Positions 1-64,000 of a stretch of 64,000 nt of DNA are shown piece by piece. The stretch covers positions 2,297,001 through 2,361,000 of the forward strand of contig NZ_VOQR01000001.1 in NCBI RefSeq assembly GCF_007995065.1. The letters are read 5' to 3'. How positions within the stretch are numbered: position 1 is the stretch's first letter; every line of letters starts with the position of its first letter. The DNA is from Sphingomonas ginsenosidivorax. Its GTDB lineage: Bacteria > Pseudomonadota > Alphaproteobacteria > Sphingomonadales > Sphingomonadaceae. A model generated the notes under the pieces. That model made no database searches and was not told where the DNA came from. It saw only the letters and a list, made by a program, of their open reading frames with translations. Made by a program: the position numbers and the translations under genes.

Positions 1-419
1 GCTGCGCGGATCTTGTCGGCCGCCAGCTTGATGATCGTCTCGTCCGCGGACTGGCCCATGAACTTCTTGCCGAGCACCTCGTCGAAGGTGAGCGTCGCAT
101 AAATGCGCCACTGCTCACCCGACCAGAACATCCACTGCAGGACCTGAAACCGCTCCTCGGTGGTGCGGCCCGCCAGATCGCTGCCCGCCTTCTCGGCGAG
201 GTAGAGATTGATCGCCGCAGACTCGTAGAGGACGAAGTCGCCGTCCACCATGACGGGGGATAAGCCATGTGGGTTCAGTTCCAGAAACTCCGGCGTGTGA
301 CTCTCGCCCTTGAAGAGATCGATGTTCACGATCTCGATGTTGATGCCCATCGCGGCCGCGGCTGCGGTCACGCGGCGGCGGCTGCCCGAACCGGGGTCGC
401 CGTAGATTTTGATAGCCAT
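1..419 (-). CDS. Glutathione S-transferase, partial (C-terminus outside window)
   Basis: The minus strand reads MAIKIYGDPGSGSRRR at its N-terminus, then a thioredoxin-fold GST N-domain with the cis-proline/ESAAI glutathione-binding region (HGLSPVMVDGDFVLYESAAI, residues about 56-75) and the beginning of the helical C-domain. About 139 residues are visible and the gene runs off the left edge. GSTs conjugate glutathione to electrophiles in the cytoplasm; the substrate cannot be told. The first residues carry SGS/RRR where many GSTs have the catalytic Ser/Cys. The gene is divergent from a LysR regulator that starts 116 bp away, the usual arrangement for a regulator and its target. Confidence 0.85.
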   Translation of the reverse strand, partial: MAIKIYGDPGSGSRRRVTAAAAAMGINIEIVNIDLFKGESHTPEFLELNPHGLSPVMVDGDFVLYESAAINLYLAEKAGSDLAGRTTEERFQVLQWMFWSGEQWRIYATLTFDEVLGKKFMGQSADETIIKLAADKIRA

Positions 420-535
420 TGCAGGGACGCTTTCTCTTCGATGGGGTTGGGAATGGGAGCCGTGACCCGGAAAATAGGTCGTCAGCGAGATGCAGTGTAT
501 CTATTCAGATCGAACAACATTTATCTGAGATTCGA
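420..535. promoter_or_regulatory. Divergent promoter region between GST and LysR genes
   Basis: This 116-bp non-coding gap separates two divergently transcribed genes and must hold both promoters. LysR proteins normally bind such a gap at T-N11-A sites. I do not see a convincing palindrome by eye, so this is a positional call only. Confidence 0.4.
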
Positions 536-1432
536 ATGAGTGATCGCTGGCAGGAGATGACCGTTTTTGTCCGCGTAGCGGACAGCGGCAGCCTTTCGCG
601 CGCTGCGCGCGAACTGAAGCTGTCTCAGCCCTCTGTATCGCGGATCGTCGGCATGCTGGAGGCGCGGCTCGGCACGACGCTGCTGCTGCGCACCACCCGC
701 AGTCTTTCGCTGACCGACGCCGGTGCCCTTTATCTGGAGCGCGCCAGACGCCTTCTCGCCGAGATGGAAGAGGCAGAGCAGGCGACGCGAGGCTTGGACT
801 CACTTCACGGTGTGATCCGGCTCGCGATGCCACTCATGTACGGCACGCGCGCGATCATCCCGGTGCTGGCGCCGTTCCTGGCCCGCCATTCCGACCTGAA
901 AGTCGAGCTGTCCATGAGTGACGCGCGCCAGAACCTCATCACGGACGGCGTCGACCTCGCTATCCGCATCAACGTAGGCCCCTTGGACGACTCTGCCTTC
1001 GGCGCGCGTAAACTCGCGCTGATCGAGCGAGTGGTGATCGCGGCGCCCGCTTACCTCGCCACCCATGGCACGCCCGCTACGCCGACGGATCTGATCAGTC
1101 ACGACTGTATCCTTCAGCATGGCTCGTTCGGGAGCGAGAGTTGGCGTTTCCGGCACAACAAGACCGTCACGTCGGTCGATGTGCATGCGAGGCTTTGGAT
1201 CAACTCGGCCCCGGGTGTCTTGGCGGCCACAGTGGCCGGCCTCGGCCTTTCCCTCGGCACCCGCGTCATGGCGGGAGAGGAGCTGCGCTCCGGCCAGCTC
1301 GTGCAGCTGCTCGAAGGGTACGAGCTCGACCCGGCTGAGGTATTTGCAATCTTCCCGGCCGGCCCGAGACTTTCTGCGAAGGTGCGAGCGATTGTGGATC
1401 ACCTCGCAGCATCGCTCGGCGCGGCGGCCTGA
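536..1432 (+). CDS. LysR-family transcriptional regulator
   Basis: A 298-aa protein with an N-terminal winged helix-turn-helix: FVRVADSGSLSRAARELKLS then QPSVSRIVGMLEARLGTTLL. An LTTR co-inducer domain follows (residues about 90-295). The length is typical of the family. An upstream in-frame ATG at 419 would add 39 residues that look non-coding, so the ATG at 536 (MSDRWQEM) is chosen; it puts the HTH at the normal distance from the start. It most likely controls the divergent GST gene; the inducer is unknown. Confidence 0.88.
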   Translation: MSDRWQEMTVFVRVADSGSLSRAARELKLSQPSVSRIVGMLEARLGTTLLLRTTRSLSLTDAGALYLERARRLLAEMEEAEQATRGLDSLHGVIRLAMPLMYGTRAIIPVLAPFLARHSDLKVELSMSDARQNLITDGVDLAIRINVGPLDDSAFGARKLALIERVVIAAPAYLATHGTPATPTDLISHDCILQHGSFGSESWRFRHNKTVTSVDVHARLWINSAPGVLAATVAGLGLSLGTRVMAGEELRSGQLVQLLEGYELDPAEVFAIFPAGPRLSAKVRAIVDHLAASLGAAA

Positions 1433-1914
1433 GCAGCACTGCGGGCGTCAGACCCAAACCCGGTCGTTCAGGCCGCCATCCCGGCTCCCCGACTTCCGCC
1501 ATTCATTCATGTTTGGGATTGGTCTCCAGGGCCCACGCCGCTCCCGACGCTAAACGGCGGGATTTGGGACTTTCCTGCCCTTACGAGGTGATGCCTCGAA
1601 CGGCAGGTCGCGCTAGTAGCGGACGTCCAGTGCTTCCCCGAACGGCCATCGGAAATCGACTGGAGATGGGCCGATGCGGCCTGACTGCTCATAGTCGCCA
1701 GACTGCCAAAACGGACCGTGCGCGTTGCTGCGGGACGCTCCCCGCAGATAAGGTGTGCCGAGACCACGGGGCTCGGCCTCAGAGGAAGCCCCCGCCCCGA
1801 GCACGCGCTGAAACGTAGAGCTACACGAGAAGTAATCGGAATCGGCGGTGAAAGCTGTGGACGAAGCAACCGAACAGGTTTCGTATCCGAGGTTGGCCCG
1901 GTAAAGATTCATCC
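1433..1914. other. Intergenic stretch, no supported gene
   Basis: 482 bp between the LysR gene and the first STAND gene. The short open frames here have no recognisable protein features and no good ribosome-binding site. The promoter for the downstream gene must lie here. No terminator with a T-tract was seen. Confidence 0.5.
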
Positions 1915-4900
1915 ATGTCCGACCTTCCCCCTCTGGCGCGCCGACTATCCTGGGACCGGGGTGCAGACGGCATAAGCGATCTCGGCGAAGACCAGATCGC
2001 GGCGCTGCCCGCTCCGATCGTGATCGTCGGAGATCCGGGCGCCGGGAAGAGTGTGCTGATGAAGACGCTCGGCGATACCACGGGCCATGTGCTTCTGCGC
2101 GCGGGCAGCTTTGTTCGGAATGCCAATCCGCAGCTGCTGGTTGGTGACGCCACCACGCTGGTCATCGACGGGGTTGACGAAATCGGTGCGAATGTCGCTG
2201 GCGGGGGCGTCGAAGCGGTGCTCACCAAATTGTCCGAGCTCGGCAATCCCGCTTTCATCCTGTCGTGCAGAGCGGCGGATTGGCGAGGAGCCACCGACCG
2301 CGCCAGGATCAGCGACGACTATGGACGCGATGCGGTTGTGCTGGTGCTCGAGGCGTTCCACGTCGACCAGGCACGCGACTATTTGCAGACGCGTTTCCCG
2401 TCGGTCGACGCCGACGCGGTGCTTGAGCATCTGGTAACGCATGGTCTGCGGGACATTTACGGCAACCCTCTCACATTGCGACTGATCGGCGAGATCGCGG
2501 AGTCCGAGCAGCAATTGCCGGCCAGCCGGGCAGGATTGCTCGATGCCGCATCGAGGTTGCTGCTAAGCGAGGAAAATGCGCGGCATCAGGATCGGGCGCA
2601 TGCGCTGCGCGATCCGGAGGAATTGCTCCAGGCGGCCGGTGCCGCGTGTGCCGCGATCCTGCTGGGCGACAAGCTCGGCGTCTTCGTCGGTCCGCCTGCC
2701 AAGGCGCCCGCGGGGTATGCGGCGGCGTCCGGTATCCGAACCCTGCCGATGGGCGAGGCAATAGAGGATGCGCTGAAGACGCGCCTCTTCCAGCGTGATG
2801 GCGAGGGCCTGTTCGTACCCGTGCACCGGGTGATCGCCGAATTCCTGGCCGCCAGATGGATTGCCGGTTGCGCCGGGCGAGGTGCATCGGCAGCCCGTTT
2901 GCACGCGCTGATGCTGCAGGGCGCGAATGTGCCCACCTCGCTTCGCGGGCTGCACGCCTGGACGGCCCATTTCAGCGCCGAGCTGGCGGAGCGATGCATC
3001 GCAGCCGATCCGTATGGGGTGCTGCGCTACGGCGATGGCGATAGCATGCCGCTCGCGAATGCGCGCGCGTTGTTGAAGGCGCTGGCCGCGTTGTCGCACG
3101 AGGATCCCTATTTCCGGTCGGAAGATTGGTCTCGTCATCCCGCCAGCGCGCTGATGCGCCCCGAATTGAAGTCCGAGATACTTGGCCTGCTCGCGGTCCG
3201 GGACCGGCACGTCGCGCTCGGCGCGCTACTCCTCGAAGCCTTGGCGGGAAGTGCCCTAGCGGCGGACATGAAGGCTGAGCTGACCGCACTGCTGCTCGAC
3301 CCTGCGCGCAGCTTCAACCAGCGTGATGCCGCTCTCGACGCGATTAAGGCGGCTGGGCTGATCGAGAGCTGGGCGGACCTAGTCCGGGCGCTCTGGCAAT
3401 TGGGTGATCAGAACTCCATCCGGCTTGCCGCTGACGAGTTGGTGAACGACAGCACCGAGGACGTGCCTATCGCGGAGGCGGTCGCAGTCGTCCTTGCGCG
3501 AGCACAGCTTACGTTGAAGCCGATGAGCCGAGCGGAGGCCCGGCAGATTCGCAGCGTCCATTTCTCGACCCGCGCGCTGGCGAAGCGGAGACCCGCAGTC
3601 CTGGATGCGTGGCTGGACGAGATCGCCGCGCAGGCACAGCCGTTCATTCGCGGCGCCGGGCAATCCGCGGGGCTGTTGGGCGATCTGGTGCGCGCGCTGG
3701 CGATCGCACGGATTGGCCATGCGCCGCCGCCGAGCGCAAGCCAGTGCATTCGCTGGCTGGGCTGGCTCGACGGCAGGCAGGGCTATGATCAAAAGCGCCG
3801 CACGAGGCTTCGTGAATATTTCAGCGAGCAGCTGGATTTGCGTCGCGAGGTACTCGCGGAGCTACTGCTCAAGGCAAAGGACCAGGATGCATGGCGGGCT
3901 TATTTCAGGCTCGCCGATTCGAGCCTCGGTCTGCTGCCCAGCGAGGATGACATAGTGTTCCTGCTGAAGCAGTGGCACGCTACGGACGCGACTGAGGGGC
4001 GAAATGACAAAGTCTGGGAAGACCTTTTGCGCATTGCGCGGCAGCGAGACGGGCTACCCGAGAAGGTCAGGGCAGCTGCGATCGCTGGCGCGCATGGAGA
4101 CGCTGCGCGTTTAGCGCTGATTGAGGCCTACGCGCCCGCAATGGAGGAGGAGGATCCCGAGGATCTCGAATGGGAGGCCGAGGAGGAAGCGCGGCGGTCG
4201 GAGGTCTTCGCCTCACACCGCACCTTTCTCGCTGACCATCTTGACGACATCGCCAAAGGGCATGGTGGCACGCTGGACACGCCGGCCCGAGCCTATTTCG
4301 GGCGCTTCCACGAATTGAACGAGGACGGGGACGACGGGCCGAAGCGCATAGCAGTTCTGTTGGGCGAGGCACTAGCGGGCAATGTCCTGGACGGCTTCGT
4401 CGCGGCGGCTCACCGCACCGACCTTCCAACGGCGCGCGAGATCGCCACGGAGCATGCTGGAAACGGTCGGTACTATGTCGAGCTTCCGTTAGTCGTCGGA
4501 GTGATCGAAATGCTCCGCCGCGGTGAGGATATCGCTGATTTACCGTACGCAACGCTTGCATCGGCCTGGATGGGCTGGCGCCGCGATCCGGAGTCGAATG
4601 GTACCGACCATTTCGGCATCGGCGAACCGTTGCAGGCCGCAGCACTACCGGATGAGGCGGCGACCGAGCAATTCTTCAGGGACAGTATCGAGCCGCAGCT
4701 TGAGGTCAGCGCAGCCCATGTGATGGACCTTTACCTGCTGACACACACGCCGGACTTCACCGAACTGGCCGCCAAGTTGGCCGGCGAATGGTTACTGCGG
4801 TTTCCGCAGGTTCCAAGCTTTGCACTCGCAGATCTTCTGCTGGCCATCCTTGCCTCCGCCGATTACCTTGCTGCCAGCAAGGTGGTCGTTGCATCCCGCG

Positions 4901-6054
4901 ACCTGATCTGCGCCGACCGGGATGCCGTCGATCTCTGGCTATGCGCCGAGTTCGTCCTCGATTTCGAGGCACGGGCCGACGTGTTGCGCGAAGCGATTGG
5001 CGACAATCGGGAACTGCTCTGGGGCGTGAGGCGAGCCCTGACGCGCTGGGGAAATCTCAATCTCTCGCGGCTGTCCATCGCGCAGCTCGGGTTTTTGGTC
5101 ACCAGCTTAGCGCCGCTCTGGCCCTATACGTCTCGCCCCGATGGGATCACGTCGGGCGATACGAACAAATGGGACGCCAGCCGCTTCATCGACGCCTGTA
5201 TCTATCAGCTGGGCGCGATGCCCGAGGCAGCTGCCACTGATATGTTAGCGCATCTCGGTCAGACGGTGGCAAATGGTCATGAAGAGTCGCTTCGGCACGC
5301 TGCGAAGCTTCAGCTGCGCGTGCGTAGCGATCATGACTACAGGCCAAGCGACGTGGTCCTTTTGCGCGCGGTCGCGATCCAGGACGATCCGCAGAGCGTG
5401 GACGATCTGCGCGCGTTCCTCGGGGATAGGATCGCGCTGCTGAGCAGGAAGCTGGAGGGAAGTGGCCTCGACAGCTGGGTTGTCTATTGGAAAGATGACA
5501 AGCCGCATATCGAGAACTACTGCCGGAACCGCTTGATCGAGCAGATTTCGGGCGAGCTTCCCAAATCGGTGCGCTTCGGACCCGAGGAGCAGATGCCCGG
5601 GCAAACCCGCGCCGACATTTCTGTTGCCAAGGATTCGCTCGGGCTCCCTGTCGAGATCAAGGGGCAGTGGCACAAGGATGTCTGGGATGCGCCGGTCGAG
5701 CAGCTCGACGCGCGCTACACGCATGATTGGCGGGCATCCGGGCGCGGCGTCTATATCGTGTTGTGGTTCGGAGACGTGCCCGGAAAAAACCTCCCGGCGC
5801 ACCCGGCCGGGGAGACCATGCCGACGAGCCCTGGCGAACTCAGACGGATGCTGATCGATCGTATTCCTGAAGGTCGGAGATCCCAGATCGACGTCTACGT
5901 GATCAACGTCACCGGCTCGCCTGACGGTCAGCGCAACGTCAAGGTGAAGGCCAAGCCAAAGGCTGGAATGACCGGCAAGGCGAACACCAAGGCGCCGGCG
6001 CCCAAGCGCGCAGGCCGTTCACCCAAATCAAAATCCGGCCCACCGCCTGCCTAG
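1915..6054 (+). CDS. NACHT-like STAND NTPase with C-terminal PD-(D/E)xK nuclease domain
   Basis: A 1379-aa protein. The Walker A motif GDPGAGKS is at residues 39-46, Walker B LVIDGVDEI at 82-90 and a sensor-like ILSCRAADW at 115-123. A winged-helix motif typical of NACHT proteins (VHRVIAEFLAARWIAG) follows near residue 302. A long helical HEAT/TPR-like region of about 850 residues comes next. The C-terminus carries ADI (D1234) and PVEIKGQW (E1247, K1249), the spacing of a PD-(D/E)xK nuclease, then a Lys/Pro-rich tail. STAND NTPases with nuclease effectors (Avs, bNACHT and related families) sense phage proteins and degrade DNA; that role here is inferred. The nuclease sits at the opposite end from classic Avs proteins. 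It is followed 65 bp later by a second STAND gene. The start ATG is the first methionine and lies shortly before the P-loop. Confidence 0.8.
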   Translation: MSDLPPLARRLSWDRGADGISDLGEDQIAALPAPIVIVGDPGAGKSVLMKTLGDTTGHVLLRAGSFVRNANPQLLVGDATTLVIDGVDEIGANVAGGGVEAVLTKLSELGNPAFILSCRAADWRGATDRARISDDYGRDAVVLVLEAFHVDQARDYLQTRFPSVDADAVLEHLVTHGLRDIYGNPLTLRLIGEIAESEQQLPASRAGLLDAASRLLLSEENARHQDRAHALRDPEELLQAAGAACAAILLGDKLGVFVGPPAKAPAGYAAASGIRTLPMGEAIEDALKTRLFQRDGEGLFVPVHRVIAEFLAARWIAGCAGRGASAARLHALMLQGANVPTSLRGLHAWTAHFSAELAERCIAADPYGVLRYGDGDSMPLANARALLKALAALSHEDPYFRSEDWSRHPASALMRPELKSEILGLLAVRDRHVALGALLLEALAGSALAADMKAELTALLLDPARSFNQRDAALDAIKAAGLIESWADLVRALWQLGDQNSIRLAADELVNDSTEDVPIAEAVAVVLARAQLTLKPMSRAEARQIRSVHFSTRALAKRRPAVLDAWLDEIAAQAQPFIRGAGQSAGLLGDLVRALAIARIGHAPPPSASQCIRWLGWLDGRQGYDQKRRTRLREYFSEQLDLRREVLAELLLKAKDQDAWRAYFRLADSSLGLLPSEDDIVFLLKQWHATDATEGRNDKVWEDLLRIARQRDGLPEKVRAAAIAGAHGDAARLALIEAYAPAMEEEDPEDLEWEAEEEARRSEVFASHRTFLADHLDDIAKGHGGTLDTPARAYFGRFHELNEDGDDGPKRIAVLLGEALAGNVLDGFVAAAHRTDLPTAREIATEHAGNGRYYVELPLVVGVIEMLRRGEDIADLPYATLASAWMGWRRDPESNGTDHFGIGEPLQAAALPDEAATEQFFRDSIEPQLEVSAAHVMDLYLLTHTPDFTELAAKLAGEWLLRFPQVPSFALADLLLAILASADYLAASKVVVASRDLICADRDAVDLWLCAEFVLDFEARADVLREAIGDNRELLWGVRRALTRWGNLNLSRLSIAQLGFLVTSLAPLWPYTSRPDGITSGDTNKWDASRFIDACIYQLGAMPEAAATDMLAHLGQTVANGHEESLRHAAKLQLRVRSDHDYRPSDVVLLRAVAIQDDPQSVDDLRAFLGDRIALLSRKLEGSGLDSWVVYWKDDKPHIENYCRNRLIEQISGELPKSVRFGPEEQMPGQTRADISVAKDSLGLPVEIKGQWHKDVWDAPVEQLDARYTHDWRASGRGVYIVLWFGDVPGKNLPAHPAGETMPTSPGELRRMLIDRIPEGRRSQIDVYVINVTGSPDGQRNVKVKAKPKAGMTGKANTKAPAPKRAGRSPKSKSGPPPA

Positions 6055-6081
6055 TATGTCGGCCGGCCACCCTGCACTGCG

Positions 6082-6099
6082 GTGACCGTGCGCGGTCAC
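6082..6099 (+). other. Hairpin between the two STAND genes
   Basis: A perfect 7-bp inverted repeat GTGACCG / CGGTCAC with a 4-nt loop (TGCG) lies in the 65-bp gap, preceded by the palindrome GGCCGGCC at 6061-6068. No T-tract follows, so it is not a clear intrinsic terminator. It could tune the ratio of the two proteins. Confidence 0.35.
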
Positions 6100-6119
6100 G
6101 TCGTTATCGAGAATTCACC

Positions 6120-9100
6120 ATGGCCCTACCAAAGAAATCCGGCGCATCCGTCCCTGTAAAGAAGACTGCGTCCAAGGCGAAGAAGCCGGGCGGTGGAATT
6201 GCCGCCGCGGGCGGCACCAATTTCCAGGCGACCCTCACCGCAGTCGCGGCGGCCCATCTTCTGGCGGGCAAGCCGCTTGGCTGGCTGCGGGGCGTAGTCG
6301 ATGACACGCCTATCGCGATCTGGGCTGAATCCGAGGGCCCGGGAGATGATCTTCGTCTCGAGCTCGCAGACGGTCGCGTCGTGGAGGTCCAGGCCAAGAA
6401 GGGCCTGCAGAAAGGCGCAGCGCTTTGGGAAGCCCTCGACGCCCTTGCATTGGCCTTGGCGAGCGGCAGCCTCGGTTATGGTGTGCTGGCTGTGGCTCCC
6501 GACAGCAGCGGGACGGTTCGCGGAGAATTGGCCCGAGACATCGAGCGGATTAGCCAGGGGCGTACTGACATGCTGTCCGGGATCGGCAAGGACTGGCTCG
6601 CACGGCTTCTAAAGGACGGGCTCGATCCTCAGCTGGTATGCTCCCGGCTGCGGGTGCAGGTCGTGCACGGGCTGGCCGCAGATGACGTGGACCGACGGCT
6701 GGCCAGCACTTTGCTCGCCGCGACGTGCAAAACTGCGGCGGACGCGGATCACGTCTGGCAGGTTTTGTACGAAGATGCCGTGACTATGATGGAGCAGCGC
6801 GGCCGTGCCGACATGCCGCGCCTGATCCGTCTGCTGACATCGAACGGCATTGTGCTGAGCGACAGTGACGGTGCGGCGGGAATTGCCTCACGTCTAGCGC
6901 GTTGGGTCATGGAGACCCGCGACGGGTTCACGCTTTCGGCGACGCGCAAACGGCTGCCACTGTCAGCGCTGATCGACATGCTGATGGTCAAGATACCGTT
7001 CGAGCTGCCACCCGCCGAAAGCGCCCACAAAGCCCTGGCTCGTTATCACGACGGATCACTGGGCGGTCCGCGTTCCGACCGGGAATATGACGCTGAGTGG
7101 ACGGGACGCTTTCGTCGCCGGGCTGTGATCCAGGCCGGACCCGGTCTCGGCAAATCGACCCTCGCGACAAAATTGGCATATGAGTACGCGTCGGACGGTT
7201 ATCCGGTCCTGCTCGTCTCTTTGAAGCAGGTGGCTGCGGCAATGCTGCGCGGCGAAGGGTTTGAGTCCGCGCTCAAGAAGCTCGGTCTGGATGGATCGCC
7301 TGTCACGGTCGAGGCTTTCGATCGCGCACGCCTTTCGGACATCGTGGTGATCGCGGATGGTCTCGACGATTGCGGCGCCCGGCACGAAGCGGTGGCCGCT
7401 GGAATCCAGGCCTATGCGGTGGGCCATCCCAGGGCGCGAATTATCGTCACGACGAGGCCGATCGGATACACATCGACGCAGCTTTCTCAGTGGCAGCATT
7501 ATCGGCTCATCGCACCGAGCAGCAGTTCCGGCTCGTACAATCTCGGCAGTTTGCTGGCCGCTCTGTCCGATGAGTCGTCGCGCGGGGAAGCGCACGAACT
7601 CGCGCGCAAGGAACTCGAGGGCACATCCAACCCGAATGCGATAGCGATAAGTCCGCTGGCTCTCGGCATGGCGGCGTCGCTTCTCCATCGCCAAGGGTGT
7701 CTTCCGGAGACACGGCCCAAACTCTACGAGCAGCTTATCGCGTTGTTCGAAAGCGGCGACGGGATTGAGCGCCCGGAGGATCTGTCGGCGCAGATCGCAG
7801 GCTATGTGCTCGACGTGCTGGGCTGGACGGTGGTCGGGGACCCGCTTGTCGCAAAGGTCAGCCTGGTGGATCGAGGCGCACAGGAATTGGCCACCGCGCT
7901 GGGCAAGACCAAGCTCGCCGCGACCAGCATTGTCGAGGCTGCGCTTCGCTATTGGGAGCGCGCCGGGCTGATCGAGGCCGTTCACCATGACGGCGTCGAG
8001 ATGCTGACCTTCGTGCATAAGACCTTCGCCGAGTTCGCAGCCGCGCGTCATATCGTGGGCATGGAACCGGAGGCCCGGGCAGGCGAGCTGGCGCGTATCA
8101 TCGAATTGCCGGACTGGACCGAGGTGACGACGTTTGCCAGCGGGCTGGGCTATGGGAACGATATTGCACGCCAGTTCCTGGCGCGCGGCTCTGCTGGATA
8201 TGACGGGCAAGTGGAACGCGCGCTTGCCGTGGCGATTGACCCGGACGCGCGGACCGACGACACGGTCGCAAGCGAGCTCGCGATCATGGCCTTCGATGCG
8301 ATCGAAGCGGGGGCAAAGAAGAAGTTTGCGATTGGCGTTGCCGTAATGAAGCTGGCGGCTCGGCGGTCAGCTGTTGTCCTGCCGCTGGCGGCGGAGCGAC
8401 TGGAAGCCAAGGACTTCCCCACCCGGCTGACCGCCTGGGCCTGTAGCGTCTCCGCCGACAAGACGGGGTTCAGCGCGGATCGTCTCGAGGCAGCGCTTGC
8501 GGACCTGCTGCCCAATACCGATTCGCGATATAGCAAAGGCGGGATGTTCGTACTGCGCCCGACGGACGATCTAGATCTGGTTGGCGCCGTCGGCATCGCG
8601 GCGCTCGAAGCTCAGCCGCCCGCTGCCATGGAAGCCTTTGCAGAGCTATATCTGCGGCATGAGGCCTTCCAGGGGTCGAATACCCAGTCGCGCATTGCTC
8701 GTATCCTAGGTGCCCACGGGCTTAGTTACAGCGCGTTACGCGCGCTGGAAACAGGCGGGAAAAGTCTGATGGATCGGTTCCTCAATCCGCCTGAGGACGA
8801 GTGCCGAGCGCATAACAGAGCGCTGCGCGCCCTCGCGGTTGCCGTGGCCCTGGACGAGGACAGCGCTCAGCCCAAGCCCGACTATCCTTTTGAACGGTTT
8901 CTCCAGTTCGCCGGATATTATTCCTTGTCGGAGTTCGGTCGGGTGAACGAGCGCGATTTGGGCCAGTGGTCCGACCCGTATGACGAGAGCGCGGTTGAAA
9001 CCGCGATGCGGGCCATGGTGGCGATCTCGACCATCGACGGTGCAACGCTGGCGAAGGAGGCGCGCGAAGTAGTCCGCTTCCTCGATCTCGACCCGATCGC

Positions 9101-9785
9101 GAAGCCTTACGCGCTACATTTCCCGACCATCGACATGCCAAGGCTTGAGTGGGACAAGGCGAGCGCGTTGGCCATGGAGAAGGGGCACCTCGAAACCGCT
9201 GTCCGGCACGGGTCGAAATGGCTGGCCTATGTCGCGGGCAACCTTCTGGAGTCGGTAGAGATTACCCAGGATGATGCGCGCCGGATATTGGCGGGGGCGC
9301 GGGGGGCTTCGCTTTGGGCTGGGGCGGAGATCGCCCACGCGAAACTTTCGGCAAAGAGTGCAACTGAGGTGCTTGTCGAGCGCCTTTCGTCACCGCTTTC
9401 ATGGGGCGCTGAGTATATTTTTGGCGTGCTGGAGCACCTCAGGCCGCCAGTGACAGAAGGTCTCAGTGCCGCGATCGCACTGGGCCTCGATGATCGCTAC
9501 GCCTCGACGGTAACCGCGGCAGCGGAGCTCGGGCTAGCTTTGGTCGAGGACGGTCAGGTAATCGATGCGACGCCTGCCGCGGCGTCCTACGCCGATTGGC
9601 AAGCTCATGAGGCGAAAAAGCCGGACAAGAATGTCCAGGGCCCAAGTCCGCTCGAGGCGCTGCTGAAACTGCGCATCGCTTTAGGGGACCTGGACAATGC
9701 CGCACTTACGGAAGCGCTGGGCGATCAGCGAAGTGATGTTCGAAAAGTCGCGGAAGCGGAGAGGGACAAGCGCAAACAGGCATGA
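6120..9785 (+). CDS. STAND NTPase with N-terminal Cap4/Mrr-like nuclease domain
   Basis: A 1221-aa protein. After a Lys/Ala-rich leader, residues 31-110 read GGTNFQATLTAVAAAHLLAG, then DDLRLEL (D76/D77) and VVEVQAKKG (E89, Q91, K93). This is the D-(E/Q)xK pattern of the Cap4/Mrr restriction-endonuclease-like domains found at the N-terminus of several Avs proteins. Walker A GPGLGKS is at 340-346, Walker B IVVIADGLDD at 408-417, and a NACHT winged-helix motif (FVHKTFAEFAAARHIVG) lies near residue 637. The remaining ~570 residues look like an alpha-helical repeat sensor. The product is predicted to be a cytoplasmic, self-inhibited nuclease activated by a phage trigger. It sits 65 bp behind another STAND-nuclease gene and is probably co-transcribed with it. 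The trigger is unknown. Confidence 0.82.
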   Translation: MALPKKSGASVPVKKTASKAKKPGGGIAAAGGTNFQATLTAVAAAHLLAGKPLGWLRGVVDDTPIAIWAESEGPGDDLRLELADGRVVEVQAKKGLQKGAALWEALDALALALASGSLGYGVLAVAPDSSGTVRGELARDIERISQGRTDMLSGIGKDWLARLLKDGLDPQLVCSRLRVQVVHGLAADDVDRRLASTLLAATCKTAADADHVWQVLYEDAVTMMEQRGRADMPRLIRLLTSNGIVLSDSDGAAGIASRLARWVMETRDGFTLSATRKRLPLSALIDMLMVKIPFELPPAESAHKALARYHDGSLGGPRSDREYDAEWTGRFRRRAVIQAGPGLGKSTLATKLAYEYASDGYPVLLVSLKQVAAAMLRGEGFESALKKLGLDGSPVTVEAFDRARLSDIVVIADGLDDCGARHEAVAAGIQAYAVGHPRARIIVTTRPIGYTSTQLSQWQHYRLIAPSSSSGSYNLGSLLAALSDESSRGEAHELARKELEGTSNPNAIAISPLALGMAASLLHRQGCLPETRPKLYEQLIALFESGDGIERPEDLSAQIAGYVLDVLGWTVVGDPLVAKVSLVDRGAQELATALGKTKLAATSIVEAALRYWERAGLIEAVHHDGVEMLTFVHKTFAEFAAARHIVGMEPEARAGELARIIELPDWTEVTTFASGLGYGNDIARQFLARGSAGYDGQVERALAVAIDPDARTDDTVASELAIMAFDAIEAGAKKKFAIGVAVMKLAARRSAVVLPLAAERLEAKDFPTRLTAWACSVSADKTGFSADRLEAALADLLPNTDSRYSKGGMFVLRPTDDLDLVGAVGIAALEAQPPAAMEAFAELYLRHEAFQGSNTQSRIARILGAHGLSYSALRALETGGKSLMDRFLNPPEDECRAHNRALRALAVAVALDEDSAQPKPDYPFERFLQFAGYYSLSEFGRVNERDLGQWSDPYDESAVETAMRAMVAISTIDGATLAKEAREVVRFLDLDPIAKPYALHFPTIDMPRLEWDKASALAMEKGHLETAVRHGSKWLAYVAGNLLESVEITQDDARRILAGARGASLWAGAEIAHAKLSAKSATEVLVERLSSPLSWGAEYIFGVLEHLRPPVTEGLSAAIALGLDDRYASTVTAAAELGLALVEDGQVIDATPAAASYADWQAHEAKKPDKNVQGPSPLEALLKLRIALGDLDNAALTEALGDQRSDVRKVAEAERDKRKQA

Positions 9786-10285
9786 TGTGGAGGTGATCGG
9801 ACTGCAAAAGTCCGGTCGGCGTCCGCGGAAATCTGTTCGACAGGCATTGACCAAATGACCGCTTTTTTGATCGCGTAAGCTCGCTCCGAAAGGCCGAAAT
9901 TGGGGCGCAAAGCCGACCGGCCGGTTTGCTGGAGCCGAATGGCGAGTTTTAGCGAAAGCCGACGCTCCCATCGCCAACGCTGAATGTCTTGAGCTGGTCG
10001 GCACCGGTCGGCGCGTTCTGGGACATTTCTGCCGTTCATCAGCGACCTGTCGAGCGGCAGGTCTTGCCAAGATCCGACGTCCGGCGTTTGCCGGACCGGC
10101 ACCGCAGAACGACAGAGATTGGCCGGCTGCAGACGATCGGCATTTGCCGCGGTAGTGCGCAAAGCGGCCACTATCTGGCGATGCCGCTATTCGCTATTCT
10201 CATCAGCGATTGAGCAATCCGCGTTCGTCCCGGGTCCGCCCGCGTCCTATCCCGAACCATCGTCTCCGCAATGAGGAACAGGTTC
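9786..10285. other. Intergenic region with repeat and hairpins
   Basis: 500 bp without a supported gene. It contains a 6-bp-stem hairpin at 9798-9814 (CGGACT / AGTCCG, just after the STAND stop codon, no T-tract), one copy of a dispersed element at 9937-10001, and a second 6-bp-stem hairpin at 10080-10095 (TCCGGC / GCCGGA). The promoter of the downstream monooxygenase gene should lie toward the right end. Confidence 0.5.
9937..10001. repeat. Dispersed intergenic repeat, copy A
   Basis: A 65-nt segment that aligns with 58090-58153 at about 54 of 65 positions by hand, with one gap. The best-conserved block is ACGCTGAATGTC followed by CTGGTCGG. Both copies lie between genes and show no coding constraint. 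Confidence 0.6.
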
Positions 10286-11623
10286 ATGACGCAGCCACGC
10301 AAGCTCAAGCTCGGCTTCATCCTCCACGGCGTCGGCCGCACCTGGAACGATTGGCGGCATCCCGGCAGGGACGTCACCGCCAGCACCGATTTCGCGCATT
10401 ACAAGCAGCAGACCCTGCTCGCCGAACGCGGCAAGTTCGATTTCGTGTTCGTCGCCGACAGCCTGTCGATCACCGAGAAGTCGAGCCCGCATTACCTCAA
10501 CCGCGTCGAGCCGATCACGATCCTGTCCGCGCTGGCGGCCGTGACGTCGCACATCGGCATCGTCGGCACGCTGACGGTCAGCTATTCCGAGCCGTTCAAC
10601 GTCGCACGCCAGTTCGCCTCGCTCGACCATATCAGCGGCGGGCGCGCCGGGTGGAACGTGGTCACCTCGTGGCTCGGCGACACCGCCGCCAATTTCTCGA
10701 AGGCCGAGCATCCCGCGCATGACGTGCGCTACCGGATCGCCGCCGAATATCTCGACGTCGTACAGGGCCTCTGGGACAGCTGGGAGGACGACGCGCTGGT
10801 CGGCGACAAAGACAGCGGCGTCTTCGTCGATCCCGACAAACTCCACCGGCTCGACCATCAGGGTGAGTTCTTCCAGGTCCGCGGGCCGCTCAACATCAAG
10901 CGTGGGCCGCAGGGCCATCCGGTGATCTTCCAGGCGGGCGGGTCGAACGAAGGGCGCAACTTCGCCTCAAAGCGCGCCGACGCAATCTTCGCCGCCGCCG
11001 CCACGTTCGAGGAAGGCGCCAGCTACTATGCTGACGTCAAGAAGCGCGCGCGCGGCTTCGGGCGCGCGCCCCATACGCTGTTCGTGTTGCCCGGCATCAC
11101 GCCGTTCATCGGCGATACCGATGCTGACGCCGAAGCGCGCTACCGCGAGGTCGCTGCGTCGGAGTCGCTCGACACCGGTTTCGGGTTCCTCGCGCGGACG
11201 TTCAACGACCACGACTTCCGGCAATACGACCTCGACGGCCCGTTCCCCGACGTCGCGCATATCGGCCAGAACAGCCAGCAGAGCGGCGCCAACCGCATCC
11301 TGGCGGAGGTGCGCGCCGAGCAGCTCACGCTGCGCCAGGTGGTCGAACGCCTCGCGACGCCGCGCGGTGCCTTCGTCGGGTCGCCCGAGACGGTCGCCGA
11401 TGCGCTGCAGGCCTGGTTCGAGGGCGGCGCGGCAGACGGCTTCGTGATCTTCGAACCCTTGCCGGGACAACTCGAACTGTTCGTCGACAAGGTCGTGCCG
11501 ATCCTGCAGACGCGCGGGCTGTTCCGCGACGCGTATGAGGGCGAGACGTTCCGCGACAGTCTCGGGCTAGAGGTGCCGGCGAACCGCTACACCGCCGCGC
11601 GGGACGCGCGCGCCGCCGCCTGA
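10286..11623 (+). CDS. FMN-dependent LLM-class monooxygenase (NtaA/SnaA/DszA type)
   Basis: A 445-aa luciferase-like monooxygenase. The N-terminus LGFILHGVGRTWNDWRHP and the barrel segments FDFVFVADSLSI, LDHISGGRAGWNVVTSW and VIFQAGGSNEGRNFAS are typical of the NtaA/SnaA/DszA branch, which uses reduced FMN to oxidise S- or N-containing organics. In this sulfur-assimilation neighbourhood it probably desulfurises or pre-oxidises an organosulfur compound; the substrate is unknown. An upstream ATG at 10271 is possible, but AGGAACAGG precedes the ATG at 10286 at good spacing. A peroxiredoxin-like gene and a LysR gene follow on the same strand. Confidence 0.85.
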   Translation: MTQPRKLKLGFILHGVGRTWNDWRHPGRDVTASTDFAHYKQQTLLAERGKFDFVFVADSLSITEKSSPHYLNRVEPITILSALAAVTSHIGIVGTLTVSYSEPFNVARQFASLDHISGGRAGWNVVTSWLGDTAANFSKAEHPAHDVRYRIAAEYLDVVQGLWDSWEDDALVGDKDSGVFVDPDKLHRLDHQGEFFQVRGPLNIKRGPQGHPVIFQAGGSNEGRNFASKRADAIFAAAATFEEGASYYADVKKRARGFGRAPHTLFVLPGITPFIGDTDADAEARYREVAASESLDTGFGFLARTFNDHDFRQYDLDGPFPDVAHIGQNSQQSGANRILAEVRAEQLTLRQVVERLATPRGAFVGSPETVADALQAWFEGGAADGFVIFEPLPGQLELFVDKVVPILQTRGLFRDAYEGETFRDSLGLEVPANRYTAARDARAAA

Positions 11624-11676
11624 TCGTTCCCGCCATTCCCGATCTGTTGCCGCCCCCGTGCGGCCAAGGAGGACGC

Positions 11677-12348
11677 ATGTCCCATATCGAAAGCCTGACC
11701 GACCAGTTCGTCAAACTCCACGCCGACCGCGTGGCAACCTGGCCATCCGAGCGCCTCGCCAAGAACATCGAACAACGCGCGGCGCTGGTCGCGGCGTTCG
11801 ATCCGGCGACGGTCGTGCAGGTCGGCGATGTCGTCGCCCCCTTCACGCTCGACGGGTCGGACGGTACCCCGCTGACCCTGGAGACGCTGGTCGCCGACCG
11901 GCCCGGGGTGCTGGTCTTCTTCCGCTTCGCAGGTTGCCCGGCCTGCAATCTCGCTCTGCCCTATTACGACCGGCAGCTGCGACCGGCGCTCGACGCGGCG
12001 GGGATCCGGCTGGTCGCGGTCAGCCCGCATCTGCCCGAGCGCAGCCTGGGCGCGATCCGCGATCGCCATGATCTGCACTTCGCCGTCGCCGCCGACCGCG
12101 ACAATACGCTCGCGCGGCGCCTGGGGATTACCTTTGCGCGCGGCGACGTGCCCGCGGAGACCGCACCCGGCTGGATCGGCGAGCTGACCGGGATCGGCAC
12201 CAGCGAACTGCCGCAACCCACCGTGATCGTCATCGACCAGGACCGCATCGTGCGCTTCGTCGACGTCAGCCCCGACTGGCTGGTCCGCACCGAAGCCCCC
12301 GTGATCCTCGCCGCGGTCGCGCGGCTGGAGCTCGCCGCCGCAGCCTAG
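11677..12348 (+). CDS. Peroxiredoxin-like (AhpC/TSA family) protein
   Basis: A 223-aa thioredoxin-fold protein. The active-site region is VFFRFAGCPACNLALPYYD, with C87 and C90 forming a CxxC pair where typical peroxiredoxins have a single peroxidatic cysteine. It may reduce peroxides made by uncoupled flavin monooxygenases next door, or act as a thiol reductase. GGAGG lies at good distance before the ATG at 11677, so the ATG 30 nt upstream was rejected. The gene starts 53 bp after the monooxygenase and is probably co-transcribed with it. Confidence 0.8.
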   Translation: MSHIESLTDQFVKLHADRVATWPSERLAKNIEQRAALVAAFDPATVVQVGDVVAPFTLDGSDGTPLTLETLVADRPGVLVFFRFAGCPACNLALPYYDRQLRPALDAAGIRLVAVSPHLPERSLGAIRDRHDLHFAVAADRDNTLARRLGITFARGDVPAETAPGWIGELTGIGTSELPQPTVIVIDQDRIVRFVDVSPDWLVRTEAPVILAAVARLELAAAA

Positions 12349-12455
12349 CACGCCCCCAGAATATATTGCCCAGCCCAAACCCATACTGACTGGATGGGAT
12401 TTAGAGACCGGCCGATACCTTCGAGGTGCACCTGACGTGCCCCGAAGGATTCTGC

Positions 12456-13295
12456 ATGCCCGTCAACCTGCCGACGACCCTGCTCCGAAGCTTCGTGGCG
12501 ATCGTGGATTCGGGATCGATGCTCAGCGCGTCCGAACAGGTCTTCGTCACCCAGTCCGCGCTCAGCCTGCAGATCAAGCGGCTCGAAGAACTCCTGCAAC
12601 AGTCGCTGTTCGTCCGCGAGGGTCGCCGGCTGACCCTCACGCCGGCCGGCGACATGATGCTCGATTACGCGCGGCGCGTCCTCGACCTGCACGATGAGGC
12701 GATCGCAGCGATCAGCTCCGGGCGGTTCGCCGGCCCCGCGCGCGTCGGCATGGTGCAGGACTTCGCCGAGACGCTGTTGACGGGGCTACTCGCGCGCTTT
12801 GCCGAACTCCACCCGGATGCGCAGATCTACGCTCGCGTCGCCGGCACCGCGGAACTGCAGGGTCTGCTGGAGCGGCGCCAGCTCGACATCATCCTGGGGT
12901 TCTCCGCGAGCGCCGACCCCAGCGCGATCACGACCGCGCCGATGAGCTGGTATGGCGACGCGAGCCTCGCGCGGCGCAGCGTCGTTCCGCTCGCCGTGCT
13001 CGAGACCCCATGCCGGTTCCGCGAGGCGGCGATCCGCGCGCTGGATGAGGCCGGGCGGCCGTATCGCATCACCGTCGAGACGCCCAACCTCACCACCCTG
13101 CGCTCGGCGGTGTCGGCGGGGCTCGGCCTCACCTGCCGGACGCATCTGTTCCTGCGCGACGTCGCGGCGCTCGACGCGCATCTGCTGCCACCGCTGCCGC
13201 GGGTCGCCTCGATTCTGCAGACCGCCGACACGCTCGACGCCCCCACCCGGCGGCTCGCCGACCTCGCGCGCGAAACCATCCAAGCGCTCGATTGA
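12456..13295 (+). CDS. LysR-family transcriptional regulator of the sulfur cluster
   Basis: A 279-aa LysR protein: HTH with LLRSFVAIVDSGSMLSASEQ, then FVTQSALSLQIKRLEELL; co-inducer domain from about residue 90. GAAGGA sits 7 nt before the ATG at 12456; an upstream in-frame ATG (12426) lacks such a site. It lies 107 bp after the peroxiredoxin gene and is convergent with the TonB receptor gene, ending 11 bp from it. It is the only regulator gene inside the organosulfur cluster and a candidate controller, by analogy with CysB/Cbl/SsuR. Confidence 0.85.
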   Translation: MPVNLPTTLLRSFVAIVDSGSMLSASEQVFVTQSALSLQIKRLEELLQQSLFVREGRRLTLTPAGDMMLDYARRVLDLHDEAIAAISSGRFAGPARVGMVQDFAETLLTGLLARFAELHPDAQIYARVAGTAELQGLLERRQLDIILGFSASADPSAITTAPMSWYGDASLARRSVVPLAVLETPCRFREAAIRALDEAGRPYRITVETPNLTTLRSAVSAGLGLTCRTHLFLRDVAALDAHLLPPLPRVASILQTADTLDAPTRRLADLARETIQALD

Positions 13296-13306
13296 TCGTC
13301 CCCAGC

Positions 13307-15865
13307 TTAGAACGTGATCCCGGCGCGGACATAATAGGATCCGCCGCTCAGTCCGAACGGCGCGAAATTGCCATAGGCGCCGGAGCCGTCGGTCGCGATC
13401 AGGCCGCGGCGATCGGGATAGGCGTCGAACAGGTTGCTCGCACCGGCCGCGAGCGTGAGATGCTCGCTCAAGTCATAGCCGATATCGAGATCGGCCACCC
13501 ACTTGCCCCCGAACGTCCGGTCGCCCGTCGCGACGTTGCTGGATTCGGTGTATTTTCCGTAGCGCGTGGCGCGGGCGAGCGCGTGGACGCGGCCCAGCGA
13601 CCAAGCGTTGGTCAGGATCACCTTCGAATGCGGCAGCGCGACGACCAGGTCGCGCTGCGCCTGGCGGCCGAACAGCGTCACGTTGAGCGTACTGAGCTGC
13701 GACGGATTGGCCGCGATGCCCAGGATCCGAGTCTTGTTGTAGCTATACGCCGCGCTCAACCGGAAGGTACCGAGCGCGCTGCTCTTCAGCGTATAGTCGG
13801 CGACGGCGTCGATCCCGCGGGTGCGCGTGTCGATCGCGTTGGTGAAGAACTGAGCGCTGTCGACGCCGGTGACGCCGTTCGCGAGCAGGATGGTGCGGAT
13901 CGCGCTGCCGCCGTTCGCCGCGGTGCCGAGGAACTCGGTCTTGACGATGCGGTCGTCGACGCGGATCTGATAGGCATCGAGCGTGAGATGCAGCGAGCCG
14001 GCTTCATAGGTGATGCCGGCGGTGTAGTTGAGCGACTTTTCGGGCGTGAGCGGCTTCGCACCGAGCGCGATCGCCGCGGCGCTGTCGACCGGCAGGAACT
14101 TCGAGATCGTCGAGACCGGTGCGCTGCCGATCACTGTCGTGGTGTTCTGCGTCGTTGAGAAGCCGGTCTGCGCCAGCGAAGGTGCGCGGAAGCCGGTGTT
14201 GACGCCGCCGCGGATCGCGAGGCCGCGGGCGATCTCGTAGCGGCTGGTGACCTTCCAGCTTGCGGTGTCCCCCGCACTGTCGCTGTAATGCTCGAACCGT
14301 CCGGCCGCACCGATAAACCACGCGTCGGTCGGGTTGGTCGACAGGTCGATATAGCCGGCCACGTTGCTGCGGTTGAGCGAGGTCGCATCGGCGGGTGAGG
14401 TCCCGGTGAACGACACCAGTCCCGGCGACGGGAACAGCCCGCCGTACAGCTGGCCGAACGGGGTCGAGTCCTTCGGAATCTGATAGCCCCCGTTGCGATA
14501 GCTGTCGGGTTCGCCCGCCTGGCTCTGGAACCGCTCCCAGCGATGTTCCGCACCGAGCGAGACGGTCAGTGGCTTGGCGAGGCCGATATCATAGTCGCGG
14601 GTGACATCGACGGTGTTCGCCCACAGGTCCTGGTTCTGCGTGCCAAGGTAAAAATCATGCTTGCTGGTCGGCCCGATCGACGGGTTCAGCGTGTTCTCCG
14701 CACCGAGCCAGACATGGTCGCGGCCATAGCTGGAACTCAAATCCCACGCCCAGCCGGAAAGGTCGCCGCGCAGGCCGACCGTGGCCTGGAAATCGGTCTC
14801 CTTGATCCGGCGATAGGCCTGGAAGCCGGTCGGGTAGATCTGTGGCAACACCGCGAAAGCGCTGGTGTTGGTCTGGCCGCCATAGCCGGTGTTCGACGGG
14901 ATATAGGCGCCGCGCGCGTCCTTGATGTCGCGGTGACTGAGCGTGCCGAAGCTGTAGGCCGTCACCGCGCCGACCGGCAGCTCGGCGTTGAGCGAGCCGA
15001 CCGCCACCGCGTCGCGGTTCGATCGGCCATAGCCGCCAGCATAGACATGGTTCAGCTCCGCCTCGCGCGGATCGGGCTGGCCGTTCACCAGCGGCAGGAT
15101 GCGCGGAACCGCTTCGGCCGAGGGGTCGGCACGATCGTGGAACTTGGCTTCGACGGACAGGCGCACGAAGCCGCCCTGGTCGCCGATCCGCGTACCATAA
15201 CCGAGGTTCGCCTGCGCCAGCGGCGCGCCCTTCGAATAGAGCTGGCTGCCGGTCAGCGACAACGCGCCGCCCTGCTTGGTGTCGTCGAGTATGATGTTGA
15301 TCACGCCCGAGATCGCGTCCGATCCATATTGTGCGGCGGCACCGTCGCGCATCACCTCGATATGGGCGACTGCGTTGGTCGGGATCAGGTCGATATCGAC
15401 CGGCGTCGATCCCCCCGACACCCGCGACAGGTTGTTGATCAGCGCGGTGGTGTGGCGGCGCTTGCCGTTGACGAGGACGAGCAGATAGTCGCCCGACAGG
15501 CCACGGATCGCGATCGGCTTGACGCTGGCCGAGGTACCGCCGCCGCCCAGCGCAGGCATCGTCAGCGAGGGGACGAGCGCGCCGAGTATTTCTTTCAGGC
15601 CGGTGCGCCCCGTCGCCTGCAGTTCCTGCCTGCCGATGACGTCGATCGGCACCGGGCTGTTCGCGACGGTGCGGGGCTGCGTACCGCGCACCCCGGTGAC
15701 GATGATGTCGTCGCCTTCCGCGAGCGCCGCGGCGCCGGGATTCGCGGCTGTGGGGATCGGCGGCGCGCGATCGACGGCGGCGAGTTGCACTGGTAGCTGC
15801 TGCGCGCTGGCCGTGGTGGCGAGGGCGGCGAAGGCAACGCCGGAGAGCAGGCGGAAAGTCGTCAT
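13307..15865 (-). CDS. TonB-dependent outer-membrane receptor
   Basis: An 852-aa protein with a Sec signal peptide (hydrophobic core LLSGVAFAALATTASAQQ), a plug domain containing VTGVRGTQPRTVANSPVPID, IAIRGLSGDYLLVLVNGKR and the plug end GSDAISGVINIILDD, then a ~680-residue beta-barrel ending in the aromatic-terminated strand YYVRAGITF. It should import a large or scarce substrate across the outer membrane using TonB energy. It lies 118 bp downstream of the sulfonate-binding protein gene on the same strand and may be the last gene of that operon, which suggests an organosulfur substrate such as a sulfonate or sulfate ester. The substrate is inferred only. Confidence 0.9.
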   Translation of the reverse strand: MTTFRLLSGVAFAALATTASAQQLPVQLAAVDRAPPIPTAANPGAAALAEGDDIIVTGVRGTQPRTVANSPVPIDVIGRQELQATGRTGLKEILGALVPSLTMPALGGGGTSASVKPIAIRGLSGDYLLVLVNGKRRHTTALINNLSRVSGGSTPVDIDLIPTNAVAHIEVMRDGAAAQYGSDAISGVINIILDDTKQGGALSLTGSQLYSKGAPLAQANLGYGTRIGDQGGFVRLSVEAKFHDRADPSAEAVPRILPLVNGQPDPREAELNHVYAGGYGRSNRDAVAVGSLNAELPVGAVTAYSFGTLSHRDIKDARGAYIPSNTGYGGQTNTSAFAVLPQIYPTGFQAYRRIKETDFQATVGLRGDLSGWAWDLSSSYGRDHVWLGAENTLNPSIGPTSKHDFYLGTQNQDLWANTVDVTRDYDIGLAKPLTVSLGAEHRWERFQSQAGEPDSYRNGGYQIPKDSTPFGQLYGGLFPSPGLVSFTGTSPADATSLNRSNVAGYIDLSTNPTDAWFIGAAGRFEHYSDSAGDTASWKVTSRYEIARGLAIRGGVNTGFRAPSLAQTGFSTTQNTTTVIGSAPVSTISKFLPVDSAAAIALGAKPLTPEKSLNYTAGITYEAGSLHLTLDAYQIRVDDRIVKTEFLGTAANGGSAIRTILLANGVTGVDSAQFFTNAIDTRTRGIDAVADYTLKSSALGTFRLSAAYSYNKTRILGIAANPSQLSTLNVTLFGRQAQRDLVVALPHSKVILTNAWSLGRVHALARATRYGKYTESSNVATGDRTFGGKWVADLDIGYDLSEHLTLAAGASNLFDAYPDRRGLIATDGSGAYGNFAPFGLSGGSYYVRAGITF

Positions 15866-15983
15866 GGAAAGTCCCTGAGCTGGACATGCGCCGTCGATCG
15901 CCCCGAAGGGACGTGGCGGCTGTCACGGGATGGTATGGGTAAAGCGGCGCGAAACCGCGGCGGGTCAGGCCCGCATTCGGCAA

Positions 15984-17009
15984 TCAGTCGCCATGCGGTG
16001 GCCCGGGATCGAGCTGCAGATACGCGCCGTCGAGCGGCCGGTTGCCGGCGAGCACGCCGCTGTTGCGAAACTGTGCGACGACCTCGCGTTCCTCGGCGCG
16101 CAGCGCGGCATCGATCGGCACCCGCACGGATGGCTGGTGCAGGACGTGCGACAGCGCGATCGCGAGCGGCAACCCGGTGTCCTTGGCCAGCGCCTTGGCA
16201 AACGCCTGCGGATGCGTCTTCGCCCAGACCTGCGCGCGCGCTTCGCGTTGCAGATAGTCGGCCAGGACCGTGCGCTTGGCGGTAGCTGCGTCCGCATTGG
16301 CCGCATCGAAGCCATAGCCGGTCAGATAATCGCGACCGTCGGCGATCGACCGCGCGCCCTCTGCAAACGCGGTGGCGGTATAGGGCGACCAGATCGACCA
16401 GGCATCGATCGATCCCGAATCGAACGCCGCCTTGGCGTCCCCCGGCGACAGGAACAGCAGCTTCACGTCGGCGACCTTCAGCCCCTTCGCCTCCAGCGCG
16501 CGCAGCACGAGATAGTGGCCGATGGAGCCGCGCGTGGTCGCGATCGACCTGCCGCGCAGTTCCTGCACCGTGCGGATCCCGGACTTCGCCGGCACCAGCA
16601 GCGCGAGCCCGCCGGTGGGGCGCACCCGCGCGGCCTGCGCTCCGACAGCCTTGATCGAGCTACCCGACTGATAGGCGAACTGGAACGGCGCATCGCCAAC
16701 CACGCCGACATCGACCGCCCCGGCACCGATTGCTTCGAGCAAGGTCTGCGCGGCCGGGAATTCGGACCATTCGATGCGGTAGGGCGCGCCGTCGAGCGCA
16801 CCCGATGCCAGCATCAGGGCCTTGGTCCCGCCGCGCTGGCTGCCGACATGGAGCACGTCGCCCTGCGCCACCGTCCGGTTGAGCCAGACCCAGAGTCCCG
16901 CCACGAGCAGCAGCACGACCACAGCCAGCGGCCACCAACGCCGCCGGGGCTCGGCTGGCGGCGGCACGACGGGTGCCTCCCCGCCGGTCTCTGCCCAGTA
17001 ATCGGCCAT
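15984..17009 (-). CDS. ssuA: Sulfonate ABC transporter substrate-binding protein (SsuA-like)
   Basis: A 341-aa periplasmic binding protein of the SsuA/TauA/NMT1 family: LHVGSQRGGTKALMLASG, FPAAQTLLEAIGAGAVDVGVVG, then DAWSIWSPYTATAFAEG. It would capture alkanesulfonates and deliver them to the SsuC/SsuB transporter. The N-terminus is unusual: about 22 hydrophilic residues (many Pro, Arg) come before the hydrophobic stretch WPLAVVVLLLVAGLWVWL, with no clear cleavage site, so it may stay anchored in the inner membrane. The start is the ATG at 17009, overlapping the ssuD stop codon (TGATG). Confidence 0.85.
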   Translation of the reverse strand: MADYWAETGGEAPVVPPPAEPRRRWWPLAVVVLLLVAGLWVWLNRTVAQGDVLHVGSQRGGTKALMLASGALDGAPYRIEWSEFPAAQTLLEAIGAGAVDVGVVGDAPFQFAYQSGSSIKAVGAQAARVRPTGGLALLVPAKSGIRTVQELRGRSIATTRGSIGHYLVLRALEAKGLKVADVKLLFLSPGDAKAAFDSGSIDAWSIWSPYTATAFAEGARSIADGRDYLTGYGFDAANADAATAKRTVLADYLQREARAQVWAKTHPQAFAKALAKDTGLPLAIALSHVLHQPSVRVPIDAALRAEEREVVAQFRNSGVLAGNRPLDGAYLQLDPGPPHGD

Positions 17010-18097
17010 CAGCCCGCCGCCCGCAACGGTTCGGCATCCCGGGCCGCGACCAGCGCATGGACGTGCGGCAACAGGTCGCGGCCATAGTCGATCGCGTCCT
17101 GCAGCGGCTCGAACCCGCGAATCAGGAAATGGTCGATGCCGAGGTCGTAGTAATCGAGCATCGCGTCGGCGACCTGTTCGGGGGTGCCGACCAGCCCGGT
17201 CGAGTTGCCCGCCGCACCACCGAGCGCAGCGACGCCGGTCCAAAGCCGCTTGTCGATGCGATAACCCTGGTTCGCCGCGTCTAGCAGCCGCTGTGATCCG
17301 GCATTGACCGGCGCGTGGCCGGTCAGCGGTGCGCCCGCCGCGCTGCGCAGGTCGCGGACGCGCTCGACGATCTGATCCGCCTTCTTCCACGCCGCTTCCT
17401 CGGTATCGGCGATCACCGGGCGCAGCGACAGCGAGAAGCCGGGCCGCCGGCCATATTTCGCCGCCGCGGTGCGGATTGTCGAGACCGCCTCGCGCACCTG
17501 CGCCTGGGTTTCGCCCCACAGCGCATAGACATCGGCGTGGCGCCCGGCGACGTCGATCGCGGCCGGCGACGATCCACCGAAGAACACCGGGAGGTTGGTC
17601 GGCTTGATCTGGCTGAACGCCTGGCGGACATTGTAGAACCGGCCGTCATGGTCGAACGGCGTCGTTGACGACCATTCGGCCTTCAGGATCCCGAGATACT
17701 CGTCGGTGCGGGCATAGCGCTCGTCCTTGGTCGAGCGATCGCCGTCGCGCGCCATTTCGCTGTCCGCGCCGCCGGTGATGATGTGGACCGCGATGCGCCC
17801 GCCCGACAACTGGTCGAGCGTCGCCAGCTGCCGCGCGGCGAGCGTCGGCTGGGTAAAGCCGGGGCGATGCGCGATCAGGAAGCCGAGCGTGGTCGTTCGG
17901 GCAGCGGCGTGCGCAGCTACGATCTGGCTCTCGGGGCTGTCCGATCCGAACGGGATCAGGACACGATCGAAGCCGCCCTTCTCCTGCGCGATCGCCGCAG
18001 CCTCGACATAGTCGCGGTCGAGCGCGCGCGACTTCGAACTGTCGTGGATCTCGGAGCGGTCGTTGAAGCCGATATAGCCGATGAACTTGACGGGCAT
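17009..18097 (-). CDS. ssuD: FMNH2-dependent alkanesulfonate monooxygenase (SsuD-like)
   Basis: A 362-aa luciferase-fold enzyme: VKFIGYIGFNDRSEIHDS, FDRVLIPFGSDSPESQIVA, LDQLSGGRIAVHIITGG, and VFFGGSSPAAIDVAGRHADVYALWGE, all typical of SsuD. It releases sulfite from alkanesulfonates using reduced FMN and O2. No SsuE flavin reductase is seen in the window, so FMNH2 must come from elsewhere. The gene lies 22 bp after the rhodanese gene and overlaps ssuA by one base. The ATG is preceded by GAGGAGACAGTTC, a strong site. Confidence 0.88.
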   Translation of the reverse strand: MPVKFIGYIGFNDRSEIHDSSKSRALDRDYVEAAAIAQEKGGFDRVLIPFGSDSPESQIVAAHAAARTTTLGFLIAHRPGFTQPTLAARQLATLDQLSGGRIAVHIITGGADSEMARDGDRSTKDERYARTDEYLGILKAEWSSTTPFDHDGRFYNVRQAFSQIKPTNLPVFFGGSSPAAIDVAGRHADVYALWGETQAQVREAVSTIRTAAAKYGRRPGFSLSLRPVIADTEEAAWKKADQIVERVRDLRSAAGAPLTGHAPVNAGSQRLLDAANQGYRIDKRLWTGVAALGGAAGNSTGLVGTPEQVADAMLDYYDLGIDHFLIRGFEPLQDAIDYGRDLLPHVHALVAARDAEPLRAAG

Positions 18098-18119
18098 GAA
18101 CTGTCTCCTCGGGTGGAAT

Positions 18120-19343
18120 TCAAAGGACGCGGAAGCCGTGCGTGCCGTCGCGCGCGAGCTGGTCGACCAGACCGTATTCCCAGTCGAGATAGGCCTGCAT
18201 CGCCGCCGCGGCGTTGTCGGTGCCCTCGTACGGCCGCTTGTAGCGATGCGCCGGATCGAGCGGCGGGACGGTCGGTCCTGCGCCGGTCTCGAGTATGCTG
18301 TCGAAACCGCCGTCGAGCACGAACACCGCCCAGCCCATCTGCGCGAGCCACGACCCGGTCATGTCGGCACGCGCACCGATATCGTCGGCGAGCACGATGC
18401 GCGCACCTCGGACGGGGGCCGCCATGTCGGTTTCCTGGACCAGCTGCCCACCCGGATAGGAGCGGAAGCCGGGGATATGCCTCGCGGCATACTCCTGCGG
18501 CCGCCGCACATCGAAGCGGTAGAGCGTGCGCGTCGTGTCGGCGACCAGCGCGGCGAGATCGTCCGGCGTGATCCGCCTGACTCCGGCGCGGTAGGCGACC
18601 GCGCGGGCCTTCGCTCGCGCTTCGGTGTCGTTCGCGACATCGGGCGCGACCTTAGCGCTGCCATGCGCGAGCGTCTGCCCGGCGAGCGTCCAGCCAATCG
18701 TGCCGTTACGCAGCGCGACGACCTTGTTCGGAACACCGGCATTGATCAGCGACTGCGTGCCGATGATCGACCGCGTGCGGCCGGCACAATTGACGATAAT
18801 CGTCGTGTCCGGATCGGGCGCGACGTCGCGCGCGCGCAGCACCAGCTCGGCGCCGGGCACGCTGGTGCCGCCGGGCAGGCTCATGGTCGCGTATTCCTCG
18901 AACCGGCGGGCGTCGAGGATCGCGATATCCGCCTTTTCCTCGATCAGCGCAGCGACGTCCTCGGCGGCCAGCGACGGCGTATGCCGCTGCGCCTCGACCA
19001 GCTCGCCGAACGCCTTCGAGTAGGAATTGACGTCCTCGAACAGCTCGTAGCCGGCATCCGCCCACCCCCTCAGCCCGCCGTCGAGCAACGAGACCCGGGT
19101 GTAGCCGATCGCCGCGAGCGCGGCCGCGGCAGGTGCGGCAAGACCCTCGCCATCGTCGTAGAGGACCACCGCCACATCGTTGCGCGGCAACCGGACCTCC
19201 GCCTCGACCGCGATCCGGTCATGCGCCAGGTTGGACGCGAACAGCGGATGACCGGTCGCGAAGTCCGCTTCGTGGCGGACATCGAGCAGCGCGATCTCGT
19301 CCCCCAGCAGCAGCGCGCGGCGGATGGCTTGCGGTGTCGTCAT
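18120..19343 (-). CDS. Multi-domain rhodanese (sulfurtransferase) protein
   Basis: A 407-aa protein with three rhodanese-like segments. Domain 1 (about 5-105) reads IALLDVRHEADFATGHP and ends LLDGGLRGW. Domain 2 (about 125-235) carries IAILDARRFEEYATM and the active-site loop NCAGRTRS with C186. Domain 3 (about 275-370) has YRFDVRRPQEYAARHIPG but DDIGARAD in place of the cysteine loop. Only domain 2 therefore looks catalytically competent. It should move sulfane sulfur, probably handling thiosulfate or persulfide formed during organosulfur breakdown. It overlaps the cysteine dioxygenase gene by 4 bp (ATGA), which fixes the start. Confidence 0.85.
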   Translation of the reverse strand: MTTPQAIRRALLLGDEIALLDVRHEADFATGHPLFASNLAHDRIAVEAEVRLPRNDVAVVLYDDGEGLAAPAAAALAAIGYTRVSLLDGGLRGWADAGYELFEDVNSYSKAFGELVEAQRHTPSLAAEDVAALIEEKADIAILDARRFEEYATMSLPGGTSVPGAELVLRARDVAPDPDTTIIVNCAGRTRSIIGTQSLINAGVPNKVVALRNGTIGWTLAGQTLAHGSAKVAPDVANDTEARAKARAVAYRAGVRRITPDDLAALVADTTRTLYRFDVRRPQEYAARHIPGFRSYPGGQLVQETDMAAPVRGARIVLADDIGARADMTGSWLAQMGWAVFVLDGGFDSILETGAGPTVPPLDPAHRYKRPYEGTDNAAAAMQAYLDWEYGLVDQLARDGTHGFRVL

Positions 19344-19942
19344 TGGGTCGCTCCCGATCGGTCCCAGAGGTTCGGCAGCGTCGCGTTGGCATAGCCCGAC
19401 ACGAAGCGTTTCGCGGTGCCGTCGACGCCGTAGGTCGCGCGCTCGACCGCGCCGATATTGGCGCCGTAGACATGGATGCTGATCGACACCGCGTCCGCGT
19501 GCGCATTGGCGACGCGGTGAATGTCGCCGATGCTGGGCGAGACCGCCTCGACCTTGCCCGCCGACAACAGCTCGGGTGGCCCGGCGCTGCGGACCGCGCC
19601 GCCAGCGTCGTGCGCGAACGGTTCGGACGTCTCGGCGCCGCGCAGCACGCCGACCAGACCCCAGACGCGGTGATCGTGGATCGGCGTCGCCTGGCCCGGA
19701 CCCCACACGAAGCTCACCACCGAGAAGCGCTCGCGGCTGTCGCAGTGGAGCAGGTACTGGCGGTACCGGGTCGGATCGGGCGCGGCATAGGCATCGGGCA
19801 GCCAGTCGTCGTGCGCCACCAGTCTTTCCAGCAGCGCGCCGCCTTCTTCCAGGATCAGCCGCTCATCGGTCACGCGCGCGAGCAGGCTGCTGAAACCCGT
19901 GACGAAGTCGCGCAACCGTGCCGTATTGGCGGGCGCGCTCAC
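19340..19942 (-). CDS. Cysteine dioxygenase-type thiol dioxygenase
   Basis: A 200-aa cupin. The metal-binding residues fit cysteine dioxygenases: PIHDHRVWG (H89, H91) and IHRVANAHAD (H142), within an HCDSRERFSVVSFVWGPG context. Such enzymes oxidise cysteine, 3-mercaptopropionate or related thiols to sulfinates with Fe(II) and O2. The start is a GTG at 19942 that overlaps the ABC ATPase stop (GTGA). Its place inside a sulfonate operon suggests that a thiol is an intermediate or substrate; which thiol is not known. Confidence 0.85.
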   Translation of the reverse strand: MSAPANTARLRDFVTGFSSLLARVTDERLILEEGGALLERLVAHDDWLPDAYAAPDPTRYRQYLLHCDSRERFSVVSFVWGPGQATPIHDHRVWGLVGVLRGAETSEPFAHDAGGAVRSAGPPELLSAGKVEAVSPSIGDIHRVANAHADAVSISIHVYGANIGAVERATYGVDGTAKRFVSGYANATLPNLWDRSGATQ

Positions 19943-20745
19943 CGTGCGGCCCCGAAATCGATGCTGTCGGCATAGGCGCCCTCGACCGCCTCGACCCCCA
20001 GCGCCGCGAGCAGCCTGCGGCGCAGCGGGCGGATCACTTGCGTACGCTCGCCGCGTTCGGCGGTGATGACCTCCTCGGCGACGATGCGGCCATGATCGAG
20101 CACCAGCACGCGGTCGGCGAGCGCCATCGCCTCGTCGACATCGTGCGTGACGAGCAGGACGGCAGGGCCATGCGCGCGCCACAACGCCATCACCAGCCCA
20201 TGCATCCGCATCCGCGTCAGCGCGTCCAGCGCCGCGAACGGCTCGTCGAGCAGCAGCAATTTCGGCGCACGCACCAGCGCACGCGCCAGCGCGACCCGCT
20301 GCGCCTCGCCACCCGACAGCGTCAGCGGCCACGCGTCCAGCCGGTGGCCGAGCCCGACCTCGTGCAGCGCCGCTTCGGCGCGGGCGCGGACGTCGGGGCC
20401 GCGCAGGCCCAGCCCCACATTGGCCCACACCCGCTTCCACGGCAGCAGCCGCGCGTCCTGGAACACCACCGCGCGGGCATTGGGGATCGTCACGTCCTGG
20501 TCGCCTGCATCGTCGAGCCCTGCCAGCGTGCGCAGCAGCGTCGTCTTGCCCGAACCAGAGCGCCCGAGCAGCGCAACGAACTCGCCGTCGTCGATCTCCA
20601 GATCGAGGTTCTCGATGACGCTGGTCTGGCCAAACCGGCGATCGAACCCGTGCAGCCGGACTACCGGCGCTGTACGGACCCGGGACACTGGCACTGGCAC
20701 CGGCACCTCCCCCGCGCGATACTTCGAAATCACCTGGAATGTCAT
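19939..20745 (-). CDS. ssuB: Sulfonate ABC transporter ATP-binding protein (SsuB-like)
   Basis: A 268-aa ABC ATPase: Walker A GRSGSGKTT, Q-loop VVFQDARLLPWKRV (the LLPW form typical of SsuB/TauB), signature LSGGEAQRVALARAL, Walker B LLLLDEPFAALD, H-loop THDVDEA. It energises the SsuC permease. It starts 2 bp after the permease gene and overlaps the dioxygenase start by 4 bp. The ATG at 20745 (MTFQVISKY) is chosen; upstream sequence in frame belongs to the permease gene. Confidence 0.9.
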   Translation of the reverse strand: MTFQVISKYRAGEVPVPVPVSRVRTAPVVRLHGFDRRFGQTSVIENLDLEIDDGEFVALLGRSGSGKTTLLRTLAGLDDAGDQDVTIPNARAVVFQDARLLPWKRVWANVGLGLRGPDVRARAEAALHEVGLGHRLDAWPLTLSGGEAQRVALARALVRAPKLLLLDEPFAALDALTRMRMHGLVMALWRAHGPAVLLVTHDVDEAMALADRVLVLDHGRIVAEEVITAERGERTQVIRPLRRRLLAALGVEAVEGAYADSIDFGAAR

Positions 20746-20747
20746 GA

Positions 20748-21536
20748 TCAGCCCTCCACCAGTTTGGGACGCCAGGCGAGCGCGCGGGTCTCGATGAAGC
20801 GCACGGTCTGGTCGGCGGCGAGGCCGAGCCCGGCATAGACCAGCAGGCACACGACGATGATGTCGGTGCGCATGAAATCGCGGGCGTTGTTGATCAGGAA
20901 GCCGAGCCCGGCCGAGGCGTTGATCTGTTCGGCCACCACCAGGATCAGCACCGCGACCGAGAAGGCGTAGCGCAGGCCGACCAGCAGCTGCGGCAGTGCG
21001 CTCGGCAGGACGATCTCGGTGACGATCTGCAGCCGGCTCAGCCCGAAGCTGCGCCCGGCGTCGATCAGGCGGACATCGACCGCGCGGATGCCGTTGTAGA
21101 GGTTGAGGTAGACGGGAAACAGCGTCGCGAACGCTATCAGCGCGATCTTTGGGGTCTCGCCGATCCCGAACCAGACGATGAACAGCGGCGACAGCGCCAG
21201 CGCGGGCAGCGTCCGCAGCATTTGTACCGGCGAATCGACCGCCGCCTCACCCTCGCGCGTCAGCCCGGCGATCAGCGCGAGCGCCACGCCCAGGCTGACG
21301 CCGATCGCCAGCCCGCAGGCGGCGCGACCGAGCGACACGAGCAGATTGCCCGCCAGCTCGCCCGATACGAGCATGCTCCAGAGGGTTCCGATCACCAGCG
21401 ACGGCGCGGCCAGCGTGCGGTCCGGGATCAGCCCGCTGCGCGACGCCGCCTCCCATATCAGGATCAATATGACCGGCGACACCCAGCGCGCACGCTTCAA
21501 TCGCTTAAGCCAGCTTGGAAACTGCGTCGATGCCAT
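20748..21536 (-). CDS. ssuC: Sulfonate ABC transporter permease (SsuC-like)
   Basis: A 262-aa inner-membrane permease of the SsuC/TauC type, with about six hydrophobic segments and the EAA-loop region AGRSFGLSRLQIVTEIVLPSA. It is the first gene of the minus-strand operon. GGAAGG stands 6 nt before the ATG at 21536. Together with SsuB and SsuA it forms a complete importer. Confidence 0.9.
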   Translation of the reverse strand: MASTQFPSWLKRLKRARWVSPVILILIWEAASRSGLIPDRTLAAPSLVIGTLWSMLVSGELAGNLLVSLGRAACGLAIGVSLGVALALIAGLTREGEAAVDSPVQMLRTLPALALSPLFIVWFGIGETPKIALIAFATLFPVYLNLYNGIRAVDVRLIDAGRSFGLSRLQIVTEIVLPSALPQLLVGLRYAFSVAVLILVVAEQINASAGLGFLINNARDFMRTDIIVVCLLVYAGLGLAADQTVRFIETRALAWRPKLVEG

Positions 21537-22026
21537 GAGCGCCCTTCCTGCGACCCGCCGTTCGGATCGCCATCAGTTGCCCGGTTAATCCCTACCTTTT
21601 CAATAGAGGTTTGTTGCCCGCCTATGAGAGACTCTCATAGGTCGCTCATAGGCACTATTATGTAGCTGGTTTCTTTCGGTTTTAATTGACTGATAGAAAG
21701 TCTATAGGGCTGAAAAGTGTATAGTATGCGCCTTTACGAGGCGATGAACGAAAGGCGGCTTGCGTCCGGAGAGTAGCAACTCAATGGGGTCGTTCGACCG
21801 CGTTGCCGATGGTCCGCTTCGCACAAACTGATCGGCAGGTATCGTCAGCACCGGACGTTCACTAGAGCGAAACTGGACGACCGGCTCTGGTCGATTACCG
21901 CCGCAGGCATAACCCAAAGCCGACACTCACCGGACCTTCCGAGAGTGCCACCGTCAGACATCTGTCCATCTCAACGGTCTGCAGCGCCGCCGCCCAAACG
22001 GGCTGCAAACGACTGAAAGTAGCTGT
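21537..22026. other. Upstream region of the sulfonate operon, non-coding
   Basis: 490 bp without a supported gene. It includes the operon leader, the palindrome at 21621-21641, an AT-richer stretch at about 21650-21720 that could hold the promoter, and about 300 bp of undistinguished sequence up to the hairpin at 22027. No -35/-10 pair was convincing enough to annotate. Confidence 0.5.
21621..21641. promoter_or_regulatory. 21-bp palindrome, likely operator of the sulfonate operon
   Basis: CCTATGAGAG and CTCTCATAGG are exact inverted arms separated by a single A. A further half-site CTCATAGG lies at 21645-21652, in the same orientation as the right arm. The site is about 85-115 bp before the ssuC start codon, so it is well placed for a regulator. 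I did not see it elsewhere in the window. Confidence 0.6.
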
Positions 22027-22058
22027 GCCGGTCGGCCACGATGTGCAAGCCGACCGGC
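22027..22058 (-). terminator. Strong hairpin downstream of the CD-NTase-like pseudogene
   Basis: Perfect 10-bp arms GCCGGTCGGC (22027-22036) and GCCGACCGGC (22049-22058) enclose a 12-nt loop. It starts 9 bp after the pseudogene stop codon on the minus strand. No T-tract follows, so termination is likely but unproven. Confidence 0.4.
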
Positions 22059-22067
22059 AAAGCAGGC

Positions 22068-23068
22068 TCATCCTGATATCAGGACATCTTCGAGCAGCGA
22101 CCGCCGGTCCGCAGCGAAGTTCGTCGTGTGCGACTTGAGCATCGGCAGCCATTCCGATGCGACGGTGGCCCGCAACGCCGCCACTTCGCTCGCCAAAACG
22201 GCCAGCGCGGCGAACTTGCTCGGTTCGTCGAGCACGTGCCGGATGCCATCAGGTGTCATCAAGCCGGCGGCGTGCATTGGATCCGCGACTACCCATTCGA
22301 GCCACTGGTCGGTGCCGAGCAGGACCGACAGCTCGTGGCCCGTCCGATACCGCAGCATGGCGGCATCGCAGTTCCACATCACGCCGGCCATGTCATAGCT
22401 GGAGAGCCCGATTTCGCAGGTGCTGTCGGCCTTCAGGTTCTTCAGCAGGCGATCGACATCTTCAGGCCGCCGAAGGTGGGACGGTCCCCCACGTCGAGCC
22501 GGTCGATGTGCAGGAACGACAGGTTCATGAGCGTCTTCGGCACCGAACGGTCAAGGATGCAGACGCCACGGTCGCGTTGGCACAGCGTGGACTGGTATGT
22601 GACGTTTTCCGACCAGTGCGCCGGCACGAGGTCAATGTCGCGTGCCAGCGAGCCCTCGCTCAGCCCGATGGACTTGGGCTTCGAGGTATCGACGGTCGCT
22701 GCGTAGTAACGGCGTTCGAGAATGCCTTCGCACTCCTCGCGCAGCTCGCCCACGTCAACGACGACCGAGCCGTACCAGGGGGTGTATTGCCCAGCCAAAG
22801 CAGGTGCGCCACCGGGATCGTACCTATACACGCCTCCGAGCACGAGGAGGTCGACGTCGCTTGCACCGCGGATGAGCGTGGCACGGCCGAGCGGAGAGCC
22901 CTTCTGAGGCTTCGAGAGGATCGGATGCGGAATTGAGTGCGAAGCGCGCGGGTAGCGATTGTCAGTACCGACCGATCCGCTATCAACGGGAGGCGGGTGC
23001 CGTGAAATAGGGCCATGTCCTTGGTGTCGGGGGATGCTCGATCGAGTGTCGACGTGGGCTTGGCGCAA
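22068..23068 (-). pseudogene. Frameshifted CD-NTase-like nucleotidyltransferase
   Basis: One minus-strand frame (to about 22475) carries GSPLGRATLIRGASDVDLLV, the GS...DxD active-site motif of OAS/CD-NTase-like nucleotidyltransferases, and DIDLVPAHW, which supplies the third Asp. That frame stops at 22442. The neighbouring frame continues without a break from about 22480 (LRRPEDVDRLLKNLK, then IGLSSYDMAGVMW) to a stop at 22068. The two frames together make one protein of usual length (about 290 aa), so an indel near 22470-22480 has broken the gene. The N-terminal part before the GS motif also looks like it lies in a different frame (ATRALRTQF near 22960), hinting at a second indel. A real +1/-1 programmed shift is possible but no slippery site was seen. 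Signalling function is unproven: no CBASS effector is adjacent. Confidence 0.6.
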
Positions 23069-23537
23069 CTAGCGGACCTTGCACAGAGGTTCCAACACCC
23101 GCTCCCTCCCTTCTCGAGCTGGGGCACTGGCCGTCCTCTCCGACACTTGCTCTCCGCGGCATCCTGAGTCACCTTCGCAGACCTACCGGCGCCGGCCGGC
23201 GGGAGGGTGTGGAAACCCTTGTGCATGGGAACTAGCGTGGCCTCCGGCCATGCGCTGAAGTCACGCGCGTTGCGCGGCCGATCTCTCACAGCGATTTCCA
23301 CACCCTGGAACAGGGAGGGTCTGTGGCCGCGAGATTTACTGAGAAGGTCGCCATCGCGATCGAGGGGGACGAGCGGAGGGCGCTCGAACTGGATTTCGCA
23401 GTTATATTCGGTGACGGATTCCTCCGGTGAGGAACCTCGCATCGCTAGAAGGCTCCGGGCACGTCGGAACGCCGAAAATCCCCCGGTCCTTCCGGCCTTG
23501 GCTCGCCGCCGAGATGCCTCTGCGTGCGGTTCGCCGA
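23069..23537. other. Region without a supported gene
   Basis: 469 bp between the broken nucleotidyltransferase and the next minus-strand gene. A minus-strand frame is open across most of it, but its composition (many Arg, Ser, Pro, no motifs) gives no support for a protein. It may be decayed 5' sequence of the pseudogene. Confidence 0.4.
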
Positions 23538-24584
23538 TCAGCTGATGCGCATATCAAGGTGTACGCCGGTGCGCTCATCGACAAGCAGGGTGCCGATCAC
23601 CAAGTCGACGTAGAGCAATTCCTCCGCCGTGCTGTCGACGCCGGTGACGACTGCGTCAGCCGGCACGAAGGAATGTTCCATCAGATCGCCGAACCTACGG
23701 CCGACCCACGCGGCCAATACGGTCTCGGGAACATCCTTCGCGCGAGCGATGAGCCTGTTCGTCGAGAATCGCCAATCTTCCGCGAAGCAGCCCACGTAGC
23801 CTTTGATGACGCCGTCTTCCCAGAAAAGTTCGGCATTCAGATCGAGCCCCTTGTCCCCACCGAAATCAAATTCCAGTGAGCGCGCGTTACGGAGGCGTGC
23901 GATGGCGTCGCTGCGCTCCATGCCCGACCCATCCAGAATTCGAAGCGCGGCCTCGTCGATCCAACCAATCGCGCGTGAAGCCATTGCTGCGATCTTTAGC
24001 CCCTGCCTGATGACATGGGTCGCTACGAGCGATTCGAGGCATTTCCGAAGGCCATCATAGTCATGGTGATGAACGCGCTCGATTCCGCTCATGAGATCGT
24101 GGCCTAGCGTTTCGACGTCGACGACGAACCGGCCGTCCGCGACCGTTAACCCGAGCGCGACGAAGCGCATTGGACAAAGTCCCGTCGTCGCCGGCGCGAG
24201 GATGCCGTCGATCATGCCGCGCATCCGTTTCATGGCGCCTCCCAAACCGCGGAGGCCCATAAACATCCGTGCTTCTTCGAGTATCCTTTCCGCAACCTCA
24301 TCGACGTCTAGATCATGACTGTCGCGTACCGGCACGTCGGATCGAAATTCGCAGCCGCCAAAACCGAATATGGGTTTCGCGCGGATCTGGGTAAAATACT
24401 TGAAGTCGTCATCGTCCCGCACGGGCGCAATCGAGAATTCTGACAAACGCTTGATCCCGGTACGCGAGGCATTCGCACCATTAACGACGGCATTCAGCTG
24501 GTCTGCCCTTTTGACGGAATCGATGTGAGCCTTTCGAAAATGCGGTGCCTTCGATGGGGCGGTAATGTCATTCTGCATAAACAT
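23538..24584 (-). CDS. Protein of unknown function, family A (paralogue of 32829-33833)
   Basis: 348 aa, no recognised domain. From residue ~140 it can be aligned by eye with the 334-aa protein at 32829-33833: RFVVDVETLGHDL (152-164) against QFVVTIETLGQNL; AELFWEDGVI (251-260) against FELCWEEGAI; DVPETVLAAWVGRRFGD (284-300) against VLPETTCINAIGRPVTD. The conserved WE(D/E)G and PET...GR segments suggest a shared fold. No signal peptide or membrane helix. GAGGAG sits 7 nt before the ATG at 24584; a second ATG two codons later is the alternative. It belongs to a run of three minus-strand genes that open the island. Confidence 0.7.
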   Translation of the reverse strand: MFMQNDITAPSKAPHFRKAHIDSVKRADQLNAVVNGANASRTGIKRLSEFSIAPVRDDDDFKYFTQIRAKPIFGFGGCEFRSDVPVRDSHDLDVDEVAERILEEARMFMGLRGLGGAMKRMRGMIDGILAPATTGLCPMRFVALGLTVADGRFVVDVETLGHDLMSGIERVHHHDYDGLRKCLESLVATHVIRQGLKIAAMASRAIGWIDEAALRILDGSGMERSDAIARLRNARSLEFDFGGDKGLDLNAELFWEDGVIKGYVGCFAEDWRFSTNRLIARAKDVPETVLAAWVGRRFGDLMEHSFVPADAVVTGVDSTAEELLYVDLVIGTLLVDERTGVHLDMRIS

Positions 24585-24784
24585 TCTTTTTCTCCTCAAC
24601 CGGATCGCTCCGGTCTTCGATCTCAATGTCGCCGAGGTAGCGCGTGGAAGCGCAACGCGGCGCGTAGTCGTCGAAGAGGATGGTGGAAGTGCGGTGCAAA
24701 TGTTGTCGCGCACCCGCCACCTTACGCGACGATGCGCTTCGCTGGTGTCACTGCCCGACCGGTTCGCACGACTTCCATGTCCCC

Positions 24785-25330
24785 CTAAGCCGCGATCCGG
24801 AATGACTGCGAATGTAGCTCGATGATCATCCTTTCGAACCGATCTTTCAGGTCCTCCACGCAGTCGGCCGTGATCATGTACTGCTGGCTGTCGCCCCCTA
24901 GTTCGTATTCGAACGTCACTTCGGTACCGATGTTGTAGTAATAGTCCACAGGGATCGGGGCGCACTCGACGCGTGCTAGGCGAATGCCACGAGCGACTTT
25001 CCGACGCAGAAGCGTCTTCGCCGTCGCGGTCATCTCGCGCTCGCCCTCGGCACGTTCGAAGCTGTGATCGACGATCTGCTCGCCCGTGTCGCAAAGGTCC
25101 TTCGCGATGTCGGCCAACTCATAACCGCCGGCGCACTCGAGAAATCGTGAGTCACGAACGATCCGGACGGAGCCACCTACAGCGGGATTGGCGCGCCAGA
25201 TGACGCATCCTTCACCGCTATGCGACAGGGTTTCGACGCTATGATCCCAATCGAGCGGACGGTCCTTCATCTCCCATTTGAGCAGGACAGACAGTACTTC
25301 GAATGCGTGCTGGAACTTCGTGTCTTCCAT
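24785..25330 (-). CDS. Protein of unknown function, family B (paralogue of 25604-26059)
   Basis: 181 aa. The N-terminal ~95 residues resemble the neighbouring 151-aa protein: LLKWEMKDRPLDWDHSVETL against MLRWEMRKRALSWDCDVHSL; NPAVGGSVRIV against QPSAGGPVCVS; LCDTGEQI against LCDTAEQI. The C-terminal half (VTFEYELGGDSQQYMI) also has a counterpart (KVELHFEDGSTVQ). It looks like a small soluble alpha/beta protein. AGGAAG precedes the ATG. It ends 200 bp before the family A gene. Confidence 0.7.
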   Translation of the reverse strand: MEDTKFQHAFEVLSVLLKWEMKDRPLDWDHSVETLSHSGEGCVIWRANPAVGGSVRIVRDSRFLECAGGYELADIAKDLCDTGEQIVDHSFERAEGEREMTATAKTLLRRKVARGIRLARVECAPIPVDYYYNIGTEVTFEYELGGDSQQYMITADCVEDLKDRFERMIIELHSQSFRIAA

Positions 25331-25603
25331 TGTAGCTTCCTATCTATTGGATTTCGAACTGAGATTTTCCGACATCGCGGACCTCCACCCGCCAACTATC
25401 TCCCTGCGCCGGGAGCTCCGGCAGCTAGTGCGGACCGGCTGCAAGAATGACGCAGGATGCAAGGTGACAGACGGAAGCTCTCGAGCTGTGATCAAGCGTC
25501 GTGACGTGATGGAGGTCACCTGCCCGAGATGGGTCGGAGCCGCGTGGATGCCCTCGTGAACTTTAAGAACTCATAGCGCTCGACGGGCACTACTTGACGT
25601 CAC

Positions 25604-26059
25604 CTAGCCCCGCTGCACGGTGCTGCCGTCCTCGAAGTGCAGCTCTACCTTCGCCGCGGCCTCGTATCCGCTGCGCACCCTGCACGTTCGGAACAGAAGT
25701 GCGTCAGTTCGGAAGCTTGCGTTGGCGCTCGAGGGTAGGAGTCCGTTGATGGCCGCCGTGCATACCGCTGCGGATGCCGTACGTTCTGCCGCCCCTCGCT
25801 CGATCTGTTCCGCCGTGTCACATAGAAGCTCGGCTGCAGCCGTGAGATCTGCGAGGGTCGAGCAGTCAGACCATTTCAGTTCGTGACTAACGCAGACCGG
25901 CCCGCCGGCGCTGGGCTGTGCAGCCCAGACAAGCTGCTGTCCGCTTCGAATGGAAAGCGAATGGACGTCGCAATCCCAACTCAGCGCACGCTTGCGCATC
26001 TCCCACCGGAGCATCGACGAAATGAGTTCGATCACCTGCTGGGCAGTTTCATCATCCAT
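25604..26059 (-). CDS. Protein of unknown function, family B
   Basis: 151 aa, related along most of its length to the 181-aa protein encoded 273 bp downstream, and shorter at the C-terminus. AAGGATAGACAG precedes the ATG at 26059. It is divergent from the phosphorothioation-linked helicase operon. No catalytic motif was recognised. A tandem duplication followed by divergence is the simplest explanation. Confidence 0.65.
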   Translation of the reverse strand: MDDETAQQVIELISSMLRWEMRKRALSWDCDVHSLSIRSGQQLVWAAQPSAGGPVCVSHELKWSDCSTLADLTAAAELLCDTAEQIERGAAERTASAAVCTAAINGLLPSSANASFRTDALLFRTCRVRSGYEAAAKVELHFEDGSTVQRG

Positions 26060-26358
26060 CTGTCTATCCTTGAACCTTTAGTCAGGTCTTTTCCGCACCA
26101 TGCGAGAACCTATCCTTCCAACCGTTAACGGGAATTAGTGCCGGCCCTGAAGCGGCGGCACGTTTTACCTCAATTTACCGACAGCCGGTTCGACATGCAG
26201 AATGACAATTCAAAGGAGACAGGTTCGCTTCAACCTCCGCTTCGGATCATCGCGGGCCATTATCTGTCGCGCACGACGCGGATCGTTAACACTTCTCGGC
26301 AGAGAAGCCGGTTGCGTCGGGACGGCAGACGTAGCAGTCTCGATGCAAGGGGAGCAGT
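26060..26358. promoter_or_regulatory. Divergent promoter region upstream of the helicase operon
   Basis: 299 bp between the family B gene (minus) and the helicase operon (plus). It must hold promoters for both. No strong palindrome was recognised by eye. AAGGGGAG just before 26359 is the helicase ribosome-binding site. Confidence 0.4.
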
Positions 26359-28299
26359 TTGCCTACGCAGAACAACAGCACGCCGGAGGCGAGATCCCTC
26401 CGCGAGCTTTCGACCTCAACGAAGTTCGACACCTCGACCCATAAGGTCATGGAGCTGTTCTACGTCCCCGCCCTCGCCCGGTCGGTCACATATGACCGAG
26501 GCGTGGGCTTCTTCACGTCCGGATGGATGCGGATGGCTGCCGCGGGCCTGGCGGGTCTCGCAGAGAACGGCGGCAAGGCCAGGATCATCGCCAGCCCGAA
26601 GCTCGAGCCGGGGGATGTCGCCGCACTCGCCGAGGGAAGCGATGCGATCCGGGACGAAGCCCTCCGCGCCACGCTGCAGCGAAGCCTGGACGAATTGGAG
26701 GGAGCGCTGGAAACGGAGACGCTCGCCGCGATCGCGTGGATGGTCGCCGACGGCATCCTAGAATTCAGGGTCGCGACGCCAGCCAACGCGCTCGACGGCG
26801 ACTTTCACGACAAGTTCGGAATATTCTCGGACGCAACAGGCAACGCCGTGGCGTTCCACGGATCACCAAACGACAGCGCCCATGCATTCCGCAACTACGA
26901 GTCCGTGAGCGCCTTTTACTCGTGGGTGGATGAGCGCGAAGCGCAGCGTGTCGCCGCTGAGACACGACGGTTCGAGCTTCTCTGGGAGAATGCCGACCCG
27001 AACGTCCGGATCTACGACATGCCGGAAGCGATCAGACGCAACCTCATCGAGTTCCGCGATCGGACGCCGCGTCCGTACCAGGCACAGAAGACGAAGCCTC
27101 AGGATAGCCGCTGGCGCCATCAGAAGCAGGCACTGGCGCGGTTTCTCGAGGAGCGGAACGGCGTCCTGGAGATGGCCACCGGCACCGGCAAGACCAGGAC
27201 GGCCGTCAACATCATGAACGAACTGTTCGAGCGCAACGTGGCGAAGACCGCGATCGTAGCCGCGGCGGGCACGGATCTGCTAGACCAATGGTATGCTGTC
27301 CTCGCGGCGGAGGGACGGCCGGTCTACCGGGCCTTCGAGCGGTATCACGAGGCGCAGGGCTATCTGAACGACGCTGAGGGTTCCGTGCTGCTCACCTCCC
27401 GGACGAATCTCGGTGCGGTCCTACCTCGTCTTGCGAAACGGCTGACCGCCAACGGTCTGATCGTCTGCGACGAGGTCCATGGCATGGGGGCTCCGGCAAT
27501 GGTCCGCGACCTACCCGGGCAGATCAAGCCCTTCGGCTGGCGCCTCGGTCTCAGCGCGACACCGGAACGGGAATACGACGCTGACGGAAACACGTTCATC
27601 GAAGAGGAGATCGGTCCGACCATCTTCAAGTTCGGATTGGAGAAGGCGATCCGACGCGGCATTCTGTGCGAGTTCGATTATCTCGAGCTCGAGTATGAGT
27701 TCTCCGCCGTCGACAAGGACGCGGTGAGGCAGGCCATCCGGCGCTATCACGCGCGGGCGCGGATGGCCGATGCGCCTCCCATCGAGAGCCTGTATCAGGA
27801 GATCGCGCGTATCCGTAAACTGTCGCGCGAGAAGCTGCCGCCGTTCGCCGCACTGATAGCAGAGAGGCCGGAGATCCTGGAACGCAGCCTGATCTTCGTG
27901 GAGACCGCGGAGTATGGGTTGGAGGTCCAGGACACCCTGATGCGAGCCGGGATCGACTACCACACCTACTATGCTGGCGACGACCGCGCGAACCTCGGAC
28001 GCTTCGCGCGTGGCGAGCTGTCATGTCTGATCACGTGCCACCGCATCTCCGAGGGGATCGATATCCGTTCGGTCGGCGCAATCGTCCTGTTCGCCTCGGC
28101 GAAGGCCCAATTGGAGACCGTCCAGCGGCTAGGTCGCTGCCTGCGGGTCGATCCTAACGATCCGGGAAAGCGGGCGTTGGTCGTCGACTTCATCCGCACC
28201 GACGATGTGGGTCATGACGACGTTGGGGGTGAGGCGTCAGCTGACATCGGCAGGCGGGACTGGTTCCGCGCGCTCAGCGCCGTGACGAGGGAGGAATAG
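26359..28299 (+). CDS. PLD-nuclease / SF2 helicase, Dnd-linked restriction candidate
   Basis: 646 aa. N-terminal phospholipase-D-like domain: MELFYVPALARSVTYDRGVGFF, then FHDKFGIFSD (HxK) and FHGSPND (GSxN). An SF2 helicase core follows: motif I EMATGTGKTRTAV, motif II CDEVHGMG (DEVH), motif III GLSATPERE, motif VI-like VQRLGRCLRVDP. This fits a DNA translocase with a nuclease module. As I recall, SF2-type 'phosphorothioation system restriction enzymes' are described beside dnd genes; here it lies in the same island as dndBCDEA, facing it. The start is a TTG at 26359 after AAGGGGAG; the first ATG is 30 codons later. It is the first gene of a tight six-gene operon. Confidence 0.85.
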   Translation: MPTQNNSTPEARSLRELSTSTKFDTSTHKVMELFYVPALARSVTYDRGVGFFTSGWMRMAAAGLAGLAENGGKARIIASPKLEPGDVAALAEGSDAIRDEALRATLQRSLDELEGALETETLAAIAWMVADGILEFRVATPANALDGDFHDKFGIFSDATGNAVAFHGSPNDSAHAFRNYESVSAFYSWVDEREAQRVAAETRRFELLWENADPNVRIYDMPEAIRRNLIEFRDRTPRPYQAQKTKPQDSRWRHQKQALARFLEERNGVLEMATGTGKTRTAVNIMNELFERNVAKTAIVAAAGTDLLDQWYAVLAAEGRPVYRAFERYHEAQGYLNDAEGSVLLTSRTNLGAVLPRLAKRLTANGLIVCDEVHGMGAPAMVRDLPGQIKPFGWRLGLSATPEREYDADGNTFIEEEIGPTIFKFGLEKAIRRGILCEFDYLELEYEFSAVDKDAVRQAIRRYHARARMADAPPIESLYQEIARIRKLSREKLPPFAALIAERPEILERSLIFVETAEYGLEVQDTLMRAGIDYHTYYAGDDRANLGRFARGELSCLITCHRISEGIDIRSVGAIVLFASAKAQLETVQRLGRCLRVDPNDPGKRALVVDFIRTDDVGHDDVGGEASADIGRRDWFRALSAVTREE

Positions 28300-28300
28300 A

Positions 28301-28516
28301 GTGGCCGTTGACAGTGACGACAGCCTTGATCCGAACATCACGGCGGCCTTGGACGAGGTCCTCGTGCCGGGTGCTTGTGATCCAGCCCTCCTCGGCCGGT
28401 TGCGGAGGTTGATCGAGAATTGCCTCGCTGACAATTACGATCAGAGCGACGTCCTCGCCATGATCGAACTCGGCGTCGAGACGACCGACAACAGAGGCAC
28501 GCCAGGTGGAGCTTAG
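28301..28516 (+). CDS. Small acidic protein of a DNA-modification-linked operon
   Basis: 71 aa starting with GTG one base after the helicase stop; GAGGGAGGAA is its ribosome-binding site. It is acidic and helical (AALDEVLVP, LGRLRRLIENCLADNYDQSD) with no catalytic motif. It overlaps the CxC ATPase gene by 11 bp. The order small protein / CxC ATPase / DGQHR protein recalls what I remember as the 'CxC ATPase DNA modification system associated small protein' family; that assignment is from memory and not checked. Confidence 0.7.
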   Translation: MAVDSDDSLDPNITAALDEVLVPGACDPALLGRLRRLIENCLADNYDQSDVLAMIELGVETTDNRGTPGGA

Positions 28517-30446
28517 GGTCGTCGGCTGGCGCTATGAAAACGTCCGCGGCGGAATCCGCGACGTCACCGTTTCACTCGACGGCGAGCCGCGCTGGACGCT
28601 TGTCCAGATGCCGAACGGCACCGGCAAGACAACGACGATGACGCTTCTTCGTGCGGTGCTGACAGGTGCCGATCTTACGCCTGACGAGGTGGTAGGATTG
28701 CGAGCCGACGACGACACGGAACACGGTCTGTTCGAATTGCGCCTCTCGATCGATGACAAACCGTACCGCGTCGAGCTGGAACTGGACTTCGTGGCCCGCC
28801 GCGCCACCTATTGGACGACCCGCGCCGCCCTTCTAGCCGGCGGGAGGGAAGAAGGATGGAACCTCCCTCCCCTCCTCCGCAAGCTGCTTACGCCCGAGTT
28901 CACGCGACTCTTCGTCTTCGACGGCGAATTCGCGAAGGAGATACGAGCGGAGGGACGTGATCGCACGACGCGGGCCATTAGGACCCTGTACCGACTGGAT
29001 CAGCTGGATCAGCTGAAGAGCGACATCTCCAAGCTGGTTGCCCTGGAGCAGGCAAAGGCGGCATCGATCACGACGGCACGCGAGCAGAAGGGCGTCACCA
29101 GGCTGCAGAATGCGCTGAGCGAAGCGGAGCGCACGTTGTCGACGCTGCGGTCGAGGCTGAAGACCCTGCAGTCGGAGAAGAAGACGCGCGACGCGCGCCA
29201 AGCCGAGATCAAGGGTCGGATCTCCGAGCGAACGGCGCAGGATGAGAAGTTCGCGGCGCGTCGGGCCAAGCTCGACGCCGAGCTGTCCTCGGTATCGAGC
29301 CGGATCGCAGAACTTTCCGCGACATCGCTTGCGGCGATGCGCTCGCCGACGAAGATCAGTCCGGACCTTCTCGTCAGCCTCCGTGGCTTGGGCACGCGGC
29401 TCACGACGCTGCAGCTTCCGAAGACCATATCGCAGGAGTTCTTCCACGAACTGGCGCACGCCGAATTCTGCGTGTGCGAGACGAAGATTGGGCCGAAGGA
29501 GCACGACGCCATTCTCGCTGGCGCTGACAAATATCTCGCCGAGGACCAGATCACGATCATCAACCGGATGAAGCGCAGCGTCCGCGAAAGCGTCGCGACG
29601 GGTGACGAGTTCGCCGAGGCGTCGAAGGAGTTGCAGACGAAACTGCGCGAGCGGCGCTCGCTTGATCAGCAGCTCGAACAGCTGCAACGCGAGCAGGTCG
29701 AGGCAGGCGATGAGGAGCTCAAGTCCCTCCTGATCGAGCAGAAGCAGATCGAGGTCGACCTGGAACGGATCAGTCGGGAGGCCGGTCATCTCAGCACGAC
29801 CGACCGGCAGACCCAACTGCTCTCGAGGTTGGACTGGAAGACGAACGTGGCGCTCTGTCGTGCAGAGGTAGAATCCTGCCAGCGGAAGTACGCCGCGGCC
29901 ACCAAGACCGTCGAGTTCACGCGGTCGGCGGACAAGATCACTGCCTTGGTTGATCTCGTCGCGGAGAGTGCGCTGGACAAGCTGCGCGAGAGTGTTCGCT
30001 TGGCGACCAACGAGAAGCTCGCTCGGCTGGTCAAGGGTGAACCCCTCCGGGTCGCGCGTATCGGATCAGCCTTGGAACTTGAATCCAGCGGTGTGAGCGC
30101 AAAGGGCGGCGTCAGCGAAGGCCAGAGCCTGTCGGTTGCCTACGCCTTCATCACGTCATTGCTGAGCGCCGCTCCGCACAAGCTACCCTTCATCGTCGAC
30201 AGTCCTGCGGTCTCGCTCGACACCCGCGTGCGGCGGGAGGTCGGCGAGGTCATTCCGGAGCTGTTCGATCAGATGATCATGTTCGTGATTTCGAGTGAGA
30301 AGGACGGTTTTGCCGATGCGTTCTACCCGCGGCAGGATGTCCGCTACGTCACGATCTGGAAGGATGACGGGGACGTGTCGCAGATGCGGGAGGGACTCGA
30401 CGAGTTCAAGCGCTTCCACGCAGCAGAACCGGGGACCGTACAGTGA
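28506..30446 (+). CDS. SMC/DndD-like ATPase with CxC motif
   Basis: 646 aa with SMC/Rad50 organisation: P-loop MPNGTGKTT (35-43) near the N-terminus, LFVFDGEFAKEI (compare LFFFDGEKIADI in the DndD of this window), long coiled coils (about 170-280 and 370-480), CVC at 322-324 between them, signature VSEGQSLSVAYAFI and Walker B LPFIVDSPAVSLD near the C-terminus. The CxC pair sits where Rad50 and SbcC have the zinc hook, so it may bind zinc in a dimer. The start is GTG at 28506. It is probably the motor or DNA sensor of the restriction side. Confidence 0.85.
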   Translation: MELRVVGWRYENVRGGIRDVTVSLDGEPRWTLVQMPNGTGKTTTMTLLRAVLTGADLTPDEVVGLRADDDTEHGLFELRLSIDDKPYRVELELDFVARRATYWTTRAALLAGGREEGWNLPPLLRKLLTPEFTRLFVFDGEFAKEIRAEGRDRTTRAIRTLYRLDQLDQLKSDISKLVALEQAKAASITTAREQKGVTRLQNALSEAERTLSTLRSRLKTLQSEKKTRDARQAEIKGRISERTAQDEKFAARRAKLDAELSSVSSRIAELSATSLAAMRSPTKISPDLLVSLRGLGTRLTTLQLPKTISQEFFHELAHAEFCVCETKIGPKEHDAILAGADKYLAEDQITIINRMKRSVRESVATGDEFAEASKELQTKLRERRSLDQQLEQLQREQVEAGDEELKSLLIEQKQIEVDLERISREAGHLSTTDRQTQLLSRLDWKTNVALCRAEVESCQRKYAAATKTVEFTRSADKITALVDLVAESALDKLRESVRLATNEKLARLVKGEPLRVARIGSALELESSGVSAKGGVSEGQSLSVAYAFITSLLSAAPHKLPFIVDSPAVSLDTRVRREVGEVIPELFDQMIMFVISSEKDGFADAFYPRQDVRYVTIWKDDGDVSQMREGLDEFKRFHAAEPGTVQ

Positions 30447-30901
30447 ACTTCACGCTACCCGCCAAGGCGCGGCCGTTCTTTAAGACTATCGGTGACCAAC
30501 GATCGCCACGGTGGCTGATGTTCGACAGTTGGTACGTATGCATGCTCGTTGGCGTCCGCGCGCGGACCCTAGGTGCGAAGGATGATCTCGAGGACGCCGA
30601 GTTCAATCCCATCTATCCCGACGATTACAAGCCCCAGGCGGACTTCATCGCCGGCTTGCTGATTGACGCCGAGTTGGATCGTAAGGGCATCAACGTGGCC
30701 GACAAGGCATCGGTCGAGCGCGAGATGATCCTGCTGCTGGATCCACAGAAGACCACAGGCCTCAGCGAAATCGGGGTCGAGCTTCTGAACCGGTACGCCG
30801 TGGCCGGTTTCGCCAAGCTCGACGAAGTGATGCTTCCACCGGCGACCGTGGAGGAGATGTTGGTCCGATATGCGGGCGTATGGACCGGGGGGGAGGACTG
30901 A
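30443..30901 (+). CDS. Unknown 152-aa protein in the helicase/CxC-ATPase operon
   Basis: 152 aa, GTG start overlapping the ATPase stop (GTGA). It contains WLMFDSWYVCMLVGVRAR and a helical C-terminus (VELLNRYAVAGFAKLDEVM). No family recognised; the size and context suggest a small accessory subunit, perhaps DndE-like or DndG-like in role. It overlaps the membrane protein gene by one base (TGATG), so coupling of translation is expected. Confidence 0.75.
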   Translation: MNFTLPAKARPFFKTIGDQRSPRWLMFDSWYVCMLVGVRARTLGAKDDLEDAEFNPIYPDDYKPQADFIAGLLIDAELDRKGINVADKASVEREMILLLDPQKTTGLSEIGVELLNRYAVAGFAKLDEVMLPPATVEEMLVRYAGVWTGGED

Positions 30902-31419
30902 TGGCGGCTACTGAAGGTGGTTGGGGTGAGCTCGGCCATGACCTGTGGCGGCGGACGAAGCGCCCGCTGCGACACGCCACATTTGTTTCGTTCTTCATCG
31001 GTAGCGTCGTCGGCATCGGCGGGCTGGGCATCTGGGTCGAATTGATCAATCTCGGCAGAGGCGACAGTCCAGTCGATCTGGCCTCACTGAGAACCGCGTT
31101 GGCGACGTTCTTCCCCGCGCTCGTCGGCTCGACATGCTTTCAGATCATCCTCGGGCGGTATCTGAAGGCGCTGAAGGCCGTCACGTTCCCCGCATCGATC
31201 GCGCTCGCGGTGGTCGGCTTCTGGCTGATCTTCGATCGCGGACTCACCGCGCACAAGGCCATCACAATCGCAATCCTGGCTACGATCGTGTCGCTTTGGT
31301 TCTGGTGGATCGCAAACGCCGACAACCCGGACTTCTTCGATGAGACACTCCCCCTCGCCGCTGTCGGCGGTGATACGGCCCGTCCCTTGGACGGCAACTT
31401 GGATGGGTTCGACGCATGA
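30901..31419 (+). CDS. Four-helix membrane protein of the operon
   Basis: 172 aa with four hydrophobic segments: ATFVSFFIGSVVGIGGLGIW (about 27-46), ALATFFPALVGSTCFQIIL (about 66-84), FPASIALAVVGFWLIF (about 95-110) and ITIAILATIVSLWFWWIA (about 119-136), then a short acidic tail. No family recognised. An inner-membrane protein inside a DNA-restriction operon could be an effector that damages the membrane, or an anchor. GGGGGGAGG precedes the ATG at 30901; an in-frame ATG 21 nt upstream was rejected. Confidence 0.75.
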   Translation: MAATEGGWGELGHDLWRRTKRPLRHATFVSFFIGSVVGIGGLGIWVELINLGRGDSPVDLASLRTALATFFPALVGSTCFQIILGRYLKALKAVTFPASIALAVVGFWLIFDRGLTAHKAITIAILATIVSLWFWWIANADNPDFFDETLPLAAVGGDTARPLDGNLDGFDA

Positions 31420-32705
31420 CTGAGACGGCAACCCGGTTCCCATACCGCACCAAGGCGCTGCGGATCCGTCAGGAGCTCGCAGAATGCTTCGTGGCCGCCC
31501 TGCCCGCCCGGCTGCTCCTCGACGTCTGCTTCAGCGACGTGCTGACGGCGGAGCACACCGACGACACGAAGAAGCCATACGTTCTCGGCGGCACGCAGCG
31601 CGAGCAACGCGAGAAGCGGCTCCAGGAGGTCGGCAGGTACATCGATCGTGATGACACCGCCTTTCCAAACTCGATCATTCTGGCGGCGAACTCACGTCCC
31701 AGCGACGGGACGACCGAGGATGCTCCGGACGATCAGGCCGACGAGGACGCCGAGGAGGAGGAGACGGGAGAGTCCGAAGTTGGCCCGGAAGATCGCAACC
31801 CGGCTGGCATCGACCGGCGGTGGCGGATCGAGGTTGGCGATGACGGCTGCCATGAGCTGGTAATCCCCAGCGAAAGCAAGTTGGCGGCAGTGGTCGACGG
31901 TCAGCATCGCCTGTTCGGTTTCACCAAGGCCGAGGTGCTTGAACGCCTCGACATGGACATGATCTGCACGATCTACCTGGACCTGCCCAAGTCGTTCCAG
32001 GCCCAGATATTCGCCACGATCAACTCGAACCAGAAGCCGGTCGACAAGAGTCTGACGTACGAGATGTTCGGCTACAACATCGACGACGAGGATCCATCGT
32101 TCTGGAGTCCGGATAAGCTGGCCGTGTTCCTCACCCGCCGATTGGGAAGCGACGAGGGCTCGCCATTGAAGGGACGCATCGTCATTGCGCCGAAGAAGGA
32201 CGCAGCGTTGGCGGCCTTGACGGGAACGACGGGCTGGAAGGTGTCGACGGCCGTCATCGTCGAGGGGATCGCAAGGCTCCTTACTAGTAACCCGAAGAGC
32301 GATGCGAATAGTCTCCAGACCCCTAGGAAGGTCCGGCGAGTGGACATTCGTGACCGCCGTAAGGACAGGTCGCCGCTTCGGGAGGCATACTTCAACGGGC
32401 AGGACGTCGTTATCTATACGATGGTCCTGAACTACCTGACGGCGTGCAACGAGCTGTTCTGGGCGCTCGCGCCCGTCGACTCGTTCATCTACAAGACCGT
32501 TGGCGTCCAAGCGCTGTTCGACATTCTGCGCAAGTTGGCACCGGCGGCCTACGAGACGAAGGTGATCTCGGTTGACCACTTCCGATCGATCCTGAAACCT
32601 GCCGAGGACCTTGATTTCACGGAAGATCGTTTCCGCAACGCTTCGGGCTCCGGTCGCAGCATCATCCGGCGCGCCATCGAGGAAGAGATCGGACTTGGAA
32701 GATGA
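31416..32705 (+). CDS. DGQHR-domain protein (DndB-like)
   Basis: 429 aa with AAVVDGQHRLFGF (DGQHR at 161-165), the hallmark of the DndB/DGQHR family, plus FATINSNQKPVDKSLTYEMFG, a conserved block of such proteins. A Glu/Asp-rich insert (EDAEEEETGESEVG) lies near residue 110. DndB binds DNA and regulates phosphorothioation in known Dnd systems; the role of this second copy is unknown. It overlaps the membrane protein gene by 4 bp (ATGA), is the last gene of the operon, and faces the family A gene at 32829. Confidence 0.88.
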   Translation: MTETATRFPYRTKALRIRQELAECFVAALPARLLLDVCFSDVLTAEHTDDTKKPYVLGGTQREQREKRLQEVGRYIDRDDTAFPNSIILAANSRPSDGTTEDAPDDQADEDAEEEETGESEVGPEDRNPAGIDRRWRIEVGDDGCHELVIPSESKLAAVVDGQHRLFGFTKAEVLERLDMDMICTIYLDLPKSFQAQIFATINSNQKPVDKSLTYEMFGYNIDDEDPSFWSPDKLAVFLTRRLGSDEGSPLKGRIVIAPKKDAALAALTGTTGWKVSTAVIVEGIARLLTSNPKSDANSLQTPRKVRRVDIRDRRKDRSPLREAYFNGQDVVIYTMVLNYLTACNELFWALAPVDSFIYKTVGVQALFDILRKLAPAAYETKVISVDHFRSILKPAEDLDFTEDRFRNASGSGRSIIRRAIEEEIGLGR

Positions 32706-32828
32706 CCTCGGTTGCCAGTTCTTCTTAGTGACCGCGCGCTCCATGATGGTAGTGCCTGTTCTTGCGGCCGACCCGGTACTGACCTCGTGACGGCGCTTCG
32801 TCCCGAGCGTGGCCGGCTTTCGCGGCTA

Positions 32829-33833
32829 TCATGCTGACCAGATCTGACCCGACTCCACATTGAAGTAGAGGTCCGGGATTTCGAGACACGCGATCACGAA
32901 ATTGGCTCCTTCGCCCTCGTGGCTCGTGACCGTGCCGACGAGAATGCGTTCATCGAGCGCAGGGTGGGCGATCACGTCAGTAACAGGACGTCCGATGGCG
33001 TTGATGCAGGTAGTCTCCGGAAGAACGTAGTCACTGACGGTCAGAATGGAGCCCGTCCAGGCCACACGGTCGGTGCCATCAGCGATCGAATATATCGCGC
33101 CTTCCTCCCAGCAGAGCTCGAAATCGTTTCCGAGGGTCAAATCGTTCCGCGTCATCATCGTCTGTAGGATCGCCATGGCGTTCCCCACTCGGGCAATCGC
33201 ATTGAGCGACAGGAGATCGATCGTTCCGTCGGCGTTCGCATCGTCCAAACGGGCCCGGGCGACAGCACGCCGTTCAAGTGTTTCCATCGCCGTGACGAAC
33301 AGTCTTCCCAGAGCCTCTTCGCTTCCGGTCGTCATGGGCATGTGACGACTCCGCAGGTTCTGCCCCAGCGTCTCAATCGTGACCACGAACTGCGCATCAT
33401 CAGGTTGTTCCCAGAATCCGAACTGTGCGAGGTGTACGCTGACCAGCTTAACTGGCAGCCCGCGCCGCTCGCCATTCTCAACTAGCAGTTGCGCGCTCTT
33501 TGCCATGGACTGGAAGCGGGGAGCGAGGTCTGCCGCGACGTACGAGGCCCGCATCGCGTAGTCGCATACACGGTTCGCGACGCGGCTCTCATTCCCGGCG
33601 ACTTGATGGTCCCCTATCGTTGGAAACAAGTCCGCGAGCATCGTAACTCTCAGTGCTATCTCGATGACGTAGTCTGCGTCCTCGGTGCACTCCTTTAGCA
33701 TGGATGCCGTGGCTCCGGCGAACCTAGGGAAGTCGCCGGAACGGAGCGTTGCCAGACGACATTCGATCAGCGCCGCTATTCGACGCTCCCTCGCTGCGAA
33801 AGAATGGTAAGAGGTTAAATCGGCAACAGTCAT
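32829..33833 (-). CDS. Protein of unknown function, family A
   Basis: 334 aa, related to the 348-aa protein at 23538-24584 (QFVVTIETLGQNL at 148-160, FELCWEEGAI at 238-247, LPETTCINAIGRPVTD at 271-286). No recognised catalytic motif, signal peptide or membrane helix. GGAGG lies 8 nt before the ATG at 33833; an upstream TTG at 33863 is possible but less likely. It sits between the helicase operon (convergent) and the FRG-domain gene. Confidence 0.72.
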   Translation of the reverse strand: MTVADLTSYHSFAARERRIAALIECRLATLRSGDFPRFAGATASMLKECTEDADYVIEIALRVTMLADLFPTIGDHQVAGNESRVANRVCDYAMRASYVAADLAPRFQSMAKSAQLLVENGERRGLPVKLVSVHLAQFGFWEQPDDAQFVVTIETLGQNLRSRHMPMTTGSEEALGRLFVTAMETLERRAVARARLDDANADGTIDLLSLNAIARVGNAMAILQTMMTRNDLTLGNDFELCWEEGAIYSIADGTDRVAWTGSILTVSDYVLPETTCINAIGRPVTDVIAHPALDERILVGTVTSHEGEGANFVIACLEIPDLYFNVESGQIWSA

Positions 33834-34243
33834 TTGGGCAGCCTCCGTCAAGGAGGAACTCAAAGCCCCCTTGTGCTCATAGGATGGTCGGATACGCTCG
33901 CAAAGCGTGATGACTTCGTCGGCGAAGCATGGTGTTCCGGAACGGCCGCCCGGCTGGCAGCAACACAGTCAGATTTCCTAAGTTCGGATCAAACAGATGA
34001 TTTGGAATGAGGCGGGTAGTACCGTTGACGTCCCCCCAAAGATAATCGGGGCGAGGCGGGCCGCACTCTCTGCGCCTACATGCGCTCCGGCACCCCAATG
34101 GCAGCCCTCTCCTCTTTGATCCAAACGCCCGAAGACTGGGATCCTGCGGTGATCGATCCCTTGCGATCGGTCGCGATCTGATCCCTGTCAAGGGTACGGA
34201 TATCGGACGCTCGACGGGTTCGGTCCCGGGCACTTCGAAGTGA
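33834..34243. other. Intergenic region, possible gene remnant
   Basis: 410 bp. A minus-strand frame (33877-34233) contains a protein-like piece (PDYLWGDVNGTTRLIPNHLF) but has an Arg/Pro-rich front and no good start. It may be a decayed gene or chance. It must also hold the promoter of the family A gene. Confidence 0.35.
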
Positions 34244-35998
34244 TCAGCGCTGCCGCTCGTAGCGATGTCGAACTGTCTCTACCACGTGGTCGAGTTCCGC
34301 ATAGCCGACCTCGAATCTTTCCGCAGCAGCGCGCAACTCCGTCGACAGCACCCGATCACCGAGGAGCTCGGCGACAATGATCCGGTAGAAGACGAGCCTA
34401 CCCCATTCGCGCGACCCTTCGACCGTCAGCGTCAACCCTCGGTCCACGACAGGAACGGCGCGCTCGAGATCGAAGGCATCGAGACAAAGGGCGGTATCCG
34501 CCTCGATCAATCGCAGATCGTCGGCGTGAATGGTGCGAGCGTAGTCGACGAGCCGTCGTTCCCACCTCTTCCGGCCCCGTCCGCGGAGCAGACCTACAAG
34601 CCCCACCAGCAGGTTCACGTTCGTCCGGTCTGTACGCAAGCCGTTAGCGAAGGTGCCCAGCGCGGCCCGCGATCGCCCCAGTTCCGCCAGAGCGTCGCCC
34701 TTCGCCGCCAGGAGGTCGGGAGTGGCGCCGAAGGCGCAAATGACCTCGTCCACGTCCTCGAGCTGCCCCCGGTACAGATCGTCAAGGTTCCGTGCATCCC
34801 TGGTCTTCGCTTCGCCGACGACCCGATAGCCGCGATCGAGCAGCCCCTGTTCCGGATCATCGACAGGCGGGATGTGATTGGGATAGTGCCGGCGGGCCAA
34901 CGCCTCGATGGCCTCATGCCAAAGCGCGCCGTAGAGTGAATCCTCGGAGGGCTCAGGCCAGAGACTGCGCCGCAAGATAGGTGCGGCGCGGGTTGGCCCA
35001 TGCCGAAAGAAGAACGGTTGGCAGTCTGGCCGGGCTCGAATGTTTTCGACACCGATCGCCGTCTGCTTGATCGCGGACGAGGGAATGACCAGCGGAAGCG
35101 CACGGATCGGTCCGGGATCGTCCGGAAGATCTAGATCGCCCGGCAGGCCAACTCCGCCGTATGCAAGCGCCATATCCGTACGTGTACGAACGACGCTATG
35201 TCTCTTCGGCACCGCCGAATTCCAGAAGATCGCCGGGCGCAGGAAACCGCCGTGCTGCTCCGCAAAGCGGGTCTTCCCCCAATCGAGCCCGTCGATGGCC
35301 TTCGCAAGGCGATCATGCTTCCCGCGAGGCTGAAGGGGGCGCTCGGCCCGCTGTGCATCGAGGGATTCACGAAGGTCTCTCCAACTGGTCGCGAAGGGTA
35401 TCGTAGAGACCACCCTTTCCTCTGCTTCCTCCAAGCCGAACCATCGGTCGCGATCGAATACGCGATCGAGGCTGCGCTTTTGAACGAAGAAGTCGAAGAA
35501 CCCGATATCGGATTTTCCACGCTCGAAGAGATCATCGAGGTCGCGCATCCGGAAGGGAGGGGAAAGGCGTCGATCCGCACTGGAGTCGAACCGGTAGATG
35601 ACGCCGATGCCGTCTACAACCTGATCATAGTGTGGGTAGCGCCTGGTTGCGAAGAAGCTCGCGACATCGATACTCTCTGTCACGTCGAGCGACTCTGAGG
35701 TTAGGCCGTACTGCTGGGCGATGATGTTTCCGAGACCGACGCCGGCCAGCCTGATCAGAAGCTGCAGCATGTCCAGACGGGCGAGAGCCTGCAGGGACAA
35801 TCCGTCGAGTCGGTCGGGATCCACCTTCGCCATGGGCGAGGGATCAGACATGTCGGGGACGAGATGCCGATAAACGGACGGCACCATCACCGGATAGTCC
35901 TTCGTCTGCCCGCGATAGAGGAAGTCGGACCGATGTTCCTTCTTGAGCCACGCGGTGAGTGCACCGATGTTCTCGGCGGGGGCATCGACGTTGAACAT
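34244..35998 (-). CDS. FRG-domain protein with C-terminal helical repeats
   Basis: 584 aa. The N-terminus has SDFLYRGQTKDYPVMVPSVYR (residues 24-44), the FxxRGQ...P core of the FRG domain (named for F, R, G; here F26, R29, G30), and QQYGLTSESLDVTESIDVASFF further on, which matches the conserved 'QHYGLPTRLLDVT' block of that family. The C-terminal ~200 residues look like TPR helices (DALAELGRSRAALGTFANGLR). FRG proteins are common in defence islands, but their chemistry is not established. It lies 129 bp after the HNH-GHKL gene on the same strand. Confidence 0.8.
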   Translation of the reverse strand: MFNVDAPAENIGALTAWLKKEHRSDFLYRGQTKDYPVMVPSVYRHLVPDMSDPSPMAKVDPDRLDGLSLQALARLDMLQLLIRLAGVGLGNIIAQQYGLTSESLDVTESIDVASFFATRRYPHYDQVVDGIGVIYRFDSSADRRLSPPFRMRDLDDLFERGKSDIGFFDFFVQKRSLDRVFDRDRWFGLEEAEERVVSTIPFATSWRDLRESLDAQRAERPLQPRGKHDRLAKAIDGLDWGKTRFAEQHGGFLRPAIFWNSAVPKRHSVVRTRTDMALAYGGVGLPGDLDLPDDPGPIRALPLVIPSSAIKQTAIGVENIRARPDCQPFFFRHGPTRAAPILRRSLWPEPSEDSLYGALWHEAIEALARRHYPNHIPPVDDPEQGLLDRGYRVVGEAKTRDARNLDDLYRGQLEDVDEVICAFGATPDLLAAKGDALAELGRSRAALGTFANGLRTDRTNVNLLVGLVGLLRGRGRKRWERRLVDYARTIHADDLRLIEADTALCLDAFDLERAVPVVDRGLTLTVEGSREWGRLVFYRIIVAELLGDRVLSTELRAAAERFEVGYAELDHVVETVRHRYERQR

Positions 35999-36127
35999 CT
36001 GGAAACACCTTGCCTATGAGAGCCCTCGGACCTTCCAAGTCGGAACTGTCAGCGTAAACTAAGATTATCGAAGCCGGCATGCCACCGACGGCGGATTTCC
36101 GCCTAGCAGGATGCACCGAGAACGAAG

Positions 36128-37225
36128 CTAGGCGACATCCCTCCGTAGAATGAGCAGCCGCTCCTCAGGAAATTTCGCCCGAATAAACTCTTGAAGTCCG
36201 TCGGACATCGGCGGGGCAACTAGCACGACCGCCTTACCAAGCTCTCTGAGCCAGGCCACCCATGCATGAGCTTCGTCGACATCGGAATAGGTGATCCCGA
36301 TGTCCCAAATGAGATGAACGACGCTGCATTGATCGTAGTCGGACGGTACAGGCTCTGCATGTCCCATCACGGCCTCGTAGTTGAGCGTGAATGTGCAGGG
36401 CGTTACCGCCTGGAGCTGCTTGATGGTTCTAATGAGCGCGACGGTGTAGCGATTCCCTTCGCTCGTTACCTCTGATTCAACGAAGATTGAACCCGACCAG
36501 TCGCGGAGGACTGTCGAGAGTGCCGCCTGCCCCCCTCTTCCGTTTTGGTGCCCGACAAGACTCAGCAGGTCGAACGCCGCGCCGTTGTCCGTCAGGTGTA
36601 TTCGAGTGGGCTCCACCGTGAGCAGGGCCTCGGTCGCACCCCCGTACGAAGCTGCATTGCGGACGATTTCGGCCAGAAGCTCGCGGATCACATGCGTGGG
36701 CGCGGCTCCCCATACCTCATAGCTGCACGCTTCGATGAGTACCGTATCGATGCGATCGACCAGATCGCGAGTTGGACCGACGGGAAGATACAGAGGGGCC
36801 AGGGGATGGCTGATTGTGTCGTCGTCAGCGAGAACGACACTATCCCTCTTCAGGATCTGAGCGAGATGCGCCCTCCGCTCTGCCAGCCGCTTCCAGTGTC
36901 GGAGGGTCTCGACAGTATACGTCGATTCGTCGGTATCGATGAGTCTGCCGTCGGTGCCACACATCCAGATGCCGTTGTCCGGACCGTGAAGTTCCGTTTT
37001 ATCACCGACTGGACGACGACGTCTGGCCGGGGGATTGGGCGACGCCGAAATGATGTGACTCGCCGTCGCGGTATCGGACCGTGCTGCTTCGCTTTCGGCG
37101 GAAGGGCCAGCCGTTGGCGCGCGGCATGCCGGATGCGAACAACGAAAACCTGCCCGATGGCCGATGATCGCTCTCGTCTTTTCGGTGAAGTCGTTCCCCT
37201 TACGGCTATCATTTGGCATCGTCAC
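36128..37225 (-). CDS. HNH endonuclease fused to a GHKL ATPase domain
   Basis: 365 aa. The N-terminal HNH-like domain (about 15-115) has FRCSHPACRAPTAGP (C29, C34), SHIISA (H57), NGIWMC (N84, C89) and LIDTDESTYTVETLRHWKRL. The usual CH after the second cysteine pair is GTDG, so one metal ligand may be lost. The second domain (about 175-265) has a GHKL ATP-binding fold: N-box ELLAEIVRNAASYGG (E186, N190), G1 LTDNGAAFD, G2 NGRGGQAAL. A small C-terminal alpha/beta segment (VVHLIWDIGITYSD) follows. GHKL domains act as switches in RsbW, MORC and type II topoisomerases. The GTG start at 37225, after AGGA, is only 33 bp behind dndA, so it is probably part of the dnd operon and a restriction candidate. 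Confidence 0.78.
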   Translation of the reverse strand: MTMPNDSRKGNDFTEKTRAIIGHRAGFRCSHPACRAPTAGPSAESEAARSDTATASHIISASPNPPARRRRPVGDKTELHGPDNGIWMCGTDGRLIDTDESTYTVETLRHWKRLAERRAHLAQILKRDSVVLADDDTISHPLAPLYLPVGPTRDLVDRIDTVLIEACSYEVWGAAPTHVIRELLAEIVRNAASYGGATEALLTVEPTRIHLTDNGAAFDLLSLVGHQNGRGGQAALSTVLRDWSGSIFVESEVTSEGNRYTVALIRTIKQLQAVTPCTFTLNYEAVMGHAEPVPSDYDQCSVVHLIWDIGITYSDVDEAHAWVAWLRELGKAVVLVAPPMSDGLQEFIRAKFPEERLLILRRDVA

Positions 37226-37258
37226 GAATGTCCTGTGGTTGCCTCGTCGCGACGGCGC

Positions 37259-38428
37259 TCAGGCTGCGTAGCGCCGCAGATCCGCTGCGGTTTCAACCAG
37301 AAGGTGAGCGAAGTTCCTCATGTCCTCCGCTTCCGTGAACCTACCCGGCGATACCCGGAACGCCTGCCGCGCTCGGGCCGTGTCGCCGAACATCGCAAGA
37401 AGGACGGAACTAGTTTGCACCTTCTCCGTCGCGCAGGCGCTCGATGCAGAGAAGCTGAAGAAGGGATTCAACCTGTGCATCAACGCAAGCGGTTCGACCC
37501 CTGGGATCGAGAGCGAGATGTTGGTCGCGATCCGTTCGGTGGGGTGGCCGTTGAGTTCGACGCCGTCGATCGCGCCCCGGGCGACCTCCAGGAACTTCGC
37601 CGTCATCGCGCGGAGCCGCTGGTCGTCAGCTGCCGCCTGCCGTCCAGCTACCTCAAGCGCCTCGCCGAGCCCGACGACGAGATGGACAGCCACGGTGCCC
37701 GGTCGAAGCCCCTTTTCCTGCCCACCGCCGAACATGATCGGCTGAACGCGCGCCCGCGGCGAACGGGAACGCACATACAGCGCGCCCACGCCCTTCGGCC
37801 CGTAGGCCTTGTGGCCCGATACGCTGGCGAGGTGGATGTGCTCGGCGGCGACGTCCACCTTCCGGTGCGCCATCAGCTGAGCGAGGTCGGTGTGGAAGAG
37901 CACGCCGCGACGCTCGCAGATCTCACCGATCTCACCGATCGGCTGGATGGTGCCGACCTCGTTGTTCGCACCCATGACCGAGACGAGACCGGTGTCCTCC
38001 CTAAGGGCGGACTCAACGGCGGCGGGGTCAACGCGACCATGCTCATCGACCCCGAGGACGGTCAGCTCGAAGCCTTCACGTTCCAGTTGCCGGAACGGCT
38101 CCATGACGCCGGGGTGCTCGATGGCGGTCGTCACCAGATGCTTGCGTTCCGGACGTGCGCGTGCGGCTCCGAGGATCGCGATGTTGTCGGCTTCGGTGCA
38201 GCTCCCAGTGAGGATGATCTCGTTGTCGCGAGCGTTAAGCGAGGCGGCGATCTGCTGTCGGGCCTTCGCTACGGCCGCCTGGGCGCGGTTGCCGTGCACA
38301 TGCTCGACGCTGGACGGATTGCCGAAGATCTCCGTCAGGTAGGGCGTCATGGCGGCGACGACGCGCGGGTCGACCGCGGTGGTCGCGTTGTTGTCCAGAT
38401 AGACCGGCCCCTTCGCGCCGTTCGTCAC
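37259..38428 (-). CDS. dndA: Cysteine desulfurase DndA
   Basis: 389 aa, PLP-dependent class V aminotransferase fold: YLDNNATTAVDPRV, AIEHPGV (H105), SGHKAYGPKG (PLP lysine K207) and SSACATEKVQTSSVL (catalytic C332). It takes sulfur from L-cysteine as a persulfide and passes it to DndC. The start is GTG, overlapping the dndE stop codon (GTGA), so it is the last of the five dnd genes. Being tied to dndE rather than to isc genes makes the DndA assignment firm. Confidence 0.93.
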   Translation of the reverse strand: MTNGAKGPVYLDNNATTAVDPRVVAAMTPYLTEIFGNPSSVEHVHGNRAQAAVAKARQQIAASLNARDNEIILTGSCTEADNIAILGAARARPERKHLVTTAIEHPGVMEPFRQLEREGFELTVLGVDEHGRVDPAAVESALREDTGLVSVMGANNEVGTIQPIGEIGEICERRGVLFHTDLAQLMAHRKVDVAAEHIHLASVSGHKAYGPKGVGALYVRSRSPRARVQPIMFGGGQEKGLRPGTVAVHLVVGLGEALEVAGRQAAADDQRLRAMTAKFLEVARGAIDGVELNGHPTERIATNISLSIPGVEPLALMHRLNPFFSFSASSACATEKVQTSSVLLAMFGDTARARQAFRVSPGRFTEAEDMRNFAHLLVETAADLRRYAA

Positions 38429-38793
38429 GAGGTCATGGCCAGACGGCCGAGATCGGCCGGAGACTTGGCGCGTACCGCAAGCGTGCCCACGCCCCTATGA
38501 ATATGGGCGCGGAGACGATCGAGCAGTTCCTCGTCCGCGAGTTCGGGACCGCCGTCCTCCTGTTCGACGAAGCGGAGCAGTGCGCCCACCATGCCCGTAT
38601 GCTCGCCGGTTAGAGTGTAGGCGTTGAACTCCTGCCCCTTGTCATCGGGCGCGAGTGAGGTGACGGGGCCCTCTTCCAGAGATAGCATGAGCGCGGCTCT
38701 GCAGAGCAGGTTGGGGGTGACCCCCGTCCTCTGCCTGATCGATCGTAGGCGGCTCGTCGCGTCCGCCGAGATCTTAAGCTTGCTGTAGCGCAT
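38425..38793 (-). CDS. dndE: DNA sulfur modification protein DndE
   Basis: 122 aa, starting MRYSKLKISADATSRLRSI, then TGVTPNLLCRAALMLSLEEG and FNAYTLTGEH, the usual DndE pattern. DndE binds DNA, prefers nicked DNA, and takes part in the modification complex. It overlaps dndD by 20 bp and dndA by 4 bp. GGAGG is 6 nt before the ATG at 38793; an upstream start in frame was rejected because it has no such site. Confidence 0.9.
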   Translation of the reverse strand: MRYSKLKISADATSRLRSIRQRTGVTPNLLCRAALMLSLEEGPVTSLAPDDKGQEFNAYTLTGEHTGMVGALLRFVEQEDGGPELADEELLDRLRAHIHRGVGTLAVRAKSPADLGRLAMTS

Positions 38794-40774
38794 GAACGAC
38801 CTCCGTGTCGCCGTCCCCGAAGTAACCCGGTATCGCATGCGTAGAACGCAGCTCGTGGTCGTATTCGAGGCGGTAGGAATGGCTGATGCTGGGCGACAAC
38901 TGCTCGAGCAGGCGTCCGTCGACCTCCGTGTCGGTCGAGAGGACGATCACTTGGTGGCTCGCCTCCGGGAAGTAGCGTTCGACGATGGTCGATCGATGTT
39001 CCGAGTCCAGTCGCGCCAACGGCGTGTCGATGATCATGGGCAGTGCGCGTCCACTCGTGCGGGCCAGGGCCCACAGCATGGCGATCGCGTAGACCTGCTT
39101 CTCCCCGGCCGACAGGCTGGACTTTCGGATCTCGCCACCGGACTTGTCGATAAGCGTCGCATCGAACGTCGAGCGATCGATGCGAACGTCGGCCACGAAA
39201 TCGCCCTTACGCGCGAGATGGTTGAACCGCTCCACGAACTCCTTGCGCAGCTGCTCGATCTTGAGATCCAGTAGCCTTTCCTCGTACTGCTGCAGGGCTC
39301 GGCCGACCCGACCCGCCAGCGCGGCGCGCTCCTCGGTGGCGGCAGCCTCGGTCTGTGCCTCGATCGCCCGCTCCTTCTCGCGGATCAGGGTTGCGCGCTG
39401 GTACTCGAGACTGCGGAGTTCCTCGGTCCGGGCTTTGAACTGGGCCTCGATTACCCCAACGTCCTTCTCCGCGAGCAGAAGTTCGTCGAGCACGACGCCC
39501 GCCGCGTGACCGGATGCCCGCACGATCTCCGCATCGAAGCTCCGAAGGCGCTTCGTCAGGGCATCGAGGTCGGACACGAGCACCGACGCCTTGGCGGGCA
39601 CCGTGTCCCGCGCTTCCGCGATCCGGGCCGTGAGCCTCCGCCGTTCGGCGGCATCGAGGCCGTCCAGCGTGGGATCGGCGACACCGGGACTGTCGGCGTC
39701 GGCCTTGAGGAAGCCTTCCAGATCCTTCCAGTGCGCATCCTTCCAAGTAGCGCCCCGCTGCGGATCGCCGCCGTCGCGCCACGCGAGCAGGCGGCGCCGA
39801 AGTGCGTCGGCCTCCTCTGCCGCGCCAGCGCTCCCGGATTTCGAAAGGGCAGCCGAGTACCTTGCCAGTAGCTTCGGGGCCATGGCGAATGGCAGCAGGC
39901 TACCGGCGAGATCGCGCAGCTCGTGCTCCCGCCTGCCGATCTGCTCCTTTACTTCCTTCCGGCTCGCTTCGAGCGACGCGCGCTGGTTGGCCGCGTCGCC
40001 TCCCTCGGCGATGAATCGCTGTCGGACCTTGTTGGCGGCGCCGGTCTGGGAGAGATGACGTGTGCTCAGCTCCGCGACGTCCTCCGACATGTCTCCGATC
40101 CGTCGCTCCAGAGCCGCTATGTCGCGGACGACGGTCTCCAGGCGGCCGGCGGCCGCACCGTCCTCCCGGCGGCTGCGTCGGGCGAGATACAGGCCGATGT
40201 CGGTCCGCAGACGTCCGACTAGTTCGATGCCGAGCAGGCCGCGGACCGCATCGGCGAGGCCCTCATCGGGATCATCCCTCGCGATGTCCGCGATCTTCTC
40301 GCCGTCGAAGAAGAAGAGCTGCGAGACGCCGGGTGGAATGAGTTCCTGAAGGAACGCGTGCCACTCGTCACGAGGCACGGTGTCGACCGGGGCTCCGTCC
40401 TTTTCGAGGGTTAGCGTCTCCACGGCCTTGGCGCCCCGAACCGTCCATCGGCGTGACACGCGGTACCGCTGCACCACACCCGCTTCGGCGTAGTCGAACT
40501 CCAACCCGACGGACGCGACCTTCGCGGGCTCGCCTTGGGCGCCGACGTGCACGCGGTTCCGTAGATGGACCTCGTACTCGGATTGGGCGACGCGCAGCCC
40601 GAGGGCGCGTCGTCCGTACAGTGCCAGACGAACCGCCTCGAGGAGCGTCGTCTTGCCGGCGCCATTGCGTCCGCCGATGAGAACGACCGGTCGACCCCGT
40701 GTTGGAACGAGGTCGATGCGCTGGCGACCCGCATATAGCCCGAAGTTCTCGAGCTCGATTGCCCGAAGGATCAT
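38774..40774 (-). CDS. dndD: DNA sulfur modification ATPase DndD
   Basis: 666 aa, SMC/Rad50-like: P-loop VLIGGRNGAGKTTLLEA (residues 31-47), LFFFDGEKIADIARDD, coiled coils in the middle, signature SLSAGEKQVYAIAMLWALAR and Walker B LPMIIDTPLARLD. DndD has ATPase activity linked to DNA nicking or shaping during sulfur insertion. It overlaps dndC by 4 bp (ATGA). The DndD-like CxC ATPase of the facing operon shares the FDGE block but has a CxC pair in its coiled coil. Confidence 0.93.
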   Translation of the reverse strand: MILRAIELENFGLYAGRQRIDLVPTRGRPVVLIGGRNGAGKTTLLEAVRLALYGRRALGLRVAQSEYEVHLRNRVHVGAQGEPAKVASVGLEFDYAEAGVVQRYRVSRRWTVRGAKAVETLTLEKDGAPVDTVPRDEWHAFLQELIPPGVSQLFFFDGEKIADIARDDPDEGLADAVRGLLGIELVGRLRTDIGLYLARRSRREDGAAAGRLETVVRDIAALERRIGDMSEDVAELSTRHLSQTGAANKVRQRFIAEGGDAANQRASLEASRKEVKEQIGRREHELRDLAGSLLPFAMAPKLLARYSAALSKSGSAGAAEEADALRRRLLAWRDGGDPQRGATWKDAHWKDLEGFLKADADSPGVADPTLDGLDAAERRRLTARIAEARDTVPAKASVLVSDLDALTKRLRSFDAEIVRASGHAAGVVLDELLLAEKDVGVIEAQFKARTEELRSLEYQRATLIREKERAIEAQTEAAATEERAALAGRVGRALQQYEERLLDLKIEQLRKEFVERFNHLARKGDFVADVRIDRSTFDATLIDKSGGEIRKSSLSAGEKQVYAIAMLWALARTSGRALPMIIDTPLARLDSEHRSTIVERYFPEASHQVIVLSTDTEVDGRLLEQLSPSISHSYRLEYDHELRSTHAIPGYFGDGDTEVVHALQQA

Positions 40775-42270
40775 CGCGCGCCGCCCTCAGCGTCGAAGGC
40801 CTCCTCGACTTCGGCTTCATCATCCGCGACGAGCACGTCGTCGGAAAGACCGAGCTTCCGACGCTGCTCGTCGACCACGATGTCCAGGTCCCGCCACTCG
40901 AGACGGAACGCGTCCTCGATGCGCGTGTGGACCGCGTGCCGCCGTTTGAGGCCATGCGATGCACGCTCGATGTCGAGAAGACGCATGACGAGGTCGGTCG
41001 GCACATCGTTTCCCGCGCAGATCTCGTCGAGCAGATCTCCGTCGTCGGCCGTGAACGAGACGGTGTCCTCCGCGACCCAGTCCAGATCCTTGCCCAGCGT
41101 CTCGCGGACGATGCGGGGCACGCTGTCGGGCCAATCCCCGCGCTCGGTGCGCCATAGGCGCCGGATCTCGTGAAGCTCGTTCTCACCGATCAGCGTGGGA
41201 GCCTCCCCGATCGGGGCTTCGCGCGCCACCTCGTTCTGCGTCTCGAGCAGCCGACGAAGAAGCGTACGGCAGAAGTCGAGGGTGTACGGCCCGGGCATGA
41301 CCCGGTCAGTATTGGGAATGAAGTTGATCTGTCCGGTCCGGCGCCGGAAGTCCCGGAACTCGCGCTTGCGTTCGGGCACCTGTGTACCTGAGAGCAGATC
41401 ACGGAACTCCAGCAGAGGCGTCAGCCATTCCTCACCGGAATCGATCATGGCCTCCATCGCCCTGTCGCGTTCCACGACGGTGCAGACCCAGCATCCGAAG
41501 CGCGAGTTGCCGCAGGACGGGGTGGTCGTGTCGACCACCAGAGGGCACTCTCCGGAAGAGGCGTTGCGATACATCGCGACGAGGTCGCGGTTGTCGTTGC
41601 CCCAAGGTGACGGGTTCTGGAGCAGGTAGGTCCATACGTCGTCGGTCGAGAAGGCGGCGATCGGCGCGTATACGAAGGCGTTCAGGAGTGACGAGTGCCG
41701 CGACAGCCGCGATCCTTCGATCTTGTGAAGCGACATCACCTGTGCGCGGGTCGACGACTCCTGCGATCGTACGCCGAGAACCATCACCACCTCGCCGAAC
41801 TCCGCGACGCGGCTTTTGATGAACTCGTTGGCCGGCTCGATCTTCAGCCGCTCCGTGCACCAGCGGAACCGGCGCGATGGGGCGGGATAGCCTCGACCGA
41901 TGAGGTTCACCCAGAAGCTGCGGTCGACGTCGGGGACCACCTTCTGCGTGATGATCGGCATGCCCTGTTCGATGGCCGCGGCGGCGATCCGTTCAAGCGT
42001 GACGTCGATGTAGCGGGATACGACCGGCGTTTCGACCAGCGTATCGGAGCTGATCACGTAGATCGTCTTGGTCCGCTGCTCCTTCGGCAGTGCGGTGATC
42101 GCGGTCCAGATGATCTGAAGCGCGGTGGTGGAATCCTTGCCACCGGAGTAGCCCACCACCCACGGACGGCTATCGGAGAGATAGATCTCACGCACGTCCT
42201 CCATCAGGCGGGCGATCGATTCGGGACCCGTGAGCTGCGGCTTGGCGGTTTGCTTGTTGTCTTTTTGCAC
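40771..42270 (-). CDS. dndC: DNA sulfur modification protein DndC (PP-loop)
   Basis: 499 aa, PAPS-reductase-like: PP-loop GYSGGKDST (40-48), and the cysteine cluster SCGNSRFGCWVC near residue 245, where DndC binds a 4Fe-4S cluster. It activates the DNA backbone and inserts sulfur received from DndA. GTG start with AGGA 7 nt upstream; 44 bp downstream of dndB. Confidence 0.93.
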   Translation of the reverse strand: MQKDNKQTAKPQLTGPESIARLMEDVREIYLSDSRPWVVGYSGGKDSTTALQIIWTAITALPKEQRTKTIYVISSDTLVETPVVSRYIDVTLERIAAAAIEQGMPIITQKVVPDVDRSFWVNLIGRGYPAPSRRFRWCTERLKIEPANEFIKSRVAEFGEVVMVLGVRSQESSTRAQVMSLHKIEGSRLSRHSSLLNAFVYAPIAAFSTDDVWTYLLQNPSPWGNDNRDLVAMYRNASSGECPLVVDTTTPSCGNSRFGCWVCTVVERDRAMEAMIDSGEEWLTPLLEFRDLLSGTQVPERKREFRDFRRRTGQINFIPNTDRVMPGPYTLDFCRTLLRRLLETQNEVAREAPIGEAPTLIGENELHEIRRLWRTERGDWPDSVPRIVRETLGKDLDWVAEDTVSFTADDGDLLDEICAGNDVPTDLVMRLLDIERASHGLKRRHAVHTRIEDAFRLEWRDLDIVVDEQRRKLGLSDDVLVADDEAEVEEAFDAEGGAR

Positions 42271-42314
42271 GTCTGAATCCTAGTCCAAGTACCGGCGACA
42301 GTCAGTCGATTTGT

Positions 42315-43349
42315 TCACTTTTCGTCGCATCCGCGTAGCGCCCTGTGGATGACGTCCGCGGTGAGCATGACGCTGGTGCGCGACCGGTTGACCCGGCCAC
42401 CCAGAAGCGCCCTACCCTCCCAGAGGCCCGTGTTCCCACGGGACCAGTCGATCGTGCCGAGGGCGAGAAGTGCATCCTGCCAGGAGGCGGGGCGCTCGGC
42501 GATCATCCGGGCGCCCGCGATCGCCATCGCCTCCATCGCGACCCCATGCGCATGTACCCGGTCTCGCCGCAACTCGCCCGCCGAGACCTTCCCCTCGCCG
42601 GCCAGTCTCCATTCCGGCATCGCGCCAACGACATGCCGCCAGAACTCGATGGCTGGCCCGGGTTGCTCGGCGGTCGCTTCCAATCCGGCCTCGTCGACCA
42701 GCGTAGCCGTCGCCGTGTGCAGGTTGCTGAAGGCGAACAGCTTTCGCGAGGTTCCGGAGAGATTGGTGCGCGTGAGATCGGTTAGATCACGGAAGAGCGG
42801 TATGGCCTCGACGACCGCCCTGGTGAGCCGCGCCGCGTCGTCACGGGCATCGTAGAAGAGCCGTAGCGATCTGGACGGCTTCACCCCATGCTGATTCAGA
42901 TCGACGAACATCTGCTGCGACCTGGCGAGCCCGCCGTCTGGAAACAGAGTGACGGCGATCGTCTCGTCGCCGAGATGGGGACGCTCCTTCAAAGCCTCGA
43001 CAATGCCGGCGCGACGGTGCTGGCCATCGTTGATGACGATGGTCGCGGTCATTTCGACGACGAGCGTTCCGATCGACCTCTCGCCGACGGCGGCTTCGAA
43101 CTTCATGCCGCCATCGACCGTGGCCGACAGTGCCGACAGGACGTACTCGCCGGCGTTCGTCGCGATGTAGCGTGCGATCGCGGGTACGCGGCCCTTGTTC
43201 AATCCCCGTTGCGCGCGAAGCGCCGTCGGCAGCTCCTCCTCGTCGAAGCGGAAGAGCCGCTCGACCATCCTGAGCGGGACCATCGCCACGTAGTAGGCGC
43301 GGCCCGCCTGCACGCCGCGGATGGCGGCGAAGCTGTAACTGTTACTCAT
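42315..43349 (-). CDS. dndB: DndB, DGQHR-domain regulator of phosphorothioation
   Basis: 344 aa with IVINDGQHRRAGI (DGQHR at 108-112) and LFPDGGLARSQQMFVDLNQH, standard DndB features. DndB limits modification and autoregulates some dnd operons. It is the first structural gene of the operon; GGAAGG precedes the ATG and it overlaps the regulator gene by 8 nt. It is related to the 429-aa DGQHR protein of the facing operon. Confidence 0.92.
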   Translation of the reverse strand: MSNSYSFAAIRGVQAGRAYYVAMVPLRMVERLFRFDEEELPTALRAQRGLNKGRVPAIARYIATNAGEYVLSALSATVDGGMKFEAAVGERSIGTLVVEMTATIVINDGQHRRAGIVEALKERPHLGDETIAVTLFPDGGLARSQQMFVDLNQHGVKPSRSLRLFYDARDDAARLTRAVVEAIPLFRDLTDLTRTNLSGTSRKLFAFSNLHTATATLVDEAGLEATAEQPGPAIEFWRHVVGAMPEWRLAGEGKVSAGELRRDRVHAHGVAMEAMAIAGARMIAERPASWQDALLALGTIDWSRGNTGLWEGRALLGGRVNRSRTSVMLTADVIHRALRGCDEK

Positions 43350-43968
43350 CGTTTTTCCCTTCCAAGCGGTTCAACCGCCCGACGGGCTCGAGAAATCTAT
43401 CTTCGAAAACGGTGCGGACATGCAGTCCGTCCACGCTCTCTCCAAAACCTAGCTTGGCGAGCTCGGCCAAGTGCGGATGCGAGAAGGTCACCCTGCGGCA
43501 ACCGCTGGCGTCGGAATCCTCCACGAAGAGGCTGCTACACAGGACCTCTCCTCGCTCCACGCGGGAGAGCTGCGACGCTGATGCGCCACAGGTCGCTGCA
43601 AGCGCGCGGAGGCGAAGGCCAGCATGAAGACGCCCGATCCGAAGCGCGCGGCAAAGCTCCATCCGCGGATCGCCGTCACGCATCGCGCCGCCGGTTCGGC
43701 AGCGGTTTGGCGATCGGCCCCGGATGGCAACATCGTCCCATCCGAGGTCTAGGGCGCCGAGAAGCTGATCCATCGTCCCCGGCTGAGGCCACGCCCGGCC
43801 TCGCTCGATCCTGCACAGGGTCTCCCGCGCGATCCCGATACGGTCGGCGAGGGCCTGCTGCCCCCCAAAGCGAATGCGCCGTCGTGCCGCGACGATGTCG
43901 CCCAGATCATCCCGCAGCGCTGCGAATCCGTTTGGTAGGCGCATCCTGGAGCGTTGCATGACGACCAT
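43342..43968 (-). CDS. Double-HTH (XRE-like) regulator of the dnd operon
   Basis: About 208 aa with two HTH-like segments: IVAARRRIRFGGQQALADRI with ARETLCRIERGRAWP (about 25-62), and LRIGRLHAGLRLRALAATCG with SASQLSRVERGEVL (about 109-143). Two XRE folds in tandem could form an intramolecular dimer. It overlaps dndB, so it is probably the operon's own regulator. The start is uncertain: in-frame ATGs at 43968, 43959 and 43944 all lack a clear ribosome-binding site, and a longer frame reaches 44040. Confidence 0.78.
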   Translation of the reverse strand: MVVMQRSRMRLPNGFAALRDDLGDIVAARRRIRFGGQQALADRIGIARETLCRIERGRAWPQPGTMDQLLGALDLGWDDVAIRGRSPNRCRTGGAMRDGDPRMELCRALRIGRLHAGLRLRALAATCGASASQLSRVERGEVLCSSLFVEDSDASGCRRVTFSHPHLAELAKLGFGESVDGLHVRTVFEDRFLEPVGRLNRLEGKNDE

Positions 43969-44378
43969 CGCTGTTTGGGGGATGTGACGTTGTTGCTTAC
44001 CGTTGGAGTGCGCAACGTACAATGCAGATCCGAAGGCCACACGACGCGCTGCCTTGCAGATTGGCGACTGAACGTTTGGATCGTCCCCGATCGATGTCGG
44101 AAGGCGCCTCCGCTATTGTCGGAGTTCGACAGCGGACGGAATTGTTGAACCCGTTGCCGACGACTGCCTCCGGTCAGCGAACGATAGGATGCGAGATGCG
44201 ACCGCACGGCGGTCCATGCGTACTGGTGCTCGCCGGCCCGGGCAGGGAACGCCCCGCCGAGGTTTTGATCCGAATGTAGACGATGCCGATCATCGGAGCC
44301 GACGGAAGATGGTCCTCAACCTGCGATTCGTGGTGAACACGCCTTCCGAACATTCGCCGAAACGCCTATCGCCGATGA
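43969..44378. promoter_or_regulatory. Divergent promoter region between dnd operon and TIR-like gene
   Basis: 410 bp non-coding between a minus-strand operon and a plus-strand gene. It should carry promoters and operator sites for both. Candidate sites for the double-HTH regulator would be here; I could not pick a convincing palindrome by eye. Confidence 0.45.
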
Positions 44379-45755
44379 ATGAAGATATTCTGGTCTTGGC
44401 AAAGCGACACGCCGCAGTCTGCCGGACGCCATTTTGTCCGTGACGTTCTAGCCGAACTCGCAAGAGACCTGAACGGTATCGATGGAACGGAGGACGCCGA
44501 GCGTCCGGACAGCGAGGAGGACGAAGGAGACCCGCCGTTCGCCGACGATGGAAGCATCGAGGTTGACCATGACACGCGAGGTGTCGGCGGATCGCCTCCG
44601 ATCGCCGAGACCATTCTCCGAAAAATCCGCGACTGCGCCGTGCTCGTCGCGGATGTCACCCCGATCATCAGCACCCCTGCGGGAAAGCGCGTCCCGAACC
44701 CCAACGTCATGCTCGAACTTGGCTATGCGGTGCACGTTCTCGGCAATGAGCGGATCGTTCTGCTCATGAATGGGGCGCAGGATGCCGCGCTGCGACACCT
44801 GCCCTTCGATCTCCGTCATTGGAGGGCACCGATCGTCTATAAGTTGCACAAGGACGCGACGGATGAACAGAGGCGCGAGGTAGCGAGCGAACTGAAGTCC
44901 GCGCTTCGCACACGGATCGCGCCCGGTCTCAGGATTGCCGAAGCCGCTCAGCGCGAGGATGACCGCAGTAGGAACAGGGCTCCGGAGCTAAGCGTCACCA
45001 TCGATGGCGAGGGTGACGCACCACGTGAGGTGTCGCAAACGGTAGTGTCACTTGGAGTGAAGACGCTCGACCAAATCCGCTCGGATACGCCGATCCTTCC
45101 TCTTCCGAGGTCCCGAAACGGGATATTGGGAACTGCGACGTCGCCGCGAATGGGACAGTCGAGCATACTCGCCGGACTTGCACGCGCGAAGCCTGTCAGC
45201 CAATGGACCATCGAGGAGACCGAGGGCTACAACTCGTTTGTCCGGCATTATCATTCGTCTTACGAGCGTTATCTGGAACTCCGTGAGGACTACGCGCGCC
45301 TGCTACTCCGGAGCTTTCAGGTACAGTTGAAGGTCGAGAACACGGGATCGTTGCCAGCAACGGCGATCGATGTGGACGTGACCTTCCCAGCTGGGATTAT
45401 CCTTTACGAGAACGACGAGGCGCCTTTGGTTCCGACACCCCCTGAGGCGCCGCCCTTGCGGCCGTTGGCTCCAGGGACTGCCATCGTCCGACAACTGCCC
45501 GTCGAGTTTGAAAGCCCTGCCGCCCGCATGTGGCTCCCTCGATCGACGCACGTGCATTCTGGGGAGCGGCGGATCCACTTCTCGACGGATTTGCTCAAGC
45601 ACCACCACAGCGCCGCGCTGGACCCCGTTCTGCTGTCATTCGTAACCGCCGCCGATATCGCGCCGTTCGATGCGACATACATCATCACAGCAAGAGAGCC
45701 GGTCGACGCGATCGAAGGAAGAATACATTTCGAAATCATTCGCCGGGACGGTTAG
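44379..45755 (+). CDS. TIR-like nucleotide-binding protein
   Basis: 458 aa. Residues 1-135 look like a TIR/DrHyd-type fold: MKIFWSWQSDTPQSAGRHFV, CAVLVADVTPII, then PNPNVMLELGYAVHVLGNERIVLLM, where E113 is the candidate catalytic glutamate. An acidic loop (about 37-60) is inserted. The C-terminal part has a helix rich in Tyr/Glu and two beta-rich stretches. TIR-like proteins of this type often hydrolyse or bind NAD-like nucleotides; whether this one does is unproven. It is divergent from the dnd regulator. Confidence 0.72.
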   Translation: MKIFWSWQSDTPQSAGRHFVRDVLAELARDLNGIDGTEDAERPDSEEDEGDPPFADDGSIEVDHDTRGVGGSPPIAETILRKIRDCAVLVADVTPIISTPAGKRVPNPNVMLELGYAVHVLGNERIVLLMNGAQDAALRHLPFDLRHWRAPIVYKLHKDATDEQRREVASELKSALRTRIAPGLRIAEAAQREDDRSRNRAPELSVTIDGEGDAPREVSQTVVSLGVKTLDQIRSDTPILPLPRSRNGILGTATSPRMGQSSILAGLARAKPVSQWTIEETEGYNSFVRHYHSSYERYLELREDYARLLLRSFQVQLKVENTGSLPATAIDVDVTFPAGIILYENDEAPLVPTPPEAPPLRPLAPGTAIVRQLPVEFESPAARMWLPRSTHVHSGERRIHFSTDLLKHHHSAALDPVLLSFVTAADIAPFDATYIITAREPVDAIEGRIHFEIIRRDG

Positions 45756-45787
45756 CGCTCAAGGAAGTCCCCGGGACCACGTTGACG

Positions 45788-46273
45788 TCAGTCGAACAAC
45801 ATGACGTCGCAAGTCTCATGACGTTCGAAGCAAGCCGCCAACCCAGGCTTTCCGGCGATCTCGACCTCGCGATCGAGACGATCCAGGTATTCGATGACGT
45901 ATGTTGCGGACTGCACTCCGCGATCCCAGAAGATCACTGCGAGAGGTAAACCGAACTCTTTCGCCGTTGCCTCAAGTCTCGCGATTTCGGTCCGCTCCAA
46001 ACCGAACGTCAGAGAGCCGTCCGGCGCCCGCTTACTTGGATGCTGACACTTGGAGTCGAGTAACAGACTGGTACCTTGAAACGCCACGACTAGGTCAACG
46101 CGCTTTGCGCCAAGCGCCCTGAGCCTCGTGGACTTGGTCGCGCGGTCCTGCTCGACGAAGAACCAGGAGACGTCACATTGATCAAGCAACCGGCGGGTAA
46201 GGTCCTCGCCGGCATCTCCTGCCTGTATCGGCGTACCCGACATACGGGCGAGCGTCGACCGAAAGTGCTCCAT
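45788..46273 (-). CDS. Small PD-(D/E)xK nuclease-like protein
   Basis: 161 aa. The pattern AGDAGEDLTRRLLDQ (E23), GAKRVDLVVAFQGTSLLLDSKCQ (D60, D73, K75) matches a minimal restriction-endonuclease fold such as an archaeal-resolvase or Mrr-type core. D73 replaces the more usual Glu. The ATG at 46273 is chosen; a TTG 21 nt upstream and an ATG 30 nt downstream are alternatives with equally weak sites. It is convergent with the TIR-like gene (32 bp apart). Confidence 0.6.
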   Translation of the reverse strand: MEHFRSTLARMSGTPIQAGDAGEDLTRRLLDQCDVSWFFVEQDRATKSTRLRALGAKRVDLVVAFQGTSLLLDSKCQHPSKRAPDGSLTFGLERTEIARLEATAKEFGLPLAVIFWDRGVQSATYVIEYLDRLDREVEIAGKPGLAACFERHETCDVMLFD

Positions 46274-46696
46274 GCTTACAGCGCGCAATGGCAATCCTTA
46301 GATGAAGTTGGGAATGATCCTGACGACCAACCCTGTCGTATCGGTTCACCCTGTCAACAAGAGTTTGGAAGCGGCTTTTACCGGCCGTGATTCGACGAAA
46401 GGCCGCGAAGACGGATGATCTGCGGATAGAAAAATGAGGTCCGGCTATCCCGAACGGATGGCCACGACCGCCCTGCCTTCAATCAATGTTTGTAGACATA
46501 GGAATCCTGGATTCGAAGAGCTGCGCCGATGTCCGTGCGGCCTTACTCCAATCTCCGCCCTCACCACCTAGATGGCCGAGGTTCGGCCAGCGTCCCCGAC
46601 GCTTCATGATGCAACCCTTTTACTATGCTTCAACGGGCGCAATGAGCGGAAGCTACACGACTTGCGTGATTCCACACGTCAATTTGTTTCGCCTCA
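46274..46696. other. Intergenic region, nothing recognised
   Basis: 423 bp between two minus-strand genes, somewhat AT-richer than its surroundings. No supported frame, repeat or hairpin was found. It should include the promoter of the small nuclease-like gene. Confidence 0.4.
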
Positions 46697-47704
46697 TCAC
46701 TTCTTGTTCGGCTTAGAGGCATGATTGGCCCACCCTCCGATCAGGCTGGTCAGGTCGTACTCCTCGAGAACCTGCGCGCGACAAGCATCGCTTGCCAACG
46801 TGATGAACGACAGGATGCATCTATCCGCCGAGCACTCGAAGTTCACATATTCGTGGTCCAGATGAGGTGCCGCGACCTCCCATTCGAGGGCGTTAAAATG
46901 CTCCGTACTCTGTCCGACTATGCTTTTCGGGAGGCCGGTGATGAGAGCGCGCGCTGCGACGGTGATGTCGTGGTTCGCTTGTCGGTTGCGCATGCGCACC
47001 GAATACCCGCGCTCTACTACGAATATGGCGGTAGGTCGCCCCATGGAGGCAACGGCGCTCTCAACAAAATGTGCAGAAGCTGAACCTTCGTAATCAGCTT
47101 TGTACGCGATCACGAAGGCGAATGGAGCAGTCCGTGTACGTTCCGCTTCATCATCATCTTCATCGTCATGCACGTAATCGAAAACGGTATTAGCTGCTTT
47201 GGCCATTGCTCTCATCGAGCCTGCGGTCTTGGTTTCGGCAACCAGTTCTGCAAGTCCCCGCAACTCCATGACCTTTTTCGAACAATCTCCAGCCGTCGTC
47301 TCGGACAAGGTCGATTTCACCTCAACGATTCCATAGACATCTTCATAGGGTACGATCCGCACCGCTCCGTCAGGTGATTTCAGATAGGCCGGAGCCCGCT
47401 GCCTATCGTAGAAGATTACGTCGAATTCAGAACTCAGGCTGACGTCCAAAACGCCGTTAGACATGTGGGGATACAGTATATGACCCTTACAGACGCCAAT
47501 GGACGACCCGAGGCTTTCGCGGAGATACCGTACAACCATGGCTTCTCGGGGGGCGCCTTGACCATCTGGTCTGCCGCCACCCTCGCCCCACCTCAGCGCT
47601 CCGATGAAATCATGAGCGTAGGCTGCGGCGATCGCAGCCAGGTTCGGTCTGTTTCGCGTGCCGGACAACTTAGTGCTTTCTATCGAACAGATTCCAGAAG
47701 GCAT
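46697..47704 (-). CDS. DUF6602-like PD-(D/E)xK protein
   Basis: 335 aa. GAPREAMVVRYLRESL (E54), SSEFDVIFYD (D95) and YGIVEVKSTLS (E128, K130) form the E-D-ExK pattern of a PD-(D/E)xK fold, and the order fits the DUF6602 family as I remember it. The middle holds an acidic DDEDDDEAE run, then a second alpha/beta part (AFVIAYKADYEGS). No helicase or methylase partner adjoins it, so it may be a lone defence nuclease. The ATG at 47704 has a weak, close ribosome site. Confidence 0.62.
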   Translation of the reverse strand: MPSGICSIESTKLSGTRNRPNLAAIAAAYAHDFIGALRWGEGGGRPDGQGAPREAMVVRYLRESLGSSIGVCKGHILYPHMSNGVLDVSLSSEFDVIFYDRQRAPAYLKSPDGAVRIVPYEDVYGIVEVKSTLSETTAGDCSKKVMELRGLAELVAETKTAGSMRAMAKAANTVFDYVHDDEDDDEAERTRTAPFAFVIAYKADYEGSASAHFVESAVASMGRPTAIFVVERGYSVRMRNRQANHDITVAARALITGLPKSIVGQSTEHFNALEWEVAAPHLDHEYVNFECSADRCILSFITLASDACRAQVLEEYDLTSLIGGWANHASKPNKK

Positions 47705-47932
47705 CCTACCGCAACTAACGCGGATACAAAGCTCAGATCTCGCCAGCCGCCGCTTCCGGCCACGGCCGTCGACAGACGCTTGTCGACGCCGGTGACGTCA
47801 TAGTCGTCGATGTGGGTCAGGTACTTGACGTTCAACGAGGCCCACCTTCCTCCGCCTGCCCTCCGTGACCCATGAATTCCGGTTCTAGGAGCGTTCACCT
47901 CCGGTGCCACAATCGGTCGGACGATGGTTGGG

Positions 47933-48820
47933 TCAGCCATTCCCTCCGCGGCCTTCGAGCAGATCGGCGTGTTGCTGCAATGCGGTCTGAAGGAAGTCGC
48001 GGAGGAGCCTCACGCGGCGGGTGGAGCGAGTTTCCGAATGGGTAAGGAGCCATACTTCGCCGTCGCGTTCGATCGGGCAGCCCTGCACGCGGGCCAGAAT
48101 GGGATCGGCGTCACCGAGGAAGCACGGGAGGCGGGCGATACCCATCCCCGCGCGGGCCGCTGCGAATTGCGAGCGCATGTCCGCAAATCGCACAGGGGTC
48201 GGCGAAGCGCTCAATCCTGCTGCGGACGGCCAGGTCACCGGGATCGATGCCCCTTCGCGTAATAGCCATGCCGGTTGAGACGCCGTGTCATTCGCGATGA
48301 AGTCGCGGTGATAGTACCAGGCAGAGTGGAAGCCGTGCGTGCGTGAACCGATGAGATAATCAGGGATCGACGAGGCGTCCAGAACGACACGCAGCGCAAC
48401 GTCGGCCTCCCGGTTGCTCAGGTCGGCGAGTATGCCTGACGCGGCGATCTCCAGGCCAATGTCAGGATGATCGGTGCGGAAGCGAGTGATGTCAGGCATG
48501 AGCAAATGCGTCGCGAAGGACGGTGGCATGGTGAAGCGCAGCTTGCCCGATACGCTCTGATCCAGACCGAAGACGCGAGCTTCGATCCGGGCCGAGGCCG
48601 TCTGCATCTGCTCCGCCAGCTCGACGATGTCGCTGCCGGCATCAGTCAGCCGATAGCCGGCCGGCAAGCGGTCGAAGAGTTTGACGCCCAGAGCCTCTTC
48701 GAGACGCGCGATGCCCCGGAGGATCGTCGCATGGTTGAGGCGAAGCCGGTCCGCCGCTGCTCTGACCGTCCCTCCCTGAGCGACGGCGAGGAACATGCGA
48801 ACCTCGTCCCACTGCCTCAT
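47933..48820 (-). CDS. LysR-family transcriptional regulator
   Basis: 295 aa: HTH region VRMFLAVAQGGTVRAAADRL then NHATILRGIARLEEALG, followed by an LTTR effector domain (FTMPPSFATHLLMPDITRF onward). It belongs to the short-helix LysR group that often controls a divergent oxidoreductase. The SDR gene starts 138 bp away on the other strand, consistent with that. Confidence 0.88.
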   Translation of the reverse strand: MRQWDEVRMFLAVAQGGTVRAAADRLRLNHATILRGIARLEEALGVKLFDRLPAGYRLTDAGSDIVELAEQMQTASARIEARVFGLDQSVSGKLRFTMPPSFATHLLMPDITRFRTDHPDIGLEIAASGILADLSNREADVALRVVLDASSIPDYLIGSRTHGFHSAWYYHRDFIANDTASQPAWLLREGASIPVTWPSAAGLSASPTPVRFADMRSQFAAARAGMGIARLPCFLGDADPILARVQGCPIERDGEVWLLTHSETRSTRRVRLLRDFLQTALQQHADLLEGRGGNG

Positions 48821-48958
48821 TGGTGCGCTTTCGCATCGGAGGGATGCGGCATTACCGACTTATCATCCTGCGCAGCCTGTCGCATTTAACCTCCAAGGGT
48901 ATCGCTGGTGCGGAACCGCATACACGCAATGTCAGCCACCTAGAAGGACGAACAACCC

Positions 48959-49714
48959 ATGGGTAGACTTCAAGACAAGGTCGCAGTGATTAGTGGCGCT
49001 TCGAAGGGCATCGGCGCTGCGATTGCCAAGGCGATGGCGGCCGAGGGCGCCAGTGTCGTCATCGGTTATGCGAGCGACAGTGAGGGAGCTGACTCGGTTG
49101 TGCGATCCATCGCGTCTGCCAACGGTCGTGCCGTCTCCCTGAAGACAGACGTCGCAAACGAGGCTGACGTAAACGCCTTGTTCGATCTTGCCGTCGAACG
49201 CCACGGGCGTATCGACATCCTCGTCAACAATGCCGGCGTCTATACCGTTCTTCCGATCGAAGACGTCAACGAACAGGATTTCCGACGCCAGTTCGACACC
49301 AATGTACTTGGAACGCTTTTCATGATCAAAGCGGCCGTCAGCCGTTTCGATGCGTCCGGCGGCAGCATCGTCAACATCGGCTCGGTCAACAGCGTCGCGG
49401 GACAGGCTGGCATGTCGGTCTACTCCGGCACCAAGGGGGCAATCGATACCATAACGCGGTCTCTCGCGGCGGAGCTCGCGCCAAGGAACATCCGGGTCAA
49501 CACGTTGGCCCCCGGCGCCACCGAGACCGAAGGCATCCGTAGCGCCGGAGTTATGGGAAGTCCGTTCGAGCAGCATGTCATCGACCGCACGCTGTTGGGC
49601 CGCTTCGGAACGCCTGAAGACGTCGCCAAGGTCGCGGTCTTTCTCGCGTCCGACGACGCCGCCTGGGTGACGGGCGAATGGCTGTCGGCGTCTGGCGGCT
49701 ACAAGCCTGGATAG
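48959..49714 (+). CDS. SDR-family NAD(P)-dependent oxidoreductase
   Basis: 251 aa, classical short-chain dehydrogenase: cofactor motif SGASKGIG (12-19), NNAG (90-93), catalytic S142/S145 region and YSGTK (Y155, K159), and the GRFGTPEDVAKVAVFLASD C-terminal block. D38-S near the second strand end does not decide between NAD and NADP. The substrate is unknown. A good AGGACG-type site (AAGGACGAACAACCC) precedes the ATG. Divergent LysR gene likely regulates it. Confidence 0.9.
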   Translation: MGRLQDKVAVISGASKGIGAAIAKAMAAEGASVVIGYASDSEGADSVVRSIASANGRAVSLKTDVANEADVNALFDLAVERHGRIDILVNNAGVYTVLPIEDVNEQDFRRQFDTNVLGTLFMIKAAVSRFDASGGSIVNIGSVNSVAGQAGMSVYSGTKGAIDTITRSLAAELAPRNIRVNTLAPGATETEGIRSAGVMGSPFEQHVIDRTLLGRFGTPEDVAKVAVFLASDDAAWVTGEWLSASGGYKPG

Positions 49715-50028
49715 ATGCGGCAGGATTGTGTGACACGCCGCCGCTCAATGGCTGATTGCAATGACGATTGTCGACACGTCACCTACTGGGCGACCGCGAC
49801 TGGTGGCTTTTATCATGAAGCAATGGACCGCAGATCGCTCCCCGATCCCGGCAAGGCGCTTCACCCGCGCACCACCTGGGCGTACCGTGCCACTTCCCTC
49901 TTACCCTGGTGAAGTGTCCTGCGAAGCATTGAGGTCCGAGCATGTGTCTACGGCGCTGGCGCCGTAAGTGGCATGCCGTGTATATCGCACGCTCGCTTCG
50001 GCGATGATCGCCGTGCACGGAGTTGACG
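49715..50028. other. Intergenic region with hairpin
   Basis: 314 bp. Its main feature is a perfect 6-bp-stem hairpin at 49950-49965 (ACGGCG / CGCCGT, loop CTGG). No supported gene. The promoter for the following two-gene unit should be in its right part. Confidence 0.4.
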
Positions 50029-50688
50029 ATGGGCAGACGCAGGGTCAACCGGCACCAATGGGCGGATGAGCCGGACCGCCTGCTCTTCCACGATCAGGCG
50101 CACGACATCTGGGCCAAGCTCGATTGGGAGTCATCCGAGTTCCAGAGTCGCCTCAACAGCGATCCGCCAATCGACGTCGATGGTTGCGTCTATCTCCTGC
50201 AGAGCGCGTGCATCTCGGCAGCCGCCGTAACCGACTGGCTCCGGCAAGATCTCCAGAAGGCCGCTGGCCTAGCCGGAGCTTCGCTTGATGAGCGCGCTTT
50301 CCGGGCTGAGATCGATCTGTGGCTTCCCGATCTCCCCCTGGCCCGGGCTGTCGCCAACACCTTCAAGCACCGGGAGTACCGCGACGAAGGCTGGGGCAAT
50401 GCGGAGATAAGACTGATCACCGTCTTCGAGCCGGAGCAGCGTAGCCGACTCGATGCGGCCCACGGCACCGATCGGTTCGAGAACACCTTTGCAGAGGAGG
50501 CGGCCGAGGCCACCTTCAGGCTCGCGTTTAGGCGCAGGGACGACAGTCGGGAGGTGGACGCGGTCGAATTCGTGCGACAGCTGTCGTCCGGGGCCTTGCG
50601 GCTGCTCGACGCCAACTCGCCTGGTGACGAGCGGCTGTTTGTCACCAAGCCGCGGAACCCGTCTGCCCACGCGGCTGGCGGTTCTTGA
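50029..50688 (+). CDS. Unknown 219-aa protein coupled to a YaaC-like gene
   Basis: 219 aa, soluble, helical (ACISAAAVTDWLRQDLQKAA; LARAVANTFKHREYRDEGW). No family recognised. The NTFKHREYRD region resembles helical His/Asp-containing segments of small defence proteins only loosely. GGAG is 6 nt before the ATG at 50029. Its stop overlaps the start of the next gene (TGATG), so the two products probably work together. Confidence 0.7.
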   Translation: MGRRRVNRHQWADEPDRLLFHDQAHDIWAKLDWESSEFQSRLNSDPPIDVDGCVYLLQSACISAAAVTDWLRQDLQKAAGLAGASLDERAFRAEIDLWLPDLPLARAVANTFKHREYRDEGWGNAEIRLITVFEPEQRSRLDAAHGTDRFENTFAEEAAEATFRLAFRRRDDSREVDAVEFVRQLSSGALRLLDANSPGDERLFVTKPRNPSAHAAGGS

Positions 50689-51836
50689 TGTATCCGGCCG
50701 ACGAGGCTGGGCTTGATGGCGAGCGGGATGGCAGCGCCCTATCCGCGCAGGGCCGGAAGCTCGACTTCTCGTTCTGGCCGATACGAGCCTCGGCCACGAT
50801 CAACGTCCCCAGCACCCGCCTCTTCTCTCTCGACCCTTGGGCGATCATCAGGCAGTCGATCGAAAGCGAGTGTGAGCCAGCGCGTCTGCCCGAGGCGTTG
50901 GCGTGCCTCGGGCAGGCCAGTGCGTTCTTCGAGGTCGGCACCAGTCAAGGCAACGAGGCCGCCCGGCCCCTCGCGCTGTACTACAGCTATCTCAACCTGA
51001 TGAAGGCGTATTGCCTGACCCGGGGCGGCGTCGCGACCTTCGAGCGGTCGCTTCACGGATTGTGGGAGGAGCACGCGGCGGGCCACGGGGTCGAGAATGC
51101 CGTTCTGTCGACAGTCAAACCCGGCCGGCCATTCGCAACCGATTTGAAGGTGTTCGAGCGAATCGCGATGACGCTCCCAGGCCAGAGCCCTGCCCTTGCC
51201 GGGAAGTATCGGCTCGCCTCGGTGGTACCGCAGATCCTTTCAGGTCACCGCTTGTGGGCGGAGGCGGCGGACGAAACCGAGCGCTTCTTCATCGTCAGGG
51301 ACATCGCGTTCCGTCACCATCCCGCCTCGGGTGACGTGTGGCTGCGCATCGACATGCTGCGCGAGGATCTGTCGCGCTTCGGCATAGAACCTCAGGACAT
51401 GCTGTCTCGCGCCGGGTTGGCGGGCACGTTTCGCCAGGTGAGGTGCGACCGACCGAAACGCGTTCGGTTCGAGCAGATCACGCCTCGGCGCCCGGTCGAT
51501 GGCGATCCGCTACCTGAGCTCCAGCATCTCATCGACGCGTTGCGGCCGTCCCTGTGGATGACCGTTACCGTCATACCGCCATACCGTCGCTACTATCTCT
51601 ACTTGTCACCATCGACTGAAGCGGATCAGCGACTGCCGCAGCTGCTCTCGATGTACGCGATGACATACTGGCTCGGCTCGATCACCAGGTACCGGCCCCA
51701 CCACTTCGACGAGTTGCTGCGTGGGAACTACGGTCCACGCATCCGAGACTTCGTGACCGGCCAGCCGCTACAATTTCTATATCTGATGGCATCGGAGATC
51801 TCTCGGCGCGACGTCGCACGCCCGAGCATCCTGTAG
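50688..51836 (+). CDS. YaaC-like protein
   Basis: 382 aa. YYSYLNLMKAYCLTRGG (about 103-119) and the C-terminal LLSMYAMTYWLGSITRYRPHHF and IRDFVTGQPLQFLYLMASEI match the pattern of YaaC-like proteins, a family of unknown function. No membrane helix or catalytic motif is clear. Translationally coupled to the 219-aa gene. A TTG one codon upstream is an alternative start. Confidence 0.7.
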   Translation: MYPADEAGLDGERDGSALSAQGRKLDFSFWPIRASATINVPSTRLFSLDPWAIIRQSIESECEPARLPEALACLGQASAFFEVGTSQGNEAARPLALYYSYLNLMKAYCLTRGGVATFERSLHGLWEEHAAGHGVENAVLSTVKPGRPFATDLKVFERIAMTLPGQSPALAGKYRLASVVPQILSGHRLWAEAADETERFFIVRDIAFRHHPASGDVWLRIDMLREDLSRFGIEPQDMLSRAGLAGTFRQVRCDRPKRVRFEQITPRRPVDGDPLPELQHLIDALRPSLWMTVTVIPPYRRYYLYLSPSTEADQRLPQLLSMYAMTYWLGSITRYRPHHFDELLRGNYGPRIRDFVTGQPLQFLYLMASEISRRDVARPSIL

Positions 51837-52303
51837 GCATGGAGGCAGGGACGAGACAGGCCCGAGCATTCGCACCAGTCGCCGAGATCTCCAAGGCGAT
51901 GCGGCGGCGAGTCACGGGATCTGGATCGGATGGGATCGCGTAGGCAAAGACCTCCTCCCGCCTTACCGTCACCGGACCGTCGCTGGCCGCAGGATCTTGC
52001 ATCTTCCTGCGCACCATCAATGCTGCGGGCTTTCCTCATAGCATCCGGATCGACGCAACTGTCTGATGATACCTTTGAACGCTGCGGTGACGCCTTGGGC
52101 ACGCCCGATGTCGTTATCCTGCTGAGCGGCATCCCATTAGAGTTCGAGCGGCCAGCGTTCCGGGCAATGGTGCAGCAGGCATCGCAGTGCCAACCGGATC
52201 TCTACCCCATCGACCCGGGCTTCCGAGCAACGAGCGCCCCCGCGCAGGATGTGGACCGACAATGCGATGACGACTCGTTGATGCCTGGGCAGTGACACCG
52301 CGC
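51837..52303. other. Non-coding or decayed region at island edge
   Basis: 467 bp after the YaaC-like gene. A plus-strand frame from about 52019 has a protein-like start (LRAFLIASGSTQLSDDTF) but soon becomes featureless. Together with the broken dnaE2 tail next to it, this looks like debris of past recombination. Confidence 0.4.
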
Positions 52304-52760
52304 TCATCGGAAGTCATGGGATTTGAACCGCATGACCTCCTCCGGATCCATGCCATCGGCGTGAGGTGGCCAGTAGCAGTTGCGCGGACCTGGGCTCCAA
52401 CCCTTGTCGCCGCGATCGGGCGACCCTGGATGGCGCGCGCCATCGCCCCTGCCGGTCACGTGCGGAAAGGACATCTCGCCGACGCGATGGAGCAGATCGC
52501 CATGATCGATGATCCGATCGCAGATGACATGGATCACCTCACCTTCCTTCTGCACCCTGCCCTTCATGCCGATCATCGATGCGGACATCACGGTGCGGCG
52601 TTGGGCCTCAAACCGGTCCGGCCAGAGGATGCCATTGGCGATGCCGGTCTCATCCTCGAGGGTGATGAGCAGCACGCCCTTGGCGCTGCCGGGTTTCTGA
52701 CGAACGAGGATGATGCCGGCGACCACGACGTGGCGACCTGCCCAAGCATGGGCGCGACCT
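52304..52760 (-). pseudogene. dnaE2: C-terminal remnant of error-prone DNA polymerase DnaE2
   Basis: The minus strand encodes AGRHVVVAGIILVRQKPGSA, then TLEDETGIANGILWPDRFEAQ, MKGRVQKEGEVIHVICDRI and the end VMRFKSHDFR: the C-terminal OB-fold tail of DnaE2 with its natural stop. Full DnaE2 is over 1000 aa; only about 150 remain. Upstream of residue equivalent ~52760 the frame no longer resembles DnaE2 and another coding fragment begins on the opposite strand. No imuA/imuB partner is present. Confidence 0.7.
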
Positions 52761-52938
52761 CGTGCAGGCGCACGACAAGGCCAAGGCGAACCAGTTCGAC
52801 GTGGTGATCGGGAACTGCGGCCCGGGCCATTCCGGGCCCTGCTCGGCGACCAACTATCCCGACGGCAGGCGCCAGGTCTGCTACTGTACTGCCGCCAACC
52901 AGTGCGACGATTGCGCCTTCGAGCAGGCGGGTGGCTGA
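52761..52938 (+). pseudogene. Fragment of a Cys-rich coding sequence
   Basis: A plus-strand frame ends VVIGNCGPGHSGPCSATNYP then RQVCYCTAANQCDDCAFEQA with a stop at 52938. Six or more cysteines in regular spacing and high coding-like quality suggest the tail of a real gene, but no start is present and the preceding bases are the dnaE2 remnant of the other strand. The family is not recognised. Confidence 0.4.
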
Positions 52939-53022
52939 ACCGCGCGCGGGGCGGGTTTGGGCGATCGGCGCATGGCTTGTCTGAGGCTGCCATTTTCCCA
53001 GTTATTCGGGTAGCTGTGGACG

Positions 53023-54255
53023 ATGTCGTCACGCCCCTCTAACGCATTGCGTCTCCTTCACACTTCGGACTGGCACATCGGCCAGGAACTCCACGGGCAT
53101 GACCGGCAGGAGGAGCACGATGCGTTCCTGGGCTGGCTGCTCGAGCAGATCGGCACGCTCGAGATCGACGCGCTCGTCGTGACTGGCGACATCTTCGACG
53201 TGGCGAACCCGCCGGTCACCGCAACGGCGCGCTTCTACGGTTTCCTCCGCGACGCGCTCGCGACGCATCCGCGGCTGCAGATCGTCATCGTCGGTGGCAA
53301 CCACGACTCGGCCGCGCGCATCAACCTGCCCGGCGCGCTGCTGGGGCGCGGCCGCGTCCACCTCGTCGGCCAGCTGCCCCGATGCGAGGGTGCGCTCGAT
53401 CTGGACGGATTGTTCGTGACGCTCGCGGGCCGTGGCGGGGGTCCCGCCGCCCTCTTGGCCGCCATCCCGTATTGCCGGCCGGGCGATCTCGGTCGTGGCG
53501 ACCTTGCCTCGCTCTATGCCGAGGTCGCGATCGCCGCCGAGGCAAGGGCAGTCGGCCTGCCGGTCGTCCTGACCGGCCACCTCCATGTGTCGGGTGGCGA
53601 CGTGTCGATCGATTCCGAGCGCAGGATAGTGATCGGCGGCGAGGAGGCGGAGGCCTCCACGCTGTTCGACGCGCGCGCCGCGTATGTCGCCCTCGGCCAT
53701 CTGCACCGTCCGCAAGACGTCGCCGGCTCGACGCTGATCCGCTACGCTGGTTCGCCGATCCCGCTCTCGCTGGCCGAGCGCGACTACCACCACTCGGTCA
53801 CCGTCGTTGACCTGGGCGACGGCGAGCCGCGGGTGAGCGTCCTGGAGATCCCCCGCCTGGCGGCATTCGTGTCCTTTCCGGCTGCTGGCGCGCAGTCGTT
53901 CGAGGAGGTGGAACTCGCGCTCGCCGCCTTCGACTTCGGCGAGCCTGAAACGCTCGGCCGGAGGCCGTTCGTCGAGGTCACAGTGCTGCTCGACCGGCCT
54001 CAGCCAGGGGTGACCGCCCGTGTCCACGCGGCGCTCGAGGGCAAGCCGGTCCGCCTCACCCGCATCCGTTCGATCTATCCTGACGCGCCGGTGCGCGACG
54101 GCCTCGCCGGGCGGGGCGAGGCGCTGGATGCGCTCGAGCCCTCGGCGGTGTTCGCCGCGCTCCATGCTGAGCGCCACGCGGCCGAGCCCAACCAAGCCCT
54201 CGCCCGTGCATTCGCCGAGCTGGTGATTGCCGTGCAGTCGGAGACCCAGCTGTGA
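53023..54255 (+). CDS. sbcD: Exonuclease subunit SbcD
   Basis: 410 aa calcineurin-like nuclease: LLHTSDWHIGQELHG (Mn ligands D, H), VVTGDIFDVANPP, VIVGGNHDSAARI, VLTGHLHVSGGDVS and ALGHLHRPQDV. With SbcC it forms the SbcCD (Mre11-Rad50-type) complex that cuts hairpins and DNA ends. Its last bases overlap the sbcC GTG start by 4 bp. Confidence 0.95.
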   Translation: MSSRPSNALRLLHTSDWHIGQELHGHDRQEEHDAFLGWLLEQIGTLEIDALVVTGDIFDVANPPVTATARFYGFLRDALATHPRLQIVIVGGNHDSAARINLPGALLGRGRVHLVGQLPRCEGALDLDGLFVTLAGRGGGPAALLAAIPYCRPGDLGRGDLASLYAEVAIAAEARAVGLPVVLTGHLHVSGGDVSIDSERRIVIGGEEAEASTLFDARAAYVALGHLHRPQDVAGSTLIRYAGSPIPLSLAERDYHHSVTVVDLGDGEPRVSVLEIPRLAAFVSFPAAGAQSFEEVELALAAFDFGEPETLGRRPFVEVTVLLDRPQPGVTARVHAALEGKPVRLTRIRSIYPDAPVRDGLAGRGEALDALEPSAVFAALHAERHAAEPNQALARAFAELVIAVQSETQL

Positions 54256-57200
54256 GGGTGCTCGCGATACGCGGTCAGAACCTGACCAGCCTCGCGGGCG
54301 AGTTCGAGGTCGACTTCGAGTCCGAGCCACTGGCGTCGGCAGGCATCTTCGCGATCACGGGCCCGACCGGGGCCGGCAAGTCAACGCTGCTCGACGCCGT
54401 GTGTCTCGCGCTGTTCAACCACGTGCCTCGCCTGGCATCGGCGGCGCGCGGCCAGGTCGGCGCGGCCGGCGGCGAGACCCTCTCGGCGGACGATCCCCGC
54501 GCCCTGCTCCGCCACCGCGCTGGCGAGGGGTTCGCCGAGGTCGACTTCATCGGTCTCGACCGTGGCCGCTACCGCGCCCGCTGGTACGTGAAGCGCGCGC
54601 GGCTTCGGAGCGACGGTGCTCTCCAGCTCGTCCAGCAGACCTTCACCAACCTCGATACCGGCGAAGTCTACGGCGGCACGCGCACGGAGACGCTGAACGC
54701 GATCCGCAGCAAGGTCGGGCTGACCGCCCAGCAGTTCGGGCGGGCGGTGATGCTCGCGCAGGGCGACTTCAACGCGTTCATTGAGGCTGACTCGAACACG
54801 CGGGCCGAACTGCTAGAGAAGCTGACCGGCACCGACCTCTACGCACGCCTCGGCGTGGCTGCGCGCGCCAAGGCCGACCGCCTTCGCGAGGCGCTGAACG
54901 CCATCGAGATGCGCATCGCCGCGCAGAACGGCCTGGACGACATCCAGCGCGCCGAGGCCGAGGACCGCCTGTCGAAGGCGAGCGGCGAGCACGAGGCGGC
55001 GAAGGGCGTGCTGGCGGCGCGCGAGCGTGATCGGAACTGGCACGCGCGGGCAGGTGAACTGGCCGTGCGCGTCGAGGTGGCCGAGCAGGCGCGTGGCGCG
55101 GCGGAACTCAGGCGGTCCGAGGCCGAGCCGCGGCGCGTCGACATGGCCAACCGGCGGGTCGCGTTCTCCATCGTCCCGGCATGGCAGGCGGCGGCCGACG
55201 CGAACGCGAAGGTCACCGCAACGCAGCTGCGCATCTCCGAGCTCGACCGCGAGGCCGTCGCTGCACGGGGACGCGAAACTGAGGCCTTGGCCATCGACTG
55301 TGTCGCCGCCGAGAAGCTGAGACTTGCCGAGCTGGACCGAGAGCGCGAGCGGCCCCACCTCGAGGCCGCGCGCGCCCTTGATGCCCGGATCGCCGAGCTC
55401 GGTGCAAAGCTGACGCCGCTGACGGCCACGCGAGAGGCCGCCGCCGGCGACGTCGAGGCAAGCGCTGCGCACCTGGCGACCGCCACCGCTGAGCGGGACG
55501 AGGCGACGGCTGGCCGCACGTTGCTGGCCGATTGGCTCGATGCCAACAAGTCGCGCAGTCCGCTTTTGGCACGGCGCGACGATCTCGCCGCGGACCTCAT
55601 CGAACATGCCGATCTGTCGGAGCGCGCGGGCACGCTGCAGGCCGAAGCCGGCACGCTTGTCACCCGGTTGTCGGAAGCCCACGTTTCAATGGTCGAGGCC
55701 GAGAAGTCGGCGAACGCCACCCGCGAGGCGCTGACGACGGCGGAGGAAAGCGGCAGGATTGCTCGCGTCGCTCTGCCGACGCTCGATGCCGCCGCCGACG
55801 CGGAGACAGAGCGTGACAGGCTGACCGGGGTCGAGCCGTGTCTGCTGTCGTTCGAGCGCGCGGCAACTGAACTCGGACGGCAGAGCGATGCGATCGACGC
55901 CGACCGCGCCGAACTCGGGCGTATCGACGCCCAACTCTCGGCTTCGAACGAGCGCAAGGGCGAGATCGATGCCGCGTCTCCGGTCCTCGGGGCGCGCCAT
56001 GCCGAGGCGACTAGGGCGGGCGCGCTGTCCGCCGCCGCTTCCGGGGATGCCGCCGAGCGGCTTCGGGCGGAACTGGTGGCGGGCGAGCCCTGCCCGGTCT
56101 GTGGTGGGACCGACCACGCTGTCGAGGCGCTGGCCGGCTTGATCCATGGCCGCGCGACCGAGGACGCTCATCGCGTCGCGAATTTGGCGGCGGAGATCGC
56201 GGCGCTCGGCTACGAGCGAGCCGTCCTGCTCGATCGGATCGGTCAAGATGGGACCCGCCGCGCCGCCGTCACGGTGCGAATCGAGAAGGGTGAGAAGGCG
56301 GTCTCGACCGCAGCCGACGTGCGTGACGCCCTCTTGACGAAGCTGCAGGAGGCCTTGGGCCCATGCGCGATAAACGTCGCGATCGGACCGCAGGCGATCC
56401 GCGCCAAGGTGACCTCTCGACTGCGGGTGGTCGAGGAACGCCGCGCTGGATTCTTGCGGGCGCGCGAGGATGAGAAGCGGACCTCGGCAGCGCTCGACGC
56501 CGCCCGTACCACCTCATTGGAGGCCGTCGAGCAGGAGCGTGTTGCCAGGCAGACCGTCCGGGATCTGGAGACCGAGGCGGGGCGCAACGCGGAGCGGCTC
56601 GGCGATGCAGGCAAACGGCTCGAACAGGTTGCCGCGGGTCTGGATGCCGCACTCAACCCGCTCTTCGACTGGCGCACCGACACTACGGCAGTCGCTACGC
56701 TGAATGACCTCGTCGGCGTATGGCTGGAGAAGACCCGTGAGATGGCGGCGATCGACGCCGGGTTACCCGGACTCGGCAAGGCCGCGAGCGATGCCGAGAT
56801 CGACCACGGTCGCGAGGCCGCCCGGCTCGAAGGTGCAGTGAAGGCCGAACGCGCGTGCGGCGACGAACGCAACACTCTGATCGGAGAGCGCGCGCCGATG
56901 CTCGGCAGGGAAACCGTCGAAACCGTTGCCGACCGCATCGTCAAGACCGTCGAGGCGGCCTCGACGGAACGCGAGGCGGCGCGGATCGCGTGCGACGGTG
57001 CCCGGTCGGCCGCCGCCGCCGCGCAGGCGCGCCACGGGCAGGCGATCAAGTCGCTTGAGCTCGAAGAGGCCGACGCGGCGACGCGGACCCGGACCTTCGA
57101 GGCAGAACTGGTCGCGAGGCAGGTCAGCCTAGAACTGGTCGAGCGGGCTGCGGCCGACGGCGCGTCCGCACTCGATGCGGAGGCGAAGGCGTTGGCCGAG

Positions 57201-57962
57201 ATCGACCGCGCCGCCGTGGTCGCCGAGACCGAGCTCCGCTCGCGTGTGGAAGACCGCGACGCCCATGCCGCGACCGAGGCGCCGGCGGTCCAGCGGGAGG
57301 CGCTTGAGGAGGCGCTCCGCGAGGCCGTGACCGCCGAGGCTGCGGCGCGGGCCGAGCTGAGCGACGCGGAATTCGTGATACGTCAGGACGACCGCGCGCG
57401 CGACGCGACGGCGGCACTGCGGTTGACGCTCGAGCAGGAGCGCACCGTCGCGCATCCATGGTTCCAGCTCGACGTCCTTATCGGCGACGCGACCGGCAAC
57501 AAGTTCCGGAAATACGCGCAAGGGCTGACGCTGGAGCGCCTGCTGCTCCACGCGAACGCCCGCCTCGAGGAGCTCAAGCCGCGCTATTCGCTGGAGCGCG
57601 CGCCCGGCGGTGAAATGATGGTGCAGGTGGTCGACAACGACATGGCTGGAGAGATCCGCGGTCTTCCCAACCTGTCCGGCGGCGAGCGGTTCCTAGTCAG
57701 CCTCGCGCTGGCGCTCGGCTTGTCCGAGATGTCGACCGGCCAGGGACTGCGGGTTGAGAGCCTGTTCATCGACGAGGGGTTCGGCGCGCTCGACAGCGCC
57801 AGCCTCGGCCAGGCGATCGGCGTGCTCGAACAACTGCACGCGACCGGGCGCCGCGTCGGCGTCATCAGTCACATCGACGACGTGAAGGAGAGGATCGCGG
57901 TCAAGATCGCGGTCACACCGGCGTCGAACGGCAGCAGCGCGATCGAGGTGCAGAGTGAATGA
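54252..57962 (+). CDS. sbcC: Exonuclease subunit SbcC
   Basis: 1236 aa Rad50-like ATPase: P-loop ITGPTGAGKSTLLDAVC near residue 40, long coiled coils with zinc hook EPCPVCGGTDH (near residue 615), signature NLSGGERFLVSLALALGLSE and Walker B LFIDEGFGALD at the end. GTG start overlapping the sbcD stop. It is the housekeeping counterpart of the two other SMC-like ATPases (DndD and the CxC ATPase) in this window. Confidence 0.95.
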   Translation: MRVLAIRGQNLTSLAGEFEVDFESEPLASAGIFAITGPTGAGKSTLLDAVCLALFNHVPRLASAARGQVGAAGGETLSADDPRALLRHRAGEGFAEVDFIGLDRGRYRARWYVKRARLRSDGALQLVQQTFTNLDTGEVYGGTRTETLNAIRSKVGLTAQQFGRAVMLAQGDFNAFIEADSNTRAELLEKLTGTDLYARLGVAARAKADRLREALNAIEMRIAAQNGLDDIQRAEAEDRLSKASGEHEAAKGVLAARERDRNWHARAGELAVRVEVAEQARGAAELRRSEAEPRRVDMANRRVAFSIVPAWQAAADANAKVTATQLRISELDREAVAARGRETEALAIDCVAAEKLRLAELDRERERPHLEAARALDARIAELGAKLTPLTATREAAAGDVEASAAHLATATAERDEATAGRTLLADWLDANKSRSPLLARRDDLAADLIEHADLSERAGTLQAEAGTLVTRLSEAHVSMVEAEKSANATREALTTAEESGRIARVALPTLDAAADAETERDRLTGVEPCLLSFERAATELGRQSDAIDADRAELGRIDAQLSASNERKGEIDAASPVLGARHAEATRAGALSAAASGDAAERLRAELVAGEPCPVCGGTDHAVEALAGLIHGRATEDAHRVANLAAEIAALGYERAVLLDRIGQDGTRRAAVTVRIEKGEKAVSTAADVRDALLTKLQEALGPCAINVAIGPQAIRAKVTSRLRVVEERRAGFLRAREDEKRTSAALDAARTTSLEAVEQERVARQTVRDLETEAGRNAERLGDAGKRLEQVAAGLDAALNPLFDWRTDTTAVATLNDLVGVWLEKTREMAAIDAGLPGLGKAASDAEIDHGREAARLEGAVKAERACGDERNTLIGERAPMLGRETVETVADRIVKTVEAASTEREAARIACDGARSAAAAAQARHGQAIKSLELEEADAATRTRTFEAELVARQVSLELVERAAADGASALDAEAKALAEIDRAAVVAETELRSRVEDRDAHAATEAPAVQREALEEALREAVTAEAAARAELSDAEFVIRQDDRARDATAALRLTLEQERTVAHPWFQLDVLIGDATGNKFRKYAQGLTLERLLLHANARLEELKPRYSLERAPGGEMMVQVVDNDMAGEIRGLPNLSGGERFLVSLALALGLSEMSTGQGLRVESLFIDEGFGALDSASLGQAIGVLEQLHATGRRVGVISHIDDVKERIAVKIAVTPASNGSSAIEVQSE

Positions 57963-58380
57963 TGAAGCGCCGACCACACCGACACAGAAGGATCGAATGG
58001 TGCGCAATGACAGGCTGCGGGGTTCGCGGAGCGGCCGCGTGGACATCCGGAATCAAGGCGCGTAGCCAACCGGCTGGATCGCGCGACACGAATGGCGGGT
58101 TTCAGCAATAGCCGCCGCTCACATCAACGACGCTGAATGTCTGATCTGGTCGGAAGCTGCCGCGACCAGCACGGCTCAAATCGGCTGTTTCCTTGGCTTC
58201 AGCTTGATCCCAACTTCAGACGCTTTTCATCGAGCGCGCGGCAACCAGTGGTGCGCTACCCCAGCGGGCCACCCGCACGCCGGAGATGACTGACAATTCA
58301 TCCTGAACGCGGTGCGCGCGAGTGCGTTGTTGCGGCATGCCGGTTAACGCCTTAGATAGATAACGCGCCTAAAGCGGTGG
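57963..58380. other. Intergenic region with repeat
   Basis: 418 bp between sbcC and the diguanylate cyclase gene. It holds copy B of the dispersed element (58090-58153). The rest is featureless by eye; the promoter of the cyclase gene lies in its right part. Confidence 0.5.
58090..58153. repeat. Dispersed intergenic repeat, copy B
   Basis: 64 nt aligned to 9937-10001 with about 54 of 65 positions identical by hand and one gap. The copies share GAATGGCG at the left, ACGCTGAATGTC in the middle and CTGGTCGG at the right. Same orientation as copy A. Confidence 0.6.
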
Positions 58381-59526
58381 ATGCGGTATTTCAAACCAGG
58401 CCCTCCCGAGCCCACGCCTGTCTACGTCGAACTGATCGCCACCTCATTTACGATGCTGGTGCCGGCCGCAATCATGTCCGCAATCTTCCTCGCCGTCGGC
58501 GCGTATTGCGCGCTTGAGATCGGCGGAGCGCTGCCCTGGATAGCGTTGACCGGCGGAATGGCCGCATCGATAGGTCGTCTCGGCGTCATCCTCGCCTATC
58601 GTCGGCAATCGGCCGATCAGCTAGCGGATCGGCGTGCTAGCGCGAACTGGCAGTTCAGGCTGGGCCTGTCGACGTTGTCGTTTGCGGGTTCACTGGCTTT
58701 GTTGGGTGCGGCAAGCTTCGTGTCGCCTCAACCGATCCCGCAGATGCTGGCGACGGGGCTCTTGTTCGGCTTTTGCTCGGGCGCGGTGGCCAGGGGTTAT
58801 ATCCGGCCTCGGATCTGCGCCGCCTGCGTTACGCTGGCGACAGTCCCGATCGCGTTGGCTGCGGCGTCGGGGGGCGGCGTCGGCCGTCTCATCCTCGCGG
58901 CCATGTTCTTCGCGTTCCTTGTCGGCAGCCTTGAGACGATCCGGTATGCGTATCGGCTGGCGCGGCAGCAGATCTCGTTGCGCAACGAGATGACGATGGT
59001 AGCGCGGCATGACGCGCTCACCGGCCTCGCAAACCGGTTCGGCCTGCGCGAAGCGTTCGCGGACCTGCTTCAGTCCCATCGCGACGTTCCCATGGTTGCC
59101 GTGCATTGTCTCGACCTCGATCGCTTCAAACCCGTCAACGACCGATTCGGCCATCCGGTCGGTGATGCGCTGCTGCGCGAATTGGCAGCCCGCATCGCGG
59201 CAACGGTTCGCCCCGGCGATATCGCGGCCCGCCTGGGCGGCGACGAGTTCGCGGTCGTGCAGGCCGGTATCGGTCACGCGGAAGAAGCGGAAATGTTCGC
59301 GCGGCGCCTGGCGCGCGCGCTGGCGGCGCCATATCGGATCGACGACACGATCGTCGAGATCGGCGTAAGCCTCGGCTACGCGACATCGCCGCCATACGGC
59401 ACATCGCTGGAAACGTTGATCGAGGTCGCCGATGCAGCGCTCTACCGCGTCAAGCGTGCCGGCGGCGGCGTAGGATCAAGCGGAGCGCAAGATGCCCCGT
59501 TGATGCCGACGGCGATCGCCTGGTAG
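58381..59526 (+). CDS. Membrane-anchored GGDEF diguanylate cyclase
   Basis: 381 aa. The first ~195 residues contain about six hydrophobic segments; the GGDEF domain follows (DALTGLANRFGLREAF, FKPVNDRFGHPVGDALL, RLGGDEFAVV). The active-site GGDEF is intact, and RPGD lies 5 residues before it, the inhibitory I-site. It should make cyclic di-GMP and be product-inhibited. No EAL domain. The signal sensed by the membrane part is unknown. A proline-rich N-terminus (FKPGPPEPTP) precedes the first helix. Confidence 0.92.
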   Translation: MRYFKPGPPEPTPVYVELIATSFTMLVPAAIMSAIFLAVGAYCALEIGGALPWIALTGGMAASIGRLGVILAYRRQSADQLADRRASANWQFRLGLSTLSFAGSLALLGAASFVSPQPIPQMLATGLLFGFCSGAVARGYIRPRICAACVTLATVPIALAAASGGGVGRLILAAMFFAFLVGSLETIRYAYRLARQQISLRNEMTMVARHDALTGLANRFGLREAFADLLQSHRDVPMVAVHCLDLDRFKPVNDRFGHPVGDALLRELAARIAATVRPGDIAARLGGDEFAVVQAGIGHAEEAEMFARRLARALAAPYRIDDTIVEIGVSLGYATSPPYGTSLETLIEVADAALYRVKRAGGGVGSSGAQDAPLMPTAIAW

Positions 59527-59562
59527 CCGGCGCCATCGCCTATAGTCAGCTCGTGACCTTGC

Positions 59563-60648
59563 CTAGCGCGCTCCGCCCGCGGTGTTCGTGAGACCAAAAA
59601 CAGCACGCGCCATTGCGGCACCTTCGTCGGACGCCATCACCCGCACGACGACCCCTTGTCCGTCCGTCATGGCTGAATCGATCTCGACACCCGCCCAACC
59701 GAGGTCATGGCAAATCGCGGCGCGGACGATCGCATCGTTTTCGCCGATCCCACCGGTGAAGACGATCATGTCCGCACCGCCGAGCGAGGCCATCATCGCG
59801 GAGATCTGCTTGGCGACCGAGCGGCAGAAGATGGCGATCGCCAGGGCCGCGTCAGGATTGGTCCCGGCTGCAACGTGCAGCGCGCGCAGGTCGCCAGATA
59901 TCCCTGATATGCCGAGCATCCCGGACTGGCGGTCGACGACATCCTCGACGCCCGCCGCATCCATGCCCCGCTCGCGCATCAGGTACAGCAACAGACCCGG
60001 ATCGAGGTCGCCCGCGCGCGATGCCATGACGATCCCGCCCGAGGGCGTCAGGCCCATGCTGGTGTCGATCGACTTGCCCTCCCGGACTGCGGTGACGCTG
60101 GCGCCGCTGCCGAGATGGGCGATGATCAGCCGCTCCGGCAGGTCCGGCCCGAGTTGGTGGACGATCGACTGGCAGGACAGCCCGTGGAAACCGTAGCGAC
60201 GCACGCCCTCCGCCCGGAAGGCCTTCGGGAGTGGCAGGACCGCGGCCACCTGAGGGAGATCGGCGTGGAAACCCGTGTCAAAGCACGCGATCTGCGGCAC
60301 CTCCGGGTATCGCGCCTGCGATGCGCGGATCAGCGACACCGCGGCGGGGCCGTGCAGCGGCGCAAACGCCGTCGCCCGCTCCAGCTGCGCGAGAACGCCG
60401 TCATCGATCGCGACGGCGTCGAACAGCTCGGGTCCACCATGGACGACGCGGTGTGCGACCGCCGCCGGCCGCACGCCGGCCAGCGCCGCGTCGATCCGGT
60501 CGAACAGGTCGGCCGGCTGCCGGCCCTCGACTTCCCCCGCCACGCGCTGCTCGACGCCATCCGGTCCAGCCGCATAGAGGCCGAACTTGAGCGAGGAGGA
60601 CCCCTCGTTGAGCGTCAGGATGTCGGTCCGGCCCGTACTCACCCCCAT
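59563..60648 (-). CDS. ackA: Acetate kinase
   Basis: 361 aa ASKHA kinase: [76 protein letters not shown]. It is about 40 residues shorter than E. coli AckA. It makes ATP from acetyl phosphate, the product of the phosphoketolase encoded just upstream. Its ATG at 60648 overlaps the xfp stop by 10 bp; a GTG at 60642 (4-bp overlap) is an equally good start. Confidence 0.93.
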
Positions 60649-63047
60649 TGCCAGTCGCGGATCTCGGGGAGGTCGTCGCCCTCTTGATAGACGTGCAGCT
60701 TGTGCCGCTCGATCAGCGCCCAGTAGCGCGCGGTCTCGTCCGCCACCCGGTCGCGCAGACGCGGTATCCGCTCGATCGCATCGAGCGCGAGGCGGTAGCG
60801 GTCGAGGTCGTTGAGCACGACCATGTCGAACGGCGTCGTCGTCGTGCCCTCGTCCTTGTATCCGCGGACATGGATATTGTTGTGGTTGGTCCGGCGGTAG
60901 GTCAGCTTGTGGATCAGCGCGGGATAGCCGTGAAAGGCGAAGATCACCGGCGTGTCGGTCGTGAACAACGCATCGAACGCGCGCTCGTCGAGCCCGTGCG
61001 GATGCTCCGACTGCGGCTGGAGCACCATCAGGTCGACCACGTTGACGACGCGGATGCGGATGTCGGGCACATAGTCGCGGAGCAGCATCACCGCGGCCAT
61101 CGTCTCCAGCGTCGGCACGTCGCCCGCACAGGCCATCACGACATCGGGTTCACCCGGATCGCTGGCCCAGTCCCAGATCCCGGCACCGGCGGTGCAGTGG
61201 CGCACGGCGTCGTCGATGCTCAGCCAATTTGCCTCGGGCTGCTTGCCGGCGACGATCACGTTCACGTAATGGCGGCTGCGCAGGCAGTGATCCGCCACCG
61301 ACAACAGGCAGTTGGCGTCGGGCGGCAGGTAGATCCGCACGACGTCGGCCTTCTTGCTCGCGACGTGATCGAGAAAGCCCGGGTCCTGGTGCGACAGGCC
61401 GTTATGGTCCTGCCGCCAGACATGCGACGTCAGCAGATAGTTGAGCGACGCGATCGGCTTGCGCCACGGGATCGCCCGCGTGACCTTCAGCCACTTGGCA
61501 TGCTGATTGACCATCGAATCGACGATGTGCACGAACGCCTCATAGCATGAGAACAGCCCGTGCCGGCCGGTCAGCAGATAACCCTCCAGCCAGCCCTGGC
61601 AGAGATGCTCGCTCAACACCTCCATCACGCGCCCGTCGCGGCTGAGATCGGTGTCGTTCGCCTCCGTCTCCGCCATCCAGGCCTTGCCGGTGACGTCGTA
61701 GACCGCCTGTAGCCGGTTCGACGCGGTCTCGTCGGGACCGAACAGCCGGAAGTTGGCGGAGTCGCCGTTGAGCGCGATGACATCGCGGAGATAGCCGCCC
61801 AGCGCTGCCGTCGCCGCGGCCTTCACCGTGCCCGGCCCCGGTTGCGGGATCGCGTAGGCGTGGAAATCCGGCAGAGACAGCGGCTTCATCAGTTCGCCGC
61901 CATTGGCGTGCGGGTTCGATCCCATGCGCCGATGACCGGTCGGGGCGAGCGCGGCATAGTCCTCGCGGAACGTGCCCGCTTCATCGAACAGTTCCTCGGG
62001 CCGGTAGCTGCGCATCCATGCCTCGAGCTGGCGCAGGTGTTCCGGATCCTTGAAGTCGGCGATCGGCACCTGGTGAGCGCGCCAGGTGCCCTCGACCGGC
62101 AAGCCATCGACGAATTTCGGGCCGGTCCAGCCCTTGGGCGTCTTCAGCACGATCATCGGCCAGCGCGGCCGTTCGACCTCGTCGCCCGAGCGCGCGGCGG
62201 ACTGGATCGCGGCGATGCGGTCGAGCACGGTATCGAGCGTCGCCGCGAGCAGCTGGTGCACCTCGGCCGGGTCGTCCCCCTCGACGAAGTGCGGGTCATA
62301 GCCATAGCCGCGCATCAGGTCGGTCAGCTCGTCGGGACCGATCCGCGCCAGCACGGTCGGGTTGGCGATCTTGAACCCGTTCAGGTGCAGGATCGGCAGC
62401 ACTGCGCCGTCACGCGCCGGGTTGAGGAACTTGTTGCTGTGCCAGCTGGTGGCTAGCGCGCCGGTCTCTGCCTCCCCGTCACCGACCACGCAGGCGGCGA
62501 TCAGCCCCGGATTGTCGAACACCGCGCCGAAGGCATGGGCGAGCGAATAGCCGAGCTCGCCGCCCTCGTGGATCGACCCCGGTGTCTCGGGCGCGACATG
62601 GCTCGGAATGCCGCCGGGCCAGGAGAATTGCCGGAACAGCCGGTCCATCCCGCCTCGGCTGCGCTCGATCGCGGGATAGCGTTCGGTGTACGAGCCTTCG
62701 AGATAGGTGTTGGCGACCAGCCCCGGCCCGCCATGCCCCGGGCCGATGATCGCGATCATGTCGAGCTCGCGCGCGACGATCACGCGATTGAGGTGGACGT
62801 AGAGCATGTTCAGCCCCGGCGTCGTTCCCCAATGCCCGAGCAGCCGGGTCTTTACGTGCTCGATCGCGAGCGGTTCATCGAGCATGGGATTGCTGCGCAG
62901 ATAGATCTGTCCCACCGAGAGATAGTTCGCTGCGCGCCAGTATCCATCCATCCGCCGGAGCATGTCCTCGGAAAGCGGATGCCTCGTCGCCGTTACGGAG
63001 ACCGCCGCCGCGGTAGGATCAGCCGGGCGTGATGCACCGTTCGTCAT
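60639..63047 (-). CDS. xfp: Phosphoketolase (xylulose-5-P / fructose-6-P)
   Basis: 802 aa, full length for the family: [34 protein letters not shown], the ThDP motif [19 protein letters not shown], and [22 protein letters not shown]. It splits xylulose-5-P or fructose-6-P to acetyl phosphate. GGAGG precedes the ATG. Coupled to ackA, it gives an ATP-yielding bypass of lower glycolysis. Confidence 0.95.
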
Positions 63048-63393
63048 AGCGATTGTCCTCCGAAAGTGTTTCGCGAGCCGATAGTCCTAGCAGTATTATG
63101 ACCCACATGTACGTTTCTCCCATGAACCCGACGTTCCCGACGGTCCCTCCGTCCGTTCTTGCTGGTGCATTACGGGACTGGCCGATGCAGCGACGCGGCG
63201 AACGCTCCTCCGGCTGGGCGATGAGCACGCTGGACCGGAATGCGAACGCGCGCCAATCCGCCCGCACCCGATGTCAGACGCTCACGTCAGCGGTACCGCG
63301 GCCGCCGCGTCGACCGTCTTAGACAAGTTCAGTCTGGACCATGCGGGCAGAAGGTGGTGAGAGCGAATGAACTCCGGATCGAAGGACTACTAT
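63048..63393. promoter_or_regulatory. Divergent promoter region between xfp and lipoprotein gene
   Basis: 346 bp with promoters for xfp (minus) and the lipoprotein gene (plus). A CATAAT-like box (minus strand, near 63098) lies about 50 bp before xfp but lacks a clear -35 partner. No supported gene inside. Confidence 0.35.
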
Positions 63394-63753
63394 ATGCGAC
63401 CGTGGTTTCTGCTTACCGCATGCCTGCTGGTCTCGGGTTGCAGCCTCGGTCGCGATGAGCCGACGGTCATCGACGGTACCAGCGCAGAGGCGTTCGACCG
63501 AACGTTAAGCGCTGCTAAGGCCGATCTGGGGCCGAGGGACCGCCTCAAATTCGAGGCAGCCCTTTCGGAATTCAAAGCCCGAACCTTTGCCAAGGCCGAT
63601 AGTCGCCAAGAGTATAACGGGCTGTTGCGCAAGGGGTTGGACGGGTTGACGGCACCCCGCGTCGTTGCGCAGTTCAACAAGGATGTTGACCGCGTCGGGG
63701 GAAAAGCCGCCGATGCCGTGTTCGAGGCAAAACGCGTTCTTAACGGCAAGTAG
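63394..63753 (+). CDS. Small lipoprotein
   Basis: 119 aa. A short signal peptide (MRPWFLLTACLLVSGC) ends in the lipobox LVSGC; the Cys at residue 16 would be lipidated. The mature part is soluble and helical (RLKFEAALSEFKARTFAKAD; KAADAVFEAKRVLNGK) with no known domain. GAAGGA stands 7 nt before the ATG at 63394, which gives a normal lipoprotein signal; an in-frame ATG 27 nt upstream is less likely. Confidence 0.78.
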   Translation: MRPWFLLTACLLVSGCSLGRDEPTVIDGTSAEAFDRTLSAAKADLGPRDRLKFEAALSEFKARTFAKADSRQEYNGLLRKGLDGLTAPRVVAQFNKDVDRVGGKAADAVFEAKRVLNGK

Positions 63754-64000
63754 CGCATGGCGGAGCTGCCGCCTATCATCGGGCGAACGCATCGAAAGTC
63801 TGCTACCACCTATGTTAGTGGTCCGATCCAATTATTAGGACGCCCAGCCCGAACTCGATTTAGCGCCTCTGCAAATTAGGCGGCCGATTTAGCATGTCAC
63901 GCTTAACGTTCATCTGCGCTCACTCGCGGCGCAGCCGTCAGGTCTCCCGCTTACGGGCTTCTTTTGAATGTTGCCCGGAAGCGCCGACCGCGACTCTGCT

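Follow-up and report, generated by a model that had tools for sequence, protein, structure and literature searches.

The closest described counterpart of the locus analysed here is the DndCDEA-PbeABCD system (PMC6459918), also treated as the CxC ABC ATPase-DndE system (PMC10853773), in which the antiviral Pbe genes depend on DNA phosphorothioation (PT). The published PbeB has 66 aa and the published PbeD 152 aa (Xiong et al. 2019, PMC6459918); PbeD has been called a DndE cognate by Rakesh et al. (PMC10853773), and Halorubrum trapanicum CBA1232 (our locus L054) is a carrier named in the Pbe paper. TIGR04172, DNA phosphorothioation-associated DGQHR protein 1, was introduced as a PT satellite family in the ProPhylo paper of 2011, the consulted part of which reports seven homologues, invariably beside PT genes (PMC3226654). 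SspE/DndI carries a DUF262/DGQQR NTPase and an HNH on one chain, and the consulted part of a study of DndI describes its DGQQR motif as hydrolysing ATP, being stimulated by PT and mattering for defence (PMC11662687). DndFGH (DptFGH) is a further PT satellite operon.

Organization of the locus

The stretch of DNA analysed here (the window) comprises 64,000 nt of Sphingomonas ginsenosidivorax (GCF_007995065.1, NZ_VOQR01000001.1, positions 2,297,001–2,361,000, forward strand), and the locus lies within 26359–44040 of it. The minus strand carries the genes in the order HTH-dndB-C-D-E-A, opposed by a six-gene, tightly packed operon on the plus strand:

26359–28299, plus: PbeA, HKD/PLD nuclease-like domain and SF2 helicase, 646 aa (PADLOC PbeA, E 1e-194)
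28301–28516, plus: small protein at the PbeB position, 71 aa (assigned by place and size)
28506–30446, plus: PbeC, CxC-hook ABC ATPase and DndD relative, 646 aa (PADLOC PbeC, E 9e-21, a label that is not specific)
30443–30901, plus: PbeD, 152 aa (collinear similarity, 28% to L054, 44% to L055 and 41% to L056)
30901–31419, plus: four-TM partner protein, 172 aa (alignment A3 of 52 members; no family model of its own)
31416–32705, plus: DGQHR1, a DGQHR protein near TIGR04172, 429 aa (446 bits)
37259–38428, minus: DndA cysteine desulfurase (PADLOC DndA, 3e-138; TIGR03235, 455 bits, below the NCBIfam cut-off of 480)
38425–38838, minus: DndE (TIGR03184, 94 bits, cut-off 71.85)
38774–40774, minus: DndD ABC ATPase (TIGR03185, 509 bits, cut-off 245.85)
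40771–42270, minus: DndC sulfurtransferase (TIGR03183, 578 bits, cut-off 290.4; SGGKD and CWVC motifs)
42315–43349, minus: DndB (TIGR03233, 407 bits, cut-off 328)
43342–44040, minus: HTH regulator with two HTH_3-type stretches (Pfam HTH_3, 8e-12)

Homologues of DndA, B, C, D and E thus all lie in one operon by PADLOC and NCBIfam, DndA being below the NCBIfam cut-off, and together with the Pfam match of the HTH gene they bear out the complete dndBCDEA set with regulator that a preliminary description had read from this DNA. The opposed, overlapping operon of six genes given there (PLD-SF2 helicase, 71-aa protein, CxC ATPase, 152-aa protein, membrane protein and DGQHR protein) likewise agrees with the ORF coordinates. 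Its junctions are a 1 bp gap or overlaps of 1 to 11 bp, taking 30901 as the start of the membrane gene, and the six genes are likely a single predicted transcription unit. Four further ORFs at 32829–37225, which separate dndA from the plus-strand operon, had been omitted. The locus is almost certainly Dnd plus PbeABCD plus a separable gene pair. We do not treat all six as a single new system, because four of them and the other two keep separate company.

The first four genes match PbeABCD

By order, size, motifs and homology, the first four plus-strand genes are identified as PbeABCD, the published PT-dependent antiviral cassette. They agree with it in gene content, gene order and position beside dnd, and in having a CxC hook, an HKD-SF2 PbeA and a 152-aa PbeD, and they are collinear with L054, L055 and L056. 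PbeA contains the HKD-type motifs HDKFGIFSD and GSPN together with GTGKT, DEVH and RLGR, and is 43% identical to the L054 protein over 660 columns. PbeC has a hook that reads FCVC and a P-loop, MPNGTGKT, shared with L002, L005, L013 and L015; its identity is 32% to L054, 45% to L055 and 36% to L056. In DndD no CxC was found within residues 200–480, where it was looked for. The 71-aa protein matched no family model and nothing in L054, where the gene at the PbeB place bears the label "CxC ATPase DNA modification system associated small protein"; weak matches occur at the corresponding place in two records, 36% over 45 aa at E 0.007 in L055 and 56% over 25 aa at E 9e-5 in L056. PbeD matched no family model, and a comparison of its profile with that of DndE, built from only 7 and 10 rows, gave a probability of 0.4.

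The window differs from the published arrangement in that its Pbe genes are convergent with dnd and do not follow it (as also in L055), in the added dndB and HTH genes, and in the TM and DGQHR1 genes at the end of the Pbe operon. The preliminary description had taken the six-gene operon for a distinct restriction partner or a second modification-like system. In substance a restriction partner is indeed joined to Dnd, PbeABCD lying beside linked PT modification genes, but it is not distinct: the order of genes 1–4 is that of the already described Pbe, an outcome that the preliminary description had itself named as counting against its reading. A second modification-like system holds as ancestry only, PbeC being a DndD relative and PbeD a reported DndE cognate. 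That description had also found no DndF/G/H-like proteins, and a genome-wide profile search for DptH (TIGR03237), the one member of the set covered, found none either, a difference from DndFGH loci. The same search was positive in 1 of 40 other genomes and is therefore able to detect the family.

A four-TM protein is encoded just upstream of DGQHR1

The main system is thus known, and the novelty of the locus is the four-TM partner just upstream of DGQHR1. DGQHR1 matches TIGR04172 over its full length (E 1e-133), shares its PT company and its DGQHR motif, and falls just short of the curated cut-off (446 against 450 bits); its identity to the 18 relatives aligned in A1 is 55–82%, and several of these are named TIGR04172. 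The motif lies at residues 161–165 and is invariant across 57 rows. The best ten Foldseek matches of the DGQHR1 model are to ParB, Noc, KorB, SspE and BrxU, and the predicted fold weakly resembles ParB/SspE NTPases. DndB was its sole Pfam match, and no HNH was found at E 0.1; unlike SspE/DndI, it comes with a separate four-TM protein.

The ORF of the membrane gene opens at 30880 (179 aa), and 30901 is the more likely start (172 aa), matching database entry P0126. The protein has four hydrophobic segments and, in A3, a conserved Gly-rich C-tail, and its AF2 prediction has a pLDDT of 90.3. The family models searched included none for the 172-aa protein, and the consulted part of the ProPhylo paper does not mention a membrane partner gene. 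We found no description of this protein, or of the pair, in the published literature searched; the pair is not part of the published PbeABCD.

Of 40 fetched loci, 37 have an HMM match to the TM protein encoded immediately upstream of DGQHR1, at gaps of -101 to +15 bp (36 of the 37 at -29 or above). Two more loci give weaker evidence, a weak match in L041 and a C-terminal piece at a contig edge, seen by eye, in L039; in the fortieth, L034, the upstream side is unreadable. Further plasmid records have the TM gene there in 6 of 6 cases (L060 weakly, E 4e-9). An upstream ORF with at least four hydrophobic segments precedes 5 of 5 DGQHR1-type genes (three of them, from the window, L005 and L009, being already among the loci above) vs none of 18 DGQHR genes of other types, among them DndB, in a count that covered 23 of 26 places. 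Protein distances correlate between TM and DGQHR1 (r 0.69, 35 loci), compared with 0.35 for DGQHR1 and DndC and 0.27 for TM and DndC (26 loci). The two genes look like one module. The PT satellite family of 2011 was not seen without this partner in any fetched locus with a readable upstream side, and an orphan DGQHR1 becomes a testable two-gene membrane module.

The pair tracks PT modification

Co-occurrence with dnd, a comparison that the preliminary description had proposed for all six genes, holds for the pair and separates it from Pbe. DndC is present in 34 of 40 DGQHR1 genomes, against 13 of 398 in a background drawn from the phylum, and all 3 non-own DGQHR1 matches above 300 bits among 397 carry it. 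PbeA, scored with PDLC02703 out of the five models that PADLOC has for it, occurs in 10 of the 40 and DptH in 1; the pair therefore follows PT modification generally rather than Pbe. Counting only these two partner markers, 23 of the 40 hold DndC with neither. The placement of the pair varies: in the window and L002 it follows pbeD, in L009, L013 and L057 it diverges from dndB, and in L060 it stands behind dptFGH. Relatives of the L067 type are found next to adenine-methylase-like genes.

Proposed working of the locus

By analogy with published homologues, PT marks would be written by DndACDE, probably under regulation by DndB and the HTH protein, and PbeABCD would read PT as a self tag and block unmodified invading DNA. 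The four-TM protein would be closely coupled to a ParB/DUF262-like NTPase bearing the DGQHR motif, in a separable module appended to the Pbe operon. Like the related DndI domain, DGQHR1 may sense nucleotide along with PT or the state of the DNA, and with the four-TM protein it could form a second defence layer at the inner membrane. Direct observation covers the identity of the genes, the pairing and adjacency of the two, and their tracking with DndC; with slightly less than even confidence we take the pair to be a second layer accompanying PT systems, linked to the membrane and using NTP, whose PT sensing, NTP hydrolysis, membrane action and role in defence we infer. PT defence may then extend to the membrane, an aspect omitted from models centred on DNA cutting.

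Other explanations, some of them mutually compatible, have to be weighed against this second-layer reading. The pair may be a self-standing PT-dependent effector, in which an NTP-driven DGQHR sensor gates or recruits the four-TM protein and kills or seals the infected cell without cutting DNA. The 23 genomes with DndC and neither PbeA nor DptH support this, and although we think it rather improbable, it would, if true, be a membrane-acting phosphorothioation partner unlike those named in the published literature searched. About as doubtful is a regulatory role, with a membrane-held DndB relative tuning how much PT is present or how strongly the dnd or Pbe operon is expressed. DGQHR1 and DndB share the DGQHR domain (27% over 88 aa, E 0.002; TIGR03187 matches both), DndB is a regulator according to the consulted part of the published work, and the pair accompanies DndC whichever restriction partner is present. 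However, the window already has a DndB, as do 9 of the 40 fetched loci beside the pair, a four-TM partner seems unusual for a transcription regulator, and the two promoter regions have no clear operator-like site in common (best match 9 bp, E 0.29).

Cellular FtsK carries a membrane domain. The pair might replace such a domain, anchoring the machinery that scans DNA (PbeC-PbeD, DndD-DndE or DndE-FtsK) at the membrane, the site of phage DNA entry, which we regard as unlikely. In 15 of 40 loci dndC, an ABC ATPase and a DndE-like gene of 496–517 aa are consecutive near the pair; the one such gene scanned with Pfam, in L008, has its DndE part followed by the alpha and motor domains of FtsK, two plasmid records annotate the long DndE-like gene as FtsK, and in L033 DndE is fused in frame to the TM protein. 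The L033 fusion, however, looks like a decayed remnant, with a partial DndD and a genome without DndC; FtsK_4TM is absent among the matches listed (25 of 34 Pfam families) for the 52 TM members; and the pair is found also without FtsK. Least probable to us is the reading of the pair as a passenger, a defence unit of its own gathering in PT islands through the clustering of defence genes. Its variable position and the 6 of 40 genomes without DndC fit such a history, but the enrichment of DndC exceeds what loose clustering would lead one to expect, and the seven homologues of 2011 stood invariably beside PT genes.

Genes 1–4 of the plus-strand operon are PbeABCD

The window (C1:2297001–2361000 in a genome of 4.14 Mb) carries an HTH gene, dndB, dndC, dndD, dndE and dndA on the minus strand and a six-gene operon on the plus strand, in which neighbouring genes are separated by 1 bp or share 1–11 bp, given the membrane-gene start at 30901 of the protein database entry (172 aa). 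Re-examination of the sequence and family models confirmed this gene list of the preliminary description, which had read the plus-strand operon as a distinct restriction partner or a second modification-like system. The restriction partner stands but its distinctness does not, since genes 1–4 are the known PbeABCD. What is new at the locus is the membrane partner of a known phosphorothioate (PT) satellite protein, the two being encoded by genes 5 and 6.

PADLOC models identify PbeA (E 1e-194) and PbeC (9e-21) in the operon. The PbeC label is unspecific by itself, as the window's DndD and the CxC-less ATPase of locus L008 also match PbeC models best, so identity was decided by the CxC hook and gene order. 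The 646-aa ATPase contains an FCVC motif, and nine of the ten Pbe-bearing loci that were fetched have a CxC in their ATPase; in the other, L009, there is just a 209-aa ATPase piece. The small proteins are 71 and 152 aa, against 66 aa for PbeB and 152 aa for PbeD as given in Xiong et al. 2019 (PMC6459918), which shows that full PT-dependent virus resistance requires all four Pbe genes. Halorubrum trapanicum CBA1232, placed in the PbeAC tree of that paper, has the plasmid order dndC-D-E-desulfurase-PbeA-small protein-PbeC-PbeD; the window's Pbe proteins match it collinearly, with identities of 43% (PbeA), 32% (PbeC) and 28% (PbeD). The matching Pbe order also occurs in Methylobacterium bullatum and Priestia megaterium, with PbeA, PbeC and PbeD identities above those of H. 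trapanicum. The stretches fetched around these three Pbe loci contain no homologue of the window's TM protein (the 172-aa, four-TM product of gene 5) or DGQHR1 (the 429-aa product of gene 6), so Pbe can occur in the absence of this pair. Rakesh et al. 2024 (PMC10853773) report 936 bacterial and 41 archaeal taxa in which a Dnd and a CxC system stand in tandem, and describe PbeD as a DndE cognate, a kinship not seen in our own profile comparison (probability 0.4, shallow alignments).

DGQHR1 is paired with a membrane protein

Genes 5 and 6 form a module separate from PbeABCD. DGQHR1 resembles TIGR04172 over its full length (446 bits, cut-off 450), a family built from seven homologues invariably adjoining PT genes and called a satellite family in the 2011 ProPhylo paper (PMC3226654). 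Pfam, NCBIfam and PADLOC have no model that matches the TM protein. Among 40 loci fetched by DGQHR1 alignment, an HMM placed the TM gene immediately upstream of DGQHR1 in 37. The gap between the two genes ranges from −101 to +15 bp and is −29 bp or more in 36 of the 37; the −101 bp gap (L013) is caused by an over-long DGQHR1 ORF. In L041 the TM match is weak (E 7.5e-6) and falls in a protein of 220 aa that has four hydrophobic segments, L039 shows by eye an apparent C-terminal end of the TM protein before a contig edge, and in L034 DGQHR1 itself is cut by the contig edge. Eight plasmid records carry DGQHR1; in all six that were opened (the remaining two being a sister record and L026 again) the TM gene lies upstream (E 6e-62 to 4e-9), annotated as a hypothetical protein. 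We found no mention of a membrane partner of DGQHR1 in open-licence PMC literature, and one may be in print elsewhere.

Among the DGQHR genes examined, the pairing is specific to the DGQHR1 type. A background draw of 398 genomes from the window's phylum contains 26 DGQHR-domain places, and in the 23 examined an upstream ORF with at least four hydrophobic segments accompanies 5/5 DGQHR1-type genes versus 0/18 others, 7 of them DndB. The window, L005 and L009 recur here and make up three of the five. L092 (= L066) and L078 (= L067) are additional; their upstream ORFs have no TM HMM match and were assigned by hydropathy and position. At L067 (786–2661), a distant DGQHR protein and its overlapping upstream ORF with five hydrophobic segments stand behind an ORF reading by eye like an adenine methylase. 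The genome concerned has no DndC match; here the pairing may extend beyond phosphorothioation. The window's own genome has a third DGQHR-domain gene outside the window (G000:C1:2376273–2377247).

The pair follows PT modification genes

DndC scores above cut-off in 34 of the 40 DGQHR1 genomes versus 13/398 drawn genomes (Fisher 8e-34), the 40 being a non-random set collected by DGQHR1, with some near-identical members (L022, L023) and a few from outside the phylum. Within the draw, DGQHR1 exceeds 300 bits in 3/397 genomes besides the window's, all three with DndC (Fisher 2e-5); adding the weak DGQHR1 match of G389 makes this 3/4. The same 40 genomes contain PbeA in 10 (one PADLOC model) and DptH, standing for DndFGH-type restriction, in 1. 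The pair therefore follows the modification genes, not Pbe. By distance correlation, TM and DGQHR1 move together (0.69, 35 loci), less so with dndC (DGQHR1/DndC 0.35 and TM/DndC 0.27, 26 loci); DGQHR1/DndA gives 0.40 (13 loci) and DGQHR1/DndB 0.63, on few loci (10).

The placement of the pair varies across loci (ARRANGEMENTS). The window has it after pbeD, as does L002 (same strand); in L009, L013 and L057 it is divergent from dndB; in L018 and L031 it comes after DndBCDE, and in L060 after dptFGH. In 15/40 loci it is near consecutive dndC, ABC ATPase and 496–517-aa DndE-like genes, the last containing FtsK domains in L008 (Pfam) and annotated FtsK in L059 and L062; a DndE–FtsK fusion is a known form in Rakesh et al. 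2024 (PMC10853773).

At L033 (9196–10002), the N-terminal 127 residues of DndE are fused in frame to the TM protein; the locus has a partial DndD and the genome no DndC match, and the fusion is likely a decayed remnant. A protein of about 355 aa (cluster C8) occurs near TM-DGQHR1 in 6/40 loci (L007, L011, L014, L020, L030, L040); its N-termini look membrane-spanning by eye, and a SAM-methyltransferase domain is present in the copy of L040.

Other genes in the window

Four further ORFs (32829–37225) lie between dndA and the plus-strand operon, the 365-aa ORF starting 33 bp past dndA; no homologues of the four were found in L002.

Further genes in the window
1915–9785, plus: two large consecutive proteins, 1379 aa and 1221 aa
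within 32829–37225, minus: 365-aa ORF, N-terminus matching PADLOC endonuclease-effector (E 1e-10) and PDC-M68A (4e-14), weak HATPase match
within 32829–37225, minus: 584-aa ORF, FRG domain
within 32829–37225, minus: 118-aa ORF, may be spurious
within 32829–37225, minus: 344-aa ORF, without family
44379–45755, plus: 458-aa protein adjoining the dnd regulator, weak TIR-like (CAP12/Pycsar) matches
46697–47704, minus: DUF6602 / PD-(D/E)XK nuclease-like protein

The 1379-aa protein, with a P-loop-like GDPGAGKS near its N-terminus, has no match among PADLOC models, and the 1221-aa protein matches PDC-M54A (E 6e-14, PADLOC); the two are perhaps another defence pair. In L030, the ORF immediately preceding the TM gene contains a relative of the 458-aa protein (43% over 174 aa). 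The Priestia plasmid L056 likewise has a DUF6602 gene behind its PbeD (33% over 101 aa).
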